In this document: in pieces, positions 1 to 64,000 of the stretch
How positions within the stretch are numbered: position 1 is the first letter of the stretch
Layout of the letters: each line of letters begins with the position of its first letter
Origin: Flavobacteriales bacterium
GTDB lineage: Bacteria > Bacteroidota > Bacteroidia > Flavobacteriales_F > PHOS-HE28
Assembly: GCA_019638115.1 (NCBI GenBank)
Contig: JAHBUK010000001.1
Location: forward strand, 62,001 to 126,000
DNA: 64,000 bases
Direction of reading: 5' to 3'
Translations under genes and position numbers: made by a program
The notes under the pieces: model-generated
Told to the model about the DNA's origin: nothing
The model's input: only the letters and a program-made list of their open reading frames with translations
Database searches by the model: none

Positions 1-568
1 TACGGCGCCGCATGTCGCGTATCTCCAGGAAGTAGACACCGGCCAGCAGGGCCATCACCCCGAAAAGGATCCAGCCACCGATGTCCGGCGTGGACCAAGC
101 ATCGAAGTTGAGCAGTTGCTTGTGGCCGATCAGGGGTGGCTGATAGGCCTGGTCCTCGATCTTGATCGCCGCACGGGGGTCCAGGTTGTGCCCGTACTCA
201 TAGCCCCAATCCCACATGCGCCACAGGGCCCACAGGCCGAAGAGCGAGAGGGTGACCAGCCCCAGGAAGAGCAGGATACGCCTGCCCCAGGCCGCGGCCA
301 CCAGTCCCAGCACGGCGAGCACCATGATGATCTTGGGCAGGTAGATGAACTCCTTGAACATCTCGTCCTTGATGTAGGCCATGCCGATGTAGTGGTTGAG
401 GCCGTTGATCTTTTCCACGTCGCCCTCGAATCGATCGGCGAAGATCTGCAGGTAGAGTCCCTCGGGATATTGCGGCGCGGCCAGGTCGATGCGCCAGATC
501 GGCACCACCAGCAGCACCAGCAGTGCAAGTGCCGCCAAGGCGATCATGATGCGGGAGATGGGTCTCAT
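1..568 (-). CDS. Membrane protein of the nos cluster, 3' end cut by the window
   Basis: Partial gene: it starts at the ATG read leftward from 568 and is open to base 1 (189 codons visible). The product begins MRPISRIMIALAALALLVLL, a hydrophobic N-terminal segment, followed by a roughly 65-residue non-membrane part (IADRFEGD-like and GLNHYIGM segments), then two adjacent hydrophobic helices and another near residue 175. It lies 93 bases downstream of nosZ on the same strand. Bacteroidota nos clusters commonly carry an uncharacterised membrane protein between nosZ and the accessory genes nosL, nosD, nosF and nosY, and this fits that position. I infer a role in electron transfer to, or maturation of, N2O reductase; no catalytic motif is visible in the part present. 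Confidence 0.75.
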   Translation of the reverse strand, partial: MRPISRIMIALAALALLVLLVVPIWRIDLAAPQYPEGLYLQIFADRFEGDVEKINGLNHYIGMAYIKDEMFKEFIYLPKIIMVLAVLGLVAAAWGRRILLFLGLVTLSLFGLWALWRMWDWGYEYGHNLDPRAAIKIEDQAYQPPLIGHKQLLNFDAWSTPDIGGWILFGVMALLAGVYFLEIRDMRRR

Positions 569-598
569 GGTCTGCAATGTGAATGGTTTGGAAAGCGG

Positions 599-643
599 GA
601 GGGTGGTGAGGGTGGTCTGGCGTTCACCACCCTTACCACCCTC
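599..643 (-). other. 18-bp stem hairpin between nosZ and the downstream nos gene
   Basis: GAGGGTGGTGAGGGTGGT (599-616) pairs with ACCACCCTTACCACCCTC (626-643) around a 9-base loop, with one mismatched pair. It lies 19 bases past the nosZ stop on the transcribed (minus) strand and has no T-run after it, so it looks more like an mRNA-stabilising or processing stem, or a leaky attenuator, than a full terminator. Confidence 0.6.
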
Positions 644-661
644 GCCGTTCTCCCCTCCGAA

Positions 662-2650
662 CTACAATTCGTCGTCCACGCTTACGGTGTAGGCCTTCAG
701 CGGAACGTTGCTGCCACGTGGGCTCACACGCAGGTAGCCCTGCATTTCCTGGTGCAACGCACTGCAGAAGTCCGTGCAGTAGAAGGGCACCACGCCCACC
801 TTGGTCGGTATCCACTTCAGTGTGGCGGTCTCGCCGGGCATGATCAGCAGTTCGGCATTGGCCGCGCCCTTGATCGCGAAGCCATGCGGAACGTCCCAGT
901 CCTGCTCCAGGTTGGTCACGTGGAAGTACACGGTGTCGCCCAACTGGATGCCCTCGATGTTGTCCGGTGTGAAGTGCGAGCGGATGGTGGTCATCTTGAT
1001 GTGCACGTTGCGCCCGCGGCGTTCGATGCCGCTCTCCTTCTCGCCCTTGGCCACCCAGGGGTGCTCGTTCTCCTCGATGCGGTAGAACTTCACGCTCTTG
1101 TCCTTGAGCAGCTCTGCGGGGCAGGCCACCGCATAGTGCGGCTCGCCCACTGTCGGGAAGTCGAGCAGCAGTTCCATCTTGTCACCGTCGATGCTGTAGA
1201 GCTGCGCGCTGTGGCACAGTTCGGGACCGGTGGGCAGGTAACGGTCCTTGGTGATCTTGTTATACGCGATCACGTATTTGCCATAGGGCTTCACATTGGG
1301 ACCGCCGGGCACGCACAGGTGGCCGATGCTGTAGTAGGTGGGCACGCGATCCAGCACCTCCAGGTCCTTGATGTTCCATTTCACGATCTCACTGCTCACG
1401 AAGAAGCTGGTGTAGGCGTTGCCGTGTGCGTCGAACTCGGTGTGCAGAGGGCCGAGGCCGGGCTTCTTCACCTCACCGTATAGCACGCTCTCGTACTTCA
1501 GCACGGGAATGCCGGCGAAGTCGCCCTCGAAGTCCTGGTTGGCGATGGCCTGCTGGATCTTGCTGAAGGAGAAGACCGGCAACAGGGCGGCCAGCTTGCC
1601 GCTGCCCACGATGAACTCACCGGTGGGATCCACATCACAGCCATGCGGGCTCTTGGGGCAAGGCATGAAGTACACCAGGCCCGGGTGCTCCATGTAGTCC
1701 AGTTGCAGCACGTCGTCATAAATGGTGCTCTCCACCGTGTGGGTCTTGTGGTTGTGCCAATTGCTGTAGTGCTTGCCCGGCACACGCTTGCCCCTGCCCT
1801 CCTTGACCAGTTGTTCGGCCATCTTCCAGTTCACGGCCATGATGAAGTCCTTGTCCCGCTGGCTGGCGTTCACCTCCAGCAGGCTATAAGCTTTCTCGGT
1901 GTTGTAGCAGCTGAAGAAGAACCAGCCGTCGCTGGCGCCCTTGCCGGTGCGGGCCAGATCGAAGTTCACCGGCGGGGTGAGGATCTGGAATGCGATGCTC
2001 ATCTTGCCATCGGCCTCGGGGCGCACGAAGCTCACCGAGCCCTTGAAGTTCTCCTTGTAGGTGTTGATCGGCACGTCACGCTCGGCCTCGGTGCCCACCG
2101 GTATGCTGAAGCGGGTACTGGCCACCACGTACTCGGTATTGGGCGTGCTGAACGGGGAGCTGTGGTTGCCCGCGCTGTTGGGGATCTCGATCATGCTGTG
2201 CGTCCTGAAGGTGGTCAGGTCGATCATCGCGATACGCGGTGTGTTGTTGCCGTTGATGAACACCCAGCGCCCGTCGGGCATGCCGTTGGTCTGCGAAAGG
2301 TCCGGGTGGTGGCTGTCGTCCCAGGGGATGAAGCCGTGGGTGGTCATCAGCATGGGCTTGGTCTCCTCGCTGTAGCCGTAGCCGCTTTCGGGGTCCACGC
2401 TGAACACGGGGATGTTGCGGAAGGTCCGGCCGCTGGGCAGGCCGACCACGGAGAGCTGGCCGTTGAAACCGCCGCTGACGAAGTTGTAGAATTCATCATG
2501 CGTGCCGGGTGCCACGTAGACACGGCTGGCCGCATCGCCGGTAACGGCGGTCTTGGTGGTGGTGGGCTTGCATCCCGGGCTGTTCAACAGCAGGAAGACC
2601 AGTGTGGCGAAGCCGATGACGCCGCCGGTGAGTTTGAGAGGGGTGTTCAT
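662..2650 (-). CDS. nosZ: Nitrous-oxide reductase, clade II (Sec-type)
   Basis: 662 residues. It reduces N2O to N2 in the cell envelope, the last step of denitrification. The N-terminus is a plain hydrophobic export signal ending near a Cys (LLLNSPGC) without a twin-arginine motif, as expected of clade II enzymes; the Cys context is a poor lipobox. The beta-propeller part carries the His-rich CuZ-site segments (DDSHHPD near residue 112, NWHNHKTH near 300, GPLHTEFD near 400). The C-terminal cupredoxin domain has the CuA motif C625-x3-C629 with H633 and M636, plus an upstream His (VPHGF). The gene is 31 bases downstream of a lipoprotein cytochrome c and is followed by a membrane gene, the usual Bacteroidota order. 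All key ligands seem present, so the enzyme should be active. Confidence 0.97.
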   Translation of the reverse strand: MNTPLKLTGGVIGFATLVFLLLNSPGCKPTTTKTAVTGDAASRVYVAPGTHDEFYNFVSGGFNGQLSVVGLPSGRTFRNIPVFSVDPESGYGYSEETKPMLMTTHGFIPWDDSHHPDLSQTNGMPDGRWVFINGNNTPRIAMIDLTTFRTHSMIEIPNSAGNHSSPFSTPNTEYVVASTRFSIPVGTEAERDVPINTYKENFKGSVSFVRPEADGKMSIAFQILTPPVNFDLARTGKGASDGWFFFSCYNTEKAYSLLEVNASQRDKDFIMAVNWKMAEQLVKEGRGKRVPGKHYSNWHNHKTHTVESTIYDDVLQLDYMEHPGLVYFMPCPKSPHGCDVDPTGEFIVGSGKLAALLPVFSFSKIQQAIANQDFEGDFAGIPVLKYESVLYGEVKKPGLGPLHTEFDAHGNAYTSFFVSSEIVKWNIKDLEVLDRVPTYYSIGHLCVPGGPNVKPYGKYVIAYNKITKDRYLPTGPELCHSAQLYSIDGDKMELLLDFPTVGEPHYAVACPAELLKDKSVKFYRIEENEHPWVAKGEKESGIERRGRNVHIKMTTIRSHFTPDNIEGIQLGDTVYFHVTNLEQDWDVPHGFAIKGAANAELLIMPGETATLKWIPTKVGVVPFYCTDFCSALHQEMQGYLRVSPRGSNVPLKAYTVSVDDEL

Positions 2651-2681
2651 GATGCTTGGTATGTATGAGGGGGCTCTTCTT

Positions 2682-3146
2682 TCACAGGGTGCGGAGGAAC
2701 TCGAGCACGTTGCGGCCCTCGTCCTTGCTCAAGCCCTGGTTGGGCATGCGCACAAGGCATTCCTCCAACAGGCGTTGGGCTTCTTCGTCGGTCTCCAACA
2801 TCACATCGATGTTCAGGATCATGTTCATCACCCATTCGGGCCTTCGGTTCTCCATGATACCCTTGAAGCCGGGGCCTACCACGCGGTTCTTGCCCAGGCT
2901 ATGGCAGGCCTGGCACTTCACGTCATAGATGTTCTGCCCCTTATCAACCATGCCCAGATCGATATCGCCCAAGGTGATGTCGGCGGCGGTGAACATCTTG
3001 GCCTTGCTCTTCCCGGCATCCGCTGCCGGCGCCGATCCGCTGGCACCCGGAGGGCCCGAGGGCTTGTCATCACCTCCCCCACCGCACGCGGTGAAGGCGA
3101 ACAGGGCCACCAGTGTGGCAAGGGGCACTATGGTCTTCGTTCTCAT
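2682..3146 (-). CDS. Monoheme cytochrome c lipoprotein, probable electron donor to NosZ
   Basis: 154 residues. The N-terminus is a lipoprotein signal with the acceptor Cys at about residue 21 (FAFTAC), then a low-complexity G/S/P/A linker of about 30 residues. One heme-binding motif, C78-QA-CH82, is followed by VVGPGFKG. A Met near the end (RMPNQGLS) is a plausible sixth ligand. It is the first gene of the nos operon, 31 bases before nosZ. Such a c-type cytochrome ahead of clade II nosZ is common in this phylum and is thought to pass electrons to the CuA site. Function is inferred from the heme motif and position. Confidence 0.9.
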   Translation of the reverse strand: MRTKTIVPLATLVALFAFTACGGGGDDKPSGPPGASGSAPAADAGKSKAKMFTAADITLGDIDLGMVDKGQNIYDVKCQACHSLGKNRVVGPGFKGIMENRRPEWVMNMILNIDVMLETDEEAQRLLEECLVRMPNQGLSKDEGRNVLEFLRTL

Positions 3147-3179
3147 GGCTTATCGATTCTGGTGAAAAGCTTCGCGGCG

Positions 3180-3223
3180 CAAATATCACAGGACCTAAAT
3201 ATCCTTTACATGACTCCTGTCAT
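3180..3223 (-). promoter_or_regulatory. Promoter of the nos operon with a Crp/Fnr-type box
   Basis: On the minus strand a perfect inverted repeat ATGAC-N4-GTCAT (3210-3223) is followed by GATATTTG (3187-3180), which matches the Bacteroidota -7 consensus TAnnTTTG at five of its six fixed positions. The box centre lies 29.5 bases from the first base of the -7 box, which would put it near -42 from the start site, the class II activator position. The box shares the run CTTTACATGA with the one upstream of ric. The Crp/Fnr-family gene at 5222 is the obvious candidate regulator. Confidence 0.6.
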
Positions 3224-3276
3224 CCTTTGGACTGACACGTGTTGGGTAGGTTCGCGAACATCCGCAAGCATCCGGA

Positions 3277-4512
3277 ATGAAACGCTGGTTCCTCATCGCC
3301 TTCACCAACCTGCTCATCGCGGCCATCATGGGCGCTTTGCTTCGGGGCCAGTTCATCGGCGAGATCCCCTTCCTGCGCTTCAGGCCTTGGATGCATGCGC
3401 ACTCCCACGTGGCGATGCTGGGCTGGCTCTTCACCGGCATCGTCGTGGTGCTTTCGCACGATGGCGGACGGGACATCCTGACCCGTGGCATGCACCGCAT
3501 GCTGGTCGTGTTGCAGGTGGCCGTGGTGGGCATGCTGCTCAGTTTCCCGGTCCAGGGCTACGGTGCCGCGAGCATCAGCGCCTCCACCCTGCATATGGTG
3601 GTCTCCTACTTCGTACTGGCCCACTTGTGGCGGCAAAGCCTGGCCTGGCCGCGTGAGGGCAGTGGCCGCCTGACCAGGTGGTCCATCATCCTGTACTTCC
3701 TCTCCACCCTTGGTGTGTGGGCCATGGCCCCGCTGATCGCCACCGGCAACCAAGGCAAGGAGATCTACTACTGGGCGATACAGTTCTATCTGCATTTCCA
3801 GTTCAACGGCTGGTTCTGGTTCGCGGCGTTGGCGCTGGGGGTGCGCTGGGCCGAACGGCAGGGGTTCGAGCTGCACCTCGACCGGCTTACGCTGGGCCTG
3901 TGGATCGTATCGGCCGTGCTCACGTACGCACTGGCCATTGCCTGGAGCGAGCCCCACCCGGCCGTGTTCGCCACGGTGAGTGTGGGCGTGCTGCTGCAAG
4001 TGTGGGCCGCATTGCGATCGCTGCGGATACTCAGGCGCCTGCAGCGCCGCGCGCATGAGCGCTTTCCCACCTGGGGCAAGGTGCTGGTGGGCGTGGCCCT
4101 GGTGGGCATGGCCATGAAGGTGCTGGTACAGGCCGCCGTGGCCGCACCCAGCATGGCGGTGATGGCCTTCACCCTGCGCAGTTACGTCATGGGCTTCATC
4201 CACCTGAACACCCTGGCCATCATGACCACCCTGCTGCTGGTGTACGCGCTGCTGCAGGGCTGGCTGCCGGTGCGCAACCTGGCGGCGAAGGCCGGTGTGG
4301 CACTGCTCACCGGGGGCATCATCCTCAGCGAACTGCTGCTCTTCACACAGGGCACCTTTTTCTGGATGGGATGGGGGCTGATCCAAGGGCACTACCTCCA
4401 CATGGTGATCGCCTCGGCCTTGATGCCATTGGGAGTGGCACTGCTGCTGTGGGCCGGCTTCAGAGATCGGACGCACGCGCTCGGCCGATCGAGCCCCGCC
4501 CCCCGCGCATAG
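3277..4512 (+). CDS. Polytopic heme-copper-oxidase-subunit-I-like membrane protein
   Basis: 411 residues with about 11-12 hydrophobic helices. H40, H42 and H44 occur in WMHAHSHVAMLGW, a segment like the conserved His/Gly/Trp helix of NorB/CcoN-type proteins; further His occur in TLHMVVSYF, LHFQFNGWFWFA, GFIHLNTLA and GHYLHMVI. It lacks the usual CcoN signatures (FGRLRPxHT, GxHH), so I treat it as a heme-binding relative rather than a working oxidase. It is divergent from the nos operon and 23 bases upstream of an Rrf2 regulator. A NnrS-like or NO-linked role is inferred from this setting. The 3210-3223 box could also act in this direction. Confidence 0.7.
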   Translation: MKRWFLIAFTNLLIAAIMGALLRGQFIGEIPFLRFRPWMHAHSHVAMLGWLFTGIVVVLSHDGGRDILTRGMHRMLVVLQVAVVGMLLSFPVQGYGAASISASTLHMVVSYFVLAHLWRQSLAWPREGSGRLTRWSIILYFLSTLGVWAMAPLIATGNQGKEIYYWAIQFYLHFQFNGWFWFAALALGVRWAERQGFELHLDRLTLGLWIVSAVLTYALAIAWSEPHPAVFATVSVGVLLQVWAALRSLRILRRLQRRAHERFPTWGKVLVGVALVGMAMKVLVQAAVAAPSMAVMAFTLRSYVMGFIHLNTLAIMTTLLLVYALLQGWLPVRNLAAKAGVALLTGGIILSELLLFTQGTFFWMGWGLIQGHYLHMVIASALMPLGVALLLWAGFRDRTHALGRSSPAPRA

Positions 4513-4535
4513 CTTTGCGCCCCCATCATCAGTAC

Positions 4536-4976
4536 ATGTTCTCCAAGACCTGCGAATACGCCATCCGCGCCACGTTGCGCATCGCTGAACTGACCACTGC
4601 GGATGAACGTGCCACCGTGAAGACCATTGCGGCATCCATCGGCGCACCGGAGGCCTTCACCGCCAAGGTGCTGCAGAAGCTGGTGCGCGATGGGCACCTT
4701 GGCTCGATGAAAGGACCCGGTGGTGGCTTCGTCCTCACCGAGGCACGCGCCAAGAAGCTGAAGCTCTCCGCCATCGTGAAGAGCATCGACGGGGACGACA
4801 TCTACACCGGATGCGCATTGGGCCTTCCGCAGTGCAACGACAAGAAGCCCTGCCCCCTGCACGAACAGTTCAAGGACGTGCGTGACCGGCTGCGGACGAT
4901 CCTGGAACATACCAGCGTACATGATGTGTCCATGGGGCTGGGCTTGGATGTGGGTGCTTTCCGGCTGAAGGGGTAG
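4536..4976 (+). CDS. Rrf2-family regulator with a three-cysteine cluster motif (NsrR/IscR-like), copy 1
   Basis: 146 residues from the ATG at 4536 (MFSKTCEYAIR), the standard Rrf2 N-terminus; upstream in-frame sequence is inside the preceding gene and was not included. A winged helix-turn-helix spans roughly residues 1-80 (SIGAPEAFTAKVLQKL is the recognition part, GPGGGF the wing). C93-x6-C100-x5-C106 resembles the Fe-S ligand pattern of NsrR and IscR. An exact TAGCTTTG (-7 type) sits at 4510-4517, so it may have its own promoter with a very short leader. It is 44 bp-class similar in layout to the second copy at 5986. I infer a sensor of NO or iron-sulfur status acting on the nearby CGGA-N8-TCCG operators. 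Confidence 0.88.
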   Translation: MFSKTCEYAIRATLRIAELTTADERATVKTIAASIGAPEAFTAKVLQKLVRDGHLGSMKGPGGGFVLTEARAKKLKLSAIVKSIDGDDIYTGCALGLPQCNDKKPCPLHEQFKDVRDRLRTILEHTSVHDVSMGLGLDVGAFRLKG

Positions 4977-5036
4977 GAGTTGGCTGCTCGCTGATGCATC
5001 GCGTCTGACGGCGCTCGCAGAAAAGGCAGAAACCAG

Positions 5037-5138
5037 CCGCATATGACGCAGATGGCGCATATGATCTCACCCGTCATTCTATGGTGGATATAAGCGGATC
5101 GCCCTTGAGCGTAGGCGGATATCTGCGCCATCTGCGAC
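5037..5138 (+). repeat. Imperfect inverted repeat, CGCAGATGA family, copy 1
   Basis: Left arm 5037-5063 (CCGCATATGACGCAGATGG...) and right arm 5115-5138 (GCGGATATCTGCGCCATC...) are imperfect reverse complements. They are built from a short CGCAGATGA-like unit repeated in tandem and separated by about 50 bases. A cleaner copy lies at 41494-41592. It occupies most of the 245-base gap between the Rrf2 and Crp/Fnr genes, which otherwise shows no gene. Confidence 0.65.
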
Positions 5139-5221
5139 CACCCCCCCGGCAAGCCCGAAGGGCGCGCCTTCCCCCTTCCAACCACGCATCATACGTCTTC
5201 CCGCACCGGTACTTTCGCGCC

Positions 5222-5911
5222 ATGGAACCCATCCCGCTGCCGGACACCTTGGCCGAACTCATCGATAAGCACTGTAGCCCCGAGTGGCAGGCCCTGATCA
5301 AGGAGAAGTGCAGCACGCTCAGCTTCGCGGCCGCTGAGGACATCTTCAAGGAGGGACATCCCGCCCACCAGCTCTACATCGTGCGCAAGGGGAAGGCCAA
5401 GGTGTACAACACCTTCGAGCCCGGATCCGCGCGCATCCTGCGCTTCGCGCGCGATGGCCAGGTCCTTGGCCACCGCGGCATCGGCGAGGACTTCACTTAC
5501 ACGGTCACCGCCACCGCGCTGGTGCCCACCACGGTGGACCTCATCCCCATGCCGCTCTTCATCAGCACCCTAAAGGCCAACGCTGGGCTTAGCTTCCACT
5601 TCATGCTCTTCGTTGCAGAGGAGCTACGCCGCAGCGAACAGCAGGTCCGCAACATCCTCAACATGAATGTGGAGCATCGCGTAGCGAAAGCAGTGCTCGC
5701 CACGCTACAGTGCTTCGGTTTCGACAAGGATGACAAGAGCCTGCTGGCTTTCACTCCCAGTCGCCAGGATCTCGCGGACTATGCAGGTACCACTTACGAA
5801 AGCACCATCCGCGCGATCAGCGAGTTGCAGAAGAAGAAGCTGATCAAGACCGTGGGCAGGGAGATCCGGGTACTCGACAGGAGGAAGTTGGAGAAGCTGG
5901 TGAAAGGGTAA
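5222..5911 (+). CDS. Crp/Fnr-family transcriptional regulator
   Basis: 229 residues from the ATG at 5222; a TACTTTCG box just upstream (5209-5216) supports this start over longer in-frame starts. A cyclic-nucleotide-binding-like beta-roll fills about residues 25-120 (GHPAHQLYIVRKGKAKV), then the long dimer helix, then a Crp-type helix-turn-helix near residues 180-205 (SRQDLADYAGTTYESTIRAIS). It lacks the N-terminal cysteine set of true Fnr, so it does not look like an O2-sensing Fe-S protein; it may bind heme or a small ligand, as Dnr/NnrR types do. It lies between the two Rrf2 genes and between the nos and NO-defence operons, both of which carry a Crp/Fnr-like box. Probable activator of nos and ric; ligand unknown. 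Confidence 0.88.
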   Translation: MEPIPLPDTLAELIDKHCSPEWQALIKEKCSTLSFAAAEDIFKEGHPAHQLYIVRKGKAKVYNTFEPGSARILRFARDGQVLGHRGIGEDFTYTVTATALVPTTVDLIPMPLFISTLKANAGLSFHFMLFVAEELRRSEQQVRNILNMNVEHRVAKAVLATLQCFGFDKDDKSLLAFTPSRQDLADYAGTTYESTIRAISELQKKKLIKTVGREIRVLDRRKLEKLVKG

Positions 5912-5985
5912 GTCCTGTTCGCTGTGATAAGACTCATACAACGCTGTGCATGGACGCGATACTTTCGCACCCATCCAGCCGAAAC

Positions 5986-6420
5986 ATGTTCTCTAAAGCC
6001 TGTGAATACGCCATCCGTTCCGCCATGTGCATCGCAGCGGGCGGGCGCGTGGGAGAGCGCCTCAGCTTGAAGGATGTTTCCGAACGCACCGGATCGCCTG
6101 AGGCTTTCACGGCCAAGATCCTCCAGAAACTGGTACACGGCGAGGTGATCGATTCACAGCGTGGCCCCCATGGTGGCTTCCTCATCACCCCGGCCATGGC
6201 CAAGCGGATCAAGCTGAGCCGCATCGTGGACCTGATCGATGGCGATAGTGTCTACCGGGGCTGCGGACTTGGCCTGGAAGCCTGCGATGCCTCCAAACCC
6301 TGTCCCCTGCATAACCAGTTCGCCAAGGTGCGCGCCGACCTGAAGCGCATGCTGGAACGCACCACCCTACACAGCGTGTTGGACGACCTGCCACTGGAAC
6401 GCCTGATCCTGCGCCGCTGA
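5986..6420 (+). CDS. Rrf2-family regulator with a three-cysteine cluster motif (NsrR/IscR-like), copy 2
   Basis: 144 residues from the ATG at 5986 (MFSKACEYAIR). It is a close paralog of the copy at 4536: the same N-terminus, the same SPEAFTAKILQKLV helix, the same GPHGGF wing and the same cysteine spacing (C93-x6-C100-x5-C106), ending in PCPLH. A TACTTTCG box (5960-5967) precedes it. It is directly upstream of the oxidase/hemoglobin operon, whose promoter holds two CGGA-N8-TCCG inverted repeats, so it is the best candidate to bind them. Whether the two paralogs sense different signals or regulate each other cannot be told from sequence. Confidence 0.88.
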   Translation: MFSKACEYAIRSAMCIAAGGRVGERLSLKDVSERTGSPEAFTAKILQKLVHGEVIDSQRGPHGGFLITPAMAKRIKLSRIVDLIDGDSVYRGCGLGLEACDASKPCPLHNQFAKVRADLKRMLERTTLHSVLDDLPLERLILRR

Positions 6421-6464
6421 AACCTGTGCGACGCGGTAGTACGCTGCGTATACCGATCAATATT

Positions 6465-6510
6465 CGGACTTTTTTATCCGCATTACATTATTTTCGGATA
6501 TCTTTGTCCG
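6465..6510 (+). promoter_or_regulatory. Tandem CGGA-N8-TCCG operators at the oxidase/hemoglobin promoter
   Basis: Two inverted repeats, CGGA-CTTTTTTA-TCCG (6465-6480) and CGGA-TATCTTTG-TCCG (6495-6510), are exactly 30 bases apart, about three helical turns. The spacer of the second is TATCTTTG, a perfect match to the Bacteroidota -7 consensus TAnnTTTG, so a protein bound there would cover the promoter. The annotated start codon of the next gene is only 19 bases downstream. A repressor of the Rrf2 (NsrR-like) type is inferred. Confidence 0.7.
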
Positions 6511-6528
6511 CATATATTCACCTTCACA

Positions 6529-8313
6529 GTGCATCATCAAGCCACCGCCTGGAAGCATCCTTCCACGGCCCCTCGAGACCCCTCCCACAAAGCCTGCGCA
6601 CCGACCGCATCCGTGATCGTCGCGTTCATGGCGTTCTTCCTGCCCGGTGTATCGCATGCACAGGCCACCCCCACAACGGCCAACTGGATCAGCAGCCCTG
6701 GTGTGATCGGTACGCTGGTCCTGATCGGCATCGTACTACTGGTGGCCGCATTGGTGGTCGGGGCGCGGGTGGACCGGATGTTGAAGGACCTGCGCCGGGC
6801 GAACGATGCGCAAAAGCAAAAACCCACACTGATCGATCATCGGGGTTTGGTCAGCGACGCCACCAGCGATCCCGACATTCCATTGGTGGATGAAAAGAAG
6901 ACCGTTGGCTCCTTGGCAATGGACGTGCCCGAAGGCCTGCGCCGCATGATCCTGTGGTACCTCGGAAGCGCCGTGATCTGGTTGGTGTTCGGCACCCTGG
7001 TGGGGCAGTATGTGGGTATGAAGTTCGTGTGGCCGGACATGGACCAGATCTCGTGGCTATCCTTCGGCCGCTTGCGCCCGGTGCATACCAACACCGTGTT
7101 CTGGGGCTGGGCCTCGCTGGCCATGATCGGGCTGGGCTACTTCGTGGTGACCCGCACCTCGGGTGCTTCGGTGCCCAGCCTTCGCAATGGATGGCGCGCA
7201 CTGTGGCTGATGAACGGGTCCATCGTGCTGGGCAATGTGCTTCTGATGGCGGGCATCAACAACGGTGGCGGCGAGTACCGCGAATACATCTGGCCGGCCA
7301 TGCTGCCTTTCGCATTGGGCCTCTTCCTCACCTTCCGCAACTTCTACGGCACGGTGAAGCGCCGTACCATCGGCGAGATCTACATCAGCAACTGGTACAT
7401 CCTGGCCGCGCTCACGTGGACCCTGGTCCTGGTGACCATCGGCTACCTGCCATGGTACCAGAACGGACTGGGCGAAACCGTGATCCAGGGTTACTATATG
7501 CACCAGGGTGTTGGCATGTGGTTCATGACCTTCACACTGGGTCTGCTCTACTACTACCTGCCGTCGGCCTTCAACCGCCCCATCTATTCCTACTCGTTGG
7601 GTGTGCTGGCCTTCTGGACACAGATGCTGTTCTACACCATGATCGGCACGCACCACTTCGTGTTCGCGCCGTTGCCTTGGTGGCTGCAGACGGTCGCCAT
7701 CGTGTTCAGCGTGGGCATGTTCATTCCCGTGATCGCCGGCACCACCAACTTCCTGATGACCATGCGCGGCAGCTGGAGCGCCATCGGCAAGAGCTACGTG
7801 CTTCCCTTCTTCCTGGTGGCCGTGGTCTTCTACTTCGTGGGCAGTACCCAGGGCAGCCTTCAGGCCTTCCGCTTCACGAACCATATGTGGCACTTCACGG
7901 ACTTCAACGTGGCACATTCGCACATGACCATGTATGGCATCATCACTTTCGCGCTGTGGGCCTGCATGTATGCCATCGTGCCGCGCATCACGGGCAGGGA
8001 GCCGTCACAGTTGCTCGTAGGTGCCCATTTCTGGATGGCCTTCATCGGCCTCTTCGCCTACATGATCTCCCTGATGGCTGGCGGCAGTATCAAGGGCCTG
8101 CAGTGGATCGATGGCAAGCCCTTCATCGACACCGTGATCGGTTCGCGGCCCTACTGGATCTGGCGCGCCATCGGTGGTTCGCTGATGTTCCTCTCACACC
8201 TGCTCTTCGCCTGGAACTTCATCGTGATGGCACGCAGGGACCGTCACGCTGAACATCCCGAACAACTCACGACCGAGCCTGCCGTACTGGAACGCTCACC
8301 CGTCACAGCCTGA
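6529..8313 (+). CDS. C-family (cbb3-type) heme-copper oxidase subunit I with N-terminal extension
   Basis: 594 residues. The core (about 135-575) resembles CcoN: FGRLRPVHT with H186 as low-spin heme ligand, H325 (MHQGVG) as first CuB ligand, H375-H376 (GTHH) as the other CuB ligands, Y369 at the position of the cross-linked catalytic tyrosine of cbb3 oxidases, and H463/H465 (AHSH) for the hemes. The first 130 residues are extra: a signal-like segment (VSHAQA), a membrane helix (about 62-79) and a charged linker. Presence of the tyrosine argues for O2 reduction rather than NO reduction, yet the gene has NsrR-like operators and heads an operon with a truncated hemoglobin. The start is a GTG at 6529; an ATG at 6628 is possible but would shorten the signal segment. 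Confidence 0.85.
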   Translation: MHHQATAWKHPSTAPRDPSHKACAPTASVIVAFMAFFLPGVSHAQATPTTANWISSPGVIGTLVLIGIVLLVAALVVGARVDRMLKDLRRANDAQKQKPTLIDHRGLVSDATSDPDIPLVDEKKTVGSLAMDVPEGLRRMILWYLGSAVIWLVFGTLVGQYVGMKFVWPDMDQISWLSFGRLRPVHTNTVFWGWASLAMIGLGYFVVTRTSGASVPSLRNGWRALWLMNGSIVLGNVLLMAGINNGGGEYREYIWPAMLPFALGLFLTFRNFYGTVKRRTIGEIYISNWYILAALTWTLVLVTIGYLPWYQNGLGETVIQGYYMHQGVGMWFMTFTLGLLYYYLPSAFNRPIYSYSLGVLAFWTQMLFYTMIGTHHFVFAPLPWWLQTVAIVFSVGMFIPVIAGTTNFLMTMRGSWSAIGKSYVLPFFLVAVVFYFVGSTQGSLQAFRFTNHMWHFTDFNVAHSHMTMYGIITFALWACMYAIVPRITGREPSQLLVGAHFWMAFIGLFAYMISLMAGGSIKGLQWIDGKPFIDTVIGSRPYWIWRAIGGSLMFLSHLLFAWNFIVMARRDRHAEHPEQLTTEPAVLERSPVTA

Positions 8314-8320
8314 TCACGCC

Positions 8321-9334
8321 ATGTTCAACTTCCACAAGGACCATAGCAACCTGGTGAACGTGTCACTGGTCGTGTTCGTCGGGTTGAGCGTATTCGTCGC
8401 AGTGATGCCCGCCAACGATCTCGCCACCAACAATGCGCCCCTGCCCAGCATGCCACGCATGACCGAGAGCGAGCGGCGCGGACTGGCCGTGTACGTTTCG
8501 GAGAACTGTGCAGCCTGCCACACCCAACAGGTGCGGAATATCGAAATGGACAAGACCTGGGGTGATCGGCCCAGCCTTCCCAGCGACTACCACTACAGCA
8601 AGGAACGTCAGGATGTGTGGCGTCAATCACCCTCGCTCCTCGGAAGCGAACGCACCGGCCCCGATCTCACCAATGCCGGACAACGCCAGCCCGGCGAGTT
8701 GTGGCACCTGCTGCACTTGTACGATCCGCGCTTGGTTGTGAAAGGATCCATCATGCCCCGCTATGGCTGGCTCTTCGAGGAAACGACCGAACCCACACCC
8801 GATGCGGTGGTGGTGCCTGTACCCGCAGAACGCCTTCGTGATAGCGCGCACAAAGTCGTGGCAACGCAGCGCGCGATCGACCTGGTGGCCTACCTCGTAA
8901 GCTTGAAACAGGCGCCACTGCCCGATGGTACCGCGCCAGGATTCCTGCCCTCGCCGGGAAGGAAGGAAAGCACCGCGAGCATGACGCGCCCGGACGCCCT
9001 GCCCGATGGTGGATCACTCTTCGTGCAGACCTGTTCCGCCTGCCACGGTGCCGAGGGCATGGGCCTGCCCGGGGCGTTCCCGCCGCTGGCCGGTAGCGCC
9101 ATCGTAAACGATGCGGATCCCACGCTGATGATCTCCATCATACTCGGTGGTTATGATGCGCGCGCCGAGTACGGCGTGATGCCTGCTCAGGCGGAACAAC
9201 TAAGCGATGCCGAGATCGCCGCGATCGCCAATTACCTGCGCAGCAGCTTCAGCAACGATGCACCGCCCACCACCACCGAGGCCGTGAAGACCCTGCGCAG
9301 CACCGTTGCTCCACAGACCGCGATCTTACCATGA
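8321..9334 (+). CDS. Two-heme cytochrome c, CcoO- and CcoP-like domains fused
   Basis: 337 residues. An N-terminal membrane anchor (about 10-30) precedes a CcoO-like domain with C63-AA-CH67 and the SIMPRYGWLF motif, whose Met145 is the expected axial ligand. A second CcoP-like domain has C238-SA-CH242 followed by GAEGMGLPGAFPPLAGS. In a classical cbb3 oxidase, CcoO (one heme) and CcoP (two hemes) are separate; here one polypeptide carries one heme from each. It starts 8 bases after the subunit I gene and should be its partner, passing electrons from periplasmic donors to the catalytic subunit. Its stop overlaps the next start (ATGA). Confidence 0.88.
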   Translation: MFNFHKDHSNLVNVSLVVFVGLSVFVAVMPANDLATNNAPLPSMPRMTESERRGLAVYVSENCAACHTQQVRNIEMDKTWGDRPSLPSDYHYSKERQDVWRQSPSLLGSERTGPDLTNAGQRQPGELWHLLHLYDPRLVVKGSIMPRYGWLFEETTEPTPDAVVVPVPAERLRDSAHKVVATQRAIDLVAYLVSLKQAPLPDGTAPGFLPSPGRKESTASMTRPDALPDGGSLFVQTCSACHGAEGMGLPGAFPPLAGSAIVNDADPTLMISIILGGYDARAEYGVMPAQAEQLSDAEIAAIANYLRSSFSNDAPPTTTEAVKTLRSTVAPQTAILP

Positions 9335-9609
9335 GACGTTCATTCACCCTCCTTCTGATTCTGGCAGCAGCCCTACCCGCCCTGGCCTGCGATGTGTGCC
9401 AGAAGAACCAACCCGCTCCCTTGCGCGGCATCACCCATGGCACGGGACCACAAAGCCAATGGGACATGCCCATCGTGTGGATCTCGGCGATCATCGTGGG
9501 CGTCACGCTCTTTCTCGCAGTACGCATGCTGGTGCGGCCCGGCGAGCACGCTCCGGGCCACATCAAACGCTTGGTGTTGAACGAACCCGCTTTCCACCAT
9601 GGAGAATGA
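9331..9609 (+). CDS. Small exported membrane protein with a CxxC motif
   Basis: 92 residues, overlapping the cytochrome gene by 4 bases. Signal peptide (MRRSFTLLLILAAALPALA) followed at once by CDVC near residue 21, then one membrane helix (about 50-70) and a short polar tail. No family recognised. Translational coupling to the oxidase genes suggests an accessory or assembly role, for example metal or heme handling through the CxxC. That role is inference. Confidence 0.7.
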   Translation: MRRSFTLLLILAAALPALACDVCQKNQPAPLRGITHGTGPQSQWDMPIVWISAIIVGVTLFLAVRMLVRPGEHAPGHIKRLVLNEPAFHHGE

Positions 9610-10012
9610 ACGCTTGATCCGTCTGTACATCGATGAGGAGACCGCGCCCTTCGCGGAGTTCGTGCCCCCGGTGAAGTTCGTGCTGGACACCACCAGGCTG
9701 CCCGATGGTCCGCACACCCTGCGGATCGTGGCGCGCTCCACCAGCGGCGTGGAAGGCTTGCGCACCGTGCCCTTCGAGGTACGCAACGGTCCGGACATCC
9801 ATGTGGTGGGACTCGACCCGGACGAGGTGGTCGACGGTCGTATGCCCATAACGATCAACGCCTACGGCAGCGAACGTGCCGACCGTTTCCTGGTCACTGG
9901 CTCCGAAACGCCCAAGGGCATCCCTTCCTGGGTATGGGCCCTGGTGATCGCCTTCATCGGCTTCGCACTCTTCTACTTCATCCTCTTCTGGGAAGGACCC
10001 GTGATCGCATGA
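9599..10012 (+). CDS. Single-pass membrane protein with an Ig-like extracytoplasmic domain
   Basis: 137 residues, overlapping the previous gene by 11 bases. About 105 soluble residues look like a beta-sandwich (PVKFVLDTTRLPDGPHTLRIVA resembles Ig-like or Big domains), followed by one C-terminal helix (WVWALVIAFIGFALFYFILFW). There is no N-terminal signal, so the topology is uncertain. The layout recalls small accessory subunits of cbb3-type oxidases, such as FixH, but I see no diagnostic motif. Confidence 0.68.
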   Translation: MENERLIRLYIDEETAPFAEFVPPVKFVLDTTRLPDGPHTLRIVARSTSGVEGLRTVPFEVRNGPDIHVVGLDPDEVVDGRMPITINAYGSERADRFLVTGSETPKGIPSWVWALVIAFIGFALFYFILFWEGPVIA

Positions 10013-10410
10013 ACATCGAACTACGCGACGACATACACGAGCGCAAGCAGATCGAACTGCTGGTGGATACCTTCTACGGCAAGGTGCGCGTGGACCCCTT
10101 GCTCGGTGGTGTTTTCAATGGCATCATCCGCGATCGCTGGCCCGAGCACCTGGCCAAGATGTATCGCTTCTGGGGCACTGTGCTCACGAATGAAGGCTCC
10201 TACACAGGCTCCCCTGTCCGCCCGCATCTGGACATGCCCATTGGTGCGGAGCACTTCGAGCGGTGGTTGCAGCTATTCCATGCCACGGTGGACGAACTCT
10301 TCGAAGGACCCGTGGCGCAACTGGCCCATCGCAACGCCGACCGCATGGCCGAGATGTTCCAGGACCGCATCGCGCGCTACCGCGATCAACCGCAGCGTTT
10401 TATCCAATGA
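10009..10410 (+). CDS. Group III truncated hemoglobin
   Basis: 133 residues from the ATG at 10009, overlapping the previous gene by 4 bases. Features of group III (TrHbP) globins: VDTFYGKVRVDPLLGGVF at the B/C helices, MYRFWGTVLTNEGSYTGSPVRPHLDMPI with the proximal-side segment, and HFERWLQLFHATVDELF with the F-helix His. Globins of this group bind O2 and NO, and in Campylobacter the homologue is NO-induced. Here it sits inside the oxidase operon behind NsrR-like operators, which fits NO detoxification or NO/O2 shuttling to the oxidase. It could also protect the oxidase from NO. Confidence 0.9.
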   Translation: MNIELRDDIHERKQIELLVDTFYGKVRVDPLLGGVFNGIIRDRWPEHLAKMYRFWGTVLTNEGSYTGSPVRPHLDMPIGAEHFERWLQLFHATVDELFEGPVAQLAHRNADRMAEMFQDRIARYRDQPQRFIQ

Positions 10411-10853
10411 GCTACAAGCTGGCCCATCCCATCGCACTGATCTGCACCTTCACCTGGGTGGGCTTCGTTTGTGCGATCAGCTTCATGGAAGCCTGGTTGA
10501 AGTTCCGTGCGACAGGTGTCACCTTGCCTATCGGGCTGGGAATCGGTCGGCTGGTGTTCCAAGCACTGAACAAGGTAGAATGGGTGCTGGCGATCGCCAT
10601 CGTCGTCGATCTTTTGTGGAAACGGCCGCTCTCTCTGCCGCTTGCGTATGCAGCCGTACCCGTGGTCATCCTCATCATCCAGACCGCCTGGCTCCTCCCC
10701 GCATTGGATGCACGCGCACTGCTCACCATCCACGGACAGGCTCCCGGGCCATCCAACCTGCACTTCATCTACGTCGCCTTCGAAGCGATAAAGGTGGGTG
10801 CGTTGGTTTTCTTCGGAACCAAACTCTTCCTGCCCCTTAGCACCGAAGGATGA
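10407..10853 (+). CDS. Four-helix membrane protein, unknown
   Basis: 148 residues from the ATG at 10407, overlapping the hemoglobin stop by 4 bases. Four hydrophobic segments, with His at residue 7 (KLAHPIAL) and another near 119 (NLHFIYVAFEAIK), which could be heme ligands. No family recognised. It is the last gene of the tightly packed operon that starts at 6529, so I infer a role linked to the oxidase or to NO, but the sequence alone does not show which. Confidence 0.7.
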   Translation: MSYKLAHPIALICTFTWVGFVCAISFMEAWLKFRATGVTLPIGLGIGRLVFQALNKVEWVLAIAIVVDLLWKRPLSLPLAYAAVPVVILIIQTAWLLPALDARALLTIHGQAPGPSNLHFIYVAFEAIKVGALVFFGTKLFLPLSTEG

Positions 10854-10869
10854 TCAACTAACACTTTAC

Positions 10870-10913
10870 ATGATCGCGGTCATACTATTCGGATAGTATT
10901 GTCCGTTATTTTG
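10870..10913 (+). promoter_or_regulatory. Dual-control promoter of the ric operon
   Basis: A Crp/Fnr-like inverted repeat ATGAT-CGCG-GTCAT (10870-10883) is followed by CGGA-TAGTATTG-TCCG (10890-10905) and then by TTATTTTG (10906-10913), a one-mismatch -7 box. The Crp/Fnr box centre is 29.5 bases from this -7 box, exactly as at the nos promoter. The CGGA repeat fills the gap between activator and -7 box, where a bound repressor would block polymerase. Alternatively the -7 box is TAGTATTG inside the repeat. Confidence 0.68.
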
Positions 10914-10945
10914 ACGCAAGCTCCAACACAACCCATCCTACCAAC

Positions 10946-11686
10946 ATGTCAAACACCATCACACCCGAACGCACCATCGGCTCCATTGTCGCCGACGACT
11001 TCCGCACCGCCGCCGTTTTCAGCCAGCACGGTATCGACTTCTGCTGCCGTGGCGGACGCAGCCTCGAAGAAGTGTGCAAGAAGAATGGACTCGACCAGGC
11101 CACTATCGAACAAGAACTCCGGCAGGCCATGGATCGGAACAACGACACCAACGAGGACTACCGGACGTGGCCCATGGGGCGCTTGATCGAACACATCGAA
11201 CGCGTGCATCACCGTTACGTGGAGAGCCGGTCCCTCACCCTTCTTCAGTTCCTCGAAAAGCTCTGCAAAGTACACGGCGACCGCCACCCGGAACTCTTCG
11301 ACATCAACCGCGAATTCAACGAATGCGCCGGTGCCATGGCCGCCCACATGAAGAAGGAGGAACTCCTCCTATTCCCCTTCATCAACCAGTTGGAAAAGGC
11401 GAAGCAGCACGGCACCACCCTGCCCACGCCGCATTTTGGCACGGTGGACAACCCCATTGCCATGATGGAACAGGATCACGATGCCGAGGGCGAACGCTTC
11501 CGTCGCATCGCCGAGCTGAGCAAAGGCTACACCAACCCACCCGACGGCTGCACCACCTACGCCACGGCCATGGCCATGCTGCAGGAATTCGAGCAGGACC
11601 TTCACCTGCACATCCATCTGGAGAACAACATCCTGTTCCCACGGGCGAAGGTGCTGGAGAACGAATTGCGCCATGCCACCGCTTGA
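10946..11686 (+). CDS. ric: Iron-sulfur cluster repair di-iron protein RIC (YtfE/ScdA)
   Basis: 246 residues, the usual family length. The N-terminal ScdA domain has the CC motif (C33-C34 in DFCCRGG). The hemerythrin-like domain supplies conserved His/Glu iron ligands: HIERVHHRYVE, HMKKEELLLFPF, EQDHDAEG and HLENNILFPR. RIC proteins restore Fe-S clusters damaged by NO or peroxide and are a hallmark NsrR target. That agrees with the CGGA-N8-TCCG site upstream, and the Crp/Fnr box suggests added activation under denitrifying conditions. The reading frame overlaps the next gene by 14 bases. Confidence 0.96.
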   Translation: MSNTITPERTIGSIVADDFRTAAVFSQHGIDFCCRGGRSLEEVCKKNGLDQATIEQELRQAMDRNNDTNEDYRTWPMGRLIEHIERVHHRYVESRSLTLLQFLEKLCKVHGDRHPELFDINREFNECAGAMAAHMKKEELLLFPFINQLEKAKQHGTTLPTPHFGTVDNPIAMMEQDHDAEGERFRRIAELSKGYTNPPDGCTTYATAMAMLQEFEQDLHLHIHLENNILFPRAKVLENELRHATA

Positions 11687-12113
11687 ACGCCATGCCCTGC
11701 TGCGGCCCGTGAGTCGGGAGCATTACGACGGACTGATGCTCTGCTGGCACATCCGTCGCGCGCTGACCCAAGGGGGTGACCCCGACGCGCAGATGCGGGC
11801 TTGTGCCGACTTCTACCACACGCACCTCTTGTCCCATTTCGCGATCGAGGAGGAGGCCGTGTTCCCGGTGCTTGGTGCCGAGGACCCGCTGGTGAAGCGT
11901 GCCCTGGCGGAGCACCGTCGGCTCACGCGGCTCTTCATGGCCTGGGAAGACCCGTTACGCAACCTGTCACTGATCGAGGAAGAGTTGGAAGCACACATCC
12001 GATTCGAGGAACGCGTGCTGTTCCAACGCGTACAGGAAGTGGCCACCGAGGAGGAGCTGGAGCGGATCGACAGGTTGCACGGGCTCTTGGCTGGCGCTGA
12101 ACTCTTATCATGA
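11673..12113 (+). CDS. Small hemerythrin-like protein
   Basis: 146 residues, one four-helix bundle. Possible iron ligands: H17 (REHYDG), H26 (CWHIRR), FYHTHLLSHFAIEEEAVFP, EHRRLTRLF and HIRFEERVLFQ. These match the H/HxxxE spacing of HHE domains. The start overlaps ric by 14 bases, so the two are translationally coupled. It probably binds O2 or NO, or helps the RIC protein; single-domain hemerythrins beside ric are seen in other NO-response loci. Exact ligand not determinable. Confidence 0.85.
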   Translation: MPPLERHALLRPVSREHYDGLMLCWHIRRALTQGGDPDAQMRACADFYHTHLLSHFAIEEEAVFPVLGAEDPLVKRALAEHRRLTRLFMAWEDPLRNLSLIEEELEAHIRFEERVLFQRVQEVATEEELERIDRLHGLLAGAELLS

Positions 12114-13798
12114 CCACGTCAAGAGTTACCTACATGCGTACACCACGATCACTGGCCGTCATCTTGGCAGTTGCATCCATTTCCGCCCTGGCCCAAAACC
12201 CCTTGGCCATTCCGCCCACGCTCATGGCGGACACCTTCATGCTTACAGTGGGCCAGCATGTACACCAGTTCTATCCCGGTGTCAACACCACCACCTTCGG
12301 AGTGAACGGGCCCTATCTCGGACCCACGCTCTTGATGCAACGTGGGGATACCGCCCGCCTGCGAGTGATCAATGAATTGCCGCAGGTGACCAGCATGCAC
12401 TGGCATGGCATGCACGTTCCAGGTGACATGGACGGTGGCCCGCAACGTGAAGTAATGCCCGGCGAAGTGTGGGACGTGAAGTACAAGGTGGAGAACCCGG
12501 CAGGCACCTACTGGTACCACCCGCATCCGCACATGCTCACCGCCTCGCAGGCTACCAAAGGCGTTGCCGGCATGATCATCGTGCGCGATGCGGAGGAAGC
12601 AGCGTTGGACTTGCCACGGACCTATGGTGTGGATGATATCCCTGTTGTGATCCAGGACCGACGCTTCCTTGCCAACGGTAACATGCCCACGGCGCCATAC
12701 GGCGATTCGGTGCTGGTGAACGGAACCCCGCATGCCTACCTGGATTGCCCGGCCCAAGTGGTGAGACTGCGACTGCTCAACGGCGCCAATGCACGCGTCT
12801 TCGCGCTCGGCTTCGAGAACGGCGAGCAGATGCATGTGATCGCCGGTGATGCCGGGCTGCTTCAAGCCCCCGTGGCCACCGACAGGCTGTGGCTGAGCAA
12901 CGGCGAACGATACGAAGTACTGCTGGACCTCACAGGCATGGAAGGCGACAGCCTGCTGCTGATGAGCTTCGGCAGTGAACTGCCCCAGACCGTGCCCGGT
13001 GCCAACAACATCCTCTGGGAAAGCAGTTGGCTCAATGGCATCGATTTTCCGGTGCTGCGCATCCGTGTCACCGCTCCCACGGCGGATCCAGTGACCGGCA
13101 TCCCAGCCACCCTTGTCCCTGTGCAACCGTGGGATGAAGCGCTTTCGGTACGCACCCGCATCAAGGCCCTTAGCGGCAACGGCATGGTGGGCATGGGCAT
13201 GTTCATGATCGATGGGCAGATGTTCGACCTCAATGTGATCAACGACACGGTACAACTGGGCAGCGTGGAGATCTGGGAGATCCCCAACAACTCCAACATG
13301 GCGCATCCCATGCACATCCATGGGGTTTCGTTCTACATGTTGGAACGCAACGGCATTGCACCAGCACCTTGGGAGCAAGGCGCCAAGGATGTGGTGCTTG
13401 TTGATGCTGGCGAAACCGTCCGCCTCATCATGCGCTTCGATCACCCCACCGATGGCTGGCCGTTCATGTACCATTGCCACAACCTGTTGCACGAGGACAA
13501 CATGATGATGCTGCAATTCATCGTGACGGACCCACTCACCGTGGGCACAACAGAACCGCCCACTGGTGATGCGATCGGCATTTTCCCCAACCCCACCTCC
13601 GGTCTTGTATGGTTGCACAGCACAACACCTGTGGATGAATTCTTCGTGCATGACATGAGCGGCCGTGAACTCATGCGTGCAAGGGTCAACAGTGCCACGG
13701 AAGTTCCGATCGATCTGGAGAGACTACCTCCGGGTCCGTACTTGGTGAGCGTAGTACGCGGTGGAATGCGCACGGTCCAGCTGATGGTCCGCGAGTAG
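12110..13798 (+). CDS. Secreted multicopper oxidase with a type IX sorting domain
   Basis: 562 residues if started at the ATG overlapping the previous stop; the in-frame ATG at 12134 (MRTPRSLAVILAVASISALAQ) gives a cleaner signal peptide. Cupredoxin copper motifs: HWHG (about residue 95), YWYHPHPH (about 140), HPMHIHG (about 400) and a C-terminal YHCHNLLHEDNMM that holds the HCH bridge and the type 1 site with Met. The last 75 residues start IFPNPTSG and end in a short beta-rich tail, the type A sorting signal for the T9SS, so the enzyme should be exported to the surface. The family includes CotA and FtsP-like oxidases. Its place in the ric operon is unusual and suggests a copper or redox job under NO stress. 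Confidence 0.92.
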   Translation: MTTSRVTYMRTPRSLAVILAVASISALAQNPLAIPPTLMADTFMLTVGQHVHQFYPGVNTTTFGVNGPYLGPTLLMQRGDTARLRVINELPQVTSMHWHGMHVPGDMDGGPQREVMPGEVWDVKYKVENPAGTYWYHPHPHMLTASQATKGVAGMIIVRDAEEAALDLPRTYGVDDIPVVIQDRRFLANGNMPTAPYGDSVLVNGTPHAYLDCPAQVVRLRLLNGANARVFALGFENGEQMHVIAGDAGLLQAPVATDRLWLSNGERYEVLLDLTGMEGDSLLLMSFGSELPQTVPGANNILWESSWLNGIDFPVLRIRVTAPTADPVTGIPATLVPVQPWDEALSVRTRIKALSGNGMVGMGMFMIDGQMFDLNVINDTVQLGSVEIWEIPNNSNMAHPMHIHGVSFYMLERNGIAPAPWEQGAKDVVLVDAGETVRLIMRFDHPTDGWPFMYHCHNLLHEDNMMMLQFIVTDPLTVGTTEPPTGDAIGIFPNPTSGLVWLHSTTPVDEFFVHDMSGRELMRARVNSATEVPIDLERLPPGPYLVSVVRGGMRTVQLMVRE

Positions 13799-14108
13799 CG
13801 CTATACTCAGACCAGCTCCCGCTCCCAGCCTCCTTGTCAAGCCCTCCGTTTGGCGGCGAGGTTGAACGAGAAGCCCGTACTTATCATAACGGGGAGGGGA
13901 ATCGGCTGGCAGCGGAATTATTGGAACCATACTGCCCGCCACGAACCTGCCAAGGAGAACGGCAGGTTCGTATTGAAAAGGCAGTGAATAGCCCTGGCCG
14001 TTCGGCATGGCAACGCGCATCAAAGGAAATGGCTGCTCAAAGAGCGGTCATCGATAGTTCCAAATTCTCTTCCATTCCAGACCTGACCGTGACCTTCATC
14101 ACAAACAT
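13799..14108. other. Intergenic stretch with an 11-bp stem hairpin
   Basis: No gene seen. ACGAACCTGCC (13941-13951) and GGCAGGTTCGT (13961-13971) form a perfect 11-bp stem around a 9-base loop, with no T-run after it. It lies about 140 bases beyond the multicopper oxidase stop and may end or process that operon's transcript. The rest shows no clear repeat or reading frame. Confidence 0.5.
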
Positions 14109-14133
14109 GTTAGTGAACACTTACATACCTTTG
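14109..14133 (+). promoter_or_regulatory. TetR-type operator and -7 box of the efflux operon
   Basis: GTTAGTGAACACTTAC (14109-14124) is a 16-bp palindrome with one mismatched pair, typical in size for TetR-family operators. It is directly followed by TACCTTTG (14126-14133), an exact TAnnTTTG -7 box, 19 bases before the ATG of the first gene. A TetR gene is the second gene of the operon, so autoregulation is likely. Confidence 0.65.
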
Positions 14134-14152
14134 TGCCATCCACGACGATGAC

Positions 14153-14566
14153 ATGAACGGCAAGAACAACATCGCCATCGGCTTCCTTACCATGGGGACC
14201 TTCATGCTCTACGGCTTCCTGCTCATCTACCTGCGCGACTTTGCGCCCGACAAGCAGGCCTGGGTGGATAGCTACAGTGTGGGCAAGCACTTCGAGGCCC
14301 GGCTCGCGCACGTGCACGGCAACCTTTTCGCCTTCCTCAACGTGGTGATGGGCTACCTGCTGCTTCACTTCGGTGAGCGGCTGCGCTGGTCCACCCTCAC
14401 CTCCTGGCTGGCGCTGACCGGCCTGCTGATGCCGCTCGGCATCCTCGCGGAGATCTACTTCGGAGCGCCGCCCGTGTTCGTCCTCATCGGCGCGCTGGCC
14501 ATGACGACCTCGGTCTTCCTGCTCGGCACCGCCTTCTTCAAACTCAAGCCTTCCCATGGACATTAA
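14153..14566 (+). CDS. Four-helix membrane protein, first gene of the TetR/RND operon
   Basis: 137 residues with four hydrophobic helices. His47, His53 and His55 lie in HFEARLAHVHGN, close to the second helix, and another His in LLLHFGERL, so metal or heme binding is possible. A short polar tail ends in PSHGH. No family recognised. It overlaps the TetR gene by 11 bases and is read from the TetR-type promoter, suggesting a role connected with the pump substrate or stress. Confidence 0.72.
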   Translation: MNGKNNIAIGFLTMGTFMLYGFLLIYLRDFAPDKQAWVDSYSVGKHFEARLAHVHGNLFAFLNVVMGYLLLHFGERLRWSTLTSWLALTGLLMPLGILAEIYFGAPPVFVLIGALAMTTSVFLLGTAFFKLKPSHGH

Positions 14567-15140
14567 GCCCCGCCAACTGGAGATCATCGAAGCCGCCGGT
14601 CAGTTGATGACGGAGGATGGCATCGCCGGCCTCACCACCAAGCGCCTGGCCGAACGCATGCACTTCACCGAAGCGGCCCTTTACCGCCACTTCAAGAGCA
14701 AGGAGGAGATCCTGGTGACCATGCTGCATCACCTCGCATCGAACATCGACGAGCGCCTTGCCAGCGTGGCCGAAGCCCATCCGGAGCCTGTAGAGCGGGT
14801 GCGTGCCATGTTCGACAGCCAGTTCACCTACTTCCAGAAGAACCCCCAATACCTCATGGCCATCTTCGCCACAGGGATGCTGGAGGCTTCGCAGGGCATC
14901 GATGCCGGCATTGAACGCATCATGGTGGTGAAACGCCGCCACCTCATTGCAGCGATCAAGGATGGACAGCATAGCGGCGCGTTCACCAAGCAGTTCCCGG
15001 CTGAAACCCTCTCTCACATCATCATGGGCACCTTCCGCCTGCACATGCTGCGATGGCGCATGAGCGGCCGCACGTTCGATGTGCTGCGGAAAGGTCGCCC
15101 ACTCGTTCAAGCTGTGCTCACCCTGATCAAAAGCCGCTGA
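14556..15140 (+). CDS. TetR-family repressor
   Basis: 194 residues. The N-terminal helix-turn-helix has the classic pattern (IAGLTTKRLAERMHFTEAALYRHFKSKEEIL, about residues 25-55). The C-terminal ligand domain is all-helical. It probably represses its own operon through the palindrome at 14109-14124. In this family such genes commonly control adjacent RND pumps, and the pump genes follow here. Ligand unknown. Confidence 0.93.
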   Translation: MDIKPRQLEIIEAAGQLMTEDGIAGLTTKRLAERMHFTEAALYRHFKSKEEILVTMLHHLASNIDERLASVAEAHPEPVERVRAMFDSQFTYFQKNPQYLMAIFATGMLEASQGIDAGIERIMVVKRRHLIAAIKDGQHSGAFTKQFPAETLSHIIMGTFRLHMLRWRMSGRTFDVLRKGRPLVQAVLTLIKSR

Positions 15141-15188
15141 TCCCGACCACCGCTCTTATAGCGGACCATCCTCCCAACTGGACCGACC

Positions 15189-15605
15189 ATGAAAAAGAGA
15201 CACTGGACACGGATCATCCTTGGGATCATCATTGCCCTCTTCGGTGCCCTGACCCTGTTCCTGAGCAGTGCTGTGCTGCTCGACCTCTTCGGCGTTCGCG
15301 AACGCGAGTCTCCCTTTGTCCATGCCGTTGTGGTGGGCAACCTGATCGCATCGCTCCTCTACCTCCCCACCAGTTACGGCATGCTGACGAACCGCCGCTG
15401 GACCTTGCTGCTGCTCACCGTTGCGATCAGCGTGCTGGTGGCCAGCGCCTTGTTGCTCGGGCTCCACATCGCGGCGGACGGCGAATACCGCACTGCGACC
15501 ATTGGAGCGCTCGCCTTCCGGATCCTGCTCACTGCCATCTTCCTTGGGCTCGCAAAATGGAGCCTCTCTCCATCCGCCGAACAAACACCACACACCGCAT
15601 CATGA
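15189..15605 (+). CDS. Four-helix membrane protein, unknown
   Basis: 138 residues, four hydrophobic segments (about 8-30, 43-65, 68-93 and 105-125) with short loops. It starts 48 bases after the TetR gene and its stop overlaps the next start. No family recognised; it is probably a cotranscribed accessory membrane protein of the efflux operon. Confidence 0.7.
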   Translation: MKKRHWTRIILGIIIALFGALTLFLSSAVLLDLFGVRERESPFVHAVVVGNLIASLLYLPTSYGMLTNRRWTLLLLTVAISVLVASALLLGLHIAADGEYRTATIGALAFRILLTAIFLGLAKWSLSPSAEQTPHTAS

Positions 15606-16069
15606 ACCCGCTCAAAACGATACTCGCCCTGGCACTTGGAACAGGTTTCCTTATCAGCTGCGGCGGTAACGACCACACACGAACGGACGCGAACGACGCC
15701 GGGCATGAACACGCCGCAGGAACCACCGCAGCGGCCAGTGAAGTGAACGCGGCCTTGCCGAAAGTGGACCTCGACAACGGGCGCCGCTGGAAAGCCAACC
15801 CCGAGACCACCGAGGGCATCGCCAACATGCAACGCATCCTGACCGGGTACGACCCCGTTGCCGGAGATGCCGCAGCCTTGAAGGCCGAACTGGACGAAGA
15901 GTTCAAGCTCATCTTCGAACGCTGCACCATGACCGGGGAGTCGCACGAGCAGCTCCACAACTACCTGATCCCCATCCATCATGCGCTGGCCGACCTCGAC
16001 GGTGGTCGCGAGGCGGACCGCGACACGATCGCTGCCCTGCTGGCCCGCTATAGCGACTACTTCGAATAG
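15602..16069 (+). CDS. Lipoprotein with His-rich and helical segments
   Basis: 155 residues from the ATG at 15602. Lipoprotein signal with LISC, acceptor Cys at about residue 20, then a short disordered segment with His (DAGHEHAAG). The C-terminal half is helical, with FERCTMTGESHEQLHNYLIPIHHAL: one Cys, several His and a Met in the spacing of a helical metal-binding bundle. No firm family. Placed just ahead of the TolC-like gene (3-base gap), it may bind a metal ion or hydrophobic substrate in the periplasm. Confidence 0.72.
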   Translation: MNPLKTILALALGTGFLISCGGNDHTRTDANDAGHEHAAGTTAAASEVNAALPKVDLDNGRRWKANPETTEGIANMQRILTGYDPVAGDAAALKAELDEEFKLIFERCTMTGESHEQLHNYLIPIHHALADLDGGREADRDTIAALLARYSDYFE

Positions 16070-16072
16070 GCC

Positions 16073-17395
16073 ATGAAAAAGATCGCACGCATCGCACTGA
16101 TCGCTTCCCTGGGAGCGCTGCTCGGCACCACGATCACCCCGGTGAACGCGCAGACGGTAAGCTTGGAGCACTGCATCACCCAGGCGCTGGGCCATGACGC
16201 CCGTGCCTTGGTGGCGGGTGTGGATGCGGAGATCGCCGGGGCACGCATCGCCGAGGCGAAGAGCGCCCTGTTGCCCAAGGTGCGTGGCTCGGCCGACTGG
16301 CGCTACTACACCGACCTGCCCTACCAACTGCTGCCAGCGTCCGTTTTCGGTGGACCCGCCGACTCCTACCGCGCACTCCAGTTCGGCACCACACAGAACA
16401 TGGGCGCCAACGTGCAGGCCCAGCTTCCGCTGGTGGACGCAGGCAACTGGGAACGCATCCACGTGGCCCGCGAAGCGGAACAGGCGGCCCGGCTGATGGC
16501 CGATGGTACGCGTGAGGACGTGGTGATGGATGTTTCCCTGGCCTACTACACCGCCCAGGTCCTTCAGCTGAAGCTGGCCTTCCTGGACAGCAACGTCACG
16601 AGCACCACTTCACTGCTGGGCAATGTGCGCCTGATGCGCGAACAGTCCATGGCCCGCGGCACCGACGTGGACCGCCTGCAGCTGCAGCTGGACCAACTGC
16701 TCACGCAGCGCGAACGGGTGCAGGCCCAATTGGACCAGACCTTGGATGTGCTCCGCCTGCACATGGGTCTGGGGGTCGACGTGCCCTTGGCCGTGGAGCC
16801 ACCGGGTACGGCCATCGAACCCGGCATGAACGCACCGCTTGCCACCACGCGCCTGCGGGCTGCGGAACAGGGGCTGCGCGTGCAGGAAGCGGAGATCCGC
16901 TTGTTGAAACGTTCCCGACTACCCAGCTTGAACGGACAGGGACTCTACGGTACCACAGGCTTCGGCCCCATCGGTAGCGAGGAGCGCTTCGACTTCTATC
17001 CCATCGGTTTCTTCGGCGTATCGCTCCAGGTGCCGCTCTTCAACGGGACCACGGTGCAGCGCCGCATCGGGATCAAGGAACTGGAGCGCGACAAGGCCGC
17101 GCTGCAACGCGATGCCCTTGCCGAACGCGACAGCCTGGACCTACGCCGTACCGAGCGCGACGAGACCCTGGCCCGCAGGACCCTGCAGGATGCGGGATCG
17201 CAACTGGGCCTTGCCGAACGCATCCGGAAGAACACCGACCTGCAACACCGCGAAGGCATGGCCACCCTCAGCGATCTCGTCCTGGCCGACCAGGCCCATC
17301 GCGAAGCACAACAACTCTACCTCGATGCCCTGGTGCAATTGCGCAGGGTGCAACTGGAACGCCGCCGCCTGCACGGAACCCTCATCCCCCGCTGA
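16073..17395 (+). CDS. TolC-family outer membrane efflux protein
   Basis: 440 residues, the family's normal length. Signal peptide ending in VNAQT, then two OEP repeats with long coiled-coil helices (for example residues 135-230) and short barrel segments. It forms the outer membrane channel of the tripartite pump encoded by the next two genes. It is translated 3 bases after the lipoprotein gene and 5 before the adaptor. Confidence 0.92.
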   Translation: MKKIARIALIASLGALLGTTITPVNAQTVSLEHCITQALGHDARALVAGVDAEIAGARIAEAKSALLPKVRGSADWRYYTDLPYQLLPASVFGGPADSYRALQFGTTQNMGANVQAQLPLVDAGNWERIHVAREAEQAARLMADGTREDVVMDVSLAYYTAQVLQLKLAFLDSNVTSTTSLLGNVRLMREQSMARGTDVDRLQLQLDQLLTQRERVQAQLDQTLDVLRLHMGLGVDVPLAVEPPGTAIEPGMNAPLATTRLRAAEQGLRVQEAEIRLLKRSRLPSLNGQGLYGTTGFGPIGSEERFDFYPIGFFGVSLQVPLFNGTTVQRRIGIKELERDKAALQRDALAERDSLDLRRTERDETLARRTLQDAGSQLGLAERIRKNTDLQHREGMATLSDLVLADQAHREAQQLYLDALVQLRRVQLERRRLHGTLIPR

Positions 17396-17400
17396 ACACC

Positions 17401-18441
17401 ATGAAACGCTGGATCCCCTGGTTAGTGATCACCGCCCTGCTGGTGGCCACCGTTGTGAAGCTCGCACAGAACAAGCGCACCGTGGAGGAACGCATATACC
17501 GCCATGACAAGAGCGCGCCGGTGCATGTGGGCGTGGATACCGTGCGCCTGCAGACCATGGCCTCGGGCCAGCGCTTCGGGGGCACGGTGGTGGCGCGCAA
17601 CGAAGGCCGCGTGATGGCCGAAGTACCGGGCCGTGTGGTGAGCGTGGACGTCCGTGAGGGGCAGTGGGTGGAGCGCGGTGCCGTGATCGCCCGGTTGGAC
17701 GGCGAGCTGCTGCGCCTGCAACAGGAGGCCGCCCGCGTAACGGTTCAGGGGCTGGAGAAGGATGAGGCACGCTATCGGATACTGGCACAGGCGGATGCCG
17801 TGCAGGGCGTTCAACTGGAAAAGACCGAACAGGCCCTGGAGGCGGCACGCATCCAACTGGCCAACGTGAGCGAGCAGTTGCGCCGCACCACGATCAGCGC
17901 ACCGTTCAGCGGGCAGGTGATGCAGTTGCTGGTGGAAGTGGGATCGGTGGTGGGGCCCTCGGCACCCGTGGCGCAGCTGAGCGACCACCGCGAATTGGAA
18001 GTGCTCCTACAGGTCTCCGAGCAGGAGGTGGACCTCTTCCGCCCGGGTGCTACGGCTCGGGTATCCATGGCCCGCATGTCGCAGCCCATCCAGGGGACCA
18101 TCACCCAGGTGGGTCGCCGTGGCGATGCCGCCAACCGTTTCACCGTGCGCATCGACCTGCCCGGAGCGACCGAACTGCGTGCCGGACTTTCGGCCAGCGT
18201 GCAGCTGCCCGGTGCGGAAGAGGTAGGCCTGCCCACCATTCCCACCCGCGCCCTCGTGGGTTCCACCGTGGCGCCGGAGGTGTATCTGGTGCGCGACGGA
18301 AAGGCCCACCGCAAGGCCATCACCACGGTATCCAGTGGCGACGGCATGGTGGCCGTATCCACCGGCCTGCAAGCCGGGGATGTGGTGATCACCAGCGGCT
18401 TCATCAGCATCACCGATGGATCGGCCGTTACCGTGCAGTAA
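17401..18441 (+). CDS. RND pump periplasmic adaptor (membrane fusion protein)
   Basis: 346 residues. One N-terminal membrane helix, then the split lipoyl domain (GRVVSVDVREGQWVERGAVIARLDG and ISAPFSGQVMQLLVEVGSVVG), a helical hairpin between them and beta-barrel and membrane-proximal domains. It links the inner-membrane RND protein to the TolC channel. The order TolC-adaptor-RND is typical for Bacteroidota. Confidence 0.93.
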   Translation: MKRWIPWLVITALLVATVVKLAQNKRTVEERIYRHDKSAPVHVGVDTVRLQTMASGQRFGGTVVARNEGRVMAEVPGRVVSVDVREGQWVERGAVIARLDGELLRLQQEAARVTVQGLEKDEARYRILAQADAVQGVQLEKTEQALEAARIQLANVSEQLRRTTISAPFSGQVMQLLVEVGSVVGPSAPVAQLSDHRELEVLLQVSEQEVDLFRPGATARVSMARMSQPIQGTITQVGRRGDAANRFTVRIDLPGATELRAGLSASVQLPGAEEVGLPTIPTRALVGSTVAPEVYLVRDGKAHRKAITTVSSGDGMVAVSTGLQAGDVVITSGFISITDGSAVTVQ

Positions 18442-18468
18442 TACGCGAATATCGAAGAACCCTTCGCC

Positions 18469-21400
18469 ATGAACCTCACCCGCATCGCCATTGAGCGGCC
18501 ATCGCTCATCATCGTCATCTTCGGTGTGCTGTTGCTGGGCGGCATAGTGGCCTACCGTGGCCTGGGCGTGGAGCTCATGCCCGACTTCAACCAGCCGGTG
18601 ATCACCGTGCGCACCCTGTACCCCGGCGCGGCGCCGGAGGAGGTGGCCACCAGCGTGACCCGTCCCGTGGAGGATGCCCTCAGCGCGCTGGAGCACGTGG
18701 ACTACATCAGCAGCCGTTCGTTGTCCAATGCCTCCATCGTCATCGTCAACTTCAAGTATGGCGCCGACCTCGATCTGGCCATGCAGGATGCGCAGCGCCG
18801 CATCGACAACATCCGGCAGGAACTGCCCGAAGGGCTTCAGGCGCCCGTGATGACGAAGGTCTCACCCAACGACCTGCCCATCATGAGCGTGAGCGCCCAG
18901 AGCGGTCAGGCGGCACCGGCCTTCCTCCAGCACATGGAGGACGACCTGCTCCCCCGCATCCAGCAGTTGAAGGGCGTGGCGGAGATCACCCTGCTGGGCG
19001 GCGAGCAGCGGGAAGTGCTGGTGAAGGTGGACCAGGAACGGCTGCTGAACCATGGTGTCGCCTTGCCACAGGTCACCGAGGCCATTCTGCGTGCAGGCCG
19101 CGAAGTGCCGGCCGGCACCGTGCGCACCGAAGGCGACCAACTGAGCGTGAAGCTCGCCGGGAAACTCACCACCGTGCAGGACATCGAGGACGTGGTGGTG
19201 GCCATGCCCATGCCCGGCAGCGTGGTGCACGTGAAGGACGTGGCCACTGTGGTGGACGGTCTTGCGGACGCCACCTCGGTGAACCGCTACAACGGGCGGG
19301 AGGGCATCGGCCTGCTGATCAAGAAACAGGGCGATGCCAACGCCGTGACCATGAGCCGTGCCGTGCGCACCGAGCTGGCCCGCATCGAACAGGAGGAGGC
19401 TCACTGGGGCACCCACTTCATTGTGGCCGACGACAGCACCGATACCACCTTGGAGGCCGTGAACGCTGTGCTCTTCGACCTGGGTCTCGCCGTGGTGCTC
19501 GTCTCCCTGGTCATGCTGCTCTTCCTGCGCAGCCTGCGCAATTCGTTCATCGTGCTCATCGCCATCCCGGCATCGCTGGTCAGCGCCTTCGTCGCCATGG
19601 GCCTGCTGGGGTACACCCTCAACCTGATGACCCTGCTGGCCATGTCGCTCATCATCGGCATCCTGGTGGACGACAGCATCGTGATCCTGGAGAACATCCA
19701 GCGCTACCTGGACAAGGGCATGGACAAACGCAGCGCTGCACTCACCGGGCGTGCCGAGATCGGCTTCTCCGCCCTGTCCATCACCTTGGTGGATGTGGTG
19801 GTGTTCCTGCCCATCATCTTCGTGCAGGTCTTCGTGGCCGATCTGCTCAAGCAGTTCAGCGTGGTGGTGGTGGTGTCCACGCTCATGAGCCTCTTCGTCA
19901 GCTTCACCCTCACCCCCTGGCTGGCCTCGCGCCTGGGCAAACGTGAGGAGCTCCTTCCCACCAACCCCTACAACCGTTTCCTGCTCGCCACCGAGCGGCA
20001 GCTGGACCGCCTGAACGAGTGGTACGCCGACAAACTGCGTTGGGTGCTCAGCCACAAGCTTGCGTTCATCGGCATTGTCCTGGCGCTCTTCGCCGGCACG
20101 GGCATCATGATGAAGCAAGGCATCATGGGCAAGGAGTTGATCGCCACCGGTGACCAGGGCAAATTCCGTCTCACGCTGGAATACGACAAGCAGACCACTG
20201 TGCGGGAGAACAACCTGCGCTCACGCGAAGTGGAGGCCTTCCTCCTGGCACAGCCCGAAGTACGGTCCGTGTTCAGCAATGTCGGCGGACCCAGCACCGG
20301 CATCGGCAGCATGGGCGTGGGCGCCGAATACCGCACGGAGCTCACCATCGACCTGGTGGGCCGGAAGGAGCGTGGTGATCGGAGCACCGAAGCGTACATG
20401 ATGCAGGCGCGGCGTGATCTGCAGGAGCGCTTCGCGGCCATCGACATCACCATGTCCACCATCGGCCTGGTGCCCCGCAGCGCACCCGTGGAGATCACCC
20501 TGAGCGGTCCCGACGTCGCCGAGTTGGAACGCACCGCTCTGCTGCTGAAGGACACCCTCGCGGGCATCCCCGGAGCGAACAACGTGCGCCTGAGCACCGA
20601 GCGCGGGGCACCCGAACTGCGCGTGCTGCTGGACCGTGATCGCATGGCACGACTGGGCCTGAACACCTCAGCCGTGGGGGCAACCCTGCGCAACGCACTG
20701 GCCGGCAACGACGATGCACGGCTATACGAGGACGGCACCGAATACACCATCCGGGTGCGCCTGGACGATCAGCAGCGCCGCGATGCCGTGGACCTGGAGC
20801 GGCTCGTGGTCATCAACGGTGCAGGCCTGCCCGTGCGCTTGGGCCAGTTCGCCACTGTGGAACGCCACGCGCCACCCTCCCTTGTGGAACGCATGGACCG
20901 CATGAGCGCCGTGACACTCACCGCCGATGCGTTGGGCCGTGGATCGGGCAGCGTGGCGGACGATGTGGTGGCCTACCTGGCGAAGAACCCACTGCCTGCG
21001 GGGGTGCGCATGACCTGGGGCAGCGACGTGAAACGGCAGAACGACAGCTTCGGTGCACTCGGTGGGGCGCTGCTGATCTCCTTCATCCTCGTGTACCTGG
21101 TGATGGTGGCGCTCTACGACAGCTTCCTCCACCCCTTCGTGGTGCTCTTCAGCATCCCTGTGGCGGTGATCGGCGCCTTCCTCGCCCTGAACCTCACCCT
21201 CTCCACCCTCAGCCTCTTCACGCTGCTGGGCCTCATCATGCTACTGGGACTGGTGTCCAAGAACGCCATCCTCATCGTGGACCGAACGAACCAGCTGATC
21301 GCCGAGGGCATGCCCCGCCTGGAAGCATTGGTGGAGGCCGGGCGCACGCGGTTGCGGCCCATCATCATGACCACCATCGCCATGGCCTTGGGTATGCTCC

Positions 21401-21606
21401 CCATCGCGCTGGCCTCCGGCACGGGCAGCGAATGGAAGAACGGACTGGCCTGGGCGCTGATCGGCGGCCTCACCAGTTCTATGCTGCTCACCGTGTTCCT
21501 GGTGCCCGTGGTCTACCACATCGCTGAAAGCGGTCGCGAACGCCTGGCCTCTTGGTGGCAACGGACCTTCCGCAGGAAGGCGGTACTGCCCAATAACCCT
21601 GCATGA
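18469..21606 (+). CDS. RND efflux permease, AcrB/HAE1 type
   Basis: 1045 residues with the 12-helix, two-loop RND layout. The N-terminal segment MPDFNQPVITVRTLYPGAAPEEV is typical, and GILVDDSIVILENIQR in the fourth helix has the paired Asp of the proton relay, so a drug/H+ antiport mechanism is expected rather than metal export. It probably exports hydrophobic compounds under TetR control. Its stop overlaps the next start (ATGA). Confidence 0.95.
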   Translation: MNLTRIAIERPSLIIVIFGVLLLGGIVAYRGLGVELMPDFNQPVITVRTLYPGAAPEEVATSVTRPVEDALSALEHVDYISSRSLSNASIVIVNFKYGADLDLAMQDAQRRIDNIRQELPEGLQAPVMTKVSPNDLPIMSVSAQSGQAAPAFLQHMEDDLLPRIQQLKGVAEITLLGGEQREVLVKVDQERLLNHGVALPQVTEAILRAGREVPAGTVRTEGDQLSVKLAGKLTTVQDIEDVVVAMPMPGSVVHVKDVATVVDGLADATSVNRYNGREGIGLLIKKQGDANAVTMSRAVRTELARIEQEEAHWGTHFIVADDSTDTTLEAVNAVLFDLGLAVVLVSLVMLLFLRSLRNSFIVLIAIPASLVSAFVAMGLLGYTLNLMTLLAMSLIIGILVDDSIVILENIQRYLDKGMDKRSAALTGRAEIGFSALSITLVDVVVFLPIIFVQVFVADLLKQFSVVVVVSTLMSLFVSFTLTPWLASRLGKREELLPTNPYNRFLLATERQLDRLNEWYADKLRWVLSHKLAFIGIVLALFAGTGIMMKQGIMGKELIATGDQGKFRLTLEYDKQTTVRENNLRSREVEAFLLAQPEVRSVFSNVGGPSTGIGSMGVGAEYRTELTIDLVGRKERGDRSTEAYMMQARRDLQERFAAIDITMSTIGLVPRSAPVEITLSGPDVAELERTALLLKDTLAGIPGANNVRLSTERGAPELRVLLDRDRMARLGLNTSAVGATLRNALAGNDDARLYEDGTEYTIRVRLDDQQRRDAVDLERLVVINGAGLPVRLGQFATVERHAPPSLVERMDRMSAVTLTADALGRGSGSVADDVVAYLAKNPLPAGVRMTWGSDVKRQNDSFGALGGALLISFILVYLVMVALYDSFLHPFVVLFSIPVAVIGAFLALNLTLSTLSLFTLLGLIMLLGLVSKNAILIVDRTNQLIAEGMPRLEALVEAGRTRLRPIIMTTIAMALGMLPIALASGTGSEWKNGLAWALIGGLTSSMLLTVFLVPVVYHIAESGRERLASWWQRTFRRKAVLPNNPA

Positions 21607-22379
21607 ACCGGTGCACAAGCGCCAGCAAACACGTGAACCCCATGAACACAACGACCATCAACCCGAAGCTCCGTTCCGCCATCAAGCTGCGCCACCTGGT
21701 GGAGGCTATCAGCACCGACTGGCAACAGATCGCCACCATCCAAGGCAGCGTGAACAAGCAACTGCAGCAGGCCGAAAGCCTCGCCGAACAGTATGGCGAC
21801 AGCGCCTTCCAGGGCGAGTTCAATACCCTGCTGGCAGCTCTGCGCGACCACATGAAGGGCGTCGTTGCGCAACTGGAACAGGCCAAGGCAGCCCTCGCAC
21901 AGGGCGGCCCCATCGACCCGGCCATGGATTGGACCGGCATGCAGACCCGGCTCCGTGCGGCCGAGGATGTCTTCCGTCGTATGAGCGACCTTCCGTTCGC
22001 CACCACCGACGGCGCCAATGCCCAGGATTGGAAGACCCTGTGGAAGGTGGTACGCTCCAACCTCGATGCCGTGCAGGGTCTGTGCAGTGCTGCCTACCTC
22101 AAGGCCCGCATGATCGCCGACCTCGGCAAGGACGAGGCCGAAGCGCTAACCGCCACCATCCTCCAGCACATCCCACGCAGCTTCTCCCTTACCGAAGCTG
22201 ACCAATACGAACGCGACTACCTGGCCGCGATGGACCAGATCAAGGAGGATGCCTCCAAGAAGACCGATCTCTGGGACCGCGTCCTGAACATCATCGCTGG
22301 TGCCATCCCCTTCGAAGAGAGCCCTGCCGAACGCGTGATGATGCAGCGCTGGATCAACGGGGAGAAGGGAGCACTGTGA
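21603..22379 (+). CDS. Helical cytosolic protein of unknown function
   Basis: 258 residues; an internal start at 21642 (MNTTTINPKL) would give 245 and avoid the Cys-rich odd leader. It is mostly alpha-helical, with likely coiled-coil around residues 40-110 (QGSVNKQLQQAESLAEQYG). No signal peptide, membrane helix or motif is evident. It overlaps the RND gene by 4 bases, so it is probably cotranscribed. Function unknown. Confidence 0.65.
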   Translation: MNRCTSASKHVNPMNTTTINPKLRSAIKLRHLVEAISTDWQQIATIQGSVNKQLQQAESLAEQYGDSAFQGEFNTLLAALRDHMKGVVAQLEQAKAALAQGGPIDPAMDWTGMQTRLRAAEDVFRRMSDLPFATTDGANAQDWKTLWKVVRSNLDAVQGLCSAAYLKARMIADLGKDEAEALTATILQHIPRSFSLTEADQYERDYLAAMDQIKEDASKKTDLWDRVLNIIAGAIPFEESPAERVMMQRWINGEKGAL

Positions 22380-22485
22380 ACAGCTCAGACCAAGTGGTCG
22401 CATTCTGAACACACATCGATCCGTGGCGTGCCAAAAGACATTCAGAGCCGTGTGACCTCCATCACCTTGGTGGCCGTCCAGATAT

Positions 22486-22501
22486 CGGACATTTGTATCC
22501 G
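22486..22501 (+). promoter_or_regulatory. CGGA-N8-TCCG operator upstream of the DUF302 gene
   Basis: CGGA-CATTTGTA-TCCG, same architecture as those of the oxidase operon and ric, 22 bases before the ATG at 22524. GACATTTG (22488-22495) overlaps it and matches the -7 consensus at five of its six fixed positions. It suggests that the DUF302 gene has its own regulated promoter inside the 3' part of the efflux region. Confidence 0.65.
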
Positions 22502-22523
22502 CTATAACGAACCAACCCTCACC

Positions 22524-22913
22524 ATGGCCTACACCTTCAGTCGCATAGTGGACCACACCGATATGAACGCCCTGAAGGAAAGGACCGTGGCTGCCTTGAA
22601 GGCAGAGGGCTTTGGCGTGTTGACCGAGATCGACCTTGCCGGCACGCTGAAACAGAAGTTGGGCAAGGACCACCTGCCCCACCTGATCCTTGGCGCCTGC
22701 AATCCGGGCTTCGCCGATCAGGTGGTCACGCTGGAGCCGTACATCAGCACCATGCTACCCTGCAACGTCACTTTGCGGCAACTGCCCGACGGGCGCCATG
22801 AAGTAGCGGCCATTGACCCGGCAGCTGCCATGCAGGCCGTGGGCAACCCTGCCATTGCAGCGGTGGCAACAGAGGTACGCGATGCCTTACAGCGCGTAGT
22901 GGATAGCCTTTGA
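22524..22913 (+). CDS. DUF302-domain protein
   Basis: 129 residues from the ATG at 22524 (MAYTFSRIVDH), chosen because the operator and promoter lie just upstream. DUF302 signatures: TVAALKAEGFGVLTEIDLAGTLKQKLG, YLILGACNPGFA-like (here HLILGACNPGFADQV) and PCNVTLRQLPDG. The domain often stands alone in anaerobic or sulfur/nitrogen stress settings; its biochemical role is not established. The operator upstream links it to the candidate NO regulon. It converges with the tryptophanase gene. Confidence 0.9.
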   Translation: MAYTFSRIVDHTDMNALKERTVAALKAEGFGVLTEIDLAGTLKQKLGKDHLPHLILGACNPGFADQVVTLEPYISTMLPCNVTLRQLPDGRHEVAAIDPAAAMQAVGNPAIAAVATEVRDALQRVVDSL

Positions 22914-22954
22914 ACTCGAGGCCCCGTGCTTGCGCGTATTTAGGCCGAACTCTG

Positions 22955-24328
22955 TTAGAGCTTCTCGAAATGCGCCGTGAAGTGCCTTAGGAACTTCGGC
23001 TCCTTGATGATGCGGTAGCCGCGAACCTTTTCCCGCGTGCGCATGATCTCCTCGAAGGTCTCGGCCACGTACTCCATGTGGCTCTGTGTGTATACGCGGC
23101 GCGGGATGGCGAGGCGCACAAGCTCCATGGGTGAGGGTTTCAATGAGCCATCGGGTAGGTAGGTGCCGAACATCACCGAGCCGATCTCTACGCTACGGAT
23201 GCCGCCCAGGCGGTAGAGCTCGCACACGAGGGTCTGGCCGGGATACTGATGCGGCGGGATGTGCGGGTAGAGTGCCTTGGCATCGATGTAGACCGCGTGA
23301 CCACCAGTGGGCCGCATCAAGGGAACCCCCAAGGCATGCAGCTTATCGCCCACGAACGTGGTGCTGCGGATGCGATAGTCCAGGTAATGCGGATCGAAGA
23401 CCTCCTGAAGACCGATGGCGATGGCCTCCATGTCGCGCCCGCTGAGACCACCGTATGTGGTGAAACCCTCGGTGATGATAAGCAGGTTGATGCAGGCTTC
23501 GGCCAGGGTGCCTTCACGCACGGCCAGGAAGCCACCCATGTTCACCAGCGCATCCTTCTTCGCGCTCATGATGGCGCCGTCGGTGAGAGCGAACATGCGC
23601 TGCGCGATCTGGCGATAGCTTAGCCCTTCCATACCTGCTTCGCGGTTCTTAACGAACCAGCTGTTCTCGGCAATGCGGCAACAATCCAGGAGGAAGAGCA
23701 CGCCGTGGCGCTTGCAGATGGACGAGACATGTTCAGCGTTGGCGAGGCTTACGGGTTGCCCGCCCCCACTATTGTTGGTTACGGTAAGAATGACCGCACC
23801 CACATGGTCTTTGTGTTCGGTAAGCAGCCGCTCCAACTCGCTGGTGTCCAGGTTGCCTTTGAAGGGATGCTCGAGCGCAGGATCCCGTCCTTCGGCGATG
23901 GGAATGTCGATCGCAGTGGCGCCGGAGAACTCAATGTTGGCGCGGGTGGTATCGAAGTGTGTATTGCTGATGAAGACCTTGCCCGGACCGCCCAGGTGGC
24001 CGTAGAGGATACGCTCCGCAGCGCGGCCCTGGTGCGTAGGTAGAATGTTCGCCATGCCAGTGAGGTCCCGTACTTCGGCCTGCATGCGCTCCCAACTGCG
24101 CGACCCAGCGTAGGCTTCATCACCCTCCATCATGCCTGCCCACTGGTGCGCGCTCATGGCGCTGGTTCCGCTATCGGTCATCAAGTCGATGATGACATCG
24201 CGGGAGCGGAGCAGGAAGGGGTTGTAATAGGCCTCTTTTAGGTATTCCACGCGTTCCGACTCGGTGCTGAGGCCGATAGGTTCAACGCTCTTGATGCGGA
24301 AGGGCTCGATGATGGTGCGGTGGTGCAT
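22955..24328 (-). CDS. tnaA: Tryptophanase, paralog 1
   Basis: 457 residues from the ATG read leftward from 24328 (MHHRTIIEPFRIKSVEPIGL). The family motifs are all there: TDSGTSAMSAHQWAGMMEGDEAYAGS, LPTHQGRAAE, and the PLP lysine in SAKKDALVNMGGF (K257/K258). Residues that separate tryptophanase from tyrosine phenol-lyase are tryptophanase-like: Asp126 in THFDTT (Thr in TPL) and Val/Ile in IRSVEIGS (Met/Arg in TPL). Product: indole, pyruvate and ammonia from Trp. A longer upstream frame to 24823 was rejected because it overlaps the kinase gene. The 3' 200 bases are nearly identical to paralog 2 (see repeats). Confidence 0.95.
   Translation of the reverse strand: MHHRTIIEPFRIKSVEPIGLSTESERVEYLKEAYYNPFLLRSRDVIIDLMTDSGTSAMSAHQWAGMMEGDEAYAGSRSWERMQAEVRDLTGMANILPTHQGRAAERILYGHLGGPGKVFISNTHFDTTRANIEFSGATAIDIPIAEGRDPALEHPFKGNLDTSELERLLTEHKDHVGAVILTVTNNSGGGQPVSLANAEHVSSICKRHGVLFLLDCCRIAENSWFVKNREAGMEGLSYRQIAQRMFALTDGAIMSAKKDALVNMGGFLAVREGTLAEACINLLIITEGFTTYGGLSGRDMEAIAIGLQEVFDPHYLDYRIRSTTFVGDKLHALGVPLMRPTGGHAVYIDAKALYPHIPPHQYPGQTLVCELYRLGGIRSVEIGSVMFGTYLPDGSLKPSPMELVRLAIPRRVYTQSHMEYVAETFEEIMRTREKVRGYRIIKEPKFLRHFTAHFEKL
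22967..23173 (-). repeat. Near-identical 3' tract shared with tryptophanase paralog 2
   Basis: 207 bases differing from 33494-33700 at two positions only (23108 and 23156), with 141 uninterrupted identical bases (22967-23107). Upstream of it the two genes differ at many third positions. This is a mark of recent local gene conversion. Confidence 0.8.
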
Positions 24329-24361
24329 GGGCTTGAGAGTACTTGGGGGAAGGTCGGAAAG

Positions 24362-24377
24362 TGGACAAAGCTGTCCG
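24362..24377 (-). promoter_or_regulatory. CGGA-N8-TCC(A) operator at the tryptophanase 1 promoter
   Basis: On the minus strand: CGGA-CAGCTTTG-TCCA, 34 bases before the ATG at 24328. The inner 14 bases form the palindrome GGACA-GCTT-TGTCC, and the spacer CAGCTTTG is a one-mismatch -7 box. The same 15 bases precede tryptophanase 2. It resembles the NO-regulon operators but with one weaker outer half-site base. Confidence 0.55.
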
Positions 24378-24451
24378 TTGATGTTGATGTGGAGCATGAC
24401 GGGCATCACCTTGCAAAATGTTACGGATAAACATGCTCCGAAGCACAGGTC

Positions 24452-24459
24452 TACCTTTG
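24452..24459 (+). promoter_or_regulatory. -7 box of the histidine kinase operon
   Basis: TACCTTTG is an exact match to TAnnTTTG and lies 4 bases before the ATG at 24464, so the transcript would be leaderless or nearly so. Upstream at 24424-24440 is CGGA-N9-TCCG, a near-miss to the NO-type operator (spacer one base longer). Confidence 0.5.
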
Positions 24460-24463
24460 CCCA

Positions 24464-25579
24464 ATGGGCAGCGAGCAAGCCACAACGGTCATCAGCGATG
24501 GCCCTGATGAGCGCCTCCGAGAGCGGATCAAGGAACTGGGTTGCCTGTATGCCGTGGCACGCATCGCACAAACGCAGGAGCTGGGCCTCGAACCCATGCT
24601 GGTGGCCATCGTGCGTACCATCCCACAAGGCTGGCAGCGGCCCGATGATCTCTGGGTGGCCTTGGAACTGGATGAACAACAGTACGGCACCACCGCTACG
24701 CGTGGCCCCCAGCAGCAGCAGGCCATCATCATCGATGGTGAAGCGCGGGGGCTGCTTACGGTGGGATACCCTCCGACAACTGCACAGGTGATCGCCCAGT
24801 ATTTCCTGCCCGAGGAGGAACAACTCTTGGAGAAGATCTCAAACGAGGTGGCCACCATTGTGGAGCGACAGGAGAAACGCGAACGCCAGCGCCTCTTCGA
24901 GGCACGCATGGTGCAGCAGGACCGTCTGAACGTACTGGGTGAACTCACAGCGGGTATCGCCCATGAGTTGAATACACCGCTTGGCAATGTGCTGGGCTAT
25001 GCCGAACTGCTTAAGACCGGCGAAGTCGATCCCGCGCGCCGGGAGGACCTTCAGCGCATCATCGATTCGGCGCTCATCGGCCGCGAGGTGGTGAAGCGGT
25101 TGATGTATTTCAGCTGTGAGATGCCAAGCCAATTCCGTGTGCAGGATGTGAACACCGTGGTCGAAGGCACCATGAACCTGCTGAAGCGCCAGATGGAGGA
25201 AGCCCAAGTACACCTCCACTTGGAACTGACACCAGAGCTACCCCATGTGCGGCTGGACCGTGTGCAATTCGAACAGGTGCTGACCAACCTCGTCATGAAT
25301 GCACTGCACGCCATGGAACCAGGAGGACAATTGCGCATTGCCAGCGAACGGAAGGATGAACGTGTGTGCATCCGTATAAGCGACACCGGCTACGGCATCG
25401 ATCCAGGGCATCTGCGGAAGATCTTCCAACCCTTCTTCTCCACCAAGCCTACCGGCGAAGGAACCGGCCTTGGCCTCTCTGTGGTCCATGGCATCATAAA
25501 GGCACACGGTGGGGAAATCGTCGCGGAGAGCACTGTGGGACAAGGCAGTTGTTTCACCATCACACTTCCTGTGGCATGA
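24464..25579 (+). CDS. Soluble sensor histidine kinase of an NtrB/NtrC-type pair
   Basis: 371 residues, no membrane helix. The N-terminal 130 residues form a possible small sensor (GAF- or PAS-like; not certain), then a coiled coil, then the HisKA domain with H167 in GELTAGIAHELNTPLGNVLGY, and an HATPase domain with the N box (NLVMNALHAM), G1 (DTGYGI), F (FFSTK) and G2 (GTGLGLS). It overlaps the following response regulator by 4 bases, so they are a cognate pair. The signal is presumably cytosolic. Confidence 0.92.
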   Translation: MGSEQATTVISDGPDERLRERIKELGCLYAVARIAQTQELGLEPMLVAIVRTIPQGWQRPDDLWVALELDEQQYGTTATRGPQQQQAIIIDGEARGLLTVGYPPTTAQVIAQYFLPEEEQLLEKISNEVATIVERQEKRERQRLFEARMVQQDRLNVLGELTAGIAHELNTPLGNVLGYAELLKTGEVDPARREDLQRIIDSALIGREVVKRLMYFSCEMPSQFRVQDVNTVVEGTMNLLKRQMEEAQVHLHLELTPELPHVRLDRVQFEQVLTNLVMNALHAMEPGGQLRIASERKDERVCIRISDTGYGIDPGHLRKIFQPFFSTKPTGEGTGLGLSVVHGIIKAHGGEIVAESTVGQGSCFTITLPVA

Positions 25580-26916
25580 GCGCGCTCGCCTCCCCTTCCG
25601 TACTGCTGGTGGACGATGCCCGCGACATGCTGGAGCTGCTGCGCCGGAGCATGAAAGTCATGGGCCTTACACCGTTCACCGCCAACAACGTGGTGGATGC
25701 GATCGAGGTGCTCGAGAACGGCCCGGTGGATCTGGTGATCACCGACCTGAACATGCCCGGCGTGGGCGGTATCCAGCTGGTGCGCTACATGGGCGAGCAC
25801 TTCCCGCACATCCCCGTTCTGGTGATCACCGGATACCCCAAGCTGGAGGATGCTGTTCAAGTGATGAAGCTGGGTGCCGTTGAATACTTGGTGAAACCCT
25901 TCACACAGGAAGAGCTGCGCGACGCGGTGGAACGTGTATTGAACGAGCTGGTCGGCAAGGAAGAACAAGCCGCACCTGCGGTGGAGCAACGTGACAGCTT
26001 CCACGGCATCATAGGCCGCTCCCCAGCGATGCAGGAGGTGTACCGCATCATCGAACGCTGTGGGAACAACCGCGCCACCGTGCTGGTTACCGGCGAGAGC
26101 GGCACGGGTAAGGAGATGGTGGCGCGCGCCATCCACTACAACAGTGCGCACGCAGCAGCACCATTCATTGCCGTGAACTGTGGCGCCATTCCGGACCAGC
26201 TGTTGGAGAGTGAACTCTTCGGCCATGTGAAGGGCGCCTTCACAGGGGCCACGACCAGCAGGGTGGGCTTCTTCCAAGCCGCTGATGGTGGCACCCTGTT
26301 CCTGGACGAGATCGGCAACGCCTCACCTGCTGTGCAGGCGAAGATGCTTCGCGCCATACAGGACAAGGAGATCACCATGCTGGGTGGGACCAAGTCGCAG
26401 CGCGTGGAGGTGCGCCTGATCTCCGCTGCGAACAACGACCTCTCCGCCATGATCCGGCAGGGCACCTTCCGCGAGGACCTTTACTACCGCCTCAACCTCA
26501 TCAACATCCACATTCCACCACTGCGTGAACGCCCGGATGACATTCCGCTGCTGGTGGAGCATTTCAACGCGCGCTACAGCAAGGAGCAGGGTCGGCGCCC
26601 GTTGCGCATACCACAGCGGATCATGGAACTCCTTTCCACCTACCCCTGGCCCGGTAATGTGCGCGAGTTGGAGAACCTTGTTCACCGCCTGGTGATCCTG
26701 AAGGATGTCGCCGTGGAGATGGACGACCTGCCCCGCTACATGAAGATGGAAGCACCGCGGAGCAGTGGGCCTGCAGAACTGCTCAGCCTGGCTGCTTTGG
26801 AGAAGGAACACATACTTCGGGTGATGGAGGCCACTGGCCAGAATAAGACCAAGGCTGCTGAGATCCTGGGCATGGACCGAAAGACCTTGCGCGAGAGGCT
26901 CAAGGCACTGGGGTAA
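25576..26916 (+). CDS. Sigma-54-dependent response regulator (NtrC family)
   Basis: 446 residues from the ATG at 25576 (MSALASPSVLLVDDARDM). Receiver domain with phospho-acceptor Asp57 (ITDLNMPG), AAA+ domain with Walker A GESGTGKE (about 173), the sigma-54-contacting GAFTGA loop (about 217) and Walker B GGTLFLDEIG, and a Fis-type helix-turn-helix at the C-terminus (AAEILGMDRKTLRERLKALG). Intact GAFTGA implies it activates sigma-54 polymerase. A possible sigma-54 promoter lies 151 bases downstream, ahead of the cysteine-rich gene. Confidence 0.95.
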   Translation: MSALASPSVLLVDDARDMLELLRRSMKVMGLTPFTANNVVDAIEVLENGPVDLVITDLNMPGVGGIQLVRYMGEHFPHIPVLVITGYPKLEDAVQVMKLGAVEYLVKPFTQEELRDAVERVLNELVGKEEQAAPAVEQRDSFHGIIGRSPAMQEVYRIIERCGNNRATVLVTGESGTGKEMVARAIHYNSAHAAAPFIAVNCGAIPDQLLESELFGHVKGAFTGATTSRVGFFQAADGGTLFLDEIGNASPAVQAKMLRAIQDKEITMLGGTKSQRVEVRLISAANNDLSAMIRQGTFREDLYYRLNLINIHIPPLRERPDDIPLLVEHFNARYSKEQGRRPLRIPQRIMELLSTYPWPGNVRELENLVHRLVILKDVAVEMDDLPRYMKMEAPRSSGPAELLSLAALEKEHILRVMEATGQNKTKAAEILGMDRKTLRERLKALG

Positions 26917-26929
26917 AACGCCCAAGCGG

Positions 26930-26951
26930 GGTATTCCGCCCCGGTATTCGG
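26930..26951 (+). promoter_or_regulatory. Direct repeats GGTATTC(C/G)G, possible activator site
   Basis: GGTATTCCG (26930-26938) and GGTATTCGG (26943-26951) are offset by 13 bases, about 116-140 bases upstream of the possible sigma-54 promoter, a normal distance for an NtrC-type enhancer. Tentative. Confidence 0.35.
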
Positions 26952-27066
26952 TATCGATCCGGCAGCACCCTTCTATGAGGGTTGCGGCCACCGCGATCAC
27001 GTTGCGAACTGAGGGTCAAGCCCTTGCAACCAAAGAACCAGCGCCATGCAACGAGCACCACCTCCA

Positions 27067-27084
27067 TTGGCATAGCCCTTGGCA
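27067..27084 (+). promoter_or_regulatory. Candidate sigma-54 promoter
   Basis: TTGGCATAGCCCTTGGCA keeps the -24 GG and -12 GC doublets at the exact consensus spacing (mismatches at three less critical bases). It predicts a start site near 27095, 13 bases before the ATG of the small cysteine-rich gene. Its position right behind a sigma-54 activator gene supports it. Confidence 0.5.
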
Positions 27085-27107
27085 ATGGCGCAGCGCAAGC
27101 GAAAGCC

Positions 27108-27377
27108 ATGGCCCTCACCGACACCAACACATCTCTGTCACTCTGCACGAATTGCATGTACAACGGCGACTGTCTTTACCAGCGGCAGTCGCGGCGACCG
27201 ATCGTGGATTGCGAACTGCATGAGACCATACCGTCAAGCGTGATCAGCATCGCCAAGGCACAAGTTGAAGTCGCTCTACCCAGAGCGAACGAACTGTGTA
27301 CCACTTGCGACCACCGCACCTACTGCGCACTACGCAGCACCGAGCGCATCGTGCTCCACTGCGATCATTTCGAATAG
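27108..27377 (+). CDS. Small cysteine-rich protein with a duplicated CxxC-x5-C-xn-C module
   Basis: 89 residues from the ATG at 27108 (MALTDTNTSLSLC). It contains two copies of one module: C13-x2-C16-x5-C22-x12-C35 followed by ELHE, and C64-x2-C67-x5-C73-x11-C85 followed by DHFE. Each module could bind one zinc or iron (four Cys, with acidic/His flanks). No signal peptide. No family recognised. It lies behind a possible sigma-54 promoter and 20 bases ahead of glutamate dehydrogenase. A role as metal-binding or redox-sensing partner of the regulator or the dehydrogenase is speculation. Confidence 0.78.
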   Translation: MALTDTNTSLSLCTNCMYNGDCLYQRQSRRPIVDCELHETIPSSVISIAKAQVEVALPRANELCTTCDHRTYCALRSTERIVLHCDHFE

Positions 27378-27397
27378 CACCATCTCAACAACACACA

Positions 27398-28690
27398 ATG
27401 GAAACTCCCACCGTGGAAAAGAAGATCGAACAAAGGCAAGGCATGTACAAGGTCGTGATGGACCAGTTCGAACATGCCGCCGACACCATGGGCCTTGACC
27501 CTGGCGTACGAAAGATCCTGGCCAAGACCAACAGCGAGATCGTGGTCCACTTCCCTGTGAAGCTGGACGATGGCAGCATCGAGGTCTTCACCGGTTACCG
27601 CGTCCAGCACAACAACGCGCTCGGGCCTTACAAGGGCGGCCTGCGCTATCACCAGACGGTGGACATCGATTCGGCCCGGGCACTGGCCATCTGGATGACC
27701 TGGAAGACAGCCCTCGCCGGACTGCCATACGGAGGTGGCAAAGGTGGTGTGGAGATCAACCCCAAGCTATACTCACAGGGCGAACTCGAGCGCATCACGC
27801 GTCGCTTCACCTACGCCCTGGGCGATAACATCGGACCCGACCTGGATATCCCTGCGCCTGACGTGAACACCAACCCGCAGATCATGGCTTGGATCGCGGA
27901 CACCTACTCCAGCACCAAGTCGCCCGCAACGCGCTTCCTCAACCTGCACGTGGTGACCGGAAAGCCATTGGGCGCCGGCGGGCTCGAAGGTCGCGACCGC
28001 GCCACCGGTTTCGGTGTGGTGGCCACACTGAAGTCATGGTCCAAGCGCACGAACAAGCCACTTAAAGGCATGCGCTACATCGTGCAGGGCTTCGGTAACG
28101 TGGGTTACTGGACAGCCCACTTCCTGGCAGCCGAAGGCGCTGTGCTCATCGCCGTGCAGGATGCGAGTGCCACCATCCACAACGTGAACGGCATCGATCC
28201 GGAAGACCTCAACGCCTATGTGGAGTCCAACAACCGAAGCATTTCCGGCTATGCTAAGGCTGGCACCATGCCACCTTCGGAGTTCTTCGGCCTGCATTGC
28301 GACATTGTGGTGCCAGCAGCCTTGGGCAACCAGATCACGGCAGCCAATGCGGGCAGCATCCAGGCACTTGTGGTTGCCGAAGGTGCCAATGGTCCAACGG
28401 ATACCGAAGGCGAAGCCATCCTGCGCCAGAACGGCGTGGATATCATCCCCGATATCCTGTGCAACTCCGGCGGCGTGATCGGTAGCTACTACGAGTGGTT
28501 ACAGAACAAGCGCAGCGAGATATGGAAGATCGAAGAGGTGCTGGAGATGATCCAGGACAAGATCGACACCGCCTTCGATAAGGTGGTCGCCACCTCCGCG
28601 GAGTTCAAGGTGAACTGGCGTGACGCGGCCTACATCGTGGCCCTACGCCGCCTGGAGAAGACCTACATGGAACGCGGAATCTTCCCATAA
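27398..28690 (+). CDS. gdhA: Glutamate dehydrogenase (Glu/Leu/Phe/Val family)
   Basis: 430 residues from the ATG at 27398 (METPTVEKK). Interconverts glutamate with 2-oxoglutarate and ammonia. Substrate site: GPYKGGLRYH, with the catalytic Lys in PYGGGKGGV. Nucleotide fold: QGFGNVGYWTAHFLA. Length is that of hexameric enzymes of the bacterial/archaeal type. It is followed at 3 bases by the transhydrogenase genes, so carbon/nitrogen flux and NADPH supply appear to be coexpressed. Confidence 0.96.
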   Translation: METPTVEKKIEQRQGMYKVVMDQFEHAADTMGLDPGVRKILAKTNSEIVVHFPVKLDDGSIEVFTGYRVQHNNALGPYKGGLRYHQTVDIDSARALAIWMTWKTALAGLPYGGGKGGVEINPKLYSQGELERITRRFTYALGDNIGPDLDIPAPDVNTNPQIMAWIADTYSSTKSPATRFLNLHVVTGKPLGAGGLEGRDRATGFGVVATLKSWSKRTNKPLKGMRYIVQGFGNVGYWTAHFLAAEGAVLIAVQDASATIHNVNGIDPEDLNAYVESNNRSISGYAKAGTMPPSEFFGLHCDIVVPAALGNQITAANAGSIQALVVAEGANGPTDTEGEAILRQNGVDIIPDILCNSGGVIGSYYEWLQNKRSEIWKIEEVLEMIQDKIDTAFDKVVATSAEFKVNWRDAAYIVALRRLEKTYMERGIFP

Positions 28691-28693
28691 GCC

Positions 28694-29812
28694 ATGAATA
28701 TCGGAGTGTTGAAGGAGCGTGCCCATCGTCGGCTGGTGTCATTGACACCGGCCGGCGTGGTGCGGCTGCGGGCGCAAGCCGAGGTGCTGGTGCAGCAGGG
28801 AGCCGGTGCGGCTGCCGGCTTCAGCGACCAGGCCTACCGCGACGCGGGTGCTTTGGTGGTGGAAAGCCCGGAGGCGGTGTTGCAAGGCGCGGACATTGTG
28901 CTGGGCCACGACAGCCACTATACCGGCGAGCCCCTGAAGGGCGAGCGCACATTCGTAGGTTTCTTCAACGTGCTGAACGAACCGGCCATCGTGGCCAACT
29001 ACACGCGGCCGGGCATCACACTCCATAGCCTCGACCTGATGCCGCGCACCACCCTGGCGCAGGCCATGGACGTACTCTCCTCCGTCGCTTCGATATCGGG
29101 CTACCAGGCTGTGCTGCTCGCTGCCGAACGCTCACTGGCCACCGTGCCCATGATCACCAGTGCTGGCGGCACCTTGCGACCTGCGCGCTTCCTGATCATG
29201 GGTGCCGGGGTGGCCGGCCTGCAGGCCATTGCCACCGCACGCCGCCTGGGCGCTGTGGTGAAGGCCTACGACGTGCGCTCTGCCGCCAAGGACGAAGTGG
29301 AAAGCCTTGGTGCCGAGTTCATCGAAGTTGATGGGGCACAGGAAGACCGCAAGGCCGGCGGATATGCCGTGGAACAGAGCGCCGACCAGTTGGAAAGGGC
29401 GCGTGTCCGCATCCAACAGGAAGCCTCCGAAGCCGACATCATTATCACCACTGCCCGGATACCCGGCCGCAGGGCTCCTGTTCTCATCACACGCGAAATG
29501 GTTGGAATCATGAAAGCGGGTGCCGTGATCGTGGACCTTGCGGCCGCTACCGGTGGCAATTGCGAACTCTCCGAAGCGGACCATACCGTGATGCACGGTG
29601 AGGTCACCATCCTCGCACCCACCTCCATCGAGTGTGGATGCGCCCACTCTACCTCTTTCCTCATTTCCAACAACTACACCGCCTTCCTGCTCCACCTGCT
29701 AAGCCAGCGCGCCGAACAGCGCGAAGACGAGATCCTGAAGGCTACCCGCGTGGTGGCCGACGGTACCGTTGTGAATGAACGTTTCCTCGCCTTGGCTCCA
29801 GTAGCCGCCTGA
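28694..29812 (+). CDS. pntA: NAD(P) transhydrogenase subunit alpha, NAD-binding domain I
   Basis: 372 residues. Resembles alanine dehydrogenase and transhydrogenase domain I: the N-terminal ERRVSLTP-like start (here ERAHRRLVSLTPAGV), and the Rossmann motif GAGVAGLQAIATARRLGAVV. No membrane part, because the next gene supplies it; a three-piece enzyme (alpha1, alpha2, beta) is common. It starts 3 bases after gdhA and moves hydride between NAD(H) and NADP(H) coupled to proton flow. Confidence 0.9.
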   Translation: MNIGVLKERAHRRLVSLTPAGVVRLRAQAEVLVQQGAGAAAGFSDQAYRDAGALVVESPEAVLQGADIVLGHDSHYTGEPLKGERTFVGFFNVLNEPAIVANYTRPGITLHSLDLMPRTTLAQAMDVLSSVASISGYQAVLLAAERSLATVPMITSAGGTLRPARFLIMGAGVAGLQAIATARRLGAVVKAYDVRSAAKDEVESLGAEFIEVDGAQEDRKAGGYAVEQSADQLERARVRIQQEASEADIIITTARIPGRRAPVLITREMVGIMKAGAVIVDLAAATGGNCELSEADHTVMHGEVTILAPTSIECGCAHSTSFLISNNYTAFLLHLLSQRAEQREDEILKATRVVADGTVVNERFLALAPVAA

Positions 29813-29816
29813 TGCC

Positions 29817-30140
29817 ATGTTCGACCTGCACTACCAACTCACCTCCATCGACGGCCTGTTCATCCTGGCCCTCAGCCTGCTACTGGGTTTCGAGGTGATC
29901 AAGAACGTGCCTGCCGTGCTGCACACACCGCTCATGTCCGGCTCCAATGCCATCAGCGGCATCATCCTATTTGGCGGTATCACACAGCTGCTCGGCGCCG
30001 CTGTGGGCGATATACTCACGATCGTATTGTCCTCGGCCGCTGTGCTACTGGGCACCATCAACCTGGCCGGAGGCTTCTTCGTCACGCACCGCATGTTGGG
30101 TATGTTCCGCAAAACGCGGCACCGCGATCCCCGCACCTGA
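29817..30140 (+). CDS. pntAB: NAD(P) transhydrogenase subunit alpha, membrane part
   Basis: 107 residues, three to four helices (LFILALSLLLGFEVIKNVPAVLHTPLMSGSNAISGIILFGG). The segment HTPLMSGSNAISGI is the diagnostic transhydrogenase domain II motif. It sits between the NAD-binding subunit and the beta subunit with 4-5 base gaps. It forms half of the proton channel. Confidence 0.93.
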   Translation: MFDLHYQLTSIDGLFILALSLLLGFEVIKNVPAVLHTPLMSGSNAISGIILFGGITQLLGAAVGDILTIVLSSAAVLLGTINLAGGFFVTHRMLGMFRKTRHRDPRT

Positions 30141-30145
30141 TCCTT

Positions 30146-31525
30146 ATGGGCATCCTTTACCTCCTTTCCACCATTGGTCTGGTGCAGGGCCTCAAGTTCA
30201 TGGGCGACCCTGCCCGTGCGCGGATGGGCAATGCCGTGGCCGCCTTCAGCGTGTTGCTCGCCATGGGCGCTGGGATCTGGTCGTCCATTCTACCGGCCAC
30301 AGGCACCGTGCATCTTGTGTTGCTGGGGTTGCTCTTGGTCGCAGGCACAGTGCTTGGCCGTGTGTGGAGCTACCGCGTGGCCATGACCGCCATGCCCCAA
30401 CTGGTGTCGCTCTTCAATGCTTTGGGTGGGCTAAGCGCGGTGCTGCTGGGCCTGAACATGGTGCATGGAAAGGGCGTGGACGGAAGCTCCATGATGTCCA
30501 GCGTGGTACTCATCCTGGGTGTGGTGTTCGGGGGCGTGGCCTTCACCGGAAGCATTGTGGCCTACCTGAAGCTCGATGGCCGCAAACTGCCTCCCGCCGG
30601 TCGCTTACATCGCACTGTGGCGCGTGTACTGTTGGTGGTGCAATGCGTGCTTCTTCTCGCGCATCTCCTGCCACCTCAGCCTCTGTTCCCCTTCGGGCAG
30701 CTGCTCACCACTTTGGCCTTGATCGCCTTGTTGTATGGTGTGTTCCTCACCCTGCCGATCGGTGGGGCCGACATGCCTGTGCTCATCGCCCTGCTCAATG
30801 CACTCACAGGTGTGGCCACATTGCTGGCGGGTCTGCTCTTCAAGGACCCCGTGATGCTCATAGGCGGCATTCTCGTGGGCGCCACTGGTCTGCTGCTCAC
30901 CATGCAGATGAGCAAGGCCATGAACCGCACTCTGCGCAGCGTGCTGGCCGGCAGCATCAAAGGCGCGCGCGGTGGTGCTGCAGTGGCTGAAGAAGAGGTG
31001 CGTCCGATCAGCGCTGTGGAGACCGCGTCGTTGTTGGCCTTCGGCAAACACATCGCCATCGTGCCTGGTTATGGCATGGCCGTGAGCCAGGCCCAGCAGT
31101 CCGTGTATGAGATGCAGGGCCTGTTGCAGCGCCTGGGTGCCGGGGTCCACTACATCATCCACCCGGTGGCCGGCCGCATGCCCGGTCACATGAACGTGTT
31201 GCTCGCCGAGGCGAACGTGCCCTACGCCAGCATCCACCCCATGGAGGAAGTGAACGATCACATGGAGCGCTACGACGTAGTGTTGGTGATCGGAGCCAAC
31301 GATGTGGTGAACCCGGCAGCCGAAAGCGACCCTGCCAGCAGCATACACGGCATGCCCATCATCCGCGCCTACAAGGCCAAGCAGGTGGTGGTGCTCAAGC
31401 GCGGCATGGCCAAGGGCTATTCCGGAGAGCGCAACCTGCTCTTCGAACGCCAGAACTGCCGTGTGCTCTTCGGTGATGCGAAGACAAGCCTACAGGCCGT
31501 GATCGACGAACTCAAACGAATATGA
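30146..31525 (+). CDS. pntB: NAD(P) transhydrogenase subunit beta
   Basis: 459 residues. About eight membrane helices in the first 280 residues, then the NADP-binding domain III with GYGMAVSQAQQSVYEM, HPVAGRMPGHMNVLLAEANVPY and VIGANDVVNPAAES. These are signature motifs of the family. Overlaps the next gene by 4 bases. Together with the two alpha parts it forms the proton-translocating enzyme that supplies NADPH. Confidence 0.96.
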   Translation: MGILYLLSTIGLVQGLKFMGDPARARMGNAVAAFSVLLAMGAGIWSSILPATGTVHLVLLGLLLVAGTVLGRVWSYRVAMTAMPQLVSLFNALGGLSAVLLGLNMVHGKGVDGSSMMSSVVLILGVVFGGVAFTGSIVAYLKLDGRKLPPAGRLHRTVARVLLVVQCVLLLAHLLPPQPLFPFGQLLTTLALIALLYGVFLTLPIGGADMPVLIALLNALTGVATLLAGLLFKDPVMLIGGILVGATGLLLTMQMSKAMNRTLRSVLAGSIKGARGGAAVAEEEVRPISAVETASLLAFGKHIAIVPGYGMAVSQAQQSVYEMQGLLQRLGAGVHYIIHPVAGRMPGHMNVLLAEANVPYASIHPMEEVNDHMERYDVVLVIGANDVVNPAAESDPASSIHGMPIIRAYKAKQVVVLKRGMAKGYSGERNLLFERQNCRVLFGDAKTSLQAVIDELKRI

Positions 31526-31953
31526 CCATGGAAAATCCCCGCTTGATCGTTTCCGCCAAGGAGCGCGAACTACTTAACGCTTGGATCGTCGGGTACAACC
31601 CGCAGGATGTGCGTGTGCGCGAAAGCCTCGACCAACTTTACGCCGAACTGGAGCAGGCCGAAGTGCGGCCCGAGGACGAGATCCCGGCTGACGTGGTACG
31701 CCTGCATAGCATCGTGGACATCCACACACCTTTTGGACGCCGTGAGGGGCTGCAACTGGTCATGCCCGCCGATGCCGATCTGAAGACCAACAAGCTCTCC
31801 GTGATGTCCATGATGGGTGCCGCCCTCATCGGCTACCGCGAGGGTGCCACTATTCGCTGGCAGATGCCGCAAGGTCCGCAGGACATCACCTTGGAGCGCG
31901 TGGACAACAAGCACTGCAACGACATACGCATTCCCATGCGCAAGGGACGGTAG
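31522..31953 (+). CDS. GreA/GreB C-terminal-domain protein (Rnk-like)
   Basis: 143 residues. Possible helical N-terminal half (about 1-50), then a GreA/GreB C-terminal-like domain (IPADVVRLHSIVDIHTP, VMPADADLKTNKLSVMSMMGAALIGYREGATIRWQMP). Rnk proteins bind RNA polymerase and are called nucleoside diphosphate kinase regulators. It overlaps pntB, so it is probably the last gene of the gdhA operon. Confidence 0.85.
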   Translation: MTMENPRLIVSAKERELLNAWIVGYNPQDVRVRESLDQLYAELEQAEVRPEDEIPADVVRLHSIVDIHTPFGRREGLQLVMPADADLKTNKLSVMSMMGAALIGYREGATIRWQMPQGPQDITLERVDNKHCNDIRIPMRKGR

Positions 31954-32240
31954 TATACCGATCAAGACCTGGCCTTGACGATCAACGCATGGAGCGCTTC
32001 ATCTGCATGGCAACGAAAGGGGTGGCCACTCCCTGGGCGGTGGACCACTTCATAGACTTCCGCAACACCACCATCGACGCGCTTCGTTAGCTTCGCCACC
32101 AAGGGCAGGATGCTGGTCTACGGCGCTCGGCCCTACGCACAGGTCGACGTGGTGGTGATGTTGCTGTTGCCAAATGCGAATGCAGTATGTGAGCTACGCG
32201 CCGTGCACACCCGCAATGGCAGCGTCTGGCACATGCACTA
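31954..32240. other. Gap of about 290 bases without a confident gene
   Basis: A 33-codon frame (31989-32090, MERFICMATKGVATPW...) is the only plausible peptide and has no recognised relative; it could be the remnant of a lost gene. I see no clear hairpin or repeat. Confidence 0.3.
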
Positions 32241-32885
32241 ATGGGAGGCAAACGCCTTGCCTCCGATGTAGCCCCCCTAACGATCACGGACCACATGCTC
32301 ATCATGCTTCTTCACAAAGCCACGGAATTGGACCGCTTCGGCATGCATCTGCTCCGCTACGGAACCGTGCTGGTATTACTGTGGATCGGTGGCCTCAAGG
32401 TGTATAAGTATGAAGCTGATGGCATCGTCCCCTTTGTGGCCAATAGCCCGGTGATGAGATTCTTCTACCACTTCGACGCGCCGGATTACAAGGCGCACAT
32501 GAACAAGGAAGGCCAGGTGGTGCCCGAGAACCGCGCGTGGCACGAGGCCAACCACACCTATCCCTTCGCCCTTGGGCTGGGGGCAGTGATCTGCATCATC
32601 GGCCTGCTCATCGCCCTCTATCCGTGGTTCCCTACCCTCTCCGGACTGGGCAGCTTCCTCTGCGTCGGCATGTCCTTGGTCACCCTCAGTTTCCTGATCA
32701 CCACGCCGGAGACCTGGGTGCCCGATCTGGGCGGACCGGAGCATGGCTTTCCGCTGCTGAGCGGTGCTGGACGCCTGGTGGTGAAGGACGTGATCATGCT
32801 TGGCGCAAGTGTGCTGACCATGGCCGATGCAGCTCGCAAAGCGCTCCTTTCACCGCTTGTGCAGGGCCAAGGTCAATCCCGGTAG
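32241..32885 (+). CDS. YkgB/RclC-family (DUF417) inner membrane protein
   Basis: 214 residues, with an alternative start at 32295 (MLIMLLHKATELDRFG) that fits the family better. DUF417 hallmarks: LLRYGTVLVLLWIGGLKVYKYEADGIVPFVANSPVMRFFYHF, followed by ALGLGAVICIIGLLIAL and the Thr/Pro-rich TTPETWVPDLGGPEHGFPLLSGAGRLVVKD. Four hydrophobic helices. RclC of E. coli is a reactive-chlorine-stress protein of unclear biochemistry. Its 3' end overlaps the convergent HPP gene by 13 bases. Confidence 0.92.
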   Translation: MGGKRLASDVAPLTITDHMLIMLLHKATELDRFGMHLLRYGTVLVLLWIGGLKVYKYEADGIVPFVANSPVMRFFYHFDAPDYKAHMNKEGQVVPENRAWHEANHTYPFALGLGAVICIIGLLIALYPWFPTLSGLGSFLCVGMSLVTLSFLITTPETWVPDLGGPEHGFPLLSGAGRLVVKDVIMLGASVLTMADAARKALLSPLVQGQGQSR

Positions 32886-33418
32886 GGATAGTTGCGACCA
32901 CGAGGCAAGTTGTTCACCAAGAGGGCAACAATGAGCAGGACCACCACACCGCTCAAGACCGGATAGAGGACATAACCATATCCCAAACCCTTGATCTGCT
33001 CCGACCCGATGTTCGCGATCAATGCCGTTGCACCGCCGGGCGGATGCATGGTACGCGTGATCTGCATGGCCACGATGGATAAGGAAACTGCCAAGGCGGA
33101 AGACAGCCAAAGCAGCTCCGGCAGGAGCTTGCAGACAGAAACCCCGATCAAGGCAGAGATCAGGTGACCGAACACCAGGTTCCGTGGTTGAGCCAAAGGA
33201 CTGTTCGTTGCTCCGAACACCAGCACCGCCGATGCACCGAAGGAGCCGATGAGGAACACGGCATCGGCTAGCAATACGCCTTGGCCCTGCAACAGGCCGA
33301 TGGCCCCGATCCCAATGAACGCTCCGATGAATGTCCACAAGTGGTCCATCGGCTCCACGATGGTCTGCCTGTAGACCACGTATTTGGAGATGCGGTATGC
33401 GCGCTTGATGCGTTTCAT
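32873..33418 (-). CDS. HPP-family membrane protein
   Basis: 181 residues from the ATG at 33418 (MKRIKRAYRISKYV); a start at 33460 adds 14 residues. Four to five helices and the name-giving motif MHPPGGATALIA. HPP proteins have been shown to act in nitrite transport in cyanobacteria and plastids, so a link to nitrogen oxides is possible in this denitrifier, but not shown here. The 3' ends of this gene and DUF417 overlap by 13 bases. Confidence 0.9.
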   Translation of the reverse strand: MKRIKRAYRISKYVVYRQTIVEPMDHLWTFIGAFIGIGAIGLLQGQGVLLADAVFLIGSFGASAVLVFGATNSPLAQPRNLVFGHLISALIGVSVCKLLPELLWLSSALAVSLSIVAMQITRTMHPPGGATALIANIGSEQIKGLGYGYVLYPVLSGVVVLLIVALLVNNLPRGRNYPYRD

Positions 33419-33472
33419 GCGGGGTGCAAAGTAACCCCCAGCAGCCCCATTCAACAGCACCGTTACGAGGCC

Positions 33473-34855
33473 TCAGTGGCTGTCCGCCTCCAGGAAATGC
33501 GCCGTGAAGTGCCTTAGGAACTTCGGCTCCTTGATGATGCGGTAGCCGCGAACCTTTTCCCGCGTGCGCATGATCTCCTCGAAGGTCTCGGCCACGTACT
33601 CCATGTGGCTCTGTGTGTATACGCGGCGCGGGATAGCGAGGCGCACAAGCTCCATGGGTGAGGGTTTCAATGAGCCATCGGGCAGGTAGGTGCCGAACAT
33701 GACGGAGCCGATCTCCACGCTCCGGATACCACCCAGCTTGTACAATTCGCACACCAGGGCCTGCCCGGGGTATTGGTCAGGAGGGATCTGCGGGTAAAGG
33801 GCCTTGGCATCGATGTAGACCGCGTGGCCTCCGATGGGGCGCATGAGGGGTACGCCGAGGCGGTGCAGCTTTTCGCCCACGAAGGTGGTGCTGCGGATGC
33901 GGTAGTCAAGGTAGTGCGGATCGAAGACCTCCTGCAGGCCGATGGCGATGGCCTCCATGTCGCGCCCGCTGAGGCCGCCGTAGGTGGTGAAGCCCTCGGT
34001 GATGATGAGCAGGTTGATGCAGGCCTCGGCCAGCGCCGCATCGCGCAGGGAGAGGAAACCGCCCATGTTGACGAGCGCGTCCTTCTTGGCGCTCATGATG
34101 GCGCCATCGGCCAGGGCGAACAGGCGCTGCGCGATGCCGCGGTAGGACAGTTCCTTCATCTCCTCCTCGCGGTGCTGGATGAACCAGCTGTTCTCGGCGA
34201 TGCGGCAGCAGTCCAGCAGGAGGGGCACGCAGTGGCGCTTGCAGATAGCGGCCACACCCTCGGCATTGGCCATGCTCACCGGTTGCCCGCCACCGCTGTT
34301 GTTGGTGACGGTGAGGATGACGGCGCCGACCTTGCCCTTGTGCTCTTTGAGCAGGTGGTCCAGCTCGGCCACGTCCATGTTGCCCTTGAAGGGGTGCTGG
34401 AGCGCCGGATCGCGGCCTTCGGCGATGGGGATGTCGATGGCAGTGGCACCGGTGAACTCGATGTTGGCGCGCGTGGTGTCGAAGTGGGTGTTGCTGATGA
34501 AGACCTTGCCCGGCCCGCCCAGGTGGCCGTAGAGGATGCGCTCTGCGGCGCGACCCTGGTGGGTGGGCAACACGTGCTCCATGCCGGTGAGGTCCTGCAC
34601 TTCGGCCAGCATGCGCTCCCAACTGCGCGAGCCAGCATAGGCCTCGTCGCCCTCCATCATGCCGGCCCATTGGTGCGCGCTCATGGCGCTGGTGCCGCTG
34701 TCGGTCATGAGGTCGATGATGACATCGCGCGAGCGCAGCAGGAAGGGGTTGTAGTGCGCGTCCTTGAGGTACGCCACACGTTCCGCCTCGGTGCTGAGGC
34801 CGATGGGTTCCACACTTTTGATGCGGAAGGGTTCGATGATGGTGCGGTGTATCAT
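33473..34855 (-). CDS. tnaA: Tryptophanase, paralog 2
   Basis: 460 residues from the ATG at 34855 (MIHRTIIEPFRIKSVEPIGL). Same motifs as paralog 1: SAKKDALVNMGGF with the PLP lysine, tryptophanase-type THFDTT and IRSVEIGS. The protein is very similar to paralog 1 throughout, while the DNA differs mainly at third codon positions except in the last 207 bases. Longer in-frame starts were not used because they run through the operator at 34891-34906. Between it and the upstream MarR gene (same strand) is only 79 bases. Two tryptophanases in one 12-kb stretch suggest indole or tryptophan use is important. Confidence 0.95.
   Translation of the reverse strand: MIHRTIIEPFRIKSVEPIGLSTEAERVAYLKDAHYNPFLLRSRDVIIDLMTDSGTSAMSAHQWAGMMEGDEAYAGSRSWERMLAEVQDLTGMEHVLPTHQGRAAERILYGHLGGPGKVFISNTHFDTTRANIEFTGATAIDIPIAEGRDPALQHPFKGNMDVAELDHLLKEHKGKVGAVILTVTNNSGGGQPVSMANAEGVAAICKRHCVPLLLDCCRIAENSWFIQHREEEMKELSYRGIAQRLFALADGAIMSAKKDALVNMGGFLSLRDAALAEACINLLIITEGFTTYGGLSGRDMEAIAIGLQEVFDPHYLDYRIRSTTFVGEKLHRLGVPLMRPIGGHAVYIDAKALYPQIPPDQYPGQALVCELYKLGGIRSVEIGSVMFGTYLPDGSLKPSPMELVRLAIPRRVYTQSHMEYVAETFEEIMRTREKVRGYRIIKEPKFLRHFTAHFLEADSH
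33494..33700 (-). repeat. Near-identical 3' tract shared with tryptophanase paralog 1
   Basis: Counterpart of 22967-23173 (offset 10527). Two mismatches in 207 bases; divergence becomes high just past 33700. Confidence 0.8.
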
Positions 34856-34890
34856 GGCAGTGTAGGTCGATCCGCGATGGAGCGCAGAGC

Positions 34891-34906
34891 GGGACAAAGC
34901 TGTCCG
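34891..34906 (-). promoter_or_regulatory. CGGA-N8-TCC(C) operator at the tryptophanase 2 promoter
   Basis: On the minus strand: CGGA-CAGCTTTG-TCCC, 36 bases before the ATG at 34855. The 15-base core is identical to that at tryptophanase 1, though flanking DNA differs, so it is under selection. The spacer is a one-mismatch -7 box, as at the oxidase operon promoter. Confidence 0.55.
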
Positions 34907-34934
34907 GAATGAAGCCAGCGGGGGGTGACGGACG

Positions 34935-35516
34935 TCAGGCCAGCTCATGCTCCGGACAATCCGTCCGCAGCTCCGCCAGCGCAAGATCCTTCCGCAGCAG
35001 CATGCAATGGTGTTTCCCCTGCCGGTCGCCCCGGTAGTGCGCGCAGGACCAGCACATGCGTTGCACCTGTACATCGCCGCTGGAGAGCAACGCTTCCAAC
35101 AGGCGCATCAAGGCCAGGAGCATCGTTTCCCGTTCGCGTACGGGCAGCGTGGCCAGTGCTGCCGCGAAGGGTTCCGCGGCGGGCAGGTGCCTGCGGCCCG
35201 CAGCGGTGAGGTGCAGGGTATGGCTTCGGCCGTCGTGCAGATCTGGCTCGCGGGCCAGCAGGCCACGGTCCACCAGCAGTTTCACGCTATCGCTCACGGT
35301 GGGCTTGGTCACTTGCAGTTCTTCGGCCAAGCGGGCCACACCCACGGACTGCCCGGCATGGTCCGCCACGAAACCCAGGATGCGCAACTGCAGCGGACTG
35401 AGGCCCGAGCCGGTGGCCTCCTCCCAACGCATGGCGCGCGACACCTCACCGATGCGCTCCAACAGGCGCGCCAGGTGGGCGTTCAGGGGATCGTCGCTGT
35501 GCGGCATGCGGGCCAT
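34935..35516 (-). CDS. MarR-family regulator with a cysteine-rich C-terminal tail
   Basis: 193 residues. Winged helix-turn-helix at about residues 38-105 (LSPLQLRILGFVADHAGQSVGVARLAEELQVTKPTVSDSVKLLVDRGLL, DGRSHTLHLTAAGRR). The tail has C154-x2-C157, HHC near 169 and DCPEH near 188, which could bind zinc or an iron-sulfur cluster. Usual MarR proteins stop near 150 residues, so the tail is an addition. A GTWAGG-N3-CCTWAC-type operator lies at 35885-35899 between two neighbouring genes. Thiol or metal sensing is likely. Confidence 0.85.
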   Translation of the reverse strand: MARMPHSDDPLNAHLARLLERIGEVSRAMRWEEATGSGLSPLQLRILGFVADHAGQSVGVARLAEELQVTKPTVSDSVKLLVDRGLLAREPDLHDGRSHTLHLTAAGRRHLPAAEPFAAALATLPVRERETMLLALMRLLEALLSSGDVQVQRMCWSCAHYRGDRQGKHHCMLLRKDLALAELRTDCPEHELA

Positions 35517-35587
35517 GGCGGAAAGGTATCGTACACGACGGGACCCGGCCGCGCGGACCGGGTCCCGGTGCGTTACGCATGGGCGCT

Positions 35588-35824
35588 TCAGCCCTTCACA
35601 TCGGCCATGCTGGCGCCGTGGTTGATGTGCAACACATCACCGCCGACCACCAGCGCGGGTACGCTCTTCACGCCAGCGGCCTCGGCCTCGGCGATGCGGC
35701 CGCGCTCCTGGCCCAGGTGTACATGTTCCACTTCGTAGCGACTGCGGTCCACCAGTTCGGTGATACGATCCTCAGCGTTGATGCACACCGGGCATCCGGC
35801 GTGGTAGAAGACTGCCTTTTCCAT
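35588..35824 (-). CDS. Small thioredoxin-fold protein with CPVC motif
   Basis: 78 residues from the ATG at 35824 (MEKAVFYHAGCPVC). CPVC at residues 11-14, then a cis-Pro segment (GVKSVPALVV, with Pro56), typical of glutaredoxin-like or thioredoxin-like proteins. Length shows a minimal fold. It is read away from the DUF2024 gene, from a shared intergenic region with a MarR-type operator. It may reduce or sense disulfides in the same system. Confidence 0.88.
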   Translation of the reverse strand: MEKAVFYHAGCPVCINAEDRITELVDRSRYEVEHVHLGQERGRIAEAEAAGVKSVPALVVGGDVLHINHGASMADVKG

Positions 35825-35884
35825 GTTCTTCGGTTTTAAGGGTTGATGTGATCGGGTGGGGACGTCCTTCCCGGGACAAATATA

Positions 35885-35904
35885 GTTAGGTTTCCTTACT
35901 TTTG
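35885..35904. promoter_or_regulatory. MarR-type operator between divergent genes, with a -7 box
   Basis: GTTAGG-TTT-CCTTAC (35885-35899) is a near-perfect inverted repeat in the style of MarR sites. TACTTTTG (35897-35904), an exact -7 box, overlaps it and points to the DUF2024 gene 22 bases on. Probable target of the MarR gene at 34935. Confidence 0.6.
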
Positions 35905-35926
35905 TCCCGGTCGATCCATCGAAGCC

Positions 35927-36283
35927 ATGAAACACCTTCTCACCCTCCTGCCGGCCCTCCTGATCGGGATGGCCGCGCAGGCCCAACAACGCAACAACAT
36001 GAACGAGCAGACGAAAGCGGCCGAAGTGGCCGTATGGGACACCTACGTCACCCGCAAGGACGGCCGGGTGATGCACTTCGACATCATCGCGCCGAGCAGC
36101 CAGCGCGACACGGCCGTTATCCACGGCTATGGACGCGCCTACCTCGAGAGCAAGGGTGAAGGTGGGCAGTCGCTCACGGCGAAAGAGTGCCGCTTCTGCC
36201 ACGTACGCGTGCTACAGCCCAAGTGGGAGGCCGACATCCGGCGCCAGGGCTACTTCATCCTGGAGATGGAGAACTGCGACTGA
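35927..36283 (+). CDS. DUF2024-family protein with an N-terminal export signal
   Basis: 118 residues. A signal peptide (MKHLLTLLPALLIGMAAQAQ) precedes the DUF2024 core: VWDTYVTRKDGRVMHFDIIAP, HGYGRAYLESKGEGGQSLTAKECRFCHV and GYFILEMENC. The CxxC and terminal Cys are family features. Most family members lack a signal peptide, so export here is unusual. Function of the domain is unknown; the MarR-type site and CxxC partner suggest a redox role. Confidence 0.9.
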   Translation: MKHLLTLLPALLIGMAAQAQQRNNMNEQTKAAEVAVWDTYVTRKDGRVMHFDIIAPSSQRDTAVIHGYGRAYLESKGEGGQSLTAKECRFCHVRVLQPKWEADIRRQGYFILEMENCD

Positions 36284-36288
36284 CGGCG

Positions 36289-37206
36289 CTACCACGCGAA
36301 CCGCCCCTGCATGGCCTCCAGCTCCTGCACGAGGTCGGCTTTGCGTTCCGGCTGGATCCCCTGTAGCCGTGCATCACGCGGTACCTTCAGGCTGAGCAGC
36401 TCCAGGTGCTGGTCCACGAAAAGGAACTCCAGCTTGGGATAGAGCGTGCGCAGGGCCTCCACCAGGTCCAGCACGGAGAGGTCATGGTCCACGAGGTCGA
36501 AGATGCCGGAAAGTGGTGTACCATGCACCAAGGCACCGAGCGTACCGATGACGCCATCGATGTGGATGAAGGGCCGCTGCTGGAGCCCGCTGCCACTGAT
36601 GGAGATGCGGCCCTTGTGATGCGCCTCGAAGAGGAAGCGGTTGATGACGGCATCGAAGCGCACGCTGCGGCCTGCGCCGTAGACGTTGCCCAGGCGCAGG
36701 ATCGTCACCGAGCGGTCGTCCATCAGGCGCTCCATGTGCGTTTCGCCGCGCCACTTGCTGTGGCCGTATGCTGAACGCGGAGCGGGCCGCACCCCGCTGT
36801 TCGCCGCAGCCTCACCCGAACCGTACACCGCTGTGCTGCTCAGGTACACCACGCACGCATCGGGTGCCACATCCTCGATGGCGTAGACCATCTCCGCCGT
36901 GCCCCAGTGGTTCACTTGCTCGAAGTGGTGGTGCCCCGCATCGGCGAAAGGGGTGGTGACCTTGGCCGCCAGATGGAACACACGGTCCATGCCGGCCAGC
37001 TCCTTCCGCAGCTTGCGCGAGTCAAGGATGTCGCCCTGCACGAAACGCACAGGCACCCTGCCCATGCGCGGCCCCATGAAGAGGCCGTGATGTCCCCGGC
37101 TCAGGTCGTCGTACACCACCAGCTCGGTGATGCGCTCATCCGTGGATAGTGCGGCCACAAGTTCCGCACCGATATAGCCGGCCCCGCCGGTGATCGCGAT
37201 CTTCAT
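36289..37206 (-). CDS. NAD-dependent epimerase/dehydratase
   Basis: 305 residues, extended short-chain dehydrogenase. Nucleotide motif GGAGYIGAEL at residues 7-16, then DDLSRGH, the Ser/Thr segment YLSSTAVYGSG and the YxxxK pair in SAYGHSKWRGE. Likely acts on a nucleotide sugar. It overlaps the upstream CysH-like gene by 4 bases. Specific substrate not determinable. Confidence 0.9.
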   Translation of the reverse strand: MKIAITGGAGYIGAELVAALSTDERITELVVYDDLSRGHHGLFMGPRMGRVPVRFVQGDILDSRKLRKELAGMDRVFHLAAKVTTPFADAGHHHFEQVNHWGTAEMVYAIEDVAPDACVVYLSSTAVYGSGEAAANSGVRPAPRSAYGHSKWRGETHMERLMDDRSVTILRLGNVYGAGRSVRFDAVINRFLFEAHHKGRISISGSGLQQRPFIHIDGVIGTLGALVHGTPLSGIFDLVDHDLSVLDLVEALRTLYPKLEFLFVDQHLELLSLKVPRDARLQGIQPERKADLVQELEAMQGRFAW

Positions 37207-37883
37207 TGGTCAACTTGCGTTGTGCCTTCCTTCACCAACTCCGTGTTCAACCCGCACTCCGTCTTGTTCAGCCCGAACCAGCGGCTGGTGCGTTCATCGT
37301 AGCCGTCCATCAGCTTTCGGGTGCAGGGCTCGCAGCCGATGCTGCCATAGCCCTCGGCCTCCAGCGGATGTTCCGGCAGGTCGTGCGCCTTGCGGTACTC
37401 GAAGACCATGCGCGCGTTCCAGTCCAGCATGGGGTGGTAGCGCAGGCAGCCGAAGCCGGCGGGCTGCTCCACCTGCATGGCGCGGCGTGCAGCGCTCTGG
37501 TCGGCACGCACACCGTTGATCCACACATCGTACTCGGCAAGCACCCTTTCCAAGGGTTGCACCTTGTTCAGGTGGCAGCAGCGATCGGGATCCCAGGTGT
37601 ACATGAGCGCACCGCTGGCATCGCGCTGCTGGCTCTTGGGCACAGCGGGCCGCAGGCCGATGAACCGCAGACCAAGGCGCTCCTTCAGCACATCGCGAAA
37701 GCGCAGCGTCTCCGGGAAAAGGTATCCGGTATCCACGTAGTAGACCGGAATGTGCGCATCGATCCGCGACAGCATGTGCAGCATGGGCACGCTATGCCCT
37801 TGGAAGCTGGTGCTGGCGAAAAGGGTCTTGCCTTCGGCTTGGAAGGCCTGGACACGATCGCGGAAAGCGTCGAAGGTGGGCAT
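37203..37883 (-). CDS. cysH: Phosphoadenylyl/adenylyl-sulfate reductase (CysH type)
   Basis: 226 residues from the ATG at 37883 (MPTFDAFRDRVQAF); a start at 37919 is possible. PAPS reductase fold: STSFQGHSVPMLHML, VDTGYLFPET, CCHLNKV and GCEPCTRK: the CC...CxxC set of [4Fe-4S] APS reductases. The C-terminal KTECGLN holds the catalytic Cys. It forms sulfite in sulfate assimilation. No other cys genes are visible here. It overlaps the epimerase gene by 4 bases. Confidence 0.88.
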   Translation of the reverse strand: MPTFDAFRDRVQAFQAEGKTLFASTSFQGHSVPMLHMLSRIDAHIPVYYVDTGYLFPETLRFRDVLKERLGLRFIGLRPAVPKSQQRDASGALMYTWDPDRCCHLNKVQPLERVLAEYDVWINGVRADQSAARRAMQVEQPAGFGCLRYHPMLDWNARMVFEYRKAHDLPEHPLEAEGYGSIGCEPCTRKLMDGYDERTSRWFGLNKTECGLNTELVKEGTTQVDQ

Positions 37884-37946
37884 GGGCGCAAAGGTGGCCA
37901 ATGCACGTGGCATCCACACCTGACGAGCAGCAGGCGAATGATATCG

Positions 37947-38792
37947 TCAATACGTCCCCGGCACCGCTTCATCCACCACCAGGATGAAGTCCGCCTTGCC
38001 TTTGTGCTCCGCTTCGAGCTTGCTCGCATCGGCCTGTGTGGTCGTGGCGATCGTCACGATGCGAAGCTCCGGTCGCGCGCGCTTCAAGTACCAGCTGATG
38101 CCCTCGTAGTTGTCCGAGTGGTAGGTACCGTTGAAGTGCAGGAAGCGTGTACCAGGCTTGAAGTTCGCGAGGATGAAGTGCGCCATGGTGGCATCCTTCA
38201 GGGCCTGCGCCTTGGGCATGGTGGGGCTGGCATGTCCGTGGCCCATGTCCAGCATCGCTTTGTAGCCGGGAAGCTCGGGATCGTAAGCGATGGGCAGCGG
38301 AGCGATCCACTCTTTCTCCACATCGGGCAGTGTATCGAGCGCCTCGAATCCGCCCTTGTACACCATGCTCGCATAGCGGCGCGGCACGTTGGTGGCGATG
38401 AAGCGCAGGCCCTTTTCCTTGGCCAGTTCCACCATCGGTGCGTAGTCGCTGTGGTTCTTCCACAGGCGCACCAGCGTATCGAAGGCGGCCTGGTCGATCT
38501 GGCCGCGCAGGTAGCGGTCCAGTGTGGCCTGGTCATCGGCCTCGATCATCTCGGCGCCCATGGCGAGCGGAGCCTTCGCGGCCAACTCGCGCGCCACCAC
38601 GAGTTGCAGCCAGTGTGCGATGGCACTGTTGTGCTGCTCGCCGAAAAGGATCACATCGGCCGCGCCGAGCGACTTCATGAAAGCCTTGTGATTGGCGGGC
38701 TTGCCTTGGCCGGTGAAGAGGCGGTAGGCGACGGGATCTTGGGCCTGAAGGAAACCGCAGAGGAACAGGAATGGCAGGAGGATGCTTCGCAT
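37947..38792 (-). CDS. ChaN-family (heme-binding lipoprotein-like) protein
   Basis: 281 residues. Signal peptide (MRSILLPFLFLCGFLQAQ). The Tiki/ChaN fold shows GEQHN near residue 52, AEMIEADDQ, ATNVPRRYAS and GTYHSDN. ChaN of Campylobacter binds heme; others may be proteases. It lacks a lipobox, so it should be soluble in the periplasm. The gene stands alone, 27 bases past the next minus gene start region. Confidence 0.88.
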   Translation of the reverse strand: MRSILLPFLFLCGFLQAQDPVAYRLFTGQGKPANHKAFMKSLGAADVILFGEQHNSAIAHWLQLVVARELAAKAPLAMGAEMIEADDQATLDRYLRGQIDQAAFDTLVRLWKNHSDYAPMVELAKEKGLRFIATNVPRRYASMVYKGGFEALDTLPDVEKEWIAPLPIAYDPELPGYKAMLDMGHGHASPTMPKAQALKDATMAHFILANFKPGTRFLHFNGTYHSDNYEGISWYLKRARPELRIVTIATTTQADASKLEAEHKGKADFILVVDEAVPGTY

Positions 38793-39033
38793 GGTACGAA
38801 GGTGCGCAACGTACCGATATCGTAGTCCGGGACACTAACCCCGCCAGCATACAACCGTGAATGGACGTGCATGAACGTCAATAAGCCGGTCGATGAGGCC
38901 TTGGCCAAAGTGGCCCAGGGATCCCCCATACACGTGCATTTCCGTCCATTCCCGATTTCCTCTTCGCACGCTGGCCACGGCAACAATAGGTCGGGGTGAC
39001 CATGGATCAGTTCCGATCCGGCAAGTACACGCA
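38793..39033. other. Gap of 241 bases with a loose inverted repeat
   Basis: GAATGGACG (38859-38867) and CGTCCATTC (38943-38951) are reverse complements and ACGTGCAT occurs next to each (38865-38872, 38932-38939). It may be the footprint of a repeat element. No gene seen. Confidence 0.35.
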
Positions 39034-39765
39034 TCAACGCAAGAGCAGGTACAAGCCCGCCGCCAGCGAACTGCCAACTATCGGACCCACGATGGGCACC
39101 CAGGCATACGCCCAATCGTTTCGTTCACCGATGCACAGGATGGCATGCACCAAACGCGGTCCCAGGTCGCGGGCAGGATTGATCGCGTAGCCCGTGGTGC
39201 CGCCCAGCGACAGGCCGATCACCCACACCAACAGCGCCACAGGTAACGCGCCAATGGAGCCGAGCCCCAAGGCCACCTCATCCGTGCCATTGATCTTCAA
39301 GCTGGGACCCACCATGAACAGCACGGTGAACACGAGCACGAAGGCGCCCACCCCTTCGCTGATAAGGTTGCTGAGCGGCTTTCGTATCGCAGGTGCGGTG
39401 CAGAAGCACGCATGCTTCGCTACGGGGTTATGCGTGGCCGCAAAGTGGTCCTTGTGCGTGAGCCACACCAGGAAGGCTCCGGCCATGGCGCCAAGCAGTT
39501 GCGCAAGGGCATAGAGCGGCACATCCTCCCACGCGAACTTGCCGCTGATGGCCAGCCCAATGCTGACGGCCGGATTGAGGTGCGCACCACTGAAGGGCCC
39601 GGCCACCACCACGCCCACGAACACGGCCAAGGCCCATCCGGTGGTGATCACGATCCAGCCGGAGCCGTGGCCTTTGGTGCCATCGAGCAGCACGTTGGCC
39701 ACCACGCCGTTGCCGAGGAGGATGAGGAGCATGGTGCCGAGGAATTCCGCGATGAATGGTGTCAT
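39034..39765 (-). CDS. glpF: Glycerol facilitator / aquaglyceroporin
   Basis: 243 residues, six helices. Both NPA loops present: HLNPAVSIG and INPARDLGPR. The Asp after the second NPA box (NPARD) marks glycerol-conducting channels. Third gene of the glpD-glpK-glpF cluster, 145 bases after glpK, separated by the palindromic repeat at 39801-39897. Confidence 0.94.
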   Translation of the reverse strand: MTPFIAEFLGTMLLILLGNGVVANVLLDGTKGHGSGWIVITTGWALAVFVGVVVAGPFSGAHLNPAVSIGLAISGKFAWEDVPLYALAQLLGAMAGAFLVWLTHKDHFAATHNPVAKHACFCTAPAIRKPLSNLISEGVGAFVLVFTVLFMVGPSLKINGTDEVALGLGSIGALPVALLVWVIGLSLGGTTGYAINPARDLGPRLVHAILCIGERNDWAYAWVPIVGPIVGSSLAAGLYLLLR

Positions 39766-39800
39766 GGTCGGTCGGTTTGCAGATAGGTTTCAGGTTCGCA

Positions 39801-39897
39801 CCGGCAGCGTCGACCCTCCGGGTCGACCCACGGTGCGTTACCAATAGGCATTTGTGGATGGTCGACCCGGAGGGTCGACAGTGCCGGAGGCAGGATC
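39801..39897 (+). repeat. Large inverted repeat made of two 19-bp GTCGACCC palindromes
   Basis: GTCGACCCTCCGGGTCGAC (39809-39827) and its exact reverse complement (39861-39879) are each palindromic and face each other. Outer CCGGCA (39801) and TGCCGG (about 39892) also pair. About 28 of 32 bases per arm match. It could fold as a cruciform or act as a mobile repeat. It lies between glpK and glpF and may set the level of glpF transcript. Confidence 0.75.
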
Positions 39898-39910
39898 AAA
39901 CTAGCCGTGG

Positions 39911-41407
<1,497 letters not shown>

Positions 41408-41493
41408 GCGAGGGATGAAGATGGCGAAAGGAACTGGAGCAAGCATCTGATGAACCACAGGCAGCGCGCCCTGCGGCGCTTTTGGAATGCTAG

Positions 41494-41592
41494 CCGCAGA
41501 TGACGCAGATGTCGCAGATGAATGCACCGATCCAAAGGGCAAATGACTGGATCACATGAAGACCCCATCTGCGCTATCTGCGTCATCTGCGG
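41494..41592 (+). repeat. Inverted repeat, CGCAGATGA family, copy 2
   Basis: Left arm 41494-41520 (CCGCAGATGACGCAGATGTC...) and right arm 41566-41592 match as reverse complements at 25 of 27 bases around a 45-base loop. It fills most of the glpD-glpK gap. The same family is at 5037-5138. Confidence 0.78.
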
Positions 41593-41627
41593 CCCCAAGT
41601 ATCACCTCCTGCGGCATACGGGTTGGT

Positions 41628-43196
41628 TCAAGCGTTCATCCGGTAACCAGCGGTGAGCGCAGCGAACGCGGCGAGCTGCTCCGCGACCCACGCTTCATCC
41701 TTGCCCAGTTCCCGGGCCATCAGGGCCGCCACTTTCGGTGCGGCTTCCAACGCGGCCGTTGCATCCAGGAAGAGCAGCCGCACCCGGCGTGCCAGCACAT
41801 CCTCCACGGTGCAGGCCATCTCGTGGCGTACGGCGAAGAGCACCTCGGCCAGGGTGTAGGGGAAGGACGGATGCAGGCGCTCACCCATGGCGGGATCGGC
41901 GGCGATCATCGCGCGGATCACCTCGGCATCGCTGCCGTAGCAGGCCAGATGGTCCGTTGCGGACGAGGGCGTGACCGGCTTGCCGTGGATGGGCAGATCC
42001 GCCGTGATACATGGCCCCGTCTTCAGACCAAAGCGTGCCACGGCTTGGTCCAGCACATCCTCGGTCATGCTGCGGTAGGTGGTCCACTTGCCGCCGATGA
42101 GCGACACCAGCCCGCTGTCGGCGATCAGCACACGGTGCCCGCGCGAGATCTCTGCCGTGCGTTGGCCTTCGCGCTGTTTGGCCAGGGGGCGCAGACCGGC
42201 GTACATGCTGAGCACATCGGCACGGTTGGGCTTGCGGGTGAGGTAGCGGCCTACGGTCTCCAGCACGAAGTCGATCTCCTCCTCCAGAGGTTTGGGCTCC
42301 TCGCTCACGGCATCCACGGGGATGTCGGTGGTGCCCACCACCAGCTTGCCCAACCAGGGGATGGCGAAGAGCACGCGGCCATCGGGTGTGCGCGGGATCA
42401 TCAGTGCGTCATCGCCGGGCAGGAAGGACCGGTCCAGCACCAGGTGGATGCCCTGGCTCGGAACGATGTGGTCGCGGTCGTCACGGCTGTCCATGGCGAG
42501 GATGGTGTTGGTGAACACGCCCGTGCAGTTGATCACCACTTTTCCATGCAGGCTGTGTCTCGTGCCAGCGAGTGCATCCTCCGCTTCCACGCCCGTCACG
42601 CGGCCGTCGTTGTCCTTCAGCAGGCCGATGACCCGCATGTGGTTGAGCACACATGCACCATGATCGGCAGCCGTACGCGCCATGGCCACGGCCAGGCGCG
42701 CATCATCGAACTGGCCGTCGTGGTAGAGGATGCCACCGCGCAACCCATCGGGTACGGCACCGGTCAGGCGACGCAGGGTCTCCTCACGTCCCAGCCAGCG
42801 CGTGCTGCCCAGCCGCAGTCCACCGGCCAGTGTGTCGTACAGGCCGAGCCCGATCCGGTACCACGCACGTTCCCACCAGCGGTAGCAGGGGATCACGAAC
42901 GCTTGGTCGTGGCACAGGTGCGGGGCATTGCGCAGCAAGCGGCCGCGTTCGCGCAGCGCTTCACGCACCAGCGCCACCTGCCCTTGCGCGAGGTAGCGCA
43001 CGCCGCCATGCACCAGTTTGGTACTACGGCTGCTGGTGCCCTTGGCGAAGTCGTGCGCTTCCAGGAGCACGGTGCGCAGACCGCGTGTGGCGGCATCCAC
43101 GGCCACGCCCAGCCCGCTGGCACCACCGCCGATGACGATCATATCCCAGGGGCCTGGTTCGTCCTGAAGGCGTTGGAGTTGGATGGCGCGTTGCAT
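41628..43196 (-). CDS. glpD: Glycerol-3-phosphate dehydrogenase, FAD-dependent
   Basis: 522 residues from the ATG at 43196 (MQRAIQLQRL). FAD site at residues 20-40 (DMIVIGGGASGLGVAVDAATRG) and family motifs SSRSTKLVHGGVRYL and GGKWTTYR. The membrane-bound respiratory form that oxidises glycerol 3-phosphate to dihydroxyacetone phosphate and feeds quinones. First gene of the cluster; gap of 220 bases before glpK holds the repeat at 41494-41592. It is divergent from the UDG-like gene. Confidence 0.96.
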   Translation of the reverse strand: MQRAIQLQRLQDEPGPWDMIVIGGGASGLGVAVDAATRGLRTVLLEAHDFAKGTSSRSTKLVHGGVRYLAQGQVALVREALRERGRLLRNAPHLCHDQAFVIPCYRWWERAWYRIGLGLYDTLAGGLRLGSTRWLGREETLRRLTGAVPDGLRGGILYHDGQFDDARLAVAMARTAADHGACVLNHMRVIGLLKDNDGRVTGVEAEDALAGTRHSLHGKVVINCTGVFTNTILAMDSRDDRDHIVPSQGIHLVLDRSFLPGDDALMIPRTPDGRVLFAIPWLGKLVVGTTDIPVDAVSEEPKPLEEEIDFVLETVGRYLTRKPNRADVLSMYAGLRPLAKQREGQRTAEISRGHRVLIADSGLVSLIGGKWTTYRSMTEDVLDQAVARFGLKTGPCITADLPIHGKPVTPSSATDHLACYGSDAEVIRAMIAADPAMGERLHPSFPYTLAEVLFAVRHEMACTVEDVLARRVRLLFLDATAALEAAPKVAALMARELGKDEAWVAEQLAAFAALTAGYRMNA

Positions 43197-43245
43197 GGTG
43201 CTGAAAGGTATGCTCCGGAAGATCACTCTTCTTTGCTTTGTCCCC

Positions 43246-44274
43246 ATGCTCGCCGACCGCCTCCTCCAGCACGTCCTCTCCTTCTCGCTTGTCGGCACCA
43301 AGTTGCCAAAAGGTGTTGGCGTGCTCGATCCCTTCAATGGCCCCAACGCTGACGAGGTCCGTCGCATCGTCACCGCCTTCCACCGCAAGTACTACAGCGA
43401 TAGCAAGCCGCGCACGCTGATGCTGGGCATCAACCCCGGCCGCCTGGGCGCAGGCAGCACCGGCCTCTCCTTCACCGACACCAAACGGTGTGAAAGCGAC
43501 CTAGGGATCCCGGTCAATGGCCTGCGCACGCATGAACCCAGCAGCGATTTCTTCTACCGCATGATCAGGGCGGCTGGTGGACCCGAGGCCTTCTATAGCC
43601 AAGTGTATGTCCATGCGGTTTGCCCGCTGGGGTTCGTTCAGGAGATACGGACGCAATTCTCTCCGGACGAAACCTCCGCAGGGTCTCACGCAGTGGACCC
43701 TGCGGGTAGGAGCACGAACGCGCAGGGTCCCTTGCAGGAGACCCTGCGCAGGTCCGAAGGGTCCCTTCGTTCCTCAGGAGACCCTTCGGAGGTTCCCAAT
43801 ACCTCCACAGGGTCTCACGCAGTGGACCCTGCGGGAACCAATACCGCAGCGTCCCTTCTTTCCTCAGGAGACCCTTCGGAGGTTTCTGAGGAGACCCTGC
43901 GCAGGTCCGAAAAAAGACCCACACGAACCCAAGGCGACCTTGCACTCCCGGGGCCGCATGACCGGATCACAGCACAACGCAGTTCCCTCATCAACCTGAA
44001 CTACTACGACGATAAAGCGTTGGAGAAAGCCGTGACACCATTCGTGGAGAACTGGCTACGCACGTTGGTACACTGTGGTATGCGGACCGATACCGTGCTC
44101 TGCATCGGCACGGGCAAGAACGCCGCTTACTTCAGCAAGCTCAACGAACGGCTGGGGCTGTTCGACAGGATCATCGCGCTGGAGCACCCGCGCTATGTGA
44201 TGCAGTACAAGGCGCGGAGCTTGGAGGTGTACATCGACAAGTATTTGGAGGCGCTGCATGAAGTGTCCGAGTGA
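43246..44274 (+). CDS. Uracil-DNA-glycosylase-like protein (SMUG2 type) with a repetitive insertion
   Basis: 342 residues from the ATG at 43246 (MLADRLLQHVLSF), about 80-100 more than SMUG2-type relatives. N-terminal LMLGINPGRLGAGSTGLSFTD has the GINPG catalytic loop, and the C-terminal ALEHPRYVMQYK holds the second active-site His. Between them (residues 144-223) is a peptide built of repeats (AGSHAVDPAG twice, SSGDPSEV twice, ETLRRSE twice), encoded by palindromic DNA at 43676-43915. The frame is kept. It probably removes uracil or damaged pyrimidines from DNA; whether the insertion is tolerated is unknown. Confidence 0.8.
   Translation: MLADRLLQHVLSFSLVGTKLPKGVGVLDPFNGPNADEVRRIVTAFHRKYYSDSKPRTLMLGINPGRLGAGSTGLSFTDTKRCESDLGIPVNGLRTHEPSSDFFYRMIRAAGGPEAFYSQVYVHAVCPLGFVQEIRTQFSPDETSAGSHAVDPAGRSTNAQGPLQETLRRSEGSLRSSGDPSEVPNTSTGSHAVDPAGTNTAASLLSSGDPSEVSEETLRRSEKRPTRTQGDLALPGPHDRITAQRSSLINLNYYDDKALEKAVTPFVENWLRTLVHCGMRTDTVLCIGTGKNAAYFSKLNERLGLFDRIIALEHPRYVMQYKARSLEVYIDKYLEALHEVSE
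43676..43915 (+). repeat. Palindromic repeat block inserted in frame in the UDG-like gene
   Basis: Several hairpins with the shared core AGGGTC...GACCCT: CCGCAGGGTC/GACCCTGCGG (43676-43685 and 43696-43705), CGCAGGGTC/GACCCTGCG (43721-43748), CCGAAGGGTC/GACCCTTCGG (43754-43763 and 43780-43789). A second, partly degenerate copy of the block runs from about 43805 to 43915. Frames +1, another forward frame and a reverse frame are all stop-free here. It looks like a protein-coding palindromic element that has duplicated. Confidence 0.8.
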
Positions 44275-44338
44275 ACAAGTTCACGCATCACTTGCTACTT
44301 TCAGCGGACTATTAGAGACCTCCCAAAACTCACCATCC

Positions 44339-45385
44339 ATGCGCACCCTTCTACGTTCCTTGCTGGTCGGCATCCTGTTGACCAATCTGCCCCTGCCCGC
44401 TTCGTCATGCTCCCGCCTCGTTTACCAAGGCCCCAACGGCACCATCATCACGGCGCGTTCCATGGATTGGAAGACCGAGATACCCGGCAACCAGTGGGTC
44501 TTTCCGGCGGGCATGGTCCGCAATGGTGAGGTGGGTCCGGCATCCATCGAATGGAAAAGCAAGTACGGCAGCCTGATCATGTCCAGTTGGGACATCGCCT
44601 CCACCGATGGCATGAACGAGAAAGGCCTGGTGGCCAACCTGCTCTGGCTGGCTGAGTCGGAGTATCCGGAGTTCACGCCCAGCGGTCCGAAGAAGGGCTT
44701 GGCGATCTCCCTCTGGGCCCAGTATGCCCTGGACAACTTCGCCACGGTAAAGGAAGCCGTGGAAGACTTGCGCAAAGAGGAATTCGCGGTGGTAACGGAC
44801 AAACTGCCCGGCTCGGACATGGTGGCCACCGTGCATCTGTCGCTTTCCGATGCCTCGGGCGATAACGCCATCTTCGAGTACATCGGTGGCAAGCTGAACA
44901 TCCACCACGACCGCAGCTACACGGTGATGACCAACTCGCCCATATTCGAGAAGCAGCTGGCCTTGAACACGTATTGGCAAGGCATCGGCGGCACGGTGAT
45001 GCTGCCTGGCACCAACCGCGCAGCGGATCGTTTTGCCCGTGCAGCCTTCTACCTGAAGGCCATCCCCCAAACGGAGGATACGCGCATCGCCGTGGCCAGT
45101 GTGTTCAGCGTGATCCGAAACTGCTCCGTGCCCTTCGGCATCTCTTCCGAAACTGAGCCCAACATTTCGAGCACCCGTTGGCGCGTGGTGGCCGACCAGA
45201 AGAACCTGGTGTACTACTACGAGGATGTGCTTACACCGAACACCTTCTGGGTGGACCTGAAGAAACTGGACTTCGGTCCCAAGGGCAAGGTGCGCAAACT
45301 GACCATGGACCGAGGCCAGGTGTACAGCGCGGAGACGTCCAAACTGTTCACCGAAGCGAAGCCCTTCAAGTTCCTGGGACTGTAG
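44339..45385 (+). CDS. Linear amide C-N hydrolase (choloylglycine hydrolase / penicillin V acylase family)
   Basis: 348 residues from the ATG at 44339. Signal peptide (MRTLLRSLLVGILLTNLPLPASS) is followed directly by Cys (CSRLVYQGPNGTIITARSMDWK), the N-terminal nucleophile after processing; ARSMDW holds the conserved Arg and Asp. The Ntn-hydrolase fold explains the rest. Possible substrates: N-acyl homoserine lactones, penicillin V or conjugated amides; not separable by sequence. Single-gene unit, probably periplasmic. Confidence 0.92.
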   Translation: MRTLLRSLLVGILLTNLPLPASSCSRLVYQGPNGTIITARSMDWKTEIPGNQWVFPAGMVRNGEVGPASIEWKSKYGSLIMSSWDIASTDGMNEKGLVANLLWLAESEYPEFTPSGPKKGLAISLWAQYALDNFATVKEAVEDLRKEEFAVVTDKLPGSDMVATVHLSLSDASGDNAIFEYIGGKLNIHHDRSYTVMTNSPIFEKQLALNTYWQGIGGTVMLPGTNRAADRFARAAFYLKAIPQTEDTRIAVASVFSVIRNCSVPFGISSETEPNISSTRWRVVADQKNLVYYYEDVLTPNTFWVDLKKLDFGPKGKVRKLTMDRGQVYSAETSKLFTEAKPFKFLGL

Positions 45386-45485
45386 GCGAACCGACCTCCC
45401 AAGCCTACTTCCCGCCCCCTGATATGCGTCATGGGGCTTGCGCTGCGTTCCTACGACTTTCGTCCCTCTCCCCCCCATCACTCCG

Positions 45486-46556
45486 ATGTTACACCGTTGT
45501 CCTCACTTGCGAAGCACGAGTTCCCTCCTGCTCGGCGCCACCCTGCTTTTTGGCTTGTTCCACGGGCAGTAAAAGTCCGGCATCGAAACCGCCGATGCCA
45601 TCTACTTCAACGGCAGCATCATCACCATGGAAGGTGACCACCCCGCCTACGTGGAGGCGCTTGCCGTGAAGGATGGCAAGATCCTCTTGGTGGGCACCCA
45701 GGCCGAAGCCATGGGCATGATAGGGGAACGCACCGCGATGAACGACCTCCAAGGCCGCACGCTGCTGCCGGGCTTCACCGATCCGCACAGCCACTACATC
45801 AACGCGCTGTTATTTGCAGGCCAGGCCAAGCTCTACGCTCCGCCCGCAGGTTCGGGCAAGGATGTGCCGAGCATCATCGCCGAGCTGCAGTGCTTCGCGC
45901 TGGAGCGCAATGTCCCCAAAGGCGCGTTCATCATCGGTAATGGGTACGACGATACCGCGATGCCGGATGGGCGCCGCCTTAACCGCGACGACCTGGATGC
46001 AGCATTCCCGGACAACCCAGTGCGCGTGGACCACGTGAGCATGCACGGCACCATGCTGAACAGCCTTGCCCTGAAGCACTACGGCTACGACGCCAACACC
46101 AAGACGCCCGAGGGCGGCGTGATCGTGCGCAAGCCGGGCACCAACGAAGCGTGGGGCTTGAGCATGGAAACGGCCTTCCAACCCATCCACGAAGACGTGC
46201 CCGTAATGACGACCGAAGTGGAGATAGAGTCCACCAAAGCCGCCCATCGGATGTATGCCTCGTTCGGCATCACCACCGCCCAGGAAGGTCTTACGCACAT
46301 ATCGCAGTTGCAGGACATGCGGCGCACGGGTGCAGGCGGTACACACAGCTTCGATGTGGTGTCCTTTCCCTTCGTGCCCATGGTGGAAAAGGTGCTTGCT
46401 GAATATCCCTTGGCTACTTGGGGCAGCTACACCGACAGGGTGAAGATCGGCGGGGTGTACATCGGCACGGGCGGTACCGGTGGCGGCGTGCAGACCTACA
46501 GCACCATCTACCGGTTCGGTTACATGGGCGGCTTGTCGTTCACCTTCGGCAGCTAA
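45486..46556 (+). pseudogene. Amidohydrolase (YtcJ-like), broken and with a foreign-looking C-terminus
   Basis: The open part from 45627 gives 309 residues with LPGFTDPHSHYI and the HxH metal site, typical of YtcJ-like amidohydrolases of about 550 residues. The true start seems to be the ATG at 45486 (signal peptide MLHRCPHLRSTSSLLLG...), but an in-frame TAA (45570-45572) breaks it. At the 3' end, sequence continues normally to VKIGGVYI and then ends in GTGGTGGG...GYMGGLSFTFGS, which looks like an outer-membrane beta-barrel C-terminus instead of the expected substrate-site half. This is best seen as a decayed gene fused by a deletion. Confidence 0.7.
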
Positions 46557-46557
46557 G

Positions 46558-46573
46558 TGCCCCTTCCGGGGCA
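46558..46573 (+). terminator. Small hairpin after the amidohydrolase remnant
   Basis: TGCCCC-TTCC-GGGGCA, a perfect 6-bp stem two bases past the TAA. It lacks a strong T-run, so termination would be weak. Confidence 0.4.
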
Positions 46574-46746
46574 ATTCAAATGCGTCCCGGTCTCTCCTTC
46601 GCGCATGCATCGCAGGAGAAGCCCCCATGGACTTCGCACATGGCAATGACATGCTCCGGCCTGCTTGTCCACCAAGCGGATGAAGCCGTCCATCACATTC
46701 TTTTCAGAGGCCGTGTAACCTTTCGCCTACTTCGGCGACTATCCCC

Positions 46747-47313
46747 TTGAAAACAGCCCCACGCCCCGTGACCGACGACCCGCGCAAAGCCTTTATGCAA
46801 GCCTACCAAAGCTGCCACGAGCCCTTTGTGCGCTACTGCTCCGCCCTGGCCTATGGCCACATGGATGCACAGGACCTGATGCAGGACGTGCTGCTCAGCG
46901 CCTTTCAACAGTTCGAGCAGATCCGGAAGAAGGACCAGCTGTTGCATTACCTGCTGCGCGCAGCACGGAACCGGGCGGCAAGCAACTGGCGCATCGGCAA
47001 GCGCAATGCGGACATCACCGAACAGCAAACTGCCCGCCTTCGCGAGCGCGGTGCCAGTGCCGACATGCTCGTGGACGTGGAGATCCTGTACCGCGCCATG
47101 GACAAGTTACCCGGCAAGCTGCGCGATGCGCTGGTGCTTTTCGAGGTATCGGGCTTGAGCATGGCCGAGATCGCCGAGATACAGGGCACCAATGAGAACG
47201 CTGTGAAAACCCGTGTTAGCCGCGCTCGAACGGCGCTTCGTGGTCAGCTTGAAGGACGTGCTCGATCACTGAACAGCGAACTGCTGCAAACCCTTGGATC
47301 ACTGCTGTTATGA
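46747..47313 (+). CDS. ECF sigma factor (RpoE-like)
   Basis: 188 residues from a TTG at 46747; a GTG at 46768 is an alternative. Region 2 (GHMDAQDLMQDVLLSAFQQF, residues 40-60) and region 4 helix-turn-helix (LSMAEIAEIQGTNENAVKTRVSRARTAL, about 137-165) are clear. It overlaps the next gene by 4 bases, which encodes a likely membrane partner. A TAACCTTTCG box lies upstream. Probably directs envelope-stress transcription. Confidence 0.9.
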   Translation: MKTAPRPVTDDPRKAFMQAYQSCHEPFVRYCSALAYGHMDAQDLMQDVLLSAFQQFEQIRKKDQLLHYLLRAARNRAASNWRIGKRNADITEQQTARLRERGASADMLVDVEILYRAMDKLPGKLRDALVLFEVSGLSMAEIAEIQGTNENAVKTRVSRARTALRGQLEGRARSLNSELLQTLGSLLL

Positions 47314-48638
47314 ACCACGCGCAAGACCCCAAGGACACGCTTGCCACACTGCGCGAGCTGCCCCCCGAAGTGAGCCTCCAACAAGTGGAACACATGGTGG
47401 CCGCTTTCCCTTTGGCCATGGGCGCCGTGGCCTGGCTTATCCACAGCTTGAAATTCAACCTCAACACCCTTGTCATGACCAGTTCCGCAACCCTGCTCGT
47501 AGCCACCAGCATGTACCTGTTCGGCGGTGGCGCTTCACCCAAGATCAGCGACCTGCACGACGCCGGTCAATTTGAAAGGAACGTTGATCTGGAAGTTGCA
47601 CGCGAAGAGCTCCCTGCGGTGGTGCTTGATACGCCGCCCGCAAAACCGCAGGGCACTCCTGCAACGACACCTCCCGCTACTTCGGATACAACTCCACCCA
47701 ACCCTGCCTTGCCTCCACAACCCATCAAGGCCATGGCACCTGTGCTGCCCGCATCAACAGCTCCTGAGCCAGTGGAACCGCTGGGTATCAACCCACCACC
47801 CGCTTCAAGCCCACGCACTTCGGATAAGGAGCGGCGCTTCGACCTGCGCGGATTCAACGAGATACACCTGCTTTCGAGCGTGGATGCCACGGTGGAGATC
47901 GGCGAGTTCTCCGTGTCCGCCACCGGCCGCGAAGACCTGCTCGAACTCCTCGACATCCGGATGCAGGGCAATGTGCTGCGCATCAGCTTCCCGGATGGGC
48001 GGCACAGGTTCAAGGGTGAAAACGACGTGCATTGTTTTGTGCGCCTCCCGGCCGTGAAAGCCCTGAACGTTTCAGGTTCCGGCAGCATCACCGCTTCCAC
48101 ATTGCCCAACACGAATTCACTGGAGCTTTCCGTACTCGGCTCCGGCCATGTGGTGGTGGGCGTGGTCGGACAGGTGAACAAGCTGGACCTGTTGGTGGAG
48201 GGATCAGGCGACATCAGCATATCCCGGGTGGGACATGTAAAAGAGCTGTCCATGAACGTGCTGGCCTCCGGCAACATAATGGTTGCCAATGCTGAAAAAG
48301 TAGATTCCGCCAGGTCCTTATTGAAGGGCTCGGGCGGCATCCATGCACGGCAGATGATGGTGCAAGGAATGTGCGAGGTGGACGTGATGGGCAGTGGTGA
48401 CGTTACGCTGGCGGGTAGGACCGACGTGCTGAACGTGCTGCTACAGGGCAGTGGCAGTGTTGACGTGAACGAACTGAACGTGTTGCGAAGTGGCGAGGTG
48501 AACCTACTGGGCTCGGGCGACGTGTACCTCCCTCGGAACGCTCCTCTACAGCTGCTATCGCATGGCACCGGCACCATCCATACTTCCGGAAGCGCAGGCA
48601 AGAAAGGGTCACGAGGGCTTGGCCGTGGCGGCGAATGA
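47310..48638 (+). CDS. Membrane protein with GIN (DUF2807) adhesin-like domain, likely anti-sigma partner
   Basis: 442 residues. A short cytosolic N-terminus (1-35), one or two helices (VEHMVAAFPLAMGAVAWLIH and a stretch at 50-70), a Pro/Thr-rich linker (about 105-165) and a beta-helical GIN domain with repeats of GSG (residues 175-430: LNVSGSGSITAS, LLVEGSGDISIS, VLLQGSGSVDV). Overlap with the sigma factor gene suggests sigma/anti-sigma coupling, though the N-terminal part is not a known anti-sigma domain. Confidence 0.75.
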   Translation: MNHAQDPKDTLATLRELPPEVSLQQVEHMVAAFPLAMGAVAWLIHSLKFNLNTLVMTSSATLLVATSMYLFGGGASPKISDLHDAGQFERNVDLEVAREELPAVVLDTPPAKPQGTPATTPPATSDTTPPNPALPPQPIKAMAPVLPASTAPEPVEPLGINPPPASSPRTSDKERRFDLRGFNEIHLLSSVDATVEIGEFSVSATGREDLLELLDIRMQGNVLRISFPDGRHRFKGENDVHCFVRLPAVKALNVSGSGSITASTLPNTNSLELSVLGSGHVVVGVVGQVNKLDLLVEGSGDISISRVGHVKELSMNVLASGNIMVANAEKVDSARSLLKGSGGIHARQMMVQGMCEVDVMGSGDVTLAGRTDVLNVLLQGSGSVDVNELNVLRSGEVNLLGSGDVYLPRNAPLQLLSHGTGTIHTSGSAGKKGSRGLGRGGE

Positions 48639-49014
48639 GCATGCCGCGCCAAGGGGGCCCCAGTGCCGCGCTTCCGAGTATGGTGGCTTGCTGAGCCAAA
48701 TGGAGGGCTAATCCCCCACTGTCTCTTGCTCGCCCGGTACATGATGGAACATCACCTCGCACATTCCACTTCGCGATGACCATCCAGCTGCCCAGGAACA
48801 AAACACCAACTCGGGCAGCCATCGTTCACGGAACCCGAACAAGGCCCTACATGCTTCCGCCGGTCATCGCCATTGCACTGGCCATCGCTCGCTTACGATC
48901 AACAAGTATGTCATTGGCAAGCAATGTTCGCACGAGACCGATCAGAGTTCAGCATATTCCGATCCAGAGCAATGCGCTTGGCGGCGTTTCGCAGTGACGG
49001 TATGCCGGAATACC
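48639..49014. other. Gap of 376 bases without a confident gene
   Basis: No conserved reading frame, clear promoter or hairpin recognised. A 73-codon frame (48776-48997) is compositionally odd and unlikely to be real. Confidence 0.4.
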
Positions 49015-50673
49015 CTACTTGCGTTGCGCAGCACCGGCCTGCACCTGGCTTTGCTTGCGAGCTTGGTGCTTGTGCAGTTGCTTCTGCATCATGGGTGGCA
49101 GCACCACTTCCAACATGCCTTCGCGCAAGCTTATCCAGATGTATTTGAAGACCCCGGCTTCGATCGGTTTATCCACGGAGAACTGCGCTTTGCGGTAGCC
49201 TTTCGTACCCGGCATGTTGGAGCCACGCACTACCAGGTTGGCCAATGCGGAAAGCACCTTGGCATGCTTCACCCGGGTGCCGAGCTCCATTAACAGACTG
49301 TCGTAGTGCATATCAATGGAGCCGGATGCCCGGTGGTTGTCGCCTTGCATGCGCATCTCCACGCGGTGTATGGTTCCCCGGGTGGCTTTCACATGCAAGA
49401 GGTCATCGGTCATGCGGTTCATGTCGGACGCCGGGAAGCCGGTGAGCACCACATGTACGTTCAGGGTGGTCCGCTCCTGTCCGACCGGCATGCTCATTTC
49501 CACCCGCGCCCGACCGTGGCCAAGGTGTGTGGAACCACGCAGGTAAAGATCGGGCGGGTTTTCCTGTGCCAGGTTGCCCAAGCCTGTTACAACCGCATCG
49601 ATATGCGTGAATGCGATGGACCCATAGTCGGCATCACGCGTAAGCCGTTCGTGGTAGGTAACCGAGCCACGCTGAATGTAGATGCTGTCCACCTGCAGCG
49701 GCAGCTTCATATCCGCAATACGGTCGGCAAGCAGTGGTTTGTGCTTCGGGGCGGCGCGGGGCAAGGACTTATCGCGATGGATGTTCAGCGCTACTCCCGC
49801 AGCGTAGACCTCACGGGCTCGCAGGGTTCCGGTACTGAGCCGCTGGGCCAGATCGAAGCCTCGTAGCAATAAGGTGTCCACACTGGCTTGATACAACTCC
49901 ACCTGCTCCTGCACATGCTTGTGGTAGGCCTTGGGTGTAACATCCGGTGTAAAGCGGACCCCGAAGAAGATGGCCGAATCCTGCGGAACACGGATATGAG
50001 CGGAATCGAGCGTTAGGGAGTAGAACGGCTGCAGATGGGTCTGCACTTCCCGAAGGTCCATCGCAATGCCATCCAATCGGGTTACCGGCATTCCTTCCGC
50101 ATCAAGTACCAGCCGTATGCCGGTGATCAACAGGTCCAGATCACCCACCTTGAGCGCGGGCTCCCGTTTGCTGCGGTCCTGGGCGCTACCGGTCGCATCA
50201 GTAATGCGCAGCGTATCCACGCGCAACATTTCCAACGGCATCTGTTCCTGACGCTCATGCTCCGGCCCAGCCTCTTTGGAGGGCGTGCTCTGCCCGGTCA
50301 CAAAACTGTGGGAGACCGAAGGCCCATTAAGTTCGATGGTGCCAACGTGGAGCACTTTGTTCCAAAGCAATGCAAGCAGGTCCACGCCCCGCAGATCCAG
50401 CCGGTCCGCATGTACCGTGTATCGGCTGGCGGAGTCTTCGCGCGTGGTATCCACCAGGGGCACCACGGCAAGATCGGAGATGCTGATGTGCTTGCTCCAG
50501 ATGGAAAGGTGCACGTCACCGAACGTAATGCGATGGTCGCCCTCTTCCGCCATTTGAGCCACCTGACGCAGTGCATTGGCGGCCAGGCGATCCTGAAAAG
50601 CGGTGAACAGGAGCATCGCAGCGACAAGAACCAGCGCAACAATGAGCGGAATGGAGGGACGGCGGCGTGGCAT
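49015..50673 (-). CDS. AsmA-like (DUF748-type) envelope protein
   Basis: 552 residues from the ATG at 50673 (MPRRRPSIPLIVALVLVAAMLLF). One N-terminal membrane helix, then a long periplasmic region of beta-rich repeated elements (LDLRGVDLLALLWNKVLHVGTIELNGPSVSH, VDSIYIQRGSVTYHERLTRD), as in AsmA/TamB-type lipid-transfer proteins. A C-terminal HHH-rich basic tail. Stand-alone gene. Role in lipid movement between membranes is inferred. Confidence 0.72.
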   Translation of the reverse strand: MPRRRPSIPLIVALVLVAAMLLFTAFQDRLAANALRQVAQMAEEGDHRITFGDVHLSIWSKHISISDLAVVPLVDTTREDSASRYTVHADRLDLRGVDLLALLWNKVLHVGTIELNGPSVSHSFVTGQSTPSKEAGPEHERQEQMPLEMLRVDTLRITDATGSAQDRSKREPALKVGDLDLLITGIRLVLDAEGMPVTRLDGIAMDLREVQTHLQPFYSLTLDSAHIRVPQDSAIFFGVRFTPDVTPKAYHKHVQEQVELYQASVDTLLLRGFDLAQRLSTGTLRAREVYAAGVALNIHRDKSLPRAAPKHKPLLADRIADMKLPLQVDSIYIQRGSVTYHERLTRDADYGSIAFTHIDAVVTGLGNLAQENPPDLYLRGSTHLGHGRARVEMSMPVGQERTTLNVHVVLTGFPASDMNRMTDDLLHVKATRGTIHRVEMRMQGDNHRASGSIDMHYDSLLMELGTRVKHAKVLSALANLVVRGSNMPGTKGYRKAQFSVDKPIEAGVFKYIWISLREGMLEVVLPPMMQKQLHKHQARKQSQVQAGAAQRK

Positions 50674-50704
50674 CGATGGTTGCAAAGTACACACACCTTG
50701 GCCC

Positions 50705-50747
50705 AAAAAAGAGCGGGAGCACTACGCATGTAACGTAACGCTCCCGC
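50705..50747 (-). terminator. Rho-independent terminator of the DUF4177-like gene
   Basis: On the minus strand: an 8-bp stem GCGGGAGC/GCTCCCGC (50740-50747 and 50713-50720) around a 19-base loop, followed by TC and six T (50710-50705). It lies 54 bases past the stop at 50802. This is the clearest intrinsic terminator in the window. Confidence 0.8.
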
Positions 50748-50801
50748 CCCACCAAGGGAGTGGTCATCCCCCCCCTCGCCAAGGTTTTGATCCCGATCGG
50801 C

Positions 50802-51191
50802 TTACACCGGCTTGCGGAACAAGTAGCGGGTGATGAAGAGGCCCGTCTTCTCGTTGCTCTGTACGCCGGTATTCACCGTGTGGAGTTCCCAGCCATCGTT
50901 CACGTAGCCGTTAATGGTCTCCACGATCACGCGGTCGTTGTTGGCGATGTTCTTGAAGTTGATACCCACCATGCTGAAGAAGTTGAGCAAGTCCTTGCCA
51001 ACCTCCTGGTCGCCCTGATCGCTTATGATGATGCGGGAACGACCGATGCCACCGGGCACCACGCTTTCGATGGTGGAGAACTGACGATACTGATAGGCGT
51101 TGGGCTGTGGCGTGGGGCGGAAGCTGTAACCGAGGAAAAGGGTCAGCGCGAAGGATGCGCCTAAGAGCAGGGAGCGGATTTCGATCTTCAT
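50802..51191 (-). CDS. Small exported protein with a DUF4177-like domain
   Basis: 129 residues from the ATG at 51191 (MKIEIRSLLLGASFALTLFLGYSF). One N-terminal membrane or signal segment. The C-terminal VIVETINGYVNDGWELHTVNTG...LFITRYLFRKP resembles the beta-rich DUF4177 fold (WE...). Divergent from the next gene (77 bases apart). Confidence 0.75.
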   Translation of the reverse strand: MKIEIRSLLLGASFALTLFLGYSFRPTPQPNAYQYRQFSTIESVVPGGIGRSRIIISDQGDQEVGKDLLNFFSMVGINFKNIANNDRVIVETINGYVNDGWELHTVNTGVQSNEKTGLFITRYLFRKPV

Positions 51192-51268
51192 GGTGTTTTG
51201 TGGGTTTACTTTGTGCGTGCAAGATGGCACAGCCATTGCTGGCGCCAAGCACATTCAATGCCAAAACT

Positions 51269-51700
51269 ATGCGAACAAAGTTCCTACCACTACTTCTGAC
51301 CCTGATCGCCAACGTTTCATTGGCGCAGACCCAACTGAGCATCACGAACGTGACCATCACCGAGCAGAGCGGGTCCCGCCAAGGGTCCAATGTGAGCGCC
51401 AGCCTACGGGGGGCCGAGGGCAAGCGACCCATTACGCTATATGCCGACCAGGAATACCAGCTGAGCGGCTCTTTCAAGGTGGCTACCCACAATGTGCGCC
51501 GACAAAGTGCCAAGCAGGGGGCCGTTTACCTTACCATGAAAATGCGCTTGAAGGTGAATGGCAAGAGCAACAAGCGGGTGGTGCAGAAAACCTTCTATGC
51601 CGAACAGGACCGCACGGCAAGCTTCGAGGAGAGCTTCCTGGTGAAGCGGGGCATCGATGTGCGCAAGATCACGGTGCGTTTCGAGGGCCGTATCGACTGA
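51269..51700 (+). CDS. Exported protein, unknown
   Basis: 143 residues from the ATG at 51269 (MRTKFLPLLLTLIANVSLAQ, a signal peptide). Beta-rich (TQLSITNVTITEQSGSRQG, YLTMKMRLKVNGK, ITVRFEGR). No family recognised. It should be periplasmic or surface. An intrinsic terminator follows at 51729. Confidence 0.7.
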   Translation: MRTKFLPLLLTLIANVSLAQTQLSITNVTITEQSGSRQGSNVSASLRGAEGKRPITLYADQEYQLSGSFKVATHNVRRQSAKQGAVYLTMKMRLKVNGKSNKRVVQKTFYAEQDRTASFEESFLVKRGIDVRKITVRFEGRID

Positions 51701-51728
51701 TCAGCACTTAGCGCACACTACGCTGGAG

Positions 51729-51770
51729 AGCCTGCGTCGGGGATGAACACGTTCCTGGGCAGGCTTTCTT
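51729..51770 (+). terminator. Likely intrinsic terminator of the unknown exported protein
   Basis: AGCCTGC (51729-51735) pairs with GCAGGCT (51759-51765) and is followed by TTCTT. The loop is 23 bases long and the T-run short, so efficiency is uncertain. Confidence 0.5.
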
Positions 51771-51908
51771 GTGCGCGCTCCCTTTTAGCCGGAACACGCG
51801 GAGCCGCTTGCGCCCCCCTTGTGCGCCAAGCGGTCACACGACCGAGTAAGCCGGAACAAGGCAGCGCGGAAGCTCGCACTGATATCCGCAGACGCTATCT
51901 TGGCCCCT

Positions 51909-53672
51909 ATGGAGATCAAGCGCCTGCACGACGTACCCGAGTACCAATTAGCCAAGTATCCCAAGAAAACGGCCATAGCCACCAAGGAAAGAGGGGCATG
52001 GAAGGGATACAGCACCCGTGAACTGATCGACACTGCCGAGCGCATCGCCTTGGGCCTGATGGAACTTGGCGTGGGGCCCGGCGACAAAGTGGCCATTGCC
52101 AGCGGCAACCGCAGCGAATGGTGCTTGGTGGACCAGGCGATCCTGCGCATCGGTGCCATCGGAGTACCCATCTACCCCACCAGCAGCCCGGATGACTATG
52201 CCTATGTGCTGAACCACTCCGAGAGCAAGGTGATCTTCAGCGCCAATGGGGAGATCCATGCCAAGGCAGCCGCCGCTCAGCCCTCCTGCCCGCATTTGGG
52301 CCACCTCTTCACCTTCGACAAGTTGGATGGGGCCAAACACTGGCCCGAAGTGATGGCCCTTGCCAATGAGGCGGCGCGCCCCACACTGCAGCGCTATAAG
52401 GAGCAGGTCAAGAACGACGACCTGGCCACCATCATCTACACCAGCGGCACCACCGGCAGGCCCAAAGGGGTGATGCTTACGCACAACAACATACTGAGCA
52501 ACGCACTGGCCAGTTCCACACGCTTTCCGGTGGACGATTCGGCGCGCTGCATCAGCTTCCTTCCCCTCTCCCACATCTACGAGCGCATGCTGATGTACCT
52601 CTATATGTACAGCGGCGTCAGCATCCATTTCCAGGAATCGCTCGATGACCTGGGAGATCGCATCCGAGAGGTGGAGCCCGATGTGTTCACGGCCGTGCCC
52701 CGCCTGTTGGAGAAGATCTACGACAAGATCGTGGCGAAGGGCGATGGACTGACCGGAGTGAAACGCAGCCTCTTCTTCTGGGCGCTGGACCTTGGCCACC
52801 GGTACGAGGTGCACGGCCGCAGTGCATGGTACAACTTGCAATTGGCCATAGCACGTAAGCTCATTTTCAGCAAATGGCAGGCGGCATTGGGCGGCAAAAC
52901 ACGGATCGTGGCCAGTGGTAGTGCAGCACTGCAACCCCGCCTGGCCCGTGTGTTCACCGCGGCCGGCATTCCGATCATGGAAGGTTATGGCCTTACGGAA
53001 AGCAGCCCCGTGATCAGTGTGAACGAACTGGACAACGATGGCCTGCGCTTCGGTTCCGTGGGCCGCCCGATCCCGGGTGTACAAGTGAAGATCGCAGACG
53101 ACGGTGAGATCCTTGCCAAGGGCCCCAACATCATGGTGGGGTACTACAAGGACGAAGAGAACACCAAGGCCACGCTGGACGCTGACGGTTGGCTGCATAC
53201 AGGGGATATCGGCGAGATAAGCGCTGACGGCTTCCTGCGCATTACCGACCGCAAGAAGGAGATCTTCAAGACCAGCGGTGGCAAATACGTGGCCCCGCAG
53301 GTGATGGAGAACAAGCTCAAAGCCTCCCGCTTCATCGAACAAGTGATGGTGATCGGCGAGAACCGCAAGTTCCCGGCGGCGCTCATCGTACCCGAGTTCG
53401 TGTTCCTGAAGGACTGGTGTGAGCGCAAGGGCATAGCCTTCGAGAGCCGTGATAAAGTCATCCGTGACCAACGCGTGTTGGACCGCATCTTCAAAGAAGT
53501 GGAAGCCGCCAACGAAGGCCTTGGTCAATGGGAGCAAGTGAAGAAGATCGCCTTGCTACCCAAGGAGTTCGCCATCGACACCGGAGAATTGACGCCCACC
53601 CTGAAGCTCCGCAGAAAGCCCATTATGGCCAAGTATGAAGCTCAGGTGGAAGGCATTTACAGCGAAGGCTGA
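51909..53672 (+). CDS. fadD: Long-chain acyl-CoA synthetase
   Basis: 587 residues from the ATG at 51909 (MEIKRLHDVPEYQLAKYPKKTAIATKE). AMP-binding motif YTSGTTGRPKGVMLTHNN near residue 180, GYGLTESSPV near 362, WLHTGDIGEISADGFLRITDRKKEIFKTSGGKYVAPQ near 430-460. Adenylate-forming enzyme that activates fatty acids as CoA thioesters, of the Bacteroidota FadD/Faa type. No neighbouring beta-oxidation genes. Confidence 0.94.
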   Translation: MEIKRLHDVPEYQLAKYPKKTAIATKERGAWKGYSTRELIDTAERIALGLMELGVGPGDKVAIASGNRSEWCLVDQAILRIGAIGVPIYPTSSPDDYAYVLNHSESKVIFSANGEIHAKAAAAQPSCPHLGHLFTFDKLDGAKHWPEVMALANEAARPTLQRYKEQVKNDDLATIIYTSGTTGRPKGVMLTHNNILSNALASSTRFPVDDSARCISFLPLSHIYERMLMYLYMYSGVSIHFQESLDDLGDRIREVEPDVFTAVPRLLEKIYDKIVAKGDGLTGVKRSLFFWALDLGHRYEVHGRSAWYNLQLAIARKLIFSKWQAALGGKTRIVASGSAALQPRLARVFTAAGIPIMEGYGLTESSPVISVNELDNDGLRFGSVGRPIPGVQVKIADDGEILAKGPNIMVGYYKDEENTKATLDADGWLHTGDIGEISADGFLRITDRKKEIFKTSGGKYVAPQVMENKLKASRFIEQVMVIGENRKFPAALIVPEFVFLKDWCERKGIAFESRDKVIRDQRVLDRIFKEVEAANEGLGQWEQVKKIALLPKEFAIDTGELTPTLKLRRKPIMAKYEAQVEGIYSEG

Positions 53673-53717
53673 TCCCTACTTCCGGATACATTTACGCCCC
53701 CTTAACGTTTCCCGAAC

Positions 53718-54113
53718 ATGAAAGCTTTCTGGATGGGCTTGCTGGCCCTGGTACCTTTTTTCTCCGGCTGCAGCAAAGAACCCGGCTCAGGTGGCCGCGC
53801 AGAACTGCGCGGCCGCGTGGTGGAGCAGCGGTACAGTTCCAACACCGGCCAACCAGTGGGGCAGCCCTACGTGAAAGCCGAACAGCGGGTATACATCATC
53901 TATGGAGATGGCTCCTACCATGACGACGATGTGCGCACGGGACCGGACGGAAAATTCCGCTTTCCATGGTTGCGCAAAGGCGACTACACGGTGTACACCA
54001 TTTCGGAATGTGGCAATTACAACGGCTGCACCTTCTCCGTTTCCGCCAAGGGTAGCATCGGAAGCAACAAGGATGTGGTCGAGGTCGGTGACTTGAACAT
54101 CCAGAATTGGTGA
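53718..54113 (+). CDS. Lipoprotein with a carboxypeptidase-regulatory-like beta domain
   Basis: 131 residues. Lipoprotein signal MKAFWMGLLALVPFFSGC (acceptor Cys at 18). The mature part (VYIIYGDGSYHDDDVRTGPDGKFRFPWLRKGDYTVYTISEC) resembles the small CNA-B or carboxypeptidase-regulatory beta-sandwich. Its stop shares bases with the next start (TGATG). Probably outer-membrane linked. Confidence 0.78.
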   Translation: MKAFWMGLLALVPFFSGCSKEPGSGGRAELRGRVVEQRYSSNTGQPVGQPYVKAEQRVYIIYGDGSYHDDDVRTGPDGKFRFPWLRKGDYTVYTISECGNYNGCTFSVSAKGSIGSNKDVVEVGDLNIQNW

Positions 54114-54811
54114 TGCGGCGCATAGGCTTGGTGGTGTTGCTCTTGTCTTGCTCTTGGGCGGGCATGGCGCAGGAACCGGCCCTGAAGCCGGATGTTCGAC
54201 AAGAGCTTTGGATCAGCGCGGCCGTGCGGGGCCGGGCTCCGAAATTCATGAAGGACCTGCTCGGCGACCACTACAAGCGCCTGCGTTTGAGCGGCGAACT
54301 GGGCTATCGTTCGGCAGATAATTTCTTCGCAGGAAGGCAGATCTACACGGACCTCGGGGCACGCTACAAGGTGAACGATTGGCTCTACCTGGGCACCGAA
54401 TACCGCTGGGCCAATCGTACCAACAACGCCAACCGGCAGCGTATCGCCTTCAATGCTCAAGCACGTAAGTCCTTGGGCCGCTTCGACCTGGGCTACCGCT
54501 TCACCTACCAACGCAATTACCTGGAACGTGATCGCCAGCGCACCATCCTGCGCAACCGCTTCAGCGTGGACTACAACATCCGCAAGTGGAAGCTGGACCC
54601 CGAATTCAGCGTGGAGTTCTTCACCCGCACGGACCGTCCGGATGGCTGGTACCGCCTGGGAACACGGTACAAGCTGGGAACCACCTGGTCGCCTTCCAAG
54701 GGACACAGCTTCGGACCGGCCCTGATCTATGACCGTGATGGGCAGGTGAACTGGCCGACCAACCGCGTTATCTGGTCGGTGGATTATGTGATCAACCTGC
54801 GGCGCCTATAG
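54113..54811 (+). CDS. DUF2490-family outer membrane protein
   Basis: 232 residues from the ATG at 54113. Signal peptide MRRIGLVVLLLSCSWAGMAQ, then beta-strands typical of a porin-like barrel (RLRLSGELGYRSADNFF, IYTDLGARYKVNDWLYLGTEYRWANRTN, ...YVINLRRL), ending in a C-terminal hydrophobic strand. Function unknown; presumed outer-membrane beta-barrel. Confidence 0.82.
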   Translation: MRRIGLVVLLLSCSWAGMAQEPALKPDVRQELWISAAVRGRAPKFMKDLLGDHYKRLRLSGELGYRSADNFFAGRQIYTDLGARYKVNDWLYLGTEYRWANRTNNANRQRIAFNAQARKSLGRFDLGYRFTYQRNYLERDRQRTILRNRFSVDYNIRKWKLDPEFSVEFFTRTDRPDGWYRLGTRYKLGTTWSPSKGHSFGPALIYDRDGQVNWPTNRVIWSVDYVINLRRL

Positions 54812-54838
54812 CGACCTTTGTGCGGCATTCCTCCGCAC

Positions 54839-55507
54839 ATGCTCCGCATCAGCCTCTTTTTCCTCATCTTCATCGCAGCCGTAGTAGCTGGCTACTACAT
54901 CATTCGCCCCAGCGAAACGCTGCCGGTGTACCACCCCAACCAGCTCGATCCACGGCTGGTGGACAAGTCGATCAAAGGGCGCAAGGGGGAGCACCACATC
55001 ATGCCCTTCTCACTGAGCGACCAGCTGGGCAACACCTACACCCTGGACAGTGTGGGCGAACGCATCATAGTAGCCGATTTCTTCTTCACCACCTGTGCCA
55101 CCATCTGCCCGAAAATGACCGTACAGATGACACGGGTGCAGGATGCATTCCTCAACGAGGAGCGCATGATCATCCTTTCGCACAGTGTTACCCCCGAGAT
55201 AGACAGCGTTGAAGTGCTGGCCGCGTACGCCGAGCGGAACGGCGCCCGACCTGAACGCTGGCGCTTCCTTACCGGGCCGCGCAAGCAGATCTATGCCCTG
55301 GCACGCCGCAGCTACTTCGCAGCCATGGACGAAGGCGATGGCGGACCCGACGACTTCGTGCACACGGAGAACTTCGTACTGGTGGACCCACAGCGACGCA
55401 TCCGTGGATTTTATGATGGGACCAACACCCAGGATGTGGACCGATTGATCGGCGATATCCGCAAGCTGATCAAGGAGGTGGAGAACAACAAGAGTGGATC
55501 CCGATGA
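54839..55507 (+). CDS. SCO1/SenC-family copper chaperone or thiol protein
   Basis: 222 residues from the ATG at 54839 (MLRISLFFLIFIAAVVAGYY). Membrane anchor and thioredoxin fold with C86-x3-C90 (CATICPKM) and the distal His in DFVHTENFVLVD: the copper-binding set of SCO proteins that load CuA sites of oxidases (and possibly NosZ). Not adjacent to oxidase genes here. Confidence 0.93.
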   Translation: MLRISLFFLIFIAAVVAGYYIIRPSETLPVYHPNQLDPRLVDKSIKGRKGEHHIMPFSLSDQLGNTYTLDSVGERIIVADFFFTTCATICPKMTVQMTRVQDAFLNEERMIILSHSVTPEIDSVEVLAAYAERNGARPERWRFLTGPRKQIYALARRSYFAAMDEGDGGPDDFVHTENFVLVDPQRRIRGFYDGTNTQDVDRLIGDIRKLIKEVENNKSGSR

Positions 55508-55569
55508 CCCTCCTGACCCGATATTGTACGTCCGCTTGACGAGTTCTCTTCCTGAACGCCATCACACCC

Positions 55570-56544
55570 ATGCGCAAATTCCTGGACCGCTACTACGGCA
55601 AGCTCCGCAAGATCAAGGTGAACTACGTGCTGCTCAACCTCTTCAACCGGAAGAAACTGAAGCATGCCGAGCGGATGTACCGCAAGTACGGCATCCACAA
55701 GAGCGTGTTGCTGCCCATCAGCAGTGCCGACATGCCCAGCGGCACCACCGATAAGCCTTGGCTCGACACGCAGGAAGGAGTGGCCGCATTGCCCACGCAT
55801 CCGGGACTGCAGCGCTTCGACGAAGCCACCCGACAAGGCATCCTGCAATGGCCGGACAACGGCTACCTCATTCTGCGCGGACTGTTCAGCACGGACGAGG
55901 TCGAACGCATCAATGCTGAAGTTGACCGTTTGATCGAGGAAAAAGTGGTGGACTTCAATTTCACCGGTCGCAAAGTGATGTTCGCCTTCCAGCTCAGTGA
56001 GCTTTTGCGCAAGGTGGTGAACGACCGACGTCTGTTGGATGTGATGGATTTCCTGCTGGGAAAACGCATCAAGGTGTTCCAGAGCATCAACTTCCTGACC
56101 GGCAGCGAACAGGCAGCACACAGCGACAGCATCCACATGACCACTCATCCGCTGGGATACATGATCGCTGCTTGGATCGCACTGGAGCCCATCACCACGG
56201 ACAATGGATGCCTGATCTACCATCCTGGCAGCCACAAGCTGCCCTACCTGCTGAACGATAAGTACGACCACGGTGGCAACCGTTTCGTGATCGGCGATGA
56301 CGCCTATGCACGCTATGAGGAAGCTGTGGATGCTGCCATCCGCAACGGCGGTTTCCCCGCGATGGAACTGCACGCGCAACCCGGCGACGTGCTGATCTGG
56401 CACGCGAACCTGCTACACGGCGGCAAGAAGATGAGCACGCCAAACGCCAGCCGCAAGAGCATGGTGATCCACTGCTTCGCCGATGATGTGCTCTGCTACC
56501 ACGAGCTGACGCAGCGGGCGGCGATGATGGAGGACGACCATTGA
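55570..56544 (+). CDS. Phytanoyl-CoA dioxygenase (PhyH)-family protein
   Basis: 324 residues. Cupin-type Fe(II)/2-oxoglutarate fold with HSD (HxD) in AAHSDSIHMT, an HPGSHKLPY segment and a distal His in NLLHGG. The first 60 residues (helical, basic) form an extension. Oxygenase of an unknown hydrophobic substrate, perhaps membrane lipid. Upstream of the ABC-F gene with a 67-base gap. Confidence 0.88.
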   Translation: MRKFLDRYYGKLRKIKVNYVLLNLFNRKKLKHAERMYRKYGIHKSVLLPISSADMPSGTTDKPWLDTQEGVAALPTHPGLQRFDEATRQGILQWPDNGYLILRGLFSTDEVERINAEVDRLIEEKVVDFNFTGRKVMFAFQLSELLRKVVNDRRLLDVMDFLLGKRIKVFQSINFLTGSEQAAHSDSIHMTTHPLGYMIAAWIALEPITTDNGCLIYHPGSHKLPYLLNDKYDHGGNRFVIGDDAYARYEEAVDAAIRNGGFPAMELHAQPGDVLIWHANLLHGGKKMSTPNASRKSMVIHCFADDVLCYHELTQRAAMMEDDH

Positions 56545-56611
56545 ACACAACACTTCAGCTCCACGCGCACTTCTCCATCCCACCACCAGAATACCGAGCC
56601 CGACCCGTTCA

Positions 56612-58501
56612 ATGAACGTTCTTTCCGTAGAGAAACTCGCCAAAAGCTTCGGCCCGCGCCAGTTGTTCAAAGACCTCTCCTTCGGACTTGAAAAGGGCCA
56701 GAAGACCGCCATCGTGGCTAGAAACGGCTCCGGCAAGAGCACCCTGTTGAAGTGCATCGCAGGGATCGAACGGCCCGACTCCGGGATCGTCACCTTCAAC
56801 AAGGGCATCCGAGTCGGCTACCTGGACCAGAGCGTGGAGATGACCTCGTCACGCAGTGTCGTGGACGAGATGCTGGACCGCGACGACCCCGTCTCCAACG
56901 CCATTCGCGATTATGATCATGCCCTTGCCAAGGGCCTTGAGGGGCCTGCCATGCAACGCGCTTTGGAGCGCATGGAGGAGCTCAATGCCTGGGACTACGA
57001 GGCACGCGCCAAGGGCCTGCTGCACCGTTTCGGCCTGCGCGACATGGAACAAGCCGTGAACACCCTTAGCGGCGGGCAGCAGAAGCGCCTGGCCATGGCC
57101 AAGGTGCTCATCGACCTGCCCGATGTGCTGATCCTGGACGAACCCACCAACCACCTCGATGTGCACATGATCGAGCAGTTGGAAGAGGAACTGAGCGCAC
57201 CGCACATGACCCTGCTGCTGGTGACGCACGACCGCTATTTCCTGGACAATATATGTGACGAGATCATCGAGATCGAGTTCGGTGAGTTGACCCGCTACAA
57301 GGGCAACTACAGCTACTACGTGGAGAAGAAGGCGCTGGCCGATGAGGTGCGCGACGCCACCCAACAGCACCTGAAGGGCTTGATGAAGCGCGAACTGGAG
57401 TGGGTGCGCAAGATGCCGCGCGCCCGAGGCACCAAGAGCAAGAGCCGCCTGGATGCCTTCGACAAGATCAAGGCCGACGCCACGCGCCGTTTCGATCGCG
57501 AGCAAGTGAAGATCGAAGTGAAGACCGACCGGCTGGGCGGCAAAGTGATCGAAGCGCGCAACCTCACCATGGGCTTCGGCGACCCTGCGGACAAGGCCCG
57601 GTACAAGCCGATCGTGGAGCACTTCAACTATTCCCTGAAGAAGGGCGACCGAATCGGTATCGTGGGGCCCAATGGCGTGGGGAAAAGCACCTTCATCGAC
57701 CTGCTCACCAAGCGGCAGAAGCCGACCATGGGCAAGGTCACCATCGGCGAGACCGTGGTACTGGGCACCTTCGACCAGCAGGGACTACAGCTAAAGGAGG
57801 ACCAACGCATCATCGAGGTGGTGCGCGACATTGCGGAGGTGATCCCCTTGAACAAAGGGCGCACCCTGAGCGCATCACAACTGCTGGAGCGCTTTCTCTT
57901 CGACAAGGAACAGCAGTACCAGTACGTGAGCACCTTGAGTGGTGGTGAGAAGCGCAGGCTTTACCTGTGTACCGTCCTCATGCGAAACCCCAACGTGCTG
58001 ATCCTGGACGAACCCACCAACGACCTGGACATCCCCACCTTGAACGCGCTGGAGGATTTCCTCACCGACCTGGACGTATGCCTGTTGATCGTGAGCCACG
58101 ACCGCTTCTTCATGGACAAGCTCTGCAGCAAGCTCCTGGTGTTCGAGGGCGAAGGCCGGATAAAGGAGTGGGTGGGCAGCTACACCGAGTTGCGTGATCT
58201 GCAGAAACAGAAGCTCCGCGAAGGTTCCTCGAAACGTGTGGAACAGCAGAGCGCACCCTCGAACTCGGCACTGAAAGAGAAGCCGAAGAAGCTCACCTAC
58301 GCCGAGCGCCTGGAGTTGGAGAAGATCGACAAGAGCATGCCCGCGCTCGAAAAACGAAAAGCTGAACTGCTGCTGTTGATGGCCGAGGGAGGTGCCGATC
58401 ACCACACGCTGATGGAGCGCTCCATCGACCTGGAACGCACCACCGCCGAGTTGGAACGCATGACGGACCGCTGGCTGGAACTGAGCGAGAAGGAGGGCTG
58501 A
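56612..58501 (+). CDS. ABC-F ATPase (Uup-like)
   Basis: 629 residues with two ABC domains: Walker A GSGKSTLL (about 35) and GPNGVGKST (about 350), signatures LSGGQQKRLAMA and LSGGEKRRLY, Walker B LILDEPTNHLD and LILDEPTNDLD. The C-terminal 80 residues form a coiled coil (YAERLELEKIDKSMPALEKRK), as in Uup. ABC-F proteins act on ribosomes; Uup also limits precise transposon excision. Confidence 0.94.
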   Translation: MNVLSVEKLAKSFGPRQLFKDLSFGLEKGQKTAIVARNGSGKSTLLKCIAGIERPDSGIVTFNKGIRVGYLDQSVEMTSSRSVVDEMLDRDDPVSNAIRDYDHALAKGLEGPAMQRALERMEELNAWDYEARAKGLLHRFGLRDMEQAVNTLSGGQQKRLAMAKVLIDLPDVLILDEPTNHLDVHMIEQLEEELSAPHMTLLLVTHDRYFLDNICDEIIEIEFGELTRYKGNYSYYVEKKALADEVRDATQQHLKGLMKRELEWVRKMPRARGTKSKSRLDAFDKIKADATRRFDREQVKIEVKTDRLGGKVIEARNLTMGFGDPADKARYKPIVEHFNYSLKKGDRIGIVGPNGVGKSTFIDLLTKRQKPTMGKVTIGETVVLGTFDQQGLQLKEDQRIIEVVRDIAEVIPLNKGRTLSASQLLERFLFDKEQQYQYVSTLSGGEKRRLYLCTVLMRNPNVLILDEPTNDLDIPTLNALEDFLTDLDVCLLIVSHDRFFMDKLCSKLLVFEGEGRIKEWVGSYTELRDLQKQKLREGSSKRVEQQSAPSNSALKEKPKKLTYAERLELEKIDKSMPALEKRKAELLLLMAEGGADHHTLMERSIDLERTTAELERMTDRWLELSEKEG

Positions 58502-58562
58502 ACGAAGGGGCTACGCCACTCAGTGCTACGCCGGAGAAGAGCGCACTGACGGTTCCCTTTGC

Positions 58563-59564
58563 TCAGAACTTGGCACAGGGCACGATGCGCCGCTTGGATG
58601 CCGACTTGCGCTTGTAGGCCTTGGCGATCTCGTAGCCCAGGGTGATCTCGTGCGCACCACCGGAATGGCCCGCCAGCCGCGATATCGTGATGTCGTAGCT
58701 GTAACCGATACGCATGTCGTTGGCCGTGAAGCCGACAAGGACGGCAATGGCATCATTGTTCGCGTAGCCGGGCGCGTAGCGCTTCATCAGGGGGATACCG
58801 CGATACCAGAGGCCAGCGAAGAAGGGCTCCCGCTCGAAGTAGGCACCCAGGTCCAACTGGTCGTACTTGTCCTGTGCCCTGTAGTTGAACGCGAAGACCA
58901 CGCTCTGCGGATGCTGTCTGATGACAGGCGTTCTAAGGGTGGTGCGATATCCACCGTGCATGCTGAAACGCATGGGGATACGTGCCTCGTTGAGCAGCAG
59001 CGACTGGTTGGGACGGTTCAGGTGATGGAGACCCATACCGAGCCAGAGCTTGGGCGTGAAGAACAGCAGGCCGGCACCCATGTCCGCGTACTTCACGCTG
59101 GTGCCGTCCATGTTCTCATAGGTACCTACGGTGCCGCCCCGCGCCAGTTGGTCGCCGAAAATGAGGCGGGAATAATCCACTGCATGGTCCACCATGCCAA
59201 GTTGCATTGCAGGCCGGAGAAAGACCTTCCGCTTCAGCTCGAACTCATACGCATACTGCGCGGTGGCGCTGGTGTAGCGCAATGCTCCGGAGCCTGCCCT
59301 ATCATGATGCACGAGGATCCCGATGCCACTGTTCACATCGCTCAAGAAGTGATCGAACGCGAAATTGGCCGAGACGAACGCCCCCGGGATGGAGGGCCAC
59401 TGATCGCGATAGACAAGCCCGAAACGTGATTGCAGACCCGTGCCTGCGAATGCTGGGCTGATGTAGGTCGGATTGGCATAGAACTGGGTGAACTGCGCAT
59501 CCTGGGCACGCGCAGCGCCCAACATGCACAGCACCAGCAACGGCCAGATCCAACGTTCACTCAT
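58563..59564 (-). CDS. PorP/SprF-family T9SS outer membrane protein
   Basis: 333 residues. Signal peptide MSERWIWPLLVLCMLGAARA then the family start QDAQFTQFYANPTYISPAFAGTGLQSRFGLVYRDQWPSIPGAF, and a beta-barrel with GIGILVHHDRAGSGAL. SprF-type proteins help secrete partner adhesins such as SprB. Its start overlaps the next upstream gene by 8 bases, so they are cotranscribed. Confidence 0.94.
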   Translation of the reverse strand: MSERWIWPLLVLCMLGAARAQDAQFTQFYANPTYISPAFAGTGLQSRFGLVYRDQWPSIPGAFVSANFAFDHFLSDVNSGIGILVHHDRAGSGALRYTSATAQYAYEFELKRKVFLRPAMQLGMVDHAVDYSRLIFGDQLARGGTVGTYENMDGTSVKYADMGAGLLFFTPKLWLGMGLHHLNRPNQSLLLNEARIPMRFSMHGGYRTTLRTPVIRQHPQSVVFAFNYRAQDKYDQLDLGAYFEREPFFAGLWYRGIPLMKRYAPGYANNDAIAVLVGFTANDMRIGYSYDITISRLAGHSGGAHEITLGYEIAKAYKRKSASKRRIVPCAKF

Positions 59565-61137
59565 GCTGGCTCAGTTGTTCCGTAGGGGTGAGTTGCACAT
59601 CCAGTTGCATTTCGCGCGAACCGTTGATCATACGAGCACGAATGCCCGTTTCGAACGCCACGAACCCCTGTGCCTCCACACGCATGTTGTAGCGCTCCCC
59701 AGGTGCAAGCACGAGCAGGAAACGACCGCTGCGTTCATTGCTGTTGTACACGCCCACCAATTCATCATCGATCCCTTGTGATACGATCAAGCGTGCCTTC
59801 ACAGGCTCATCGAGCCCATCGGTCACCACACCGCGCACCACCACGTAGTCCAGTTGACTGCCGGGAAAATCCACCTGATAGATGTCCTGAAGGCCAAGCC
59901 CTCCATCGCGTTCCGATGAGAACCAGCCCTGGGTACCATCATGGCTCAGGCAGAAGTAGATGTCATCGTTCACCGTGTTCACGGGTGCTCCGATGTTGGT
60001 CGGCTTGCTCCAAACGTTCATATCGGCATCCGTAAGCACCGTACTGAACACATCGAAACCACCCATGGTGTTGTGCCCATTGCTGCTGAAGTAGAGGGTA
60101 ACACCGTCGCTGTGCATGAATGGGGCATCCTCGTCGAACGGCGTATTCACATTGGGGCCCAGGTTCAAGGGCAGGCTCCACTCCCCATTGGGCAGCCGAC
60201 GTATGCGGTAGAGGTCACGCCCGCCGTAGCCACCCGGACGATCGCTTGTGAAATAGATCTCCTGATCGCCGGGCGCAATGGAAGCGCTGGGCTCGTGGTA
60301 CTTTGAGTTGATGCGCTCGGTCATAAGCACCGGCTCCTGCCAATTACCTGCATGCAAGCGCGTTTCATAAAGACCACCGCTTACGAGATTGGGGCTGGTG
60401 CGGTATATGATCATGGACGAACCGGATGGATCGAGGCCCACGGTGGCATCGTGCACCCGTGTGTTCAACGGACTGCGCATGTTCATGGCGCTGCCCCAGA
60501 TGCCTTCCTCTTTGCGCACGGTATAGATGTCCTCCAGGTACATTCCACTGCCATCCTTCAGATCGCCGGTGGTGCCTTTACGACGCGAGGTGAAGTACAT
60601 GGTGTTGCCATCACCGGTCACCAATGGGCAATAATCATGTCCGTTGGAATTGATGCCCGCACCCATGTTGCGAATGGTCGCTTCGATAGGATTTGCGGTG
60701 AGTTCCTTCGCCGATATGCACATGGCGATACGCCGATCCACCTCCTGATCCTTCTGCTCACGCTGGCTGAGCTGTTTGTATCTGCGGAAGAGTTCGATCG
60801 ACTCATCGAAACGCGCTTCGCGATGACGAGCCATGGCAAGGTGGTAATGCGCCTCCGTGTTCCCGTTCAGGACCGCCTGCTCGAAATAGGGAGCAGCCTC
60901 GCCCTTCCTTCCGGGTATACCCACCAGGCAGAGCCCCATCTCGTGGAACACCTCGCTGAACGAGCTATCCAAGGGAATAAGGCGTTTGTAGATCTTGGCC
61001 GCCGACTCGAAGTCCTCGCTGCTCAGCAAGGCCTTCGCCTCATCGAGCATGTTGTTGTGTACCCGTTTGTAGTTCTTCTGAGCCATGGCCGAATGGCCCA
61101 GCGCCAACAGAAGCACGAGTGTGGTGATGTTCTTCAT
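59557..61137 (-). CDS. TPR and PD40-propeller protein (PorE-like, without the OmpA domain)
   Basis: 526 residues. Signal peptide (ALGHSAMAQ), TPR-like helices (residues 25-130: LLSSEDFESAAKIYKRLIP), PD40/WD40 beta-propeller (SPNLVSGGLYETR, IYFTSDRPGGYGGRDLYRI, LYFSSNGHNTMGGFDVFST) and a carboxypeptidase-regulatory-like domain (about 440-515). P. gingivalis PorE has the same order plus a C-terminal OmpA domain, which is missing here. Probably an envelope partner of the T9SS or the adhesin. Confidence 0.88.
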   Translation of the reverse strand: MKNITTLVLLLALGHSAMAQKNYKRVHNNMLDEAKALLSSEDFESAAKIYKRLIPLDSSFSEVFHEMGLCLVGIPGRKGEAAPYFEQAVLNGNTEAHYHLAMARHREARFDESIELFRRYKQLSQREQKDQEVDRRIAMCISAKELTANPIEATIRNMGAGINSNGHDYCPLVTGDGNTMYFTSRRKGTTGDLKDGSGMYLEDIYTVRKEEGIWGSAMNMRSPLNTRVHDATVGLDPSGSSMIIYRTSPNLVSGGLYETRLHAGNWQEPVLMTERINSKYHEPSASIAPGDQEIYFTSDRPGGYGGRDLYRIRRLPNGEWSLPLNLGPNVNTPFDEDAPFMHSDGVTLYFSSNGHNTMGGFDVFSTVLTDADMNVWSKPTNIGAPVNTVNDDIYFCLSHDGTQGWFSSERDGGLGLQDIYQVDFPGSQLDYVVVRGVVTDGLDEPVKARLIVSQGIDDELVGVYNSNERSGRFLLVLAPGERYNMRVEAQGFVAFETGIRARMINGSREMQLDVQLTPTEQLSQHE

Positions 61138-61148
61138 GGGAGAGCTGC

Positions 61149-64000
61149 TTATCGCAATAGTGTCACATCGCCCTTCAGCACGGCTTCACGACCGTCGCTG
61201 AACTTGGCGTAACATTTCCAGACGTATACATCCTGCTTCGCCGGATGCCCGCGGTACCAACCGTCCCAGCCGCGCTGTACTTCATGCGAGACGAATAGCA
61301 GCTCGCCCCAGCGGTTGAATATCTCCAAGCGATAGTCCTCCACCCCTTCGTAGATCGGGAAGAAGACATCGTTGTCGTAGCTGCGGGGATCGTAACTGCC
61401 ATCGCCTGGGCCGGATGAAGTGGGCGTAAAAGCGTTCGGGAACTGTATCTGACCGCTCACTTTGCCGGTCACGGCACTCTCTACGCGGAAGGTGTCCGGA
61501 CAGTTCCATTGGTTGTTCGCTATCAGCATCACATCATAGCTGCCCGCACTGGTGTAGTAGTGCACAGGGTTCAAGGAGGTGTAGGTGGCACCATCGCCAA
61601 AGTCCCACTGATAGCTGGTCGCGTTGGAGGACAGGTTGTATGTGAACACGGGTTGACTGGGCACCACCACTTCCTCCGGTTGAAGCACGAAGTAGGCATT
61701 GGCCCGAGGGTGGACCACCACGCTATCCACCTTGGTGAACACGTTGACACCTCCGCCCACTCCAAAGGCGGTGAGCGTTACGGTATAGGTGCCGGGCACG
61801 TTGTAGATGTACGTGGGGTTGTCAGCCGTACTGGTCCCTCCATCACCGAAGTTCCACTGATAGGAGAGGCCCTGTAAGGAGGTGTTCGTGAAGGAGACCG
61901 TGAGCGGTGCACAACCAGCACCCTGGCCCAGGAAGCTGGCAGTGGGAAGCGGGGGAATGATCTCCACCGTCTGTGTCACCGTGCTGGTGCAGTAGGTGCC
62001 CCCCACCACCAAGGTTATGGTGTACTGCCCCCATGTGCTGTACGTATGGGAACCAGGCAACTGGGAAGTGCTGGTCGTGCCATCACCATAGTTCCATTGG
62101 TACCACCATGCACCGGGGCCGCTGTTGTTCGTGATGTTCACCGTACTGTTCGGGAACTGCTGCTGGAAAGGTGTTGCTTGGAACGCAGCCGATGGTACCG
62201 GATACACGTACACGTTCTGGGTGGCGACAGACGTACAACCATACGGCGAAGTCGCAGTGAGCGTGATGGTGTACACCTGATCCCCATTGGTGGTGTTCAC
62301 ATAGGTGTAGGTTGGCTCATCCCCTACCAGGATATTGCCATCGCCCATGGTCCACAGGTAGCTGCTGGCGCCAATGCTCTGGTTGCTGATGCTCACCGGC
62401 AATGGCGAACATGCCAGGGTATCCAGTGTGAAAGCGGCCAGTACCTGTGGATACACCTCGATGGTACGTTCCGTGGTATCGGTGCAACCGTGCTGTGAGA
62501 TGGCCACCAATTGCGCGCTGAAGGTGACGGGATCAGGCGCTGAGCTTACGTAGCTGTGCGTGGTATTGCCCGGTGCGGCCAGCAGGCTCTGTCCATCCCC
62601 GAAGGACCAGGCCAGTTGCGTGGCACCGATCGAAAGGTCCTGGAAGTTGACCTGCAACGGCTGGCAACCTGCTTGCGTGTTGGTGAGGAACTGAGCCAAT
62701 GGCTGTGGGTGTACCAGGATCGGGGCGCGAGCAGTGTCCGTACAACCATATGCATTGCTCGCCACCAGCATGGCTTGGTAGGCTACATCGTTCAGGCCTT
62801 GTGCTTGGTAAGCATGAGCTGGGGATGCCTGTGAGCTGAATTGACCATCCCCGAAGAACCACTGGTATCCATTGGCACCGGTGGAGGTATTGATGAACGA
62901 GGCCAGCAAGGGGGAACATATCGTGTCCGGTGCCACGAACGCAGCGGTAACCGCTGGATGTACCTGAACTTGGGCTTGGGAAACACTGGTACAACCATGC
63001 ACCGATGTGGCAGTAAGACTGATGGGGAATGTGCTGGTAGCCGGCCCTGCGAAATTGTACCACGTGTGTTCGTGTACTGCGCCTGCATTGCTGGCACTTT
63101 GGCCATCGCCATAGTTCCACGTACTCTGCACAGCGCCCGTGCTCAGGTCGCTCAACTGCACCGTGAGCGGATGACAGCCTTCCGTTCCCGAAAGTGCGAT
63201 CTGTGCCGTGGGCAAGGGGAAAACGGTGACGGAGGCCGTGGCGCTACCGGAACAACCGAAGGCATTGGTGGCCACCAAACTGATGGGATACACCGCTGCA
63301 TCGGCGTCGTTGTTCACGAAGATGTGCGTTGGTGATGGCCCCGTACCGGTGGTACCATCGCCGAAATCCCATTGGTAAAGCACTGCGCCGATCACTGACG
63401 GCAAGGTGACCGTGAGCGGGCTGCAACCACTGTCCGGCTCGGCCACGAAGCTGAAATTGGGAAGCGGATAGACCGTTACCTGTGCGCTTACCGTGGATGT
63501 ACAACCAGCGGATGACGTGGCGGTAAGCGTGACGGTGTTCACCTGCAGCGAGTACGTGTTGTTCACATACACGTGCTGCGGTTGTGCCGCGGTGGAAGTG
63601 TTCCCATCCCCGAAGTCCCAGAAATAGCTGGTGGCACCCGTGCTGGTGTTGTTGAAGGCCACATCGAGCGGAGCGCAACCGGGCATCCCATTGTGCGTGA
63701 ATGCGGCCTGCACACCCGGGGCCACCGTAATGGTACTGGTGGTGATGTTACTGCAACCAAAGGGCGTGGAGGCGGTGAGCGTAACCGTGTACACCACATC
63801 GCTGGTGCCCGGATTGATGTAGGTGTGCGTAGGCGCCTCCTCCGTGGTGGACATGCCATCCCCGAATTCCCACAGGTAGTTGGTAGCACCTGTGCTTGCG
63901 TTCCCGAAGAACACGTTCATGGGCGAACAGCCCAATGTGGGCGTAGGCTCCATTACTGCTGTAGGTTGCGCCTGCACACTGATCCACTGCGTGCCGGTGT
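61149..64000 (-). CDS. Giant PKD-repeat adhesin with T9SS type B/gliding C-terminal domain, 5' end outside the window
   Basis: At least 942 residues, and open to the right edge, so the protein is longer. About ten PKD-like repeats of about 90 residues, most with the GCxPLxVxF...WDFGDG signature. The C-terminal 95 residues (FPNAFTPTSSGPGDG, YRLEIFNRWGELLF, GWDGWYRGHPAKQDVYVWKC) are the T9SS type B/gliding sorting domain. SprB-like surface adhesin; in an operon with the PorE-like and SprF-like genes (12- and -8-base gaps). Confidence 0.93.
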   Translation of the reverse strand, partial: TGTQWISVQAQPTAVMEPTPTLGCSPMNVFFGNASTGATNYLWEFGDGMSTTEEAPTHTYINPGTSDVVYTVTLTASTPFGCSNITTSTITVAPGVQAAFTHNGMPGCAPLDVAFNNTSTGATSYFWDFGDGNTSTAAQPQHVYVNNTYSLQVNTVTLTATSSAGCTSTVSAQVTVYPLPNFSFVAEPDSGCSPLTVTLPSVIGAVLYQWDFGDGTTGTGPSPTHIFVNNDADAAVYPISLVATNAFGCSGSATASVTVFPLPTAQIALSGTEGCHPLTVQLSDLSTGAVQSTWNYGDGQSASNAGAVHEHTWYNFAGPATSTFPISLTATSVHGCTSVSQAQVQVHPAVTAAFVAPDTICSPLLASFINTSTGANGYQWFFGDGQFSSQASPAHAYQAQGLNDVAYQAMLVASNAYGCTDTARAPILVHPQPLAQFLTNTQAGCQPLQVNFQDLSIGATQLAWSFGDGQSLLAAPGNTTHSYVSSAPDPVTFSAQLVAISQHGCTDTTERTIEVYPQVLAAFTLDTLACSPLPVSISNQSIGASSYLWTMGDGNILVGDEPTYTYVNTTNGDQVYTITLTATSPYGCTSVATQNVYVYPVPSAAFQATPFQQQFPNSTVNITNNSGPGAWWYQWNYGDGTTSTSQLPGSHTYSTWGQYTITLVVGGTYCTSTVTQTVEIIPPLPTASFLGQGAGCAPLTVSFTNTSLQGLSYQWNFGDGGTSTADNPTYIYNVPGTYTVTLTAFGVGGGVNVFTKVDSVVVHPRANAYFVLQPEEVVVPSQPVFTYNLSSNATSYQWDFGDGATYTSLNPVHYYTSAGSYDVMLIANNQWNCPDTFRVESAVTGKVSGQIQFPNAFTPTSSGPGDGSYDPRSYDNDVFFPIYEGVEDYRLEIFNRWGELLFVSHEVQRGWDGWYRGHPAKQDVYVWKCYAKFSDGREAVLKGDVTLLR

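Follow-up and report, generated by a model that had tools for sequence, protein, structure and literature searches.

Bacteroidota are major carriers of the clade II N2O reductase, and we know of no switch in this phylum, outside work on HcpR, that governs N2O reduction together with NO defence. In E. coli and the beta- and gammaproteobacteria, NsrR uses the operator gATGyAT-N5-ATrCATc (Rodionov 2005, PMC1274295). Bacteroidota lay outside that NsrR survey, and HcpR alone was assigned to Bacteroides (PMC1274295). In fosmids from Bacteroidetes, Rrf2-family regulators have also been reported as enriched in the neighbourhood of clade II nosZ (PMC6264515).

Here we analyzed a stretch of 64,000 nucleotides from a Flavobacteriales genome (the window), in which nos genes, two rrf2 genes and a ric operon lie close together (Table 1). 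Our results as a whole point to GGAYA-N4-TRTCC as the operator for a clade of Rrf2 proteins that spans the Bacteroidota, with repression relieved by NO, a reading to which we assign a probability of roughly 0.8.

Table 1 Features of the window discussed in the text.
Feature	Position	Strand	Details
nosZ, Sec-dependent (clade II) nitrous-oxide reductase	662..2650	-	TIGR04246 896 bits, above cut-off
c-type cytochrome; gene precedes nosZ and comes first after O1	2682..3146	-	
Candidate nos -7 box GATATTTG	3180..3187	-	one mismatch to TAnnTTTG
Operator O1, AGGATATTTAGGTCCT toward nos	3190..3205	-	PWM 14.7 bits; nos / heme-copper-like gene intergenic
Crp/Fnr-type palindrome TGACAGGAGTCA upstream of nos	3211..3222	-	perfect TGAC-N4-GTCA
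12-TM protein, heme-copper oxidase subunit I fold	3277..4512	+	divergent from nos
rrf2A, Rrf2 regulator	4536..4976	+	C93-x6-C100-x5-C106; PF02082 E 9e-23
crp, regulator of the Crp/Fnr family that may bind TGAC-N4-GTCA	5222..5911	+	PF00027 + PF13545
rrf2B, Rrf2 regulator	5986..6420	+	C93-x6-C100-x5-C106; PF02082 E 2e-20
Operator O2, over -33 region of oxidase operon promoter	6465..6480	+	perfect repeat, PWM
Operator O3, encloses perfect -7 box	6495..6510	+	perfect repeat, PWM
-7 box TATCTTTG within O3	6499..6506	+	
CcoN-like C-family heme-copper oxidase subunit I	6529..8313	+	PF00115 E 1e-77
FixO/CcoO fused to cytochrome c	8321..9334	+	PF02433, PF00034
Small conserved protein, oxidase operon	9331..9609	+	homologs in 11/79 rrf2 loci
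Conserved membrane-anchored protein, oxidase operon	9599..10012	+	homologs in 12/79 rrf2 loci
Truncated hemoglobin	10009..10410	+	PF01152 E 4e-6; homologs in 30/79 rrf2 loci
148-aa membrane protein	10407..10853	+	
Crp/Fnr-type palindrome TGATCGCGGTCA upstream of ric	10871..10882	+	one mismatch
Operator O4 of ric	10890..10905	+	PWM 19.8 bits
-7-like box TTATTTTG of ric	10906..10913	+	TTnnTTTG in relatives
ric, di-iron Fe-S cluster repair protein	10946..11686	+	TIGR03652 227 bits, cut-off 204.7
Hemerythrin-domain protein, in ric operon	11673..12113	+	PF01814; homologs in 28/79 loci
Multicopper oxidase overlapping hemerythrin gene	12110..13798	+	PF07732/PF07731; probable ric operon member
Weak Crp/Fnr-type palindrome TGACCTCCATCA at DUF302	22453..22464	+	one mismatch; 29 nt before GACATTTG
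Operator O5 of DUF302	22486..22501	+	PWM 17.4 bits
DUF302 protein	22524..22913	+	PF03625 E 2.5e-20

Results

A preliminary description of this DNA had reported four perfect CGGA-N8-TCCG inverted repeats, and all four are present at the coordinates given there and intergenic (O2 to O5). Its proposal that this bare repeat defines the operator was abandoned, since the repeat is no more frequent in the genome than in a control (114 versus 116 in the reversed sequence). In the window it occurs five times versus 1.72 expected, a count reached by 3 of 100 shuffles, and the fifth match (53944-53959) has no score with the position weight matrix (PWM) described below. The defining form is instead GGAYA-N4-TRTCC, which, unlike the bare repeat, is enriched. 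The related pattern CGGAYW-N4-WRTCCG is found six times in the 4.06 Mb genome, and four of the six are the sites first described; the chance of at least four of six falling in one given 16-kb stretch is ~4e-9, for a pattern picked after the sites were seen. The genome beyond the window was scanned for perfect-core pattern matches, and those found there were rejected as regulon members, as they lie inside long open frames. The PWM was trained solely on other Bacteroidota loci and is independent of the window, where it found five sites of at least 14 bits (14.7-19.8) versus 0.095 expected. These are the four repeats plus O1, which had been overlooked. The operator is thus common to the ric, oxidase/hemoglobin and DUF302 promoters, as originally listed, and the nos promoter has to be added to that list. 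No operator was found directly upstream of the rrf2 or crp genes in the window.

We then turned to 79 Bacteroidota loci, fetched with the Rrf2 protein alone (1.31 Mb, 90.5% coding). GGAYA-N4-TRTCC occurs 84 times in them, compared with 1-5 times for each of the other spacings and 0-8 times for scrambled half-sites. The concern that the motif might be just as common in coding DNA, which applies to the bare repeat, does not apply to this constrained form, with 69 of its 84 occurrences outside open reading frames. A perfect core lies within 160 bp upstream of 50 of the 79 rrf2 genes versus 4 of 861 other open frames (Fisher 2e-57). By target, 48 sites precede rrf2, 14 ric, four CcoN-like oxidase genes, three nirK and three qNor, with nosZ and the nos cytochrome as further targets. 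The constrained motif is conserved upstream of orthologs, and its place in front of rrf2 itself throughout the phylum agrees with the earlier prediction that Rrf2 is the binding protein. With ric, truncated hemoglobin, qNor, nirK and nos among the targets, the proposal of an NO/denitrification-type regulon in Bacteroidota gains support as well. An upstream site is missing at 18 of the 79 rrf2 genes, and the operator is lacking, in one case partly, for more distant Rrf2 proteins in five genomes. Because the loci were fetched with rrf2, the association of the motif is with the locus, and a linked factor other than Rrf2 as its binder is excluded only indirectly. Judged from sequence, the predicted regulon and the assignment of Rrf2 to GGAYA-N4-TRTCC are well supported. 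In the openly readable literature that we searched, we found no published description of this motif.

Bacteroidota promoters carry unusual -33/-7 elements, with a TTTG element and the -7 box TAnnTTTG. In rrf2 promoters the -33 box lies under the operator; 41 of 48 have a perfect -7 box 27-33 nt past the operator start, compared with 0.2 in shifted windows. The -7 boxes first noted in the window, a perfect one in the spacer of O3 and one-mismatch boxes inside the ric and DUF302 sites, are all there. The claim that the operator brackets the -7 box is correct for the oxidase operon promoter and approximately so for DUF302; the ric operator is placed immediately ahead of the -7 box and that of rrf2 promoters on the -33 box, and overlap with the -7 box was accordingly dropped as a general rule. 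The position of O3 is retained in four other genomes, with TACTTTTG. Counterparts of O1 are found at the equivalent place in L126 and L198, and homologs of the nos cytochrome have an operator in front in L126 and L177. The ric operator is conserved 43-116 bp upstream of the gene in 15 same-genus genomes, including this one; ric genes of the genus that are 57-60% identical are without it, and the ric operator of other families has no clear -7 box with it.

O2 and O3 lie ahead of the operon for the truncated hemoglobin and the C-family oxidase, in line with the suggestion that both belong to an NO-type regulon. The oxidase scores under the cut-off of TIGR00780, and its start may be the ATG at 6628. 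We found no support for it being an NO reductase (NOR): the catalytic Tyr and CuB His ligands are kept, and the cNOR/qNOR Glu is absent. A homolog of the 148-aa membrane protein in Tenacibaculum (L136) has two operators of its own. The protein divergent from nos belongs to no Pfam/NCBIfam family; its AlphaFold model matches cbb3/NOR subunit I in Foldseek (TM 0.77), and homologs occur in 15 of the 79 loci. DUF302 has no homolog in these loci and is not conserved as a target.

Both Rrf2 proteins belong to the superfamily (PF02082, 81.4 and 73.7 bits; curated cut-off 30). The three Cys reported for each are of the cluster type (93, 100 and 106) and align with those of E. coli NsrR, IscR and S. 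coelicolor NsrR; both also have Cys6, and the second has Cys15 as well. This three-Cys pattern is common to NsrR and IscR and does not discriminate between them. The NsrR equivalog model, built on enterobacterial-type NsrR, gives 23.3 and 25.2 bits (cut-off 182). Since the proteins fail this curated model, we call them NsrR-like rather than NsrR.

An alternative, which we consider unlikely, is that Rrf2 binds the motif but senses Fe-S status, redox or O2, like IscR and RsrR, with the NO genes as one part of an anaerobic or Fe-S-stress programme. The IscR/SUF-regulator models do score higher than NsrR (47-49 versus 23-25 bits; 48.4 and 47.1 bits for IscR, cut-off 207.55), all far under cut-off, and among PDB structures NsrR, RsrR and IscR are roughly equally close; oxidase and N2O reductase as targets could also track O2. 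However, no isc/suf genes were found among the operator targets in the 79 loci, and the targets centre on NO detoxification and repair (ric, truncated hemoglobin, hemerythrin, qNor, nirK), a trait of NsrR-type regulons. Moreover, Neisseria NsrR has the same x6/x5 Cys spacing as the Rrf2 proteins here.

The Crp/Fnr gene sits between the two rrf2 genes, adjoining sites, and its product could in principle be what occupies GGAYA-N4-TRTCC. We regard this as very improbable. The gene is linked to rrf2 in only 3 of the 79 loci, whereas the motif precedes rrf2 in most, and operators persist in genomes without a crp ortholog (G008-like, other families). Crp/Fnr sites keep a GA-N6-TC spacing, whereas the operator here has GA-N8-TC. 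A separate palindrome, TGAC-N4-GTCA, is also available to the Crp/Fnr protein at nos and ric, and weakly at DUF302, 29-30 nt before the -7 box, near -41.5, the classic class II distance for a Crp/Fnr-type activator site.

This palindrome is kept at nos in L126 and L198 with different N4, so that the nos promoters of three genomes retain both elements. Same-genus ric promoters likewise retain both, with 29-30 nt to the -7 box, and have TGAC-N4-GTCA with at most one mismatch in 12 of 15 cases (control ~1.4%). The tandem order rrf2-crp-ric recurs in three genomes. As a phylum-wide partner of the operator the palindrome was discarded, being present with at most one mismatch near 6 of 84 operator sites. 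We infer from these promoter arrangements that nos and ric may be under dual control, of Rrf2 and Crp/Fnr type; the second regulator had been overlooked in the preliminary description. The Crp/Fnr protein passes no equivalog model, the genome has no Prismane/Hcp (hcp) gene that an HcpR would regulate, and relative to HcpR-type TTGAC-N4-GTCAA the core is kept at nos and ric and the outer T is not.

Finally, that the repeats are chance products of TTTG and TAnnTTTG elements with fortuitous CGGA/TCCG flanks is suggested by the control-level genome frequency of the bare motif and by AT-rich intergenic DNA favouring such a spacer, but is refuted, to the point of being negligible, by the exact spacing dependence (84 versus 1-5), conservation in unrelated families and the association with rrf2.

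Discussion

In the NO-relieved repression that we favour, rrf2A and/or rrf2B would be the Fe-S-type regulator(s) for GGAYA-N4-TRTCC in the window. An Rrf2 dimer on the core promoter would block RNA polymerase. It would sit on the -33 box of rrf2 promoters, on both elements (-33 and -7) of the oxidase operon promoter and, for ric and nos, in the spacer adjoining the -7 box. NO would damage the Cys-ligated cluster and the dimer would depart, allowing production of RIC, hemerythrin, truncated hemoglobin, the cbb3-like oxidase, DUF302 and N2O reductase. At nos and ric, the Crp/Fnr-type activator on TGAC-N4-GTCA near -41.5 would provide a second input. A fuller version, which we hold to be rather probable, is a phylum-wide Rrf2/NO regulon with its own operator on -33/-7, in which Crp/Fnr at -41.5 makes N2O reductase and Fe-S repair in this genus need both signals, and in which, in genomes lacking NO reductase, hcp or nirK, a dedicated cbb3-like oxidase and truncated hemoglobin stand in the place of the qNor of relatives.

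A testable operator would make the regulon readable in thousands of genomes and allow the timing of N2O consumption to be predicted. It may also serve as a finder of new NO-related genes, such as those for the heme-copper-like protein, the 148-aa membrane protein, DUF302 and the cbb3-like oxidase, and offers an example of a predicted repressor site built onto a phylum's own promoter elements.

Comparison with known systems

RsrR of Streptomyces venezuelae is a close Rrf2 protein in profile searches, and its half-sites may resemble CGGATA/TGTCCG. Like the system proposed here, RsrR is autoregulated through an inverted-repeat operator over the promoter; unlike it, RsrR has an 11-3-11 bp repeat, is a redox [2Fe-2S] sensor and has NAD(P)H targets (PMC5015018). 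One HcpR consensus, TTGAC-N4-GTCAA (PMC1274295), matches the second palindrome in its TGAC-N4-GTCA core, and Crp/Fnr-type regulators including HcpR share the NO response in Bacteroidota (B. thetaiotaomicron, PMC13370916), but HcpR regulates hcp, which is missing here. The Bacteroidetes nosZ fosmids have a matching gene neighbourhood; their description gives no operator, regulon or mechanism, and its authors call the role of the regulators hard to predict (PMC6264515). As the preliminary description anticipated, the motif is not the E. coli NsrR site (GGAYA-N4-TRTCC versus gATGyAT-N5-ATrCATc, PMC1274295). The Rrf2 protein is, moreover, ~19% identical to E. coli NsrR, and neither hmp nor hcp is found here. 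The likeness to the NsrR regulon lies in an Rrf2-family protein with three Cys ligands, in RIC/ytfE, NO reductase and nirK as targets, and in hcp-type promoters that pair an upstream FNR-like site with a downstream NsrR site (PMC1274295).

A probable operator shared by rrf2 loci of Bacteroidota

Using alignment of the Rrf2 protein alone, we retrieved 79 loci from a genome collection, nearly all from Bacteroidota (Zobellia, Maribacter, Aquimarina, Roseivirga, Echinicola, Cellulophaga and others). In these 1.31 Mb the palindrome GGAYA-N4-TRTCC occurred 84 times, with 69 copies outside open frames in loci that are 90.5% coding. The other half-site spacings from N0 to N10 gave 1-5 occurrences each, and scrambled half-sites 0-8. 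Within the 160 bp ahead of rrf2, 50 of the 79 loci had a perfect core, whereas the same stretch ahead of other open reading frames held one in 4 of 861 cases (Fisher, 2e-57); a position weight matrix (PWM) derived from the loci placed an operator upstream of rrf2 in 61. Genes downstream of operator sites were rrf2 (48 sites), ric, which encodes a di-iron Fe-S cluster repair protein (14), a CcoN-like oxidase (4), nirK (3), qNor (3), nosZ and a nos cytochrome. Directly behind rrf2 stands qNor, a CcoN-like oxidase or ric, depending on the genome (L147, L162 and L190 versus L154, L160, L196 and L129), with an operator in front of it in each case.

The window was not among the 79 loci, and in it the PWM found five sites scoring 14 bits or more, versus 0.095 expected. 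Four are the CGGA-N8-TCCG repeats of the preliminary description, which are correctly located and all intergenic. That bare motif is not distinctive, however, with 114 copies in the 4.06-Mb genome versus 116 for the reversed control. The signal is in the inner bases, since CGGAYW-N4-WRTCCG occurs only six times genome-wide, four of them as the window repeats; of the other two, one lies within an open frame, presumably for a phosphofructokinase, and the second, rich in GC, reaches 8 bits. The perfect core GGACAAAGCTGTCC also occurs twice in coding DNA of the window, at 24362-24377 (12.6 bits) and 34891-34906 (9.1 bits), both probably by chance.

Predicted regulon members and proposed signal

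The fifth site adjoins a divergent operon that opens with a heme-copper-like gene followed by rrf2A, one of the window's two rrf2 genes. As homologous loci L126 and L198 carry an operator at the corresponding place, nos is a predicted regulon member. In 15 genomes, counting the window's own, ric orthologs of the same genus retain the operator at 43-116 bp ahead of the gene; it is absent upstream of ric genes of 57-60% identity (among them the same-genus L073-L080, at 58-60%). The genomes of L073-L080 and of rrf2 loci L099, L104 and L109 have the operator at rrf2 but not at ric; a second ric-like gene (33-40% identity, with a longer frame of ~500-600 codons) is common in them.

Features of the window outside the four repeats
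Feature	Position	Strand	Remarks
Fifth PWM site	3190-3205		Between nos cytochrome/nosZ and divergent operon
Unannotated 12-TM protein	3277-4512	+	AlphaFold model (pLDDT 82) matches cbb3/NOR subunit I (TM 0.77)
148-aa membrane protein without family	10407-10853	+	Closes oxidase/hemoglobin operon

The products of rrf2A and rrf2B are both Rrf2 proteins whose three cysteines align with those of NsrR and IscR, and both fall far short of the equivalog models for NsrR and for IscR. NO is suggested as the signal by the targets (RIC, hemerythrin, truncated hemoglobin, qNor and nirK). In the window's genome, rated complete, we found neither Hcp nor a NirK over the cut-off. Its COX1-family proteins number only three, and none resembled a NOR in what was examined, the alignment covering those other than the aa3-like one. 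The Tyr and His set of O2 reductases is retained in the window oxidase. This oxidase sits directly behind rrf2, the place of qNor in relatives, which points to a putative role in NO-resistant respiration. The 12-TM protein has invariant His42/44 (helix II), His173 (helix VI) and His309 (helix X) and no invariant CuB His pair was seen; together with the model match, this suggests a degenerate or NnrS-like heme-copper relative. The 148-aa protein, whose Tenacibaculum counterpart (L136:10569-11015) has two operators of its own in front, is probably a genuine NO-response gene.

Promoter placement

A perfect -7 box, TAnnTTTG, starts 27-33 nt past the operator's first G in 41 of 48 rrf2 promoters (0.2 in shifted windows), and operator positions 7-10 read TTTG. 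As TTTG-N19/20-TAnnTTTG is the classic promoter form, the operator is predicted to cover the -33 box there. Bracketing of the -7 box, proposed earlier, thus holds locally but does not generalize. In the oxidase promoter, the first of two operators lies 33 nt ahead of a perfect -7 box that is within the second, predicting one dimer on -33 and another on -7. The distance between these operators (6465-6510) is exactly 30 bp, or roughly three turns of the helix, and both dimers could therefore occupy the same helix face; most relatives keep only one. The ric operator ends immediately ahead of a TTnnTTTG box.

A second palindrome, TGAC-N4-GTCA, stands in perfect form upstream of the operator in each of the three nos promoters, those of the window, L126 and L198, and is present with at most one mismatch in 12 of 15 same-genus ric promoters (control ~1.4%). 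In most of the latter its centre is 29-30 nt from the -7 box; with the start site taken as ~4 nt beyond that box, it would lie near -41.5, where Crp/Fnr activators bind in class II promoters. A Crp/Fnr gene sits between rrf2A and rrf2B, and rrf2-crp-ric stand in tandem in three genomes (G017, G019, G025). The pairing with the operator is not general across the phylum. Of the 79 loci, only 3 have crp linked with rrf2, which argues against the GGAYA operator being itself a Crp/Fnr site.

NO regulons of the NsrR type are already known. In the literature searched we found no description of this operator or of its occurrence across the phylum, nor of its location on Bacteroidota promoter elements or the dual wiring.
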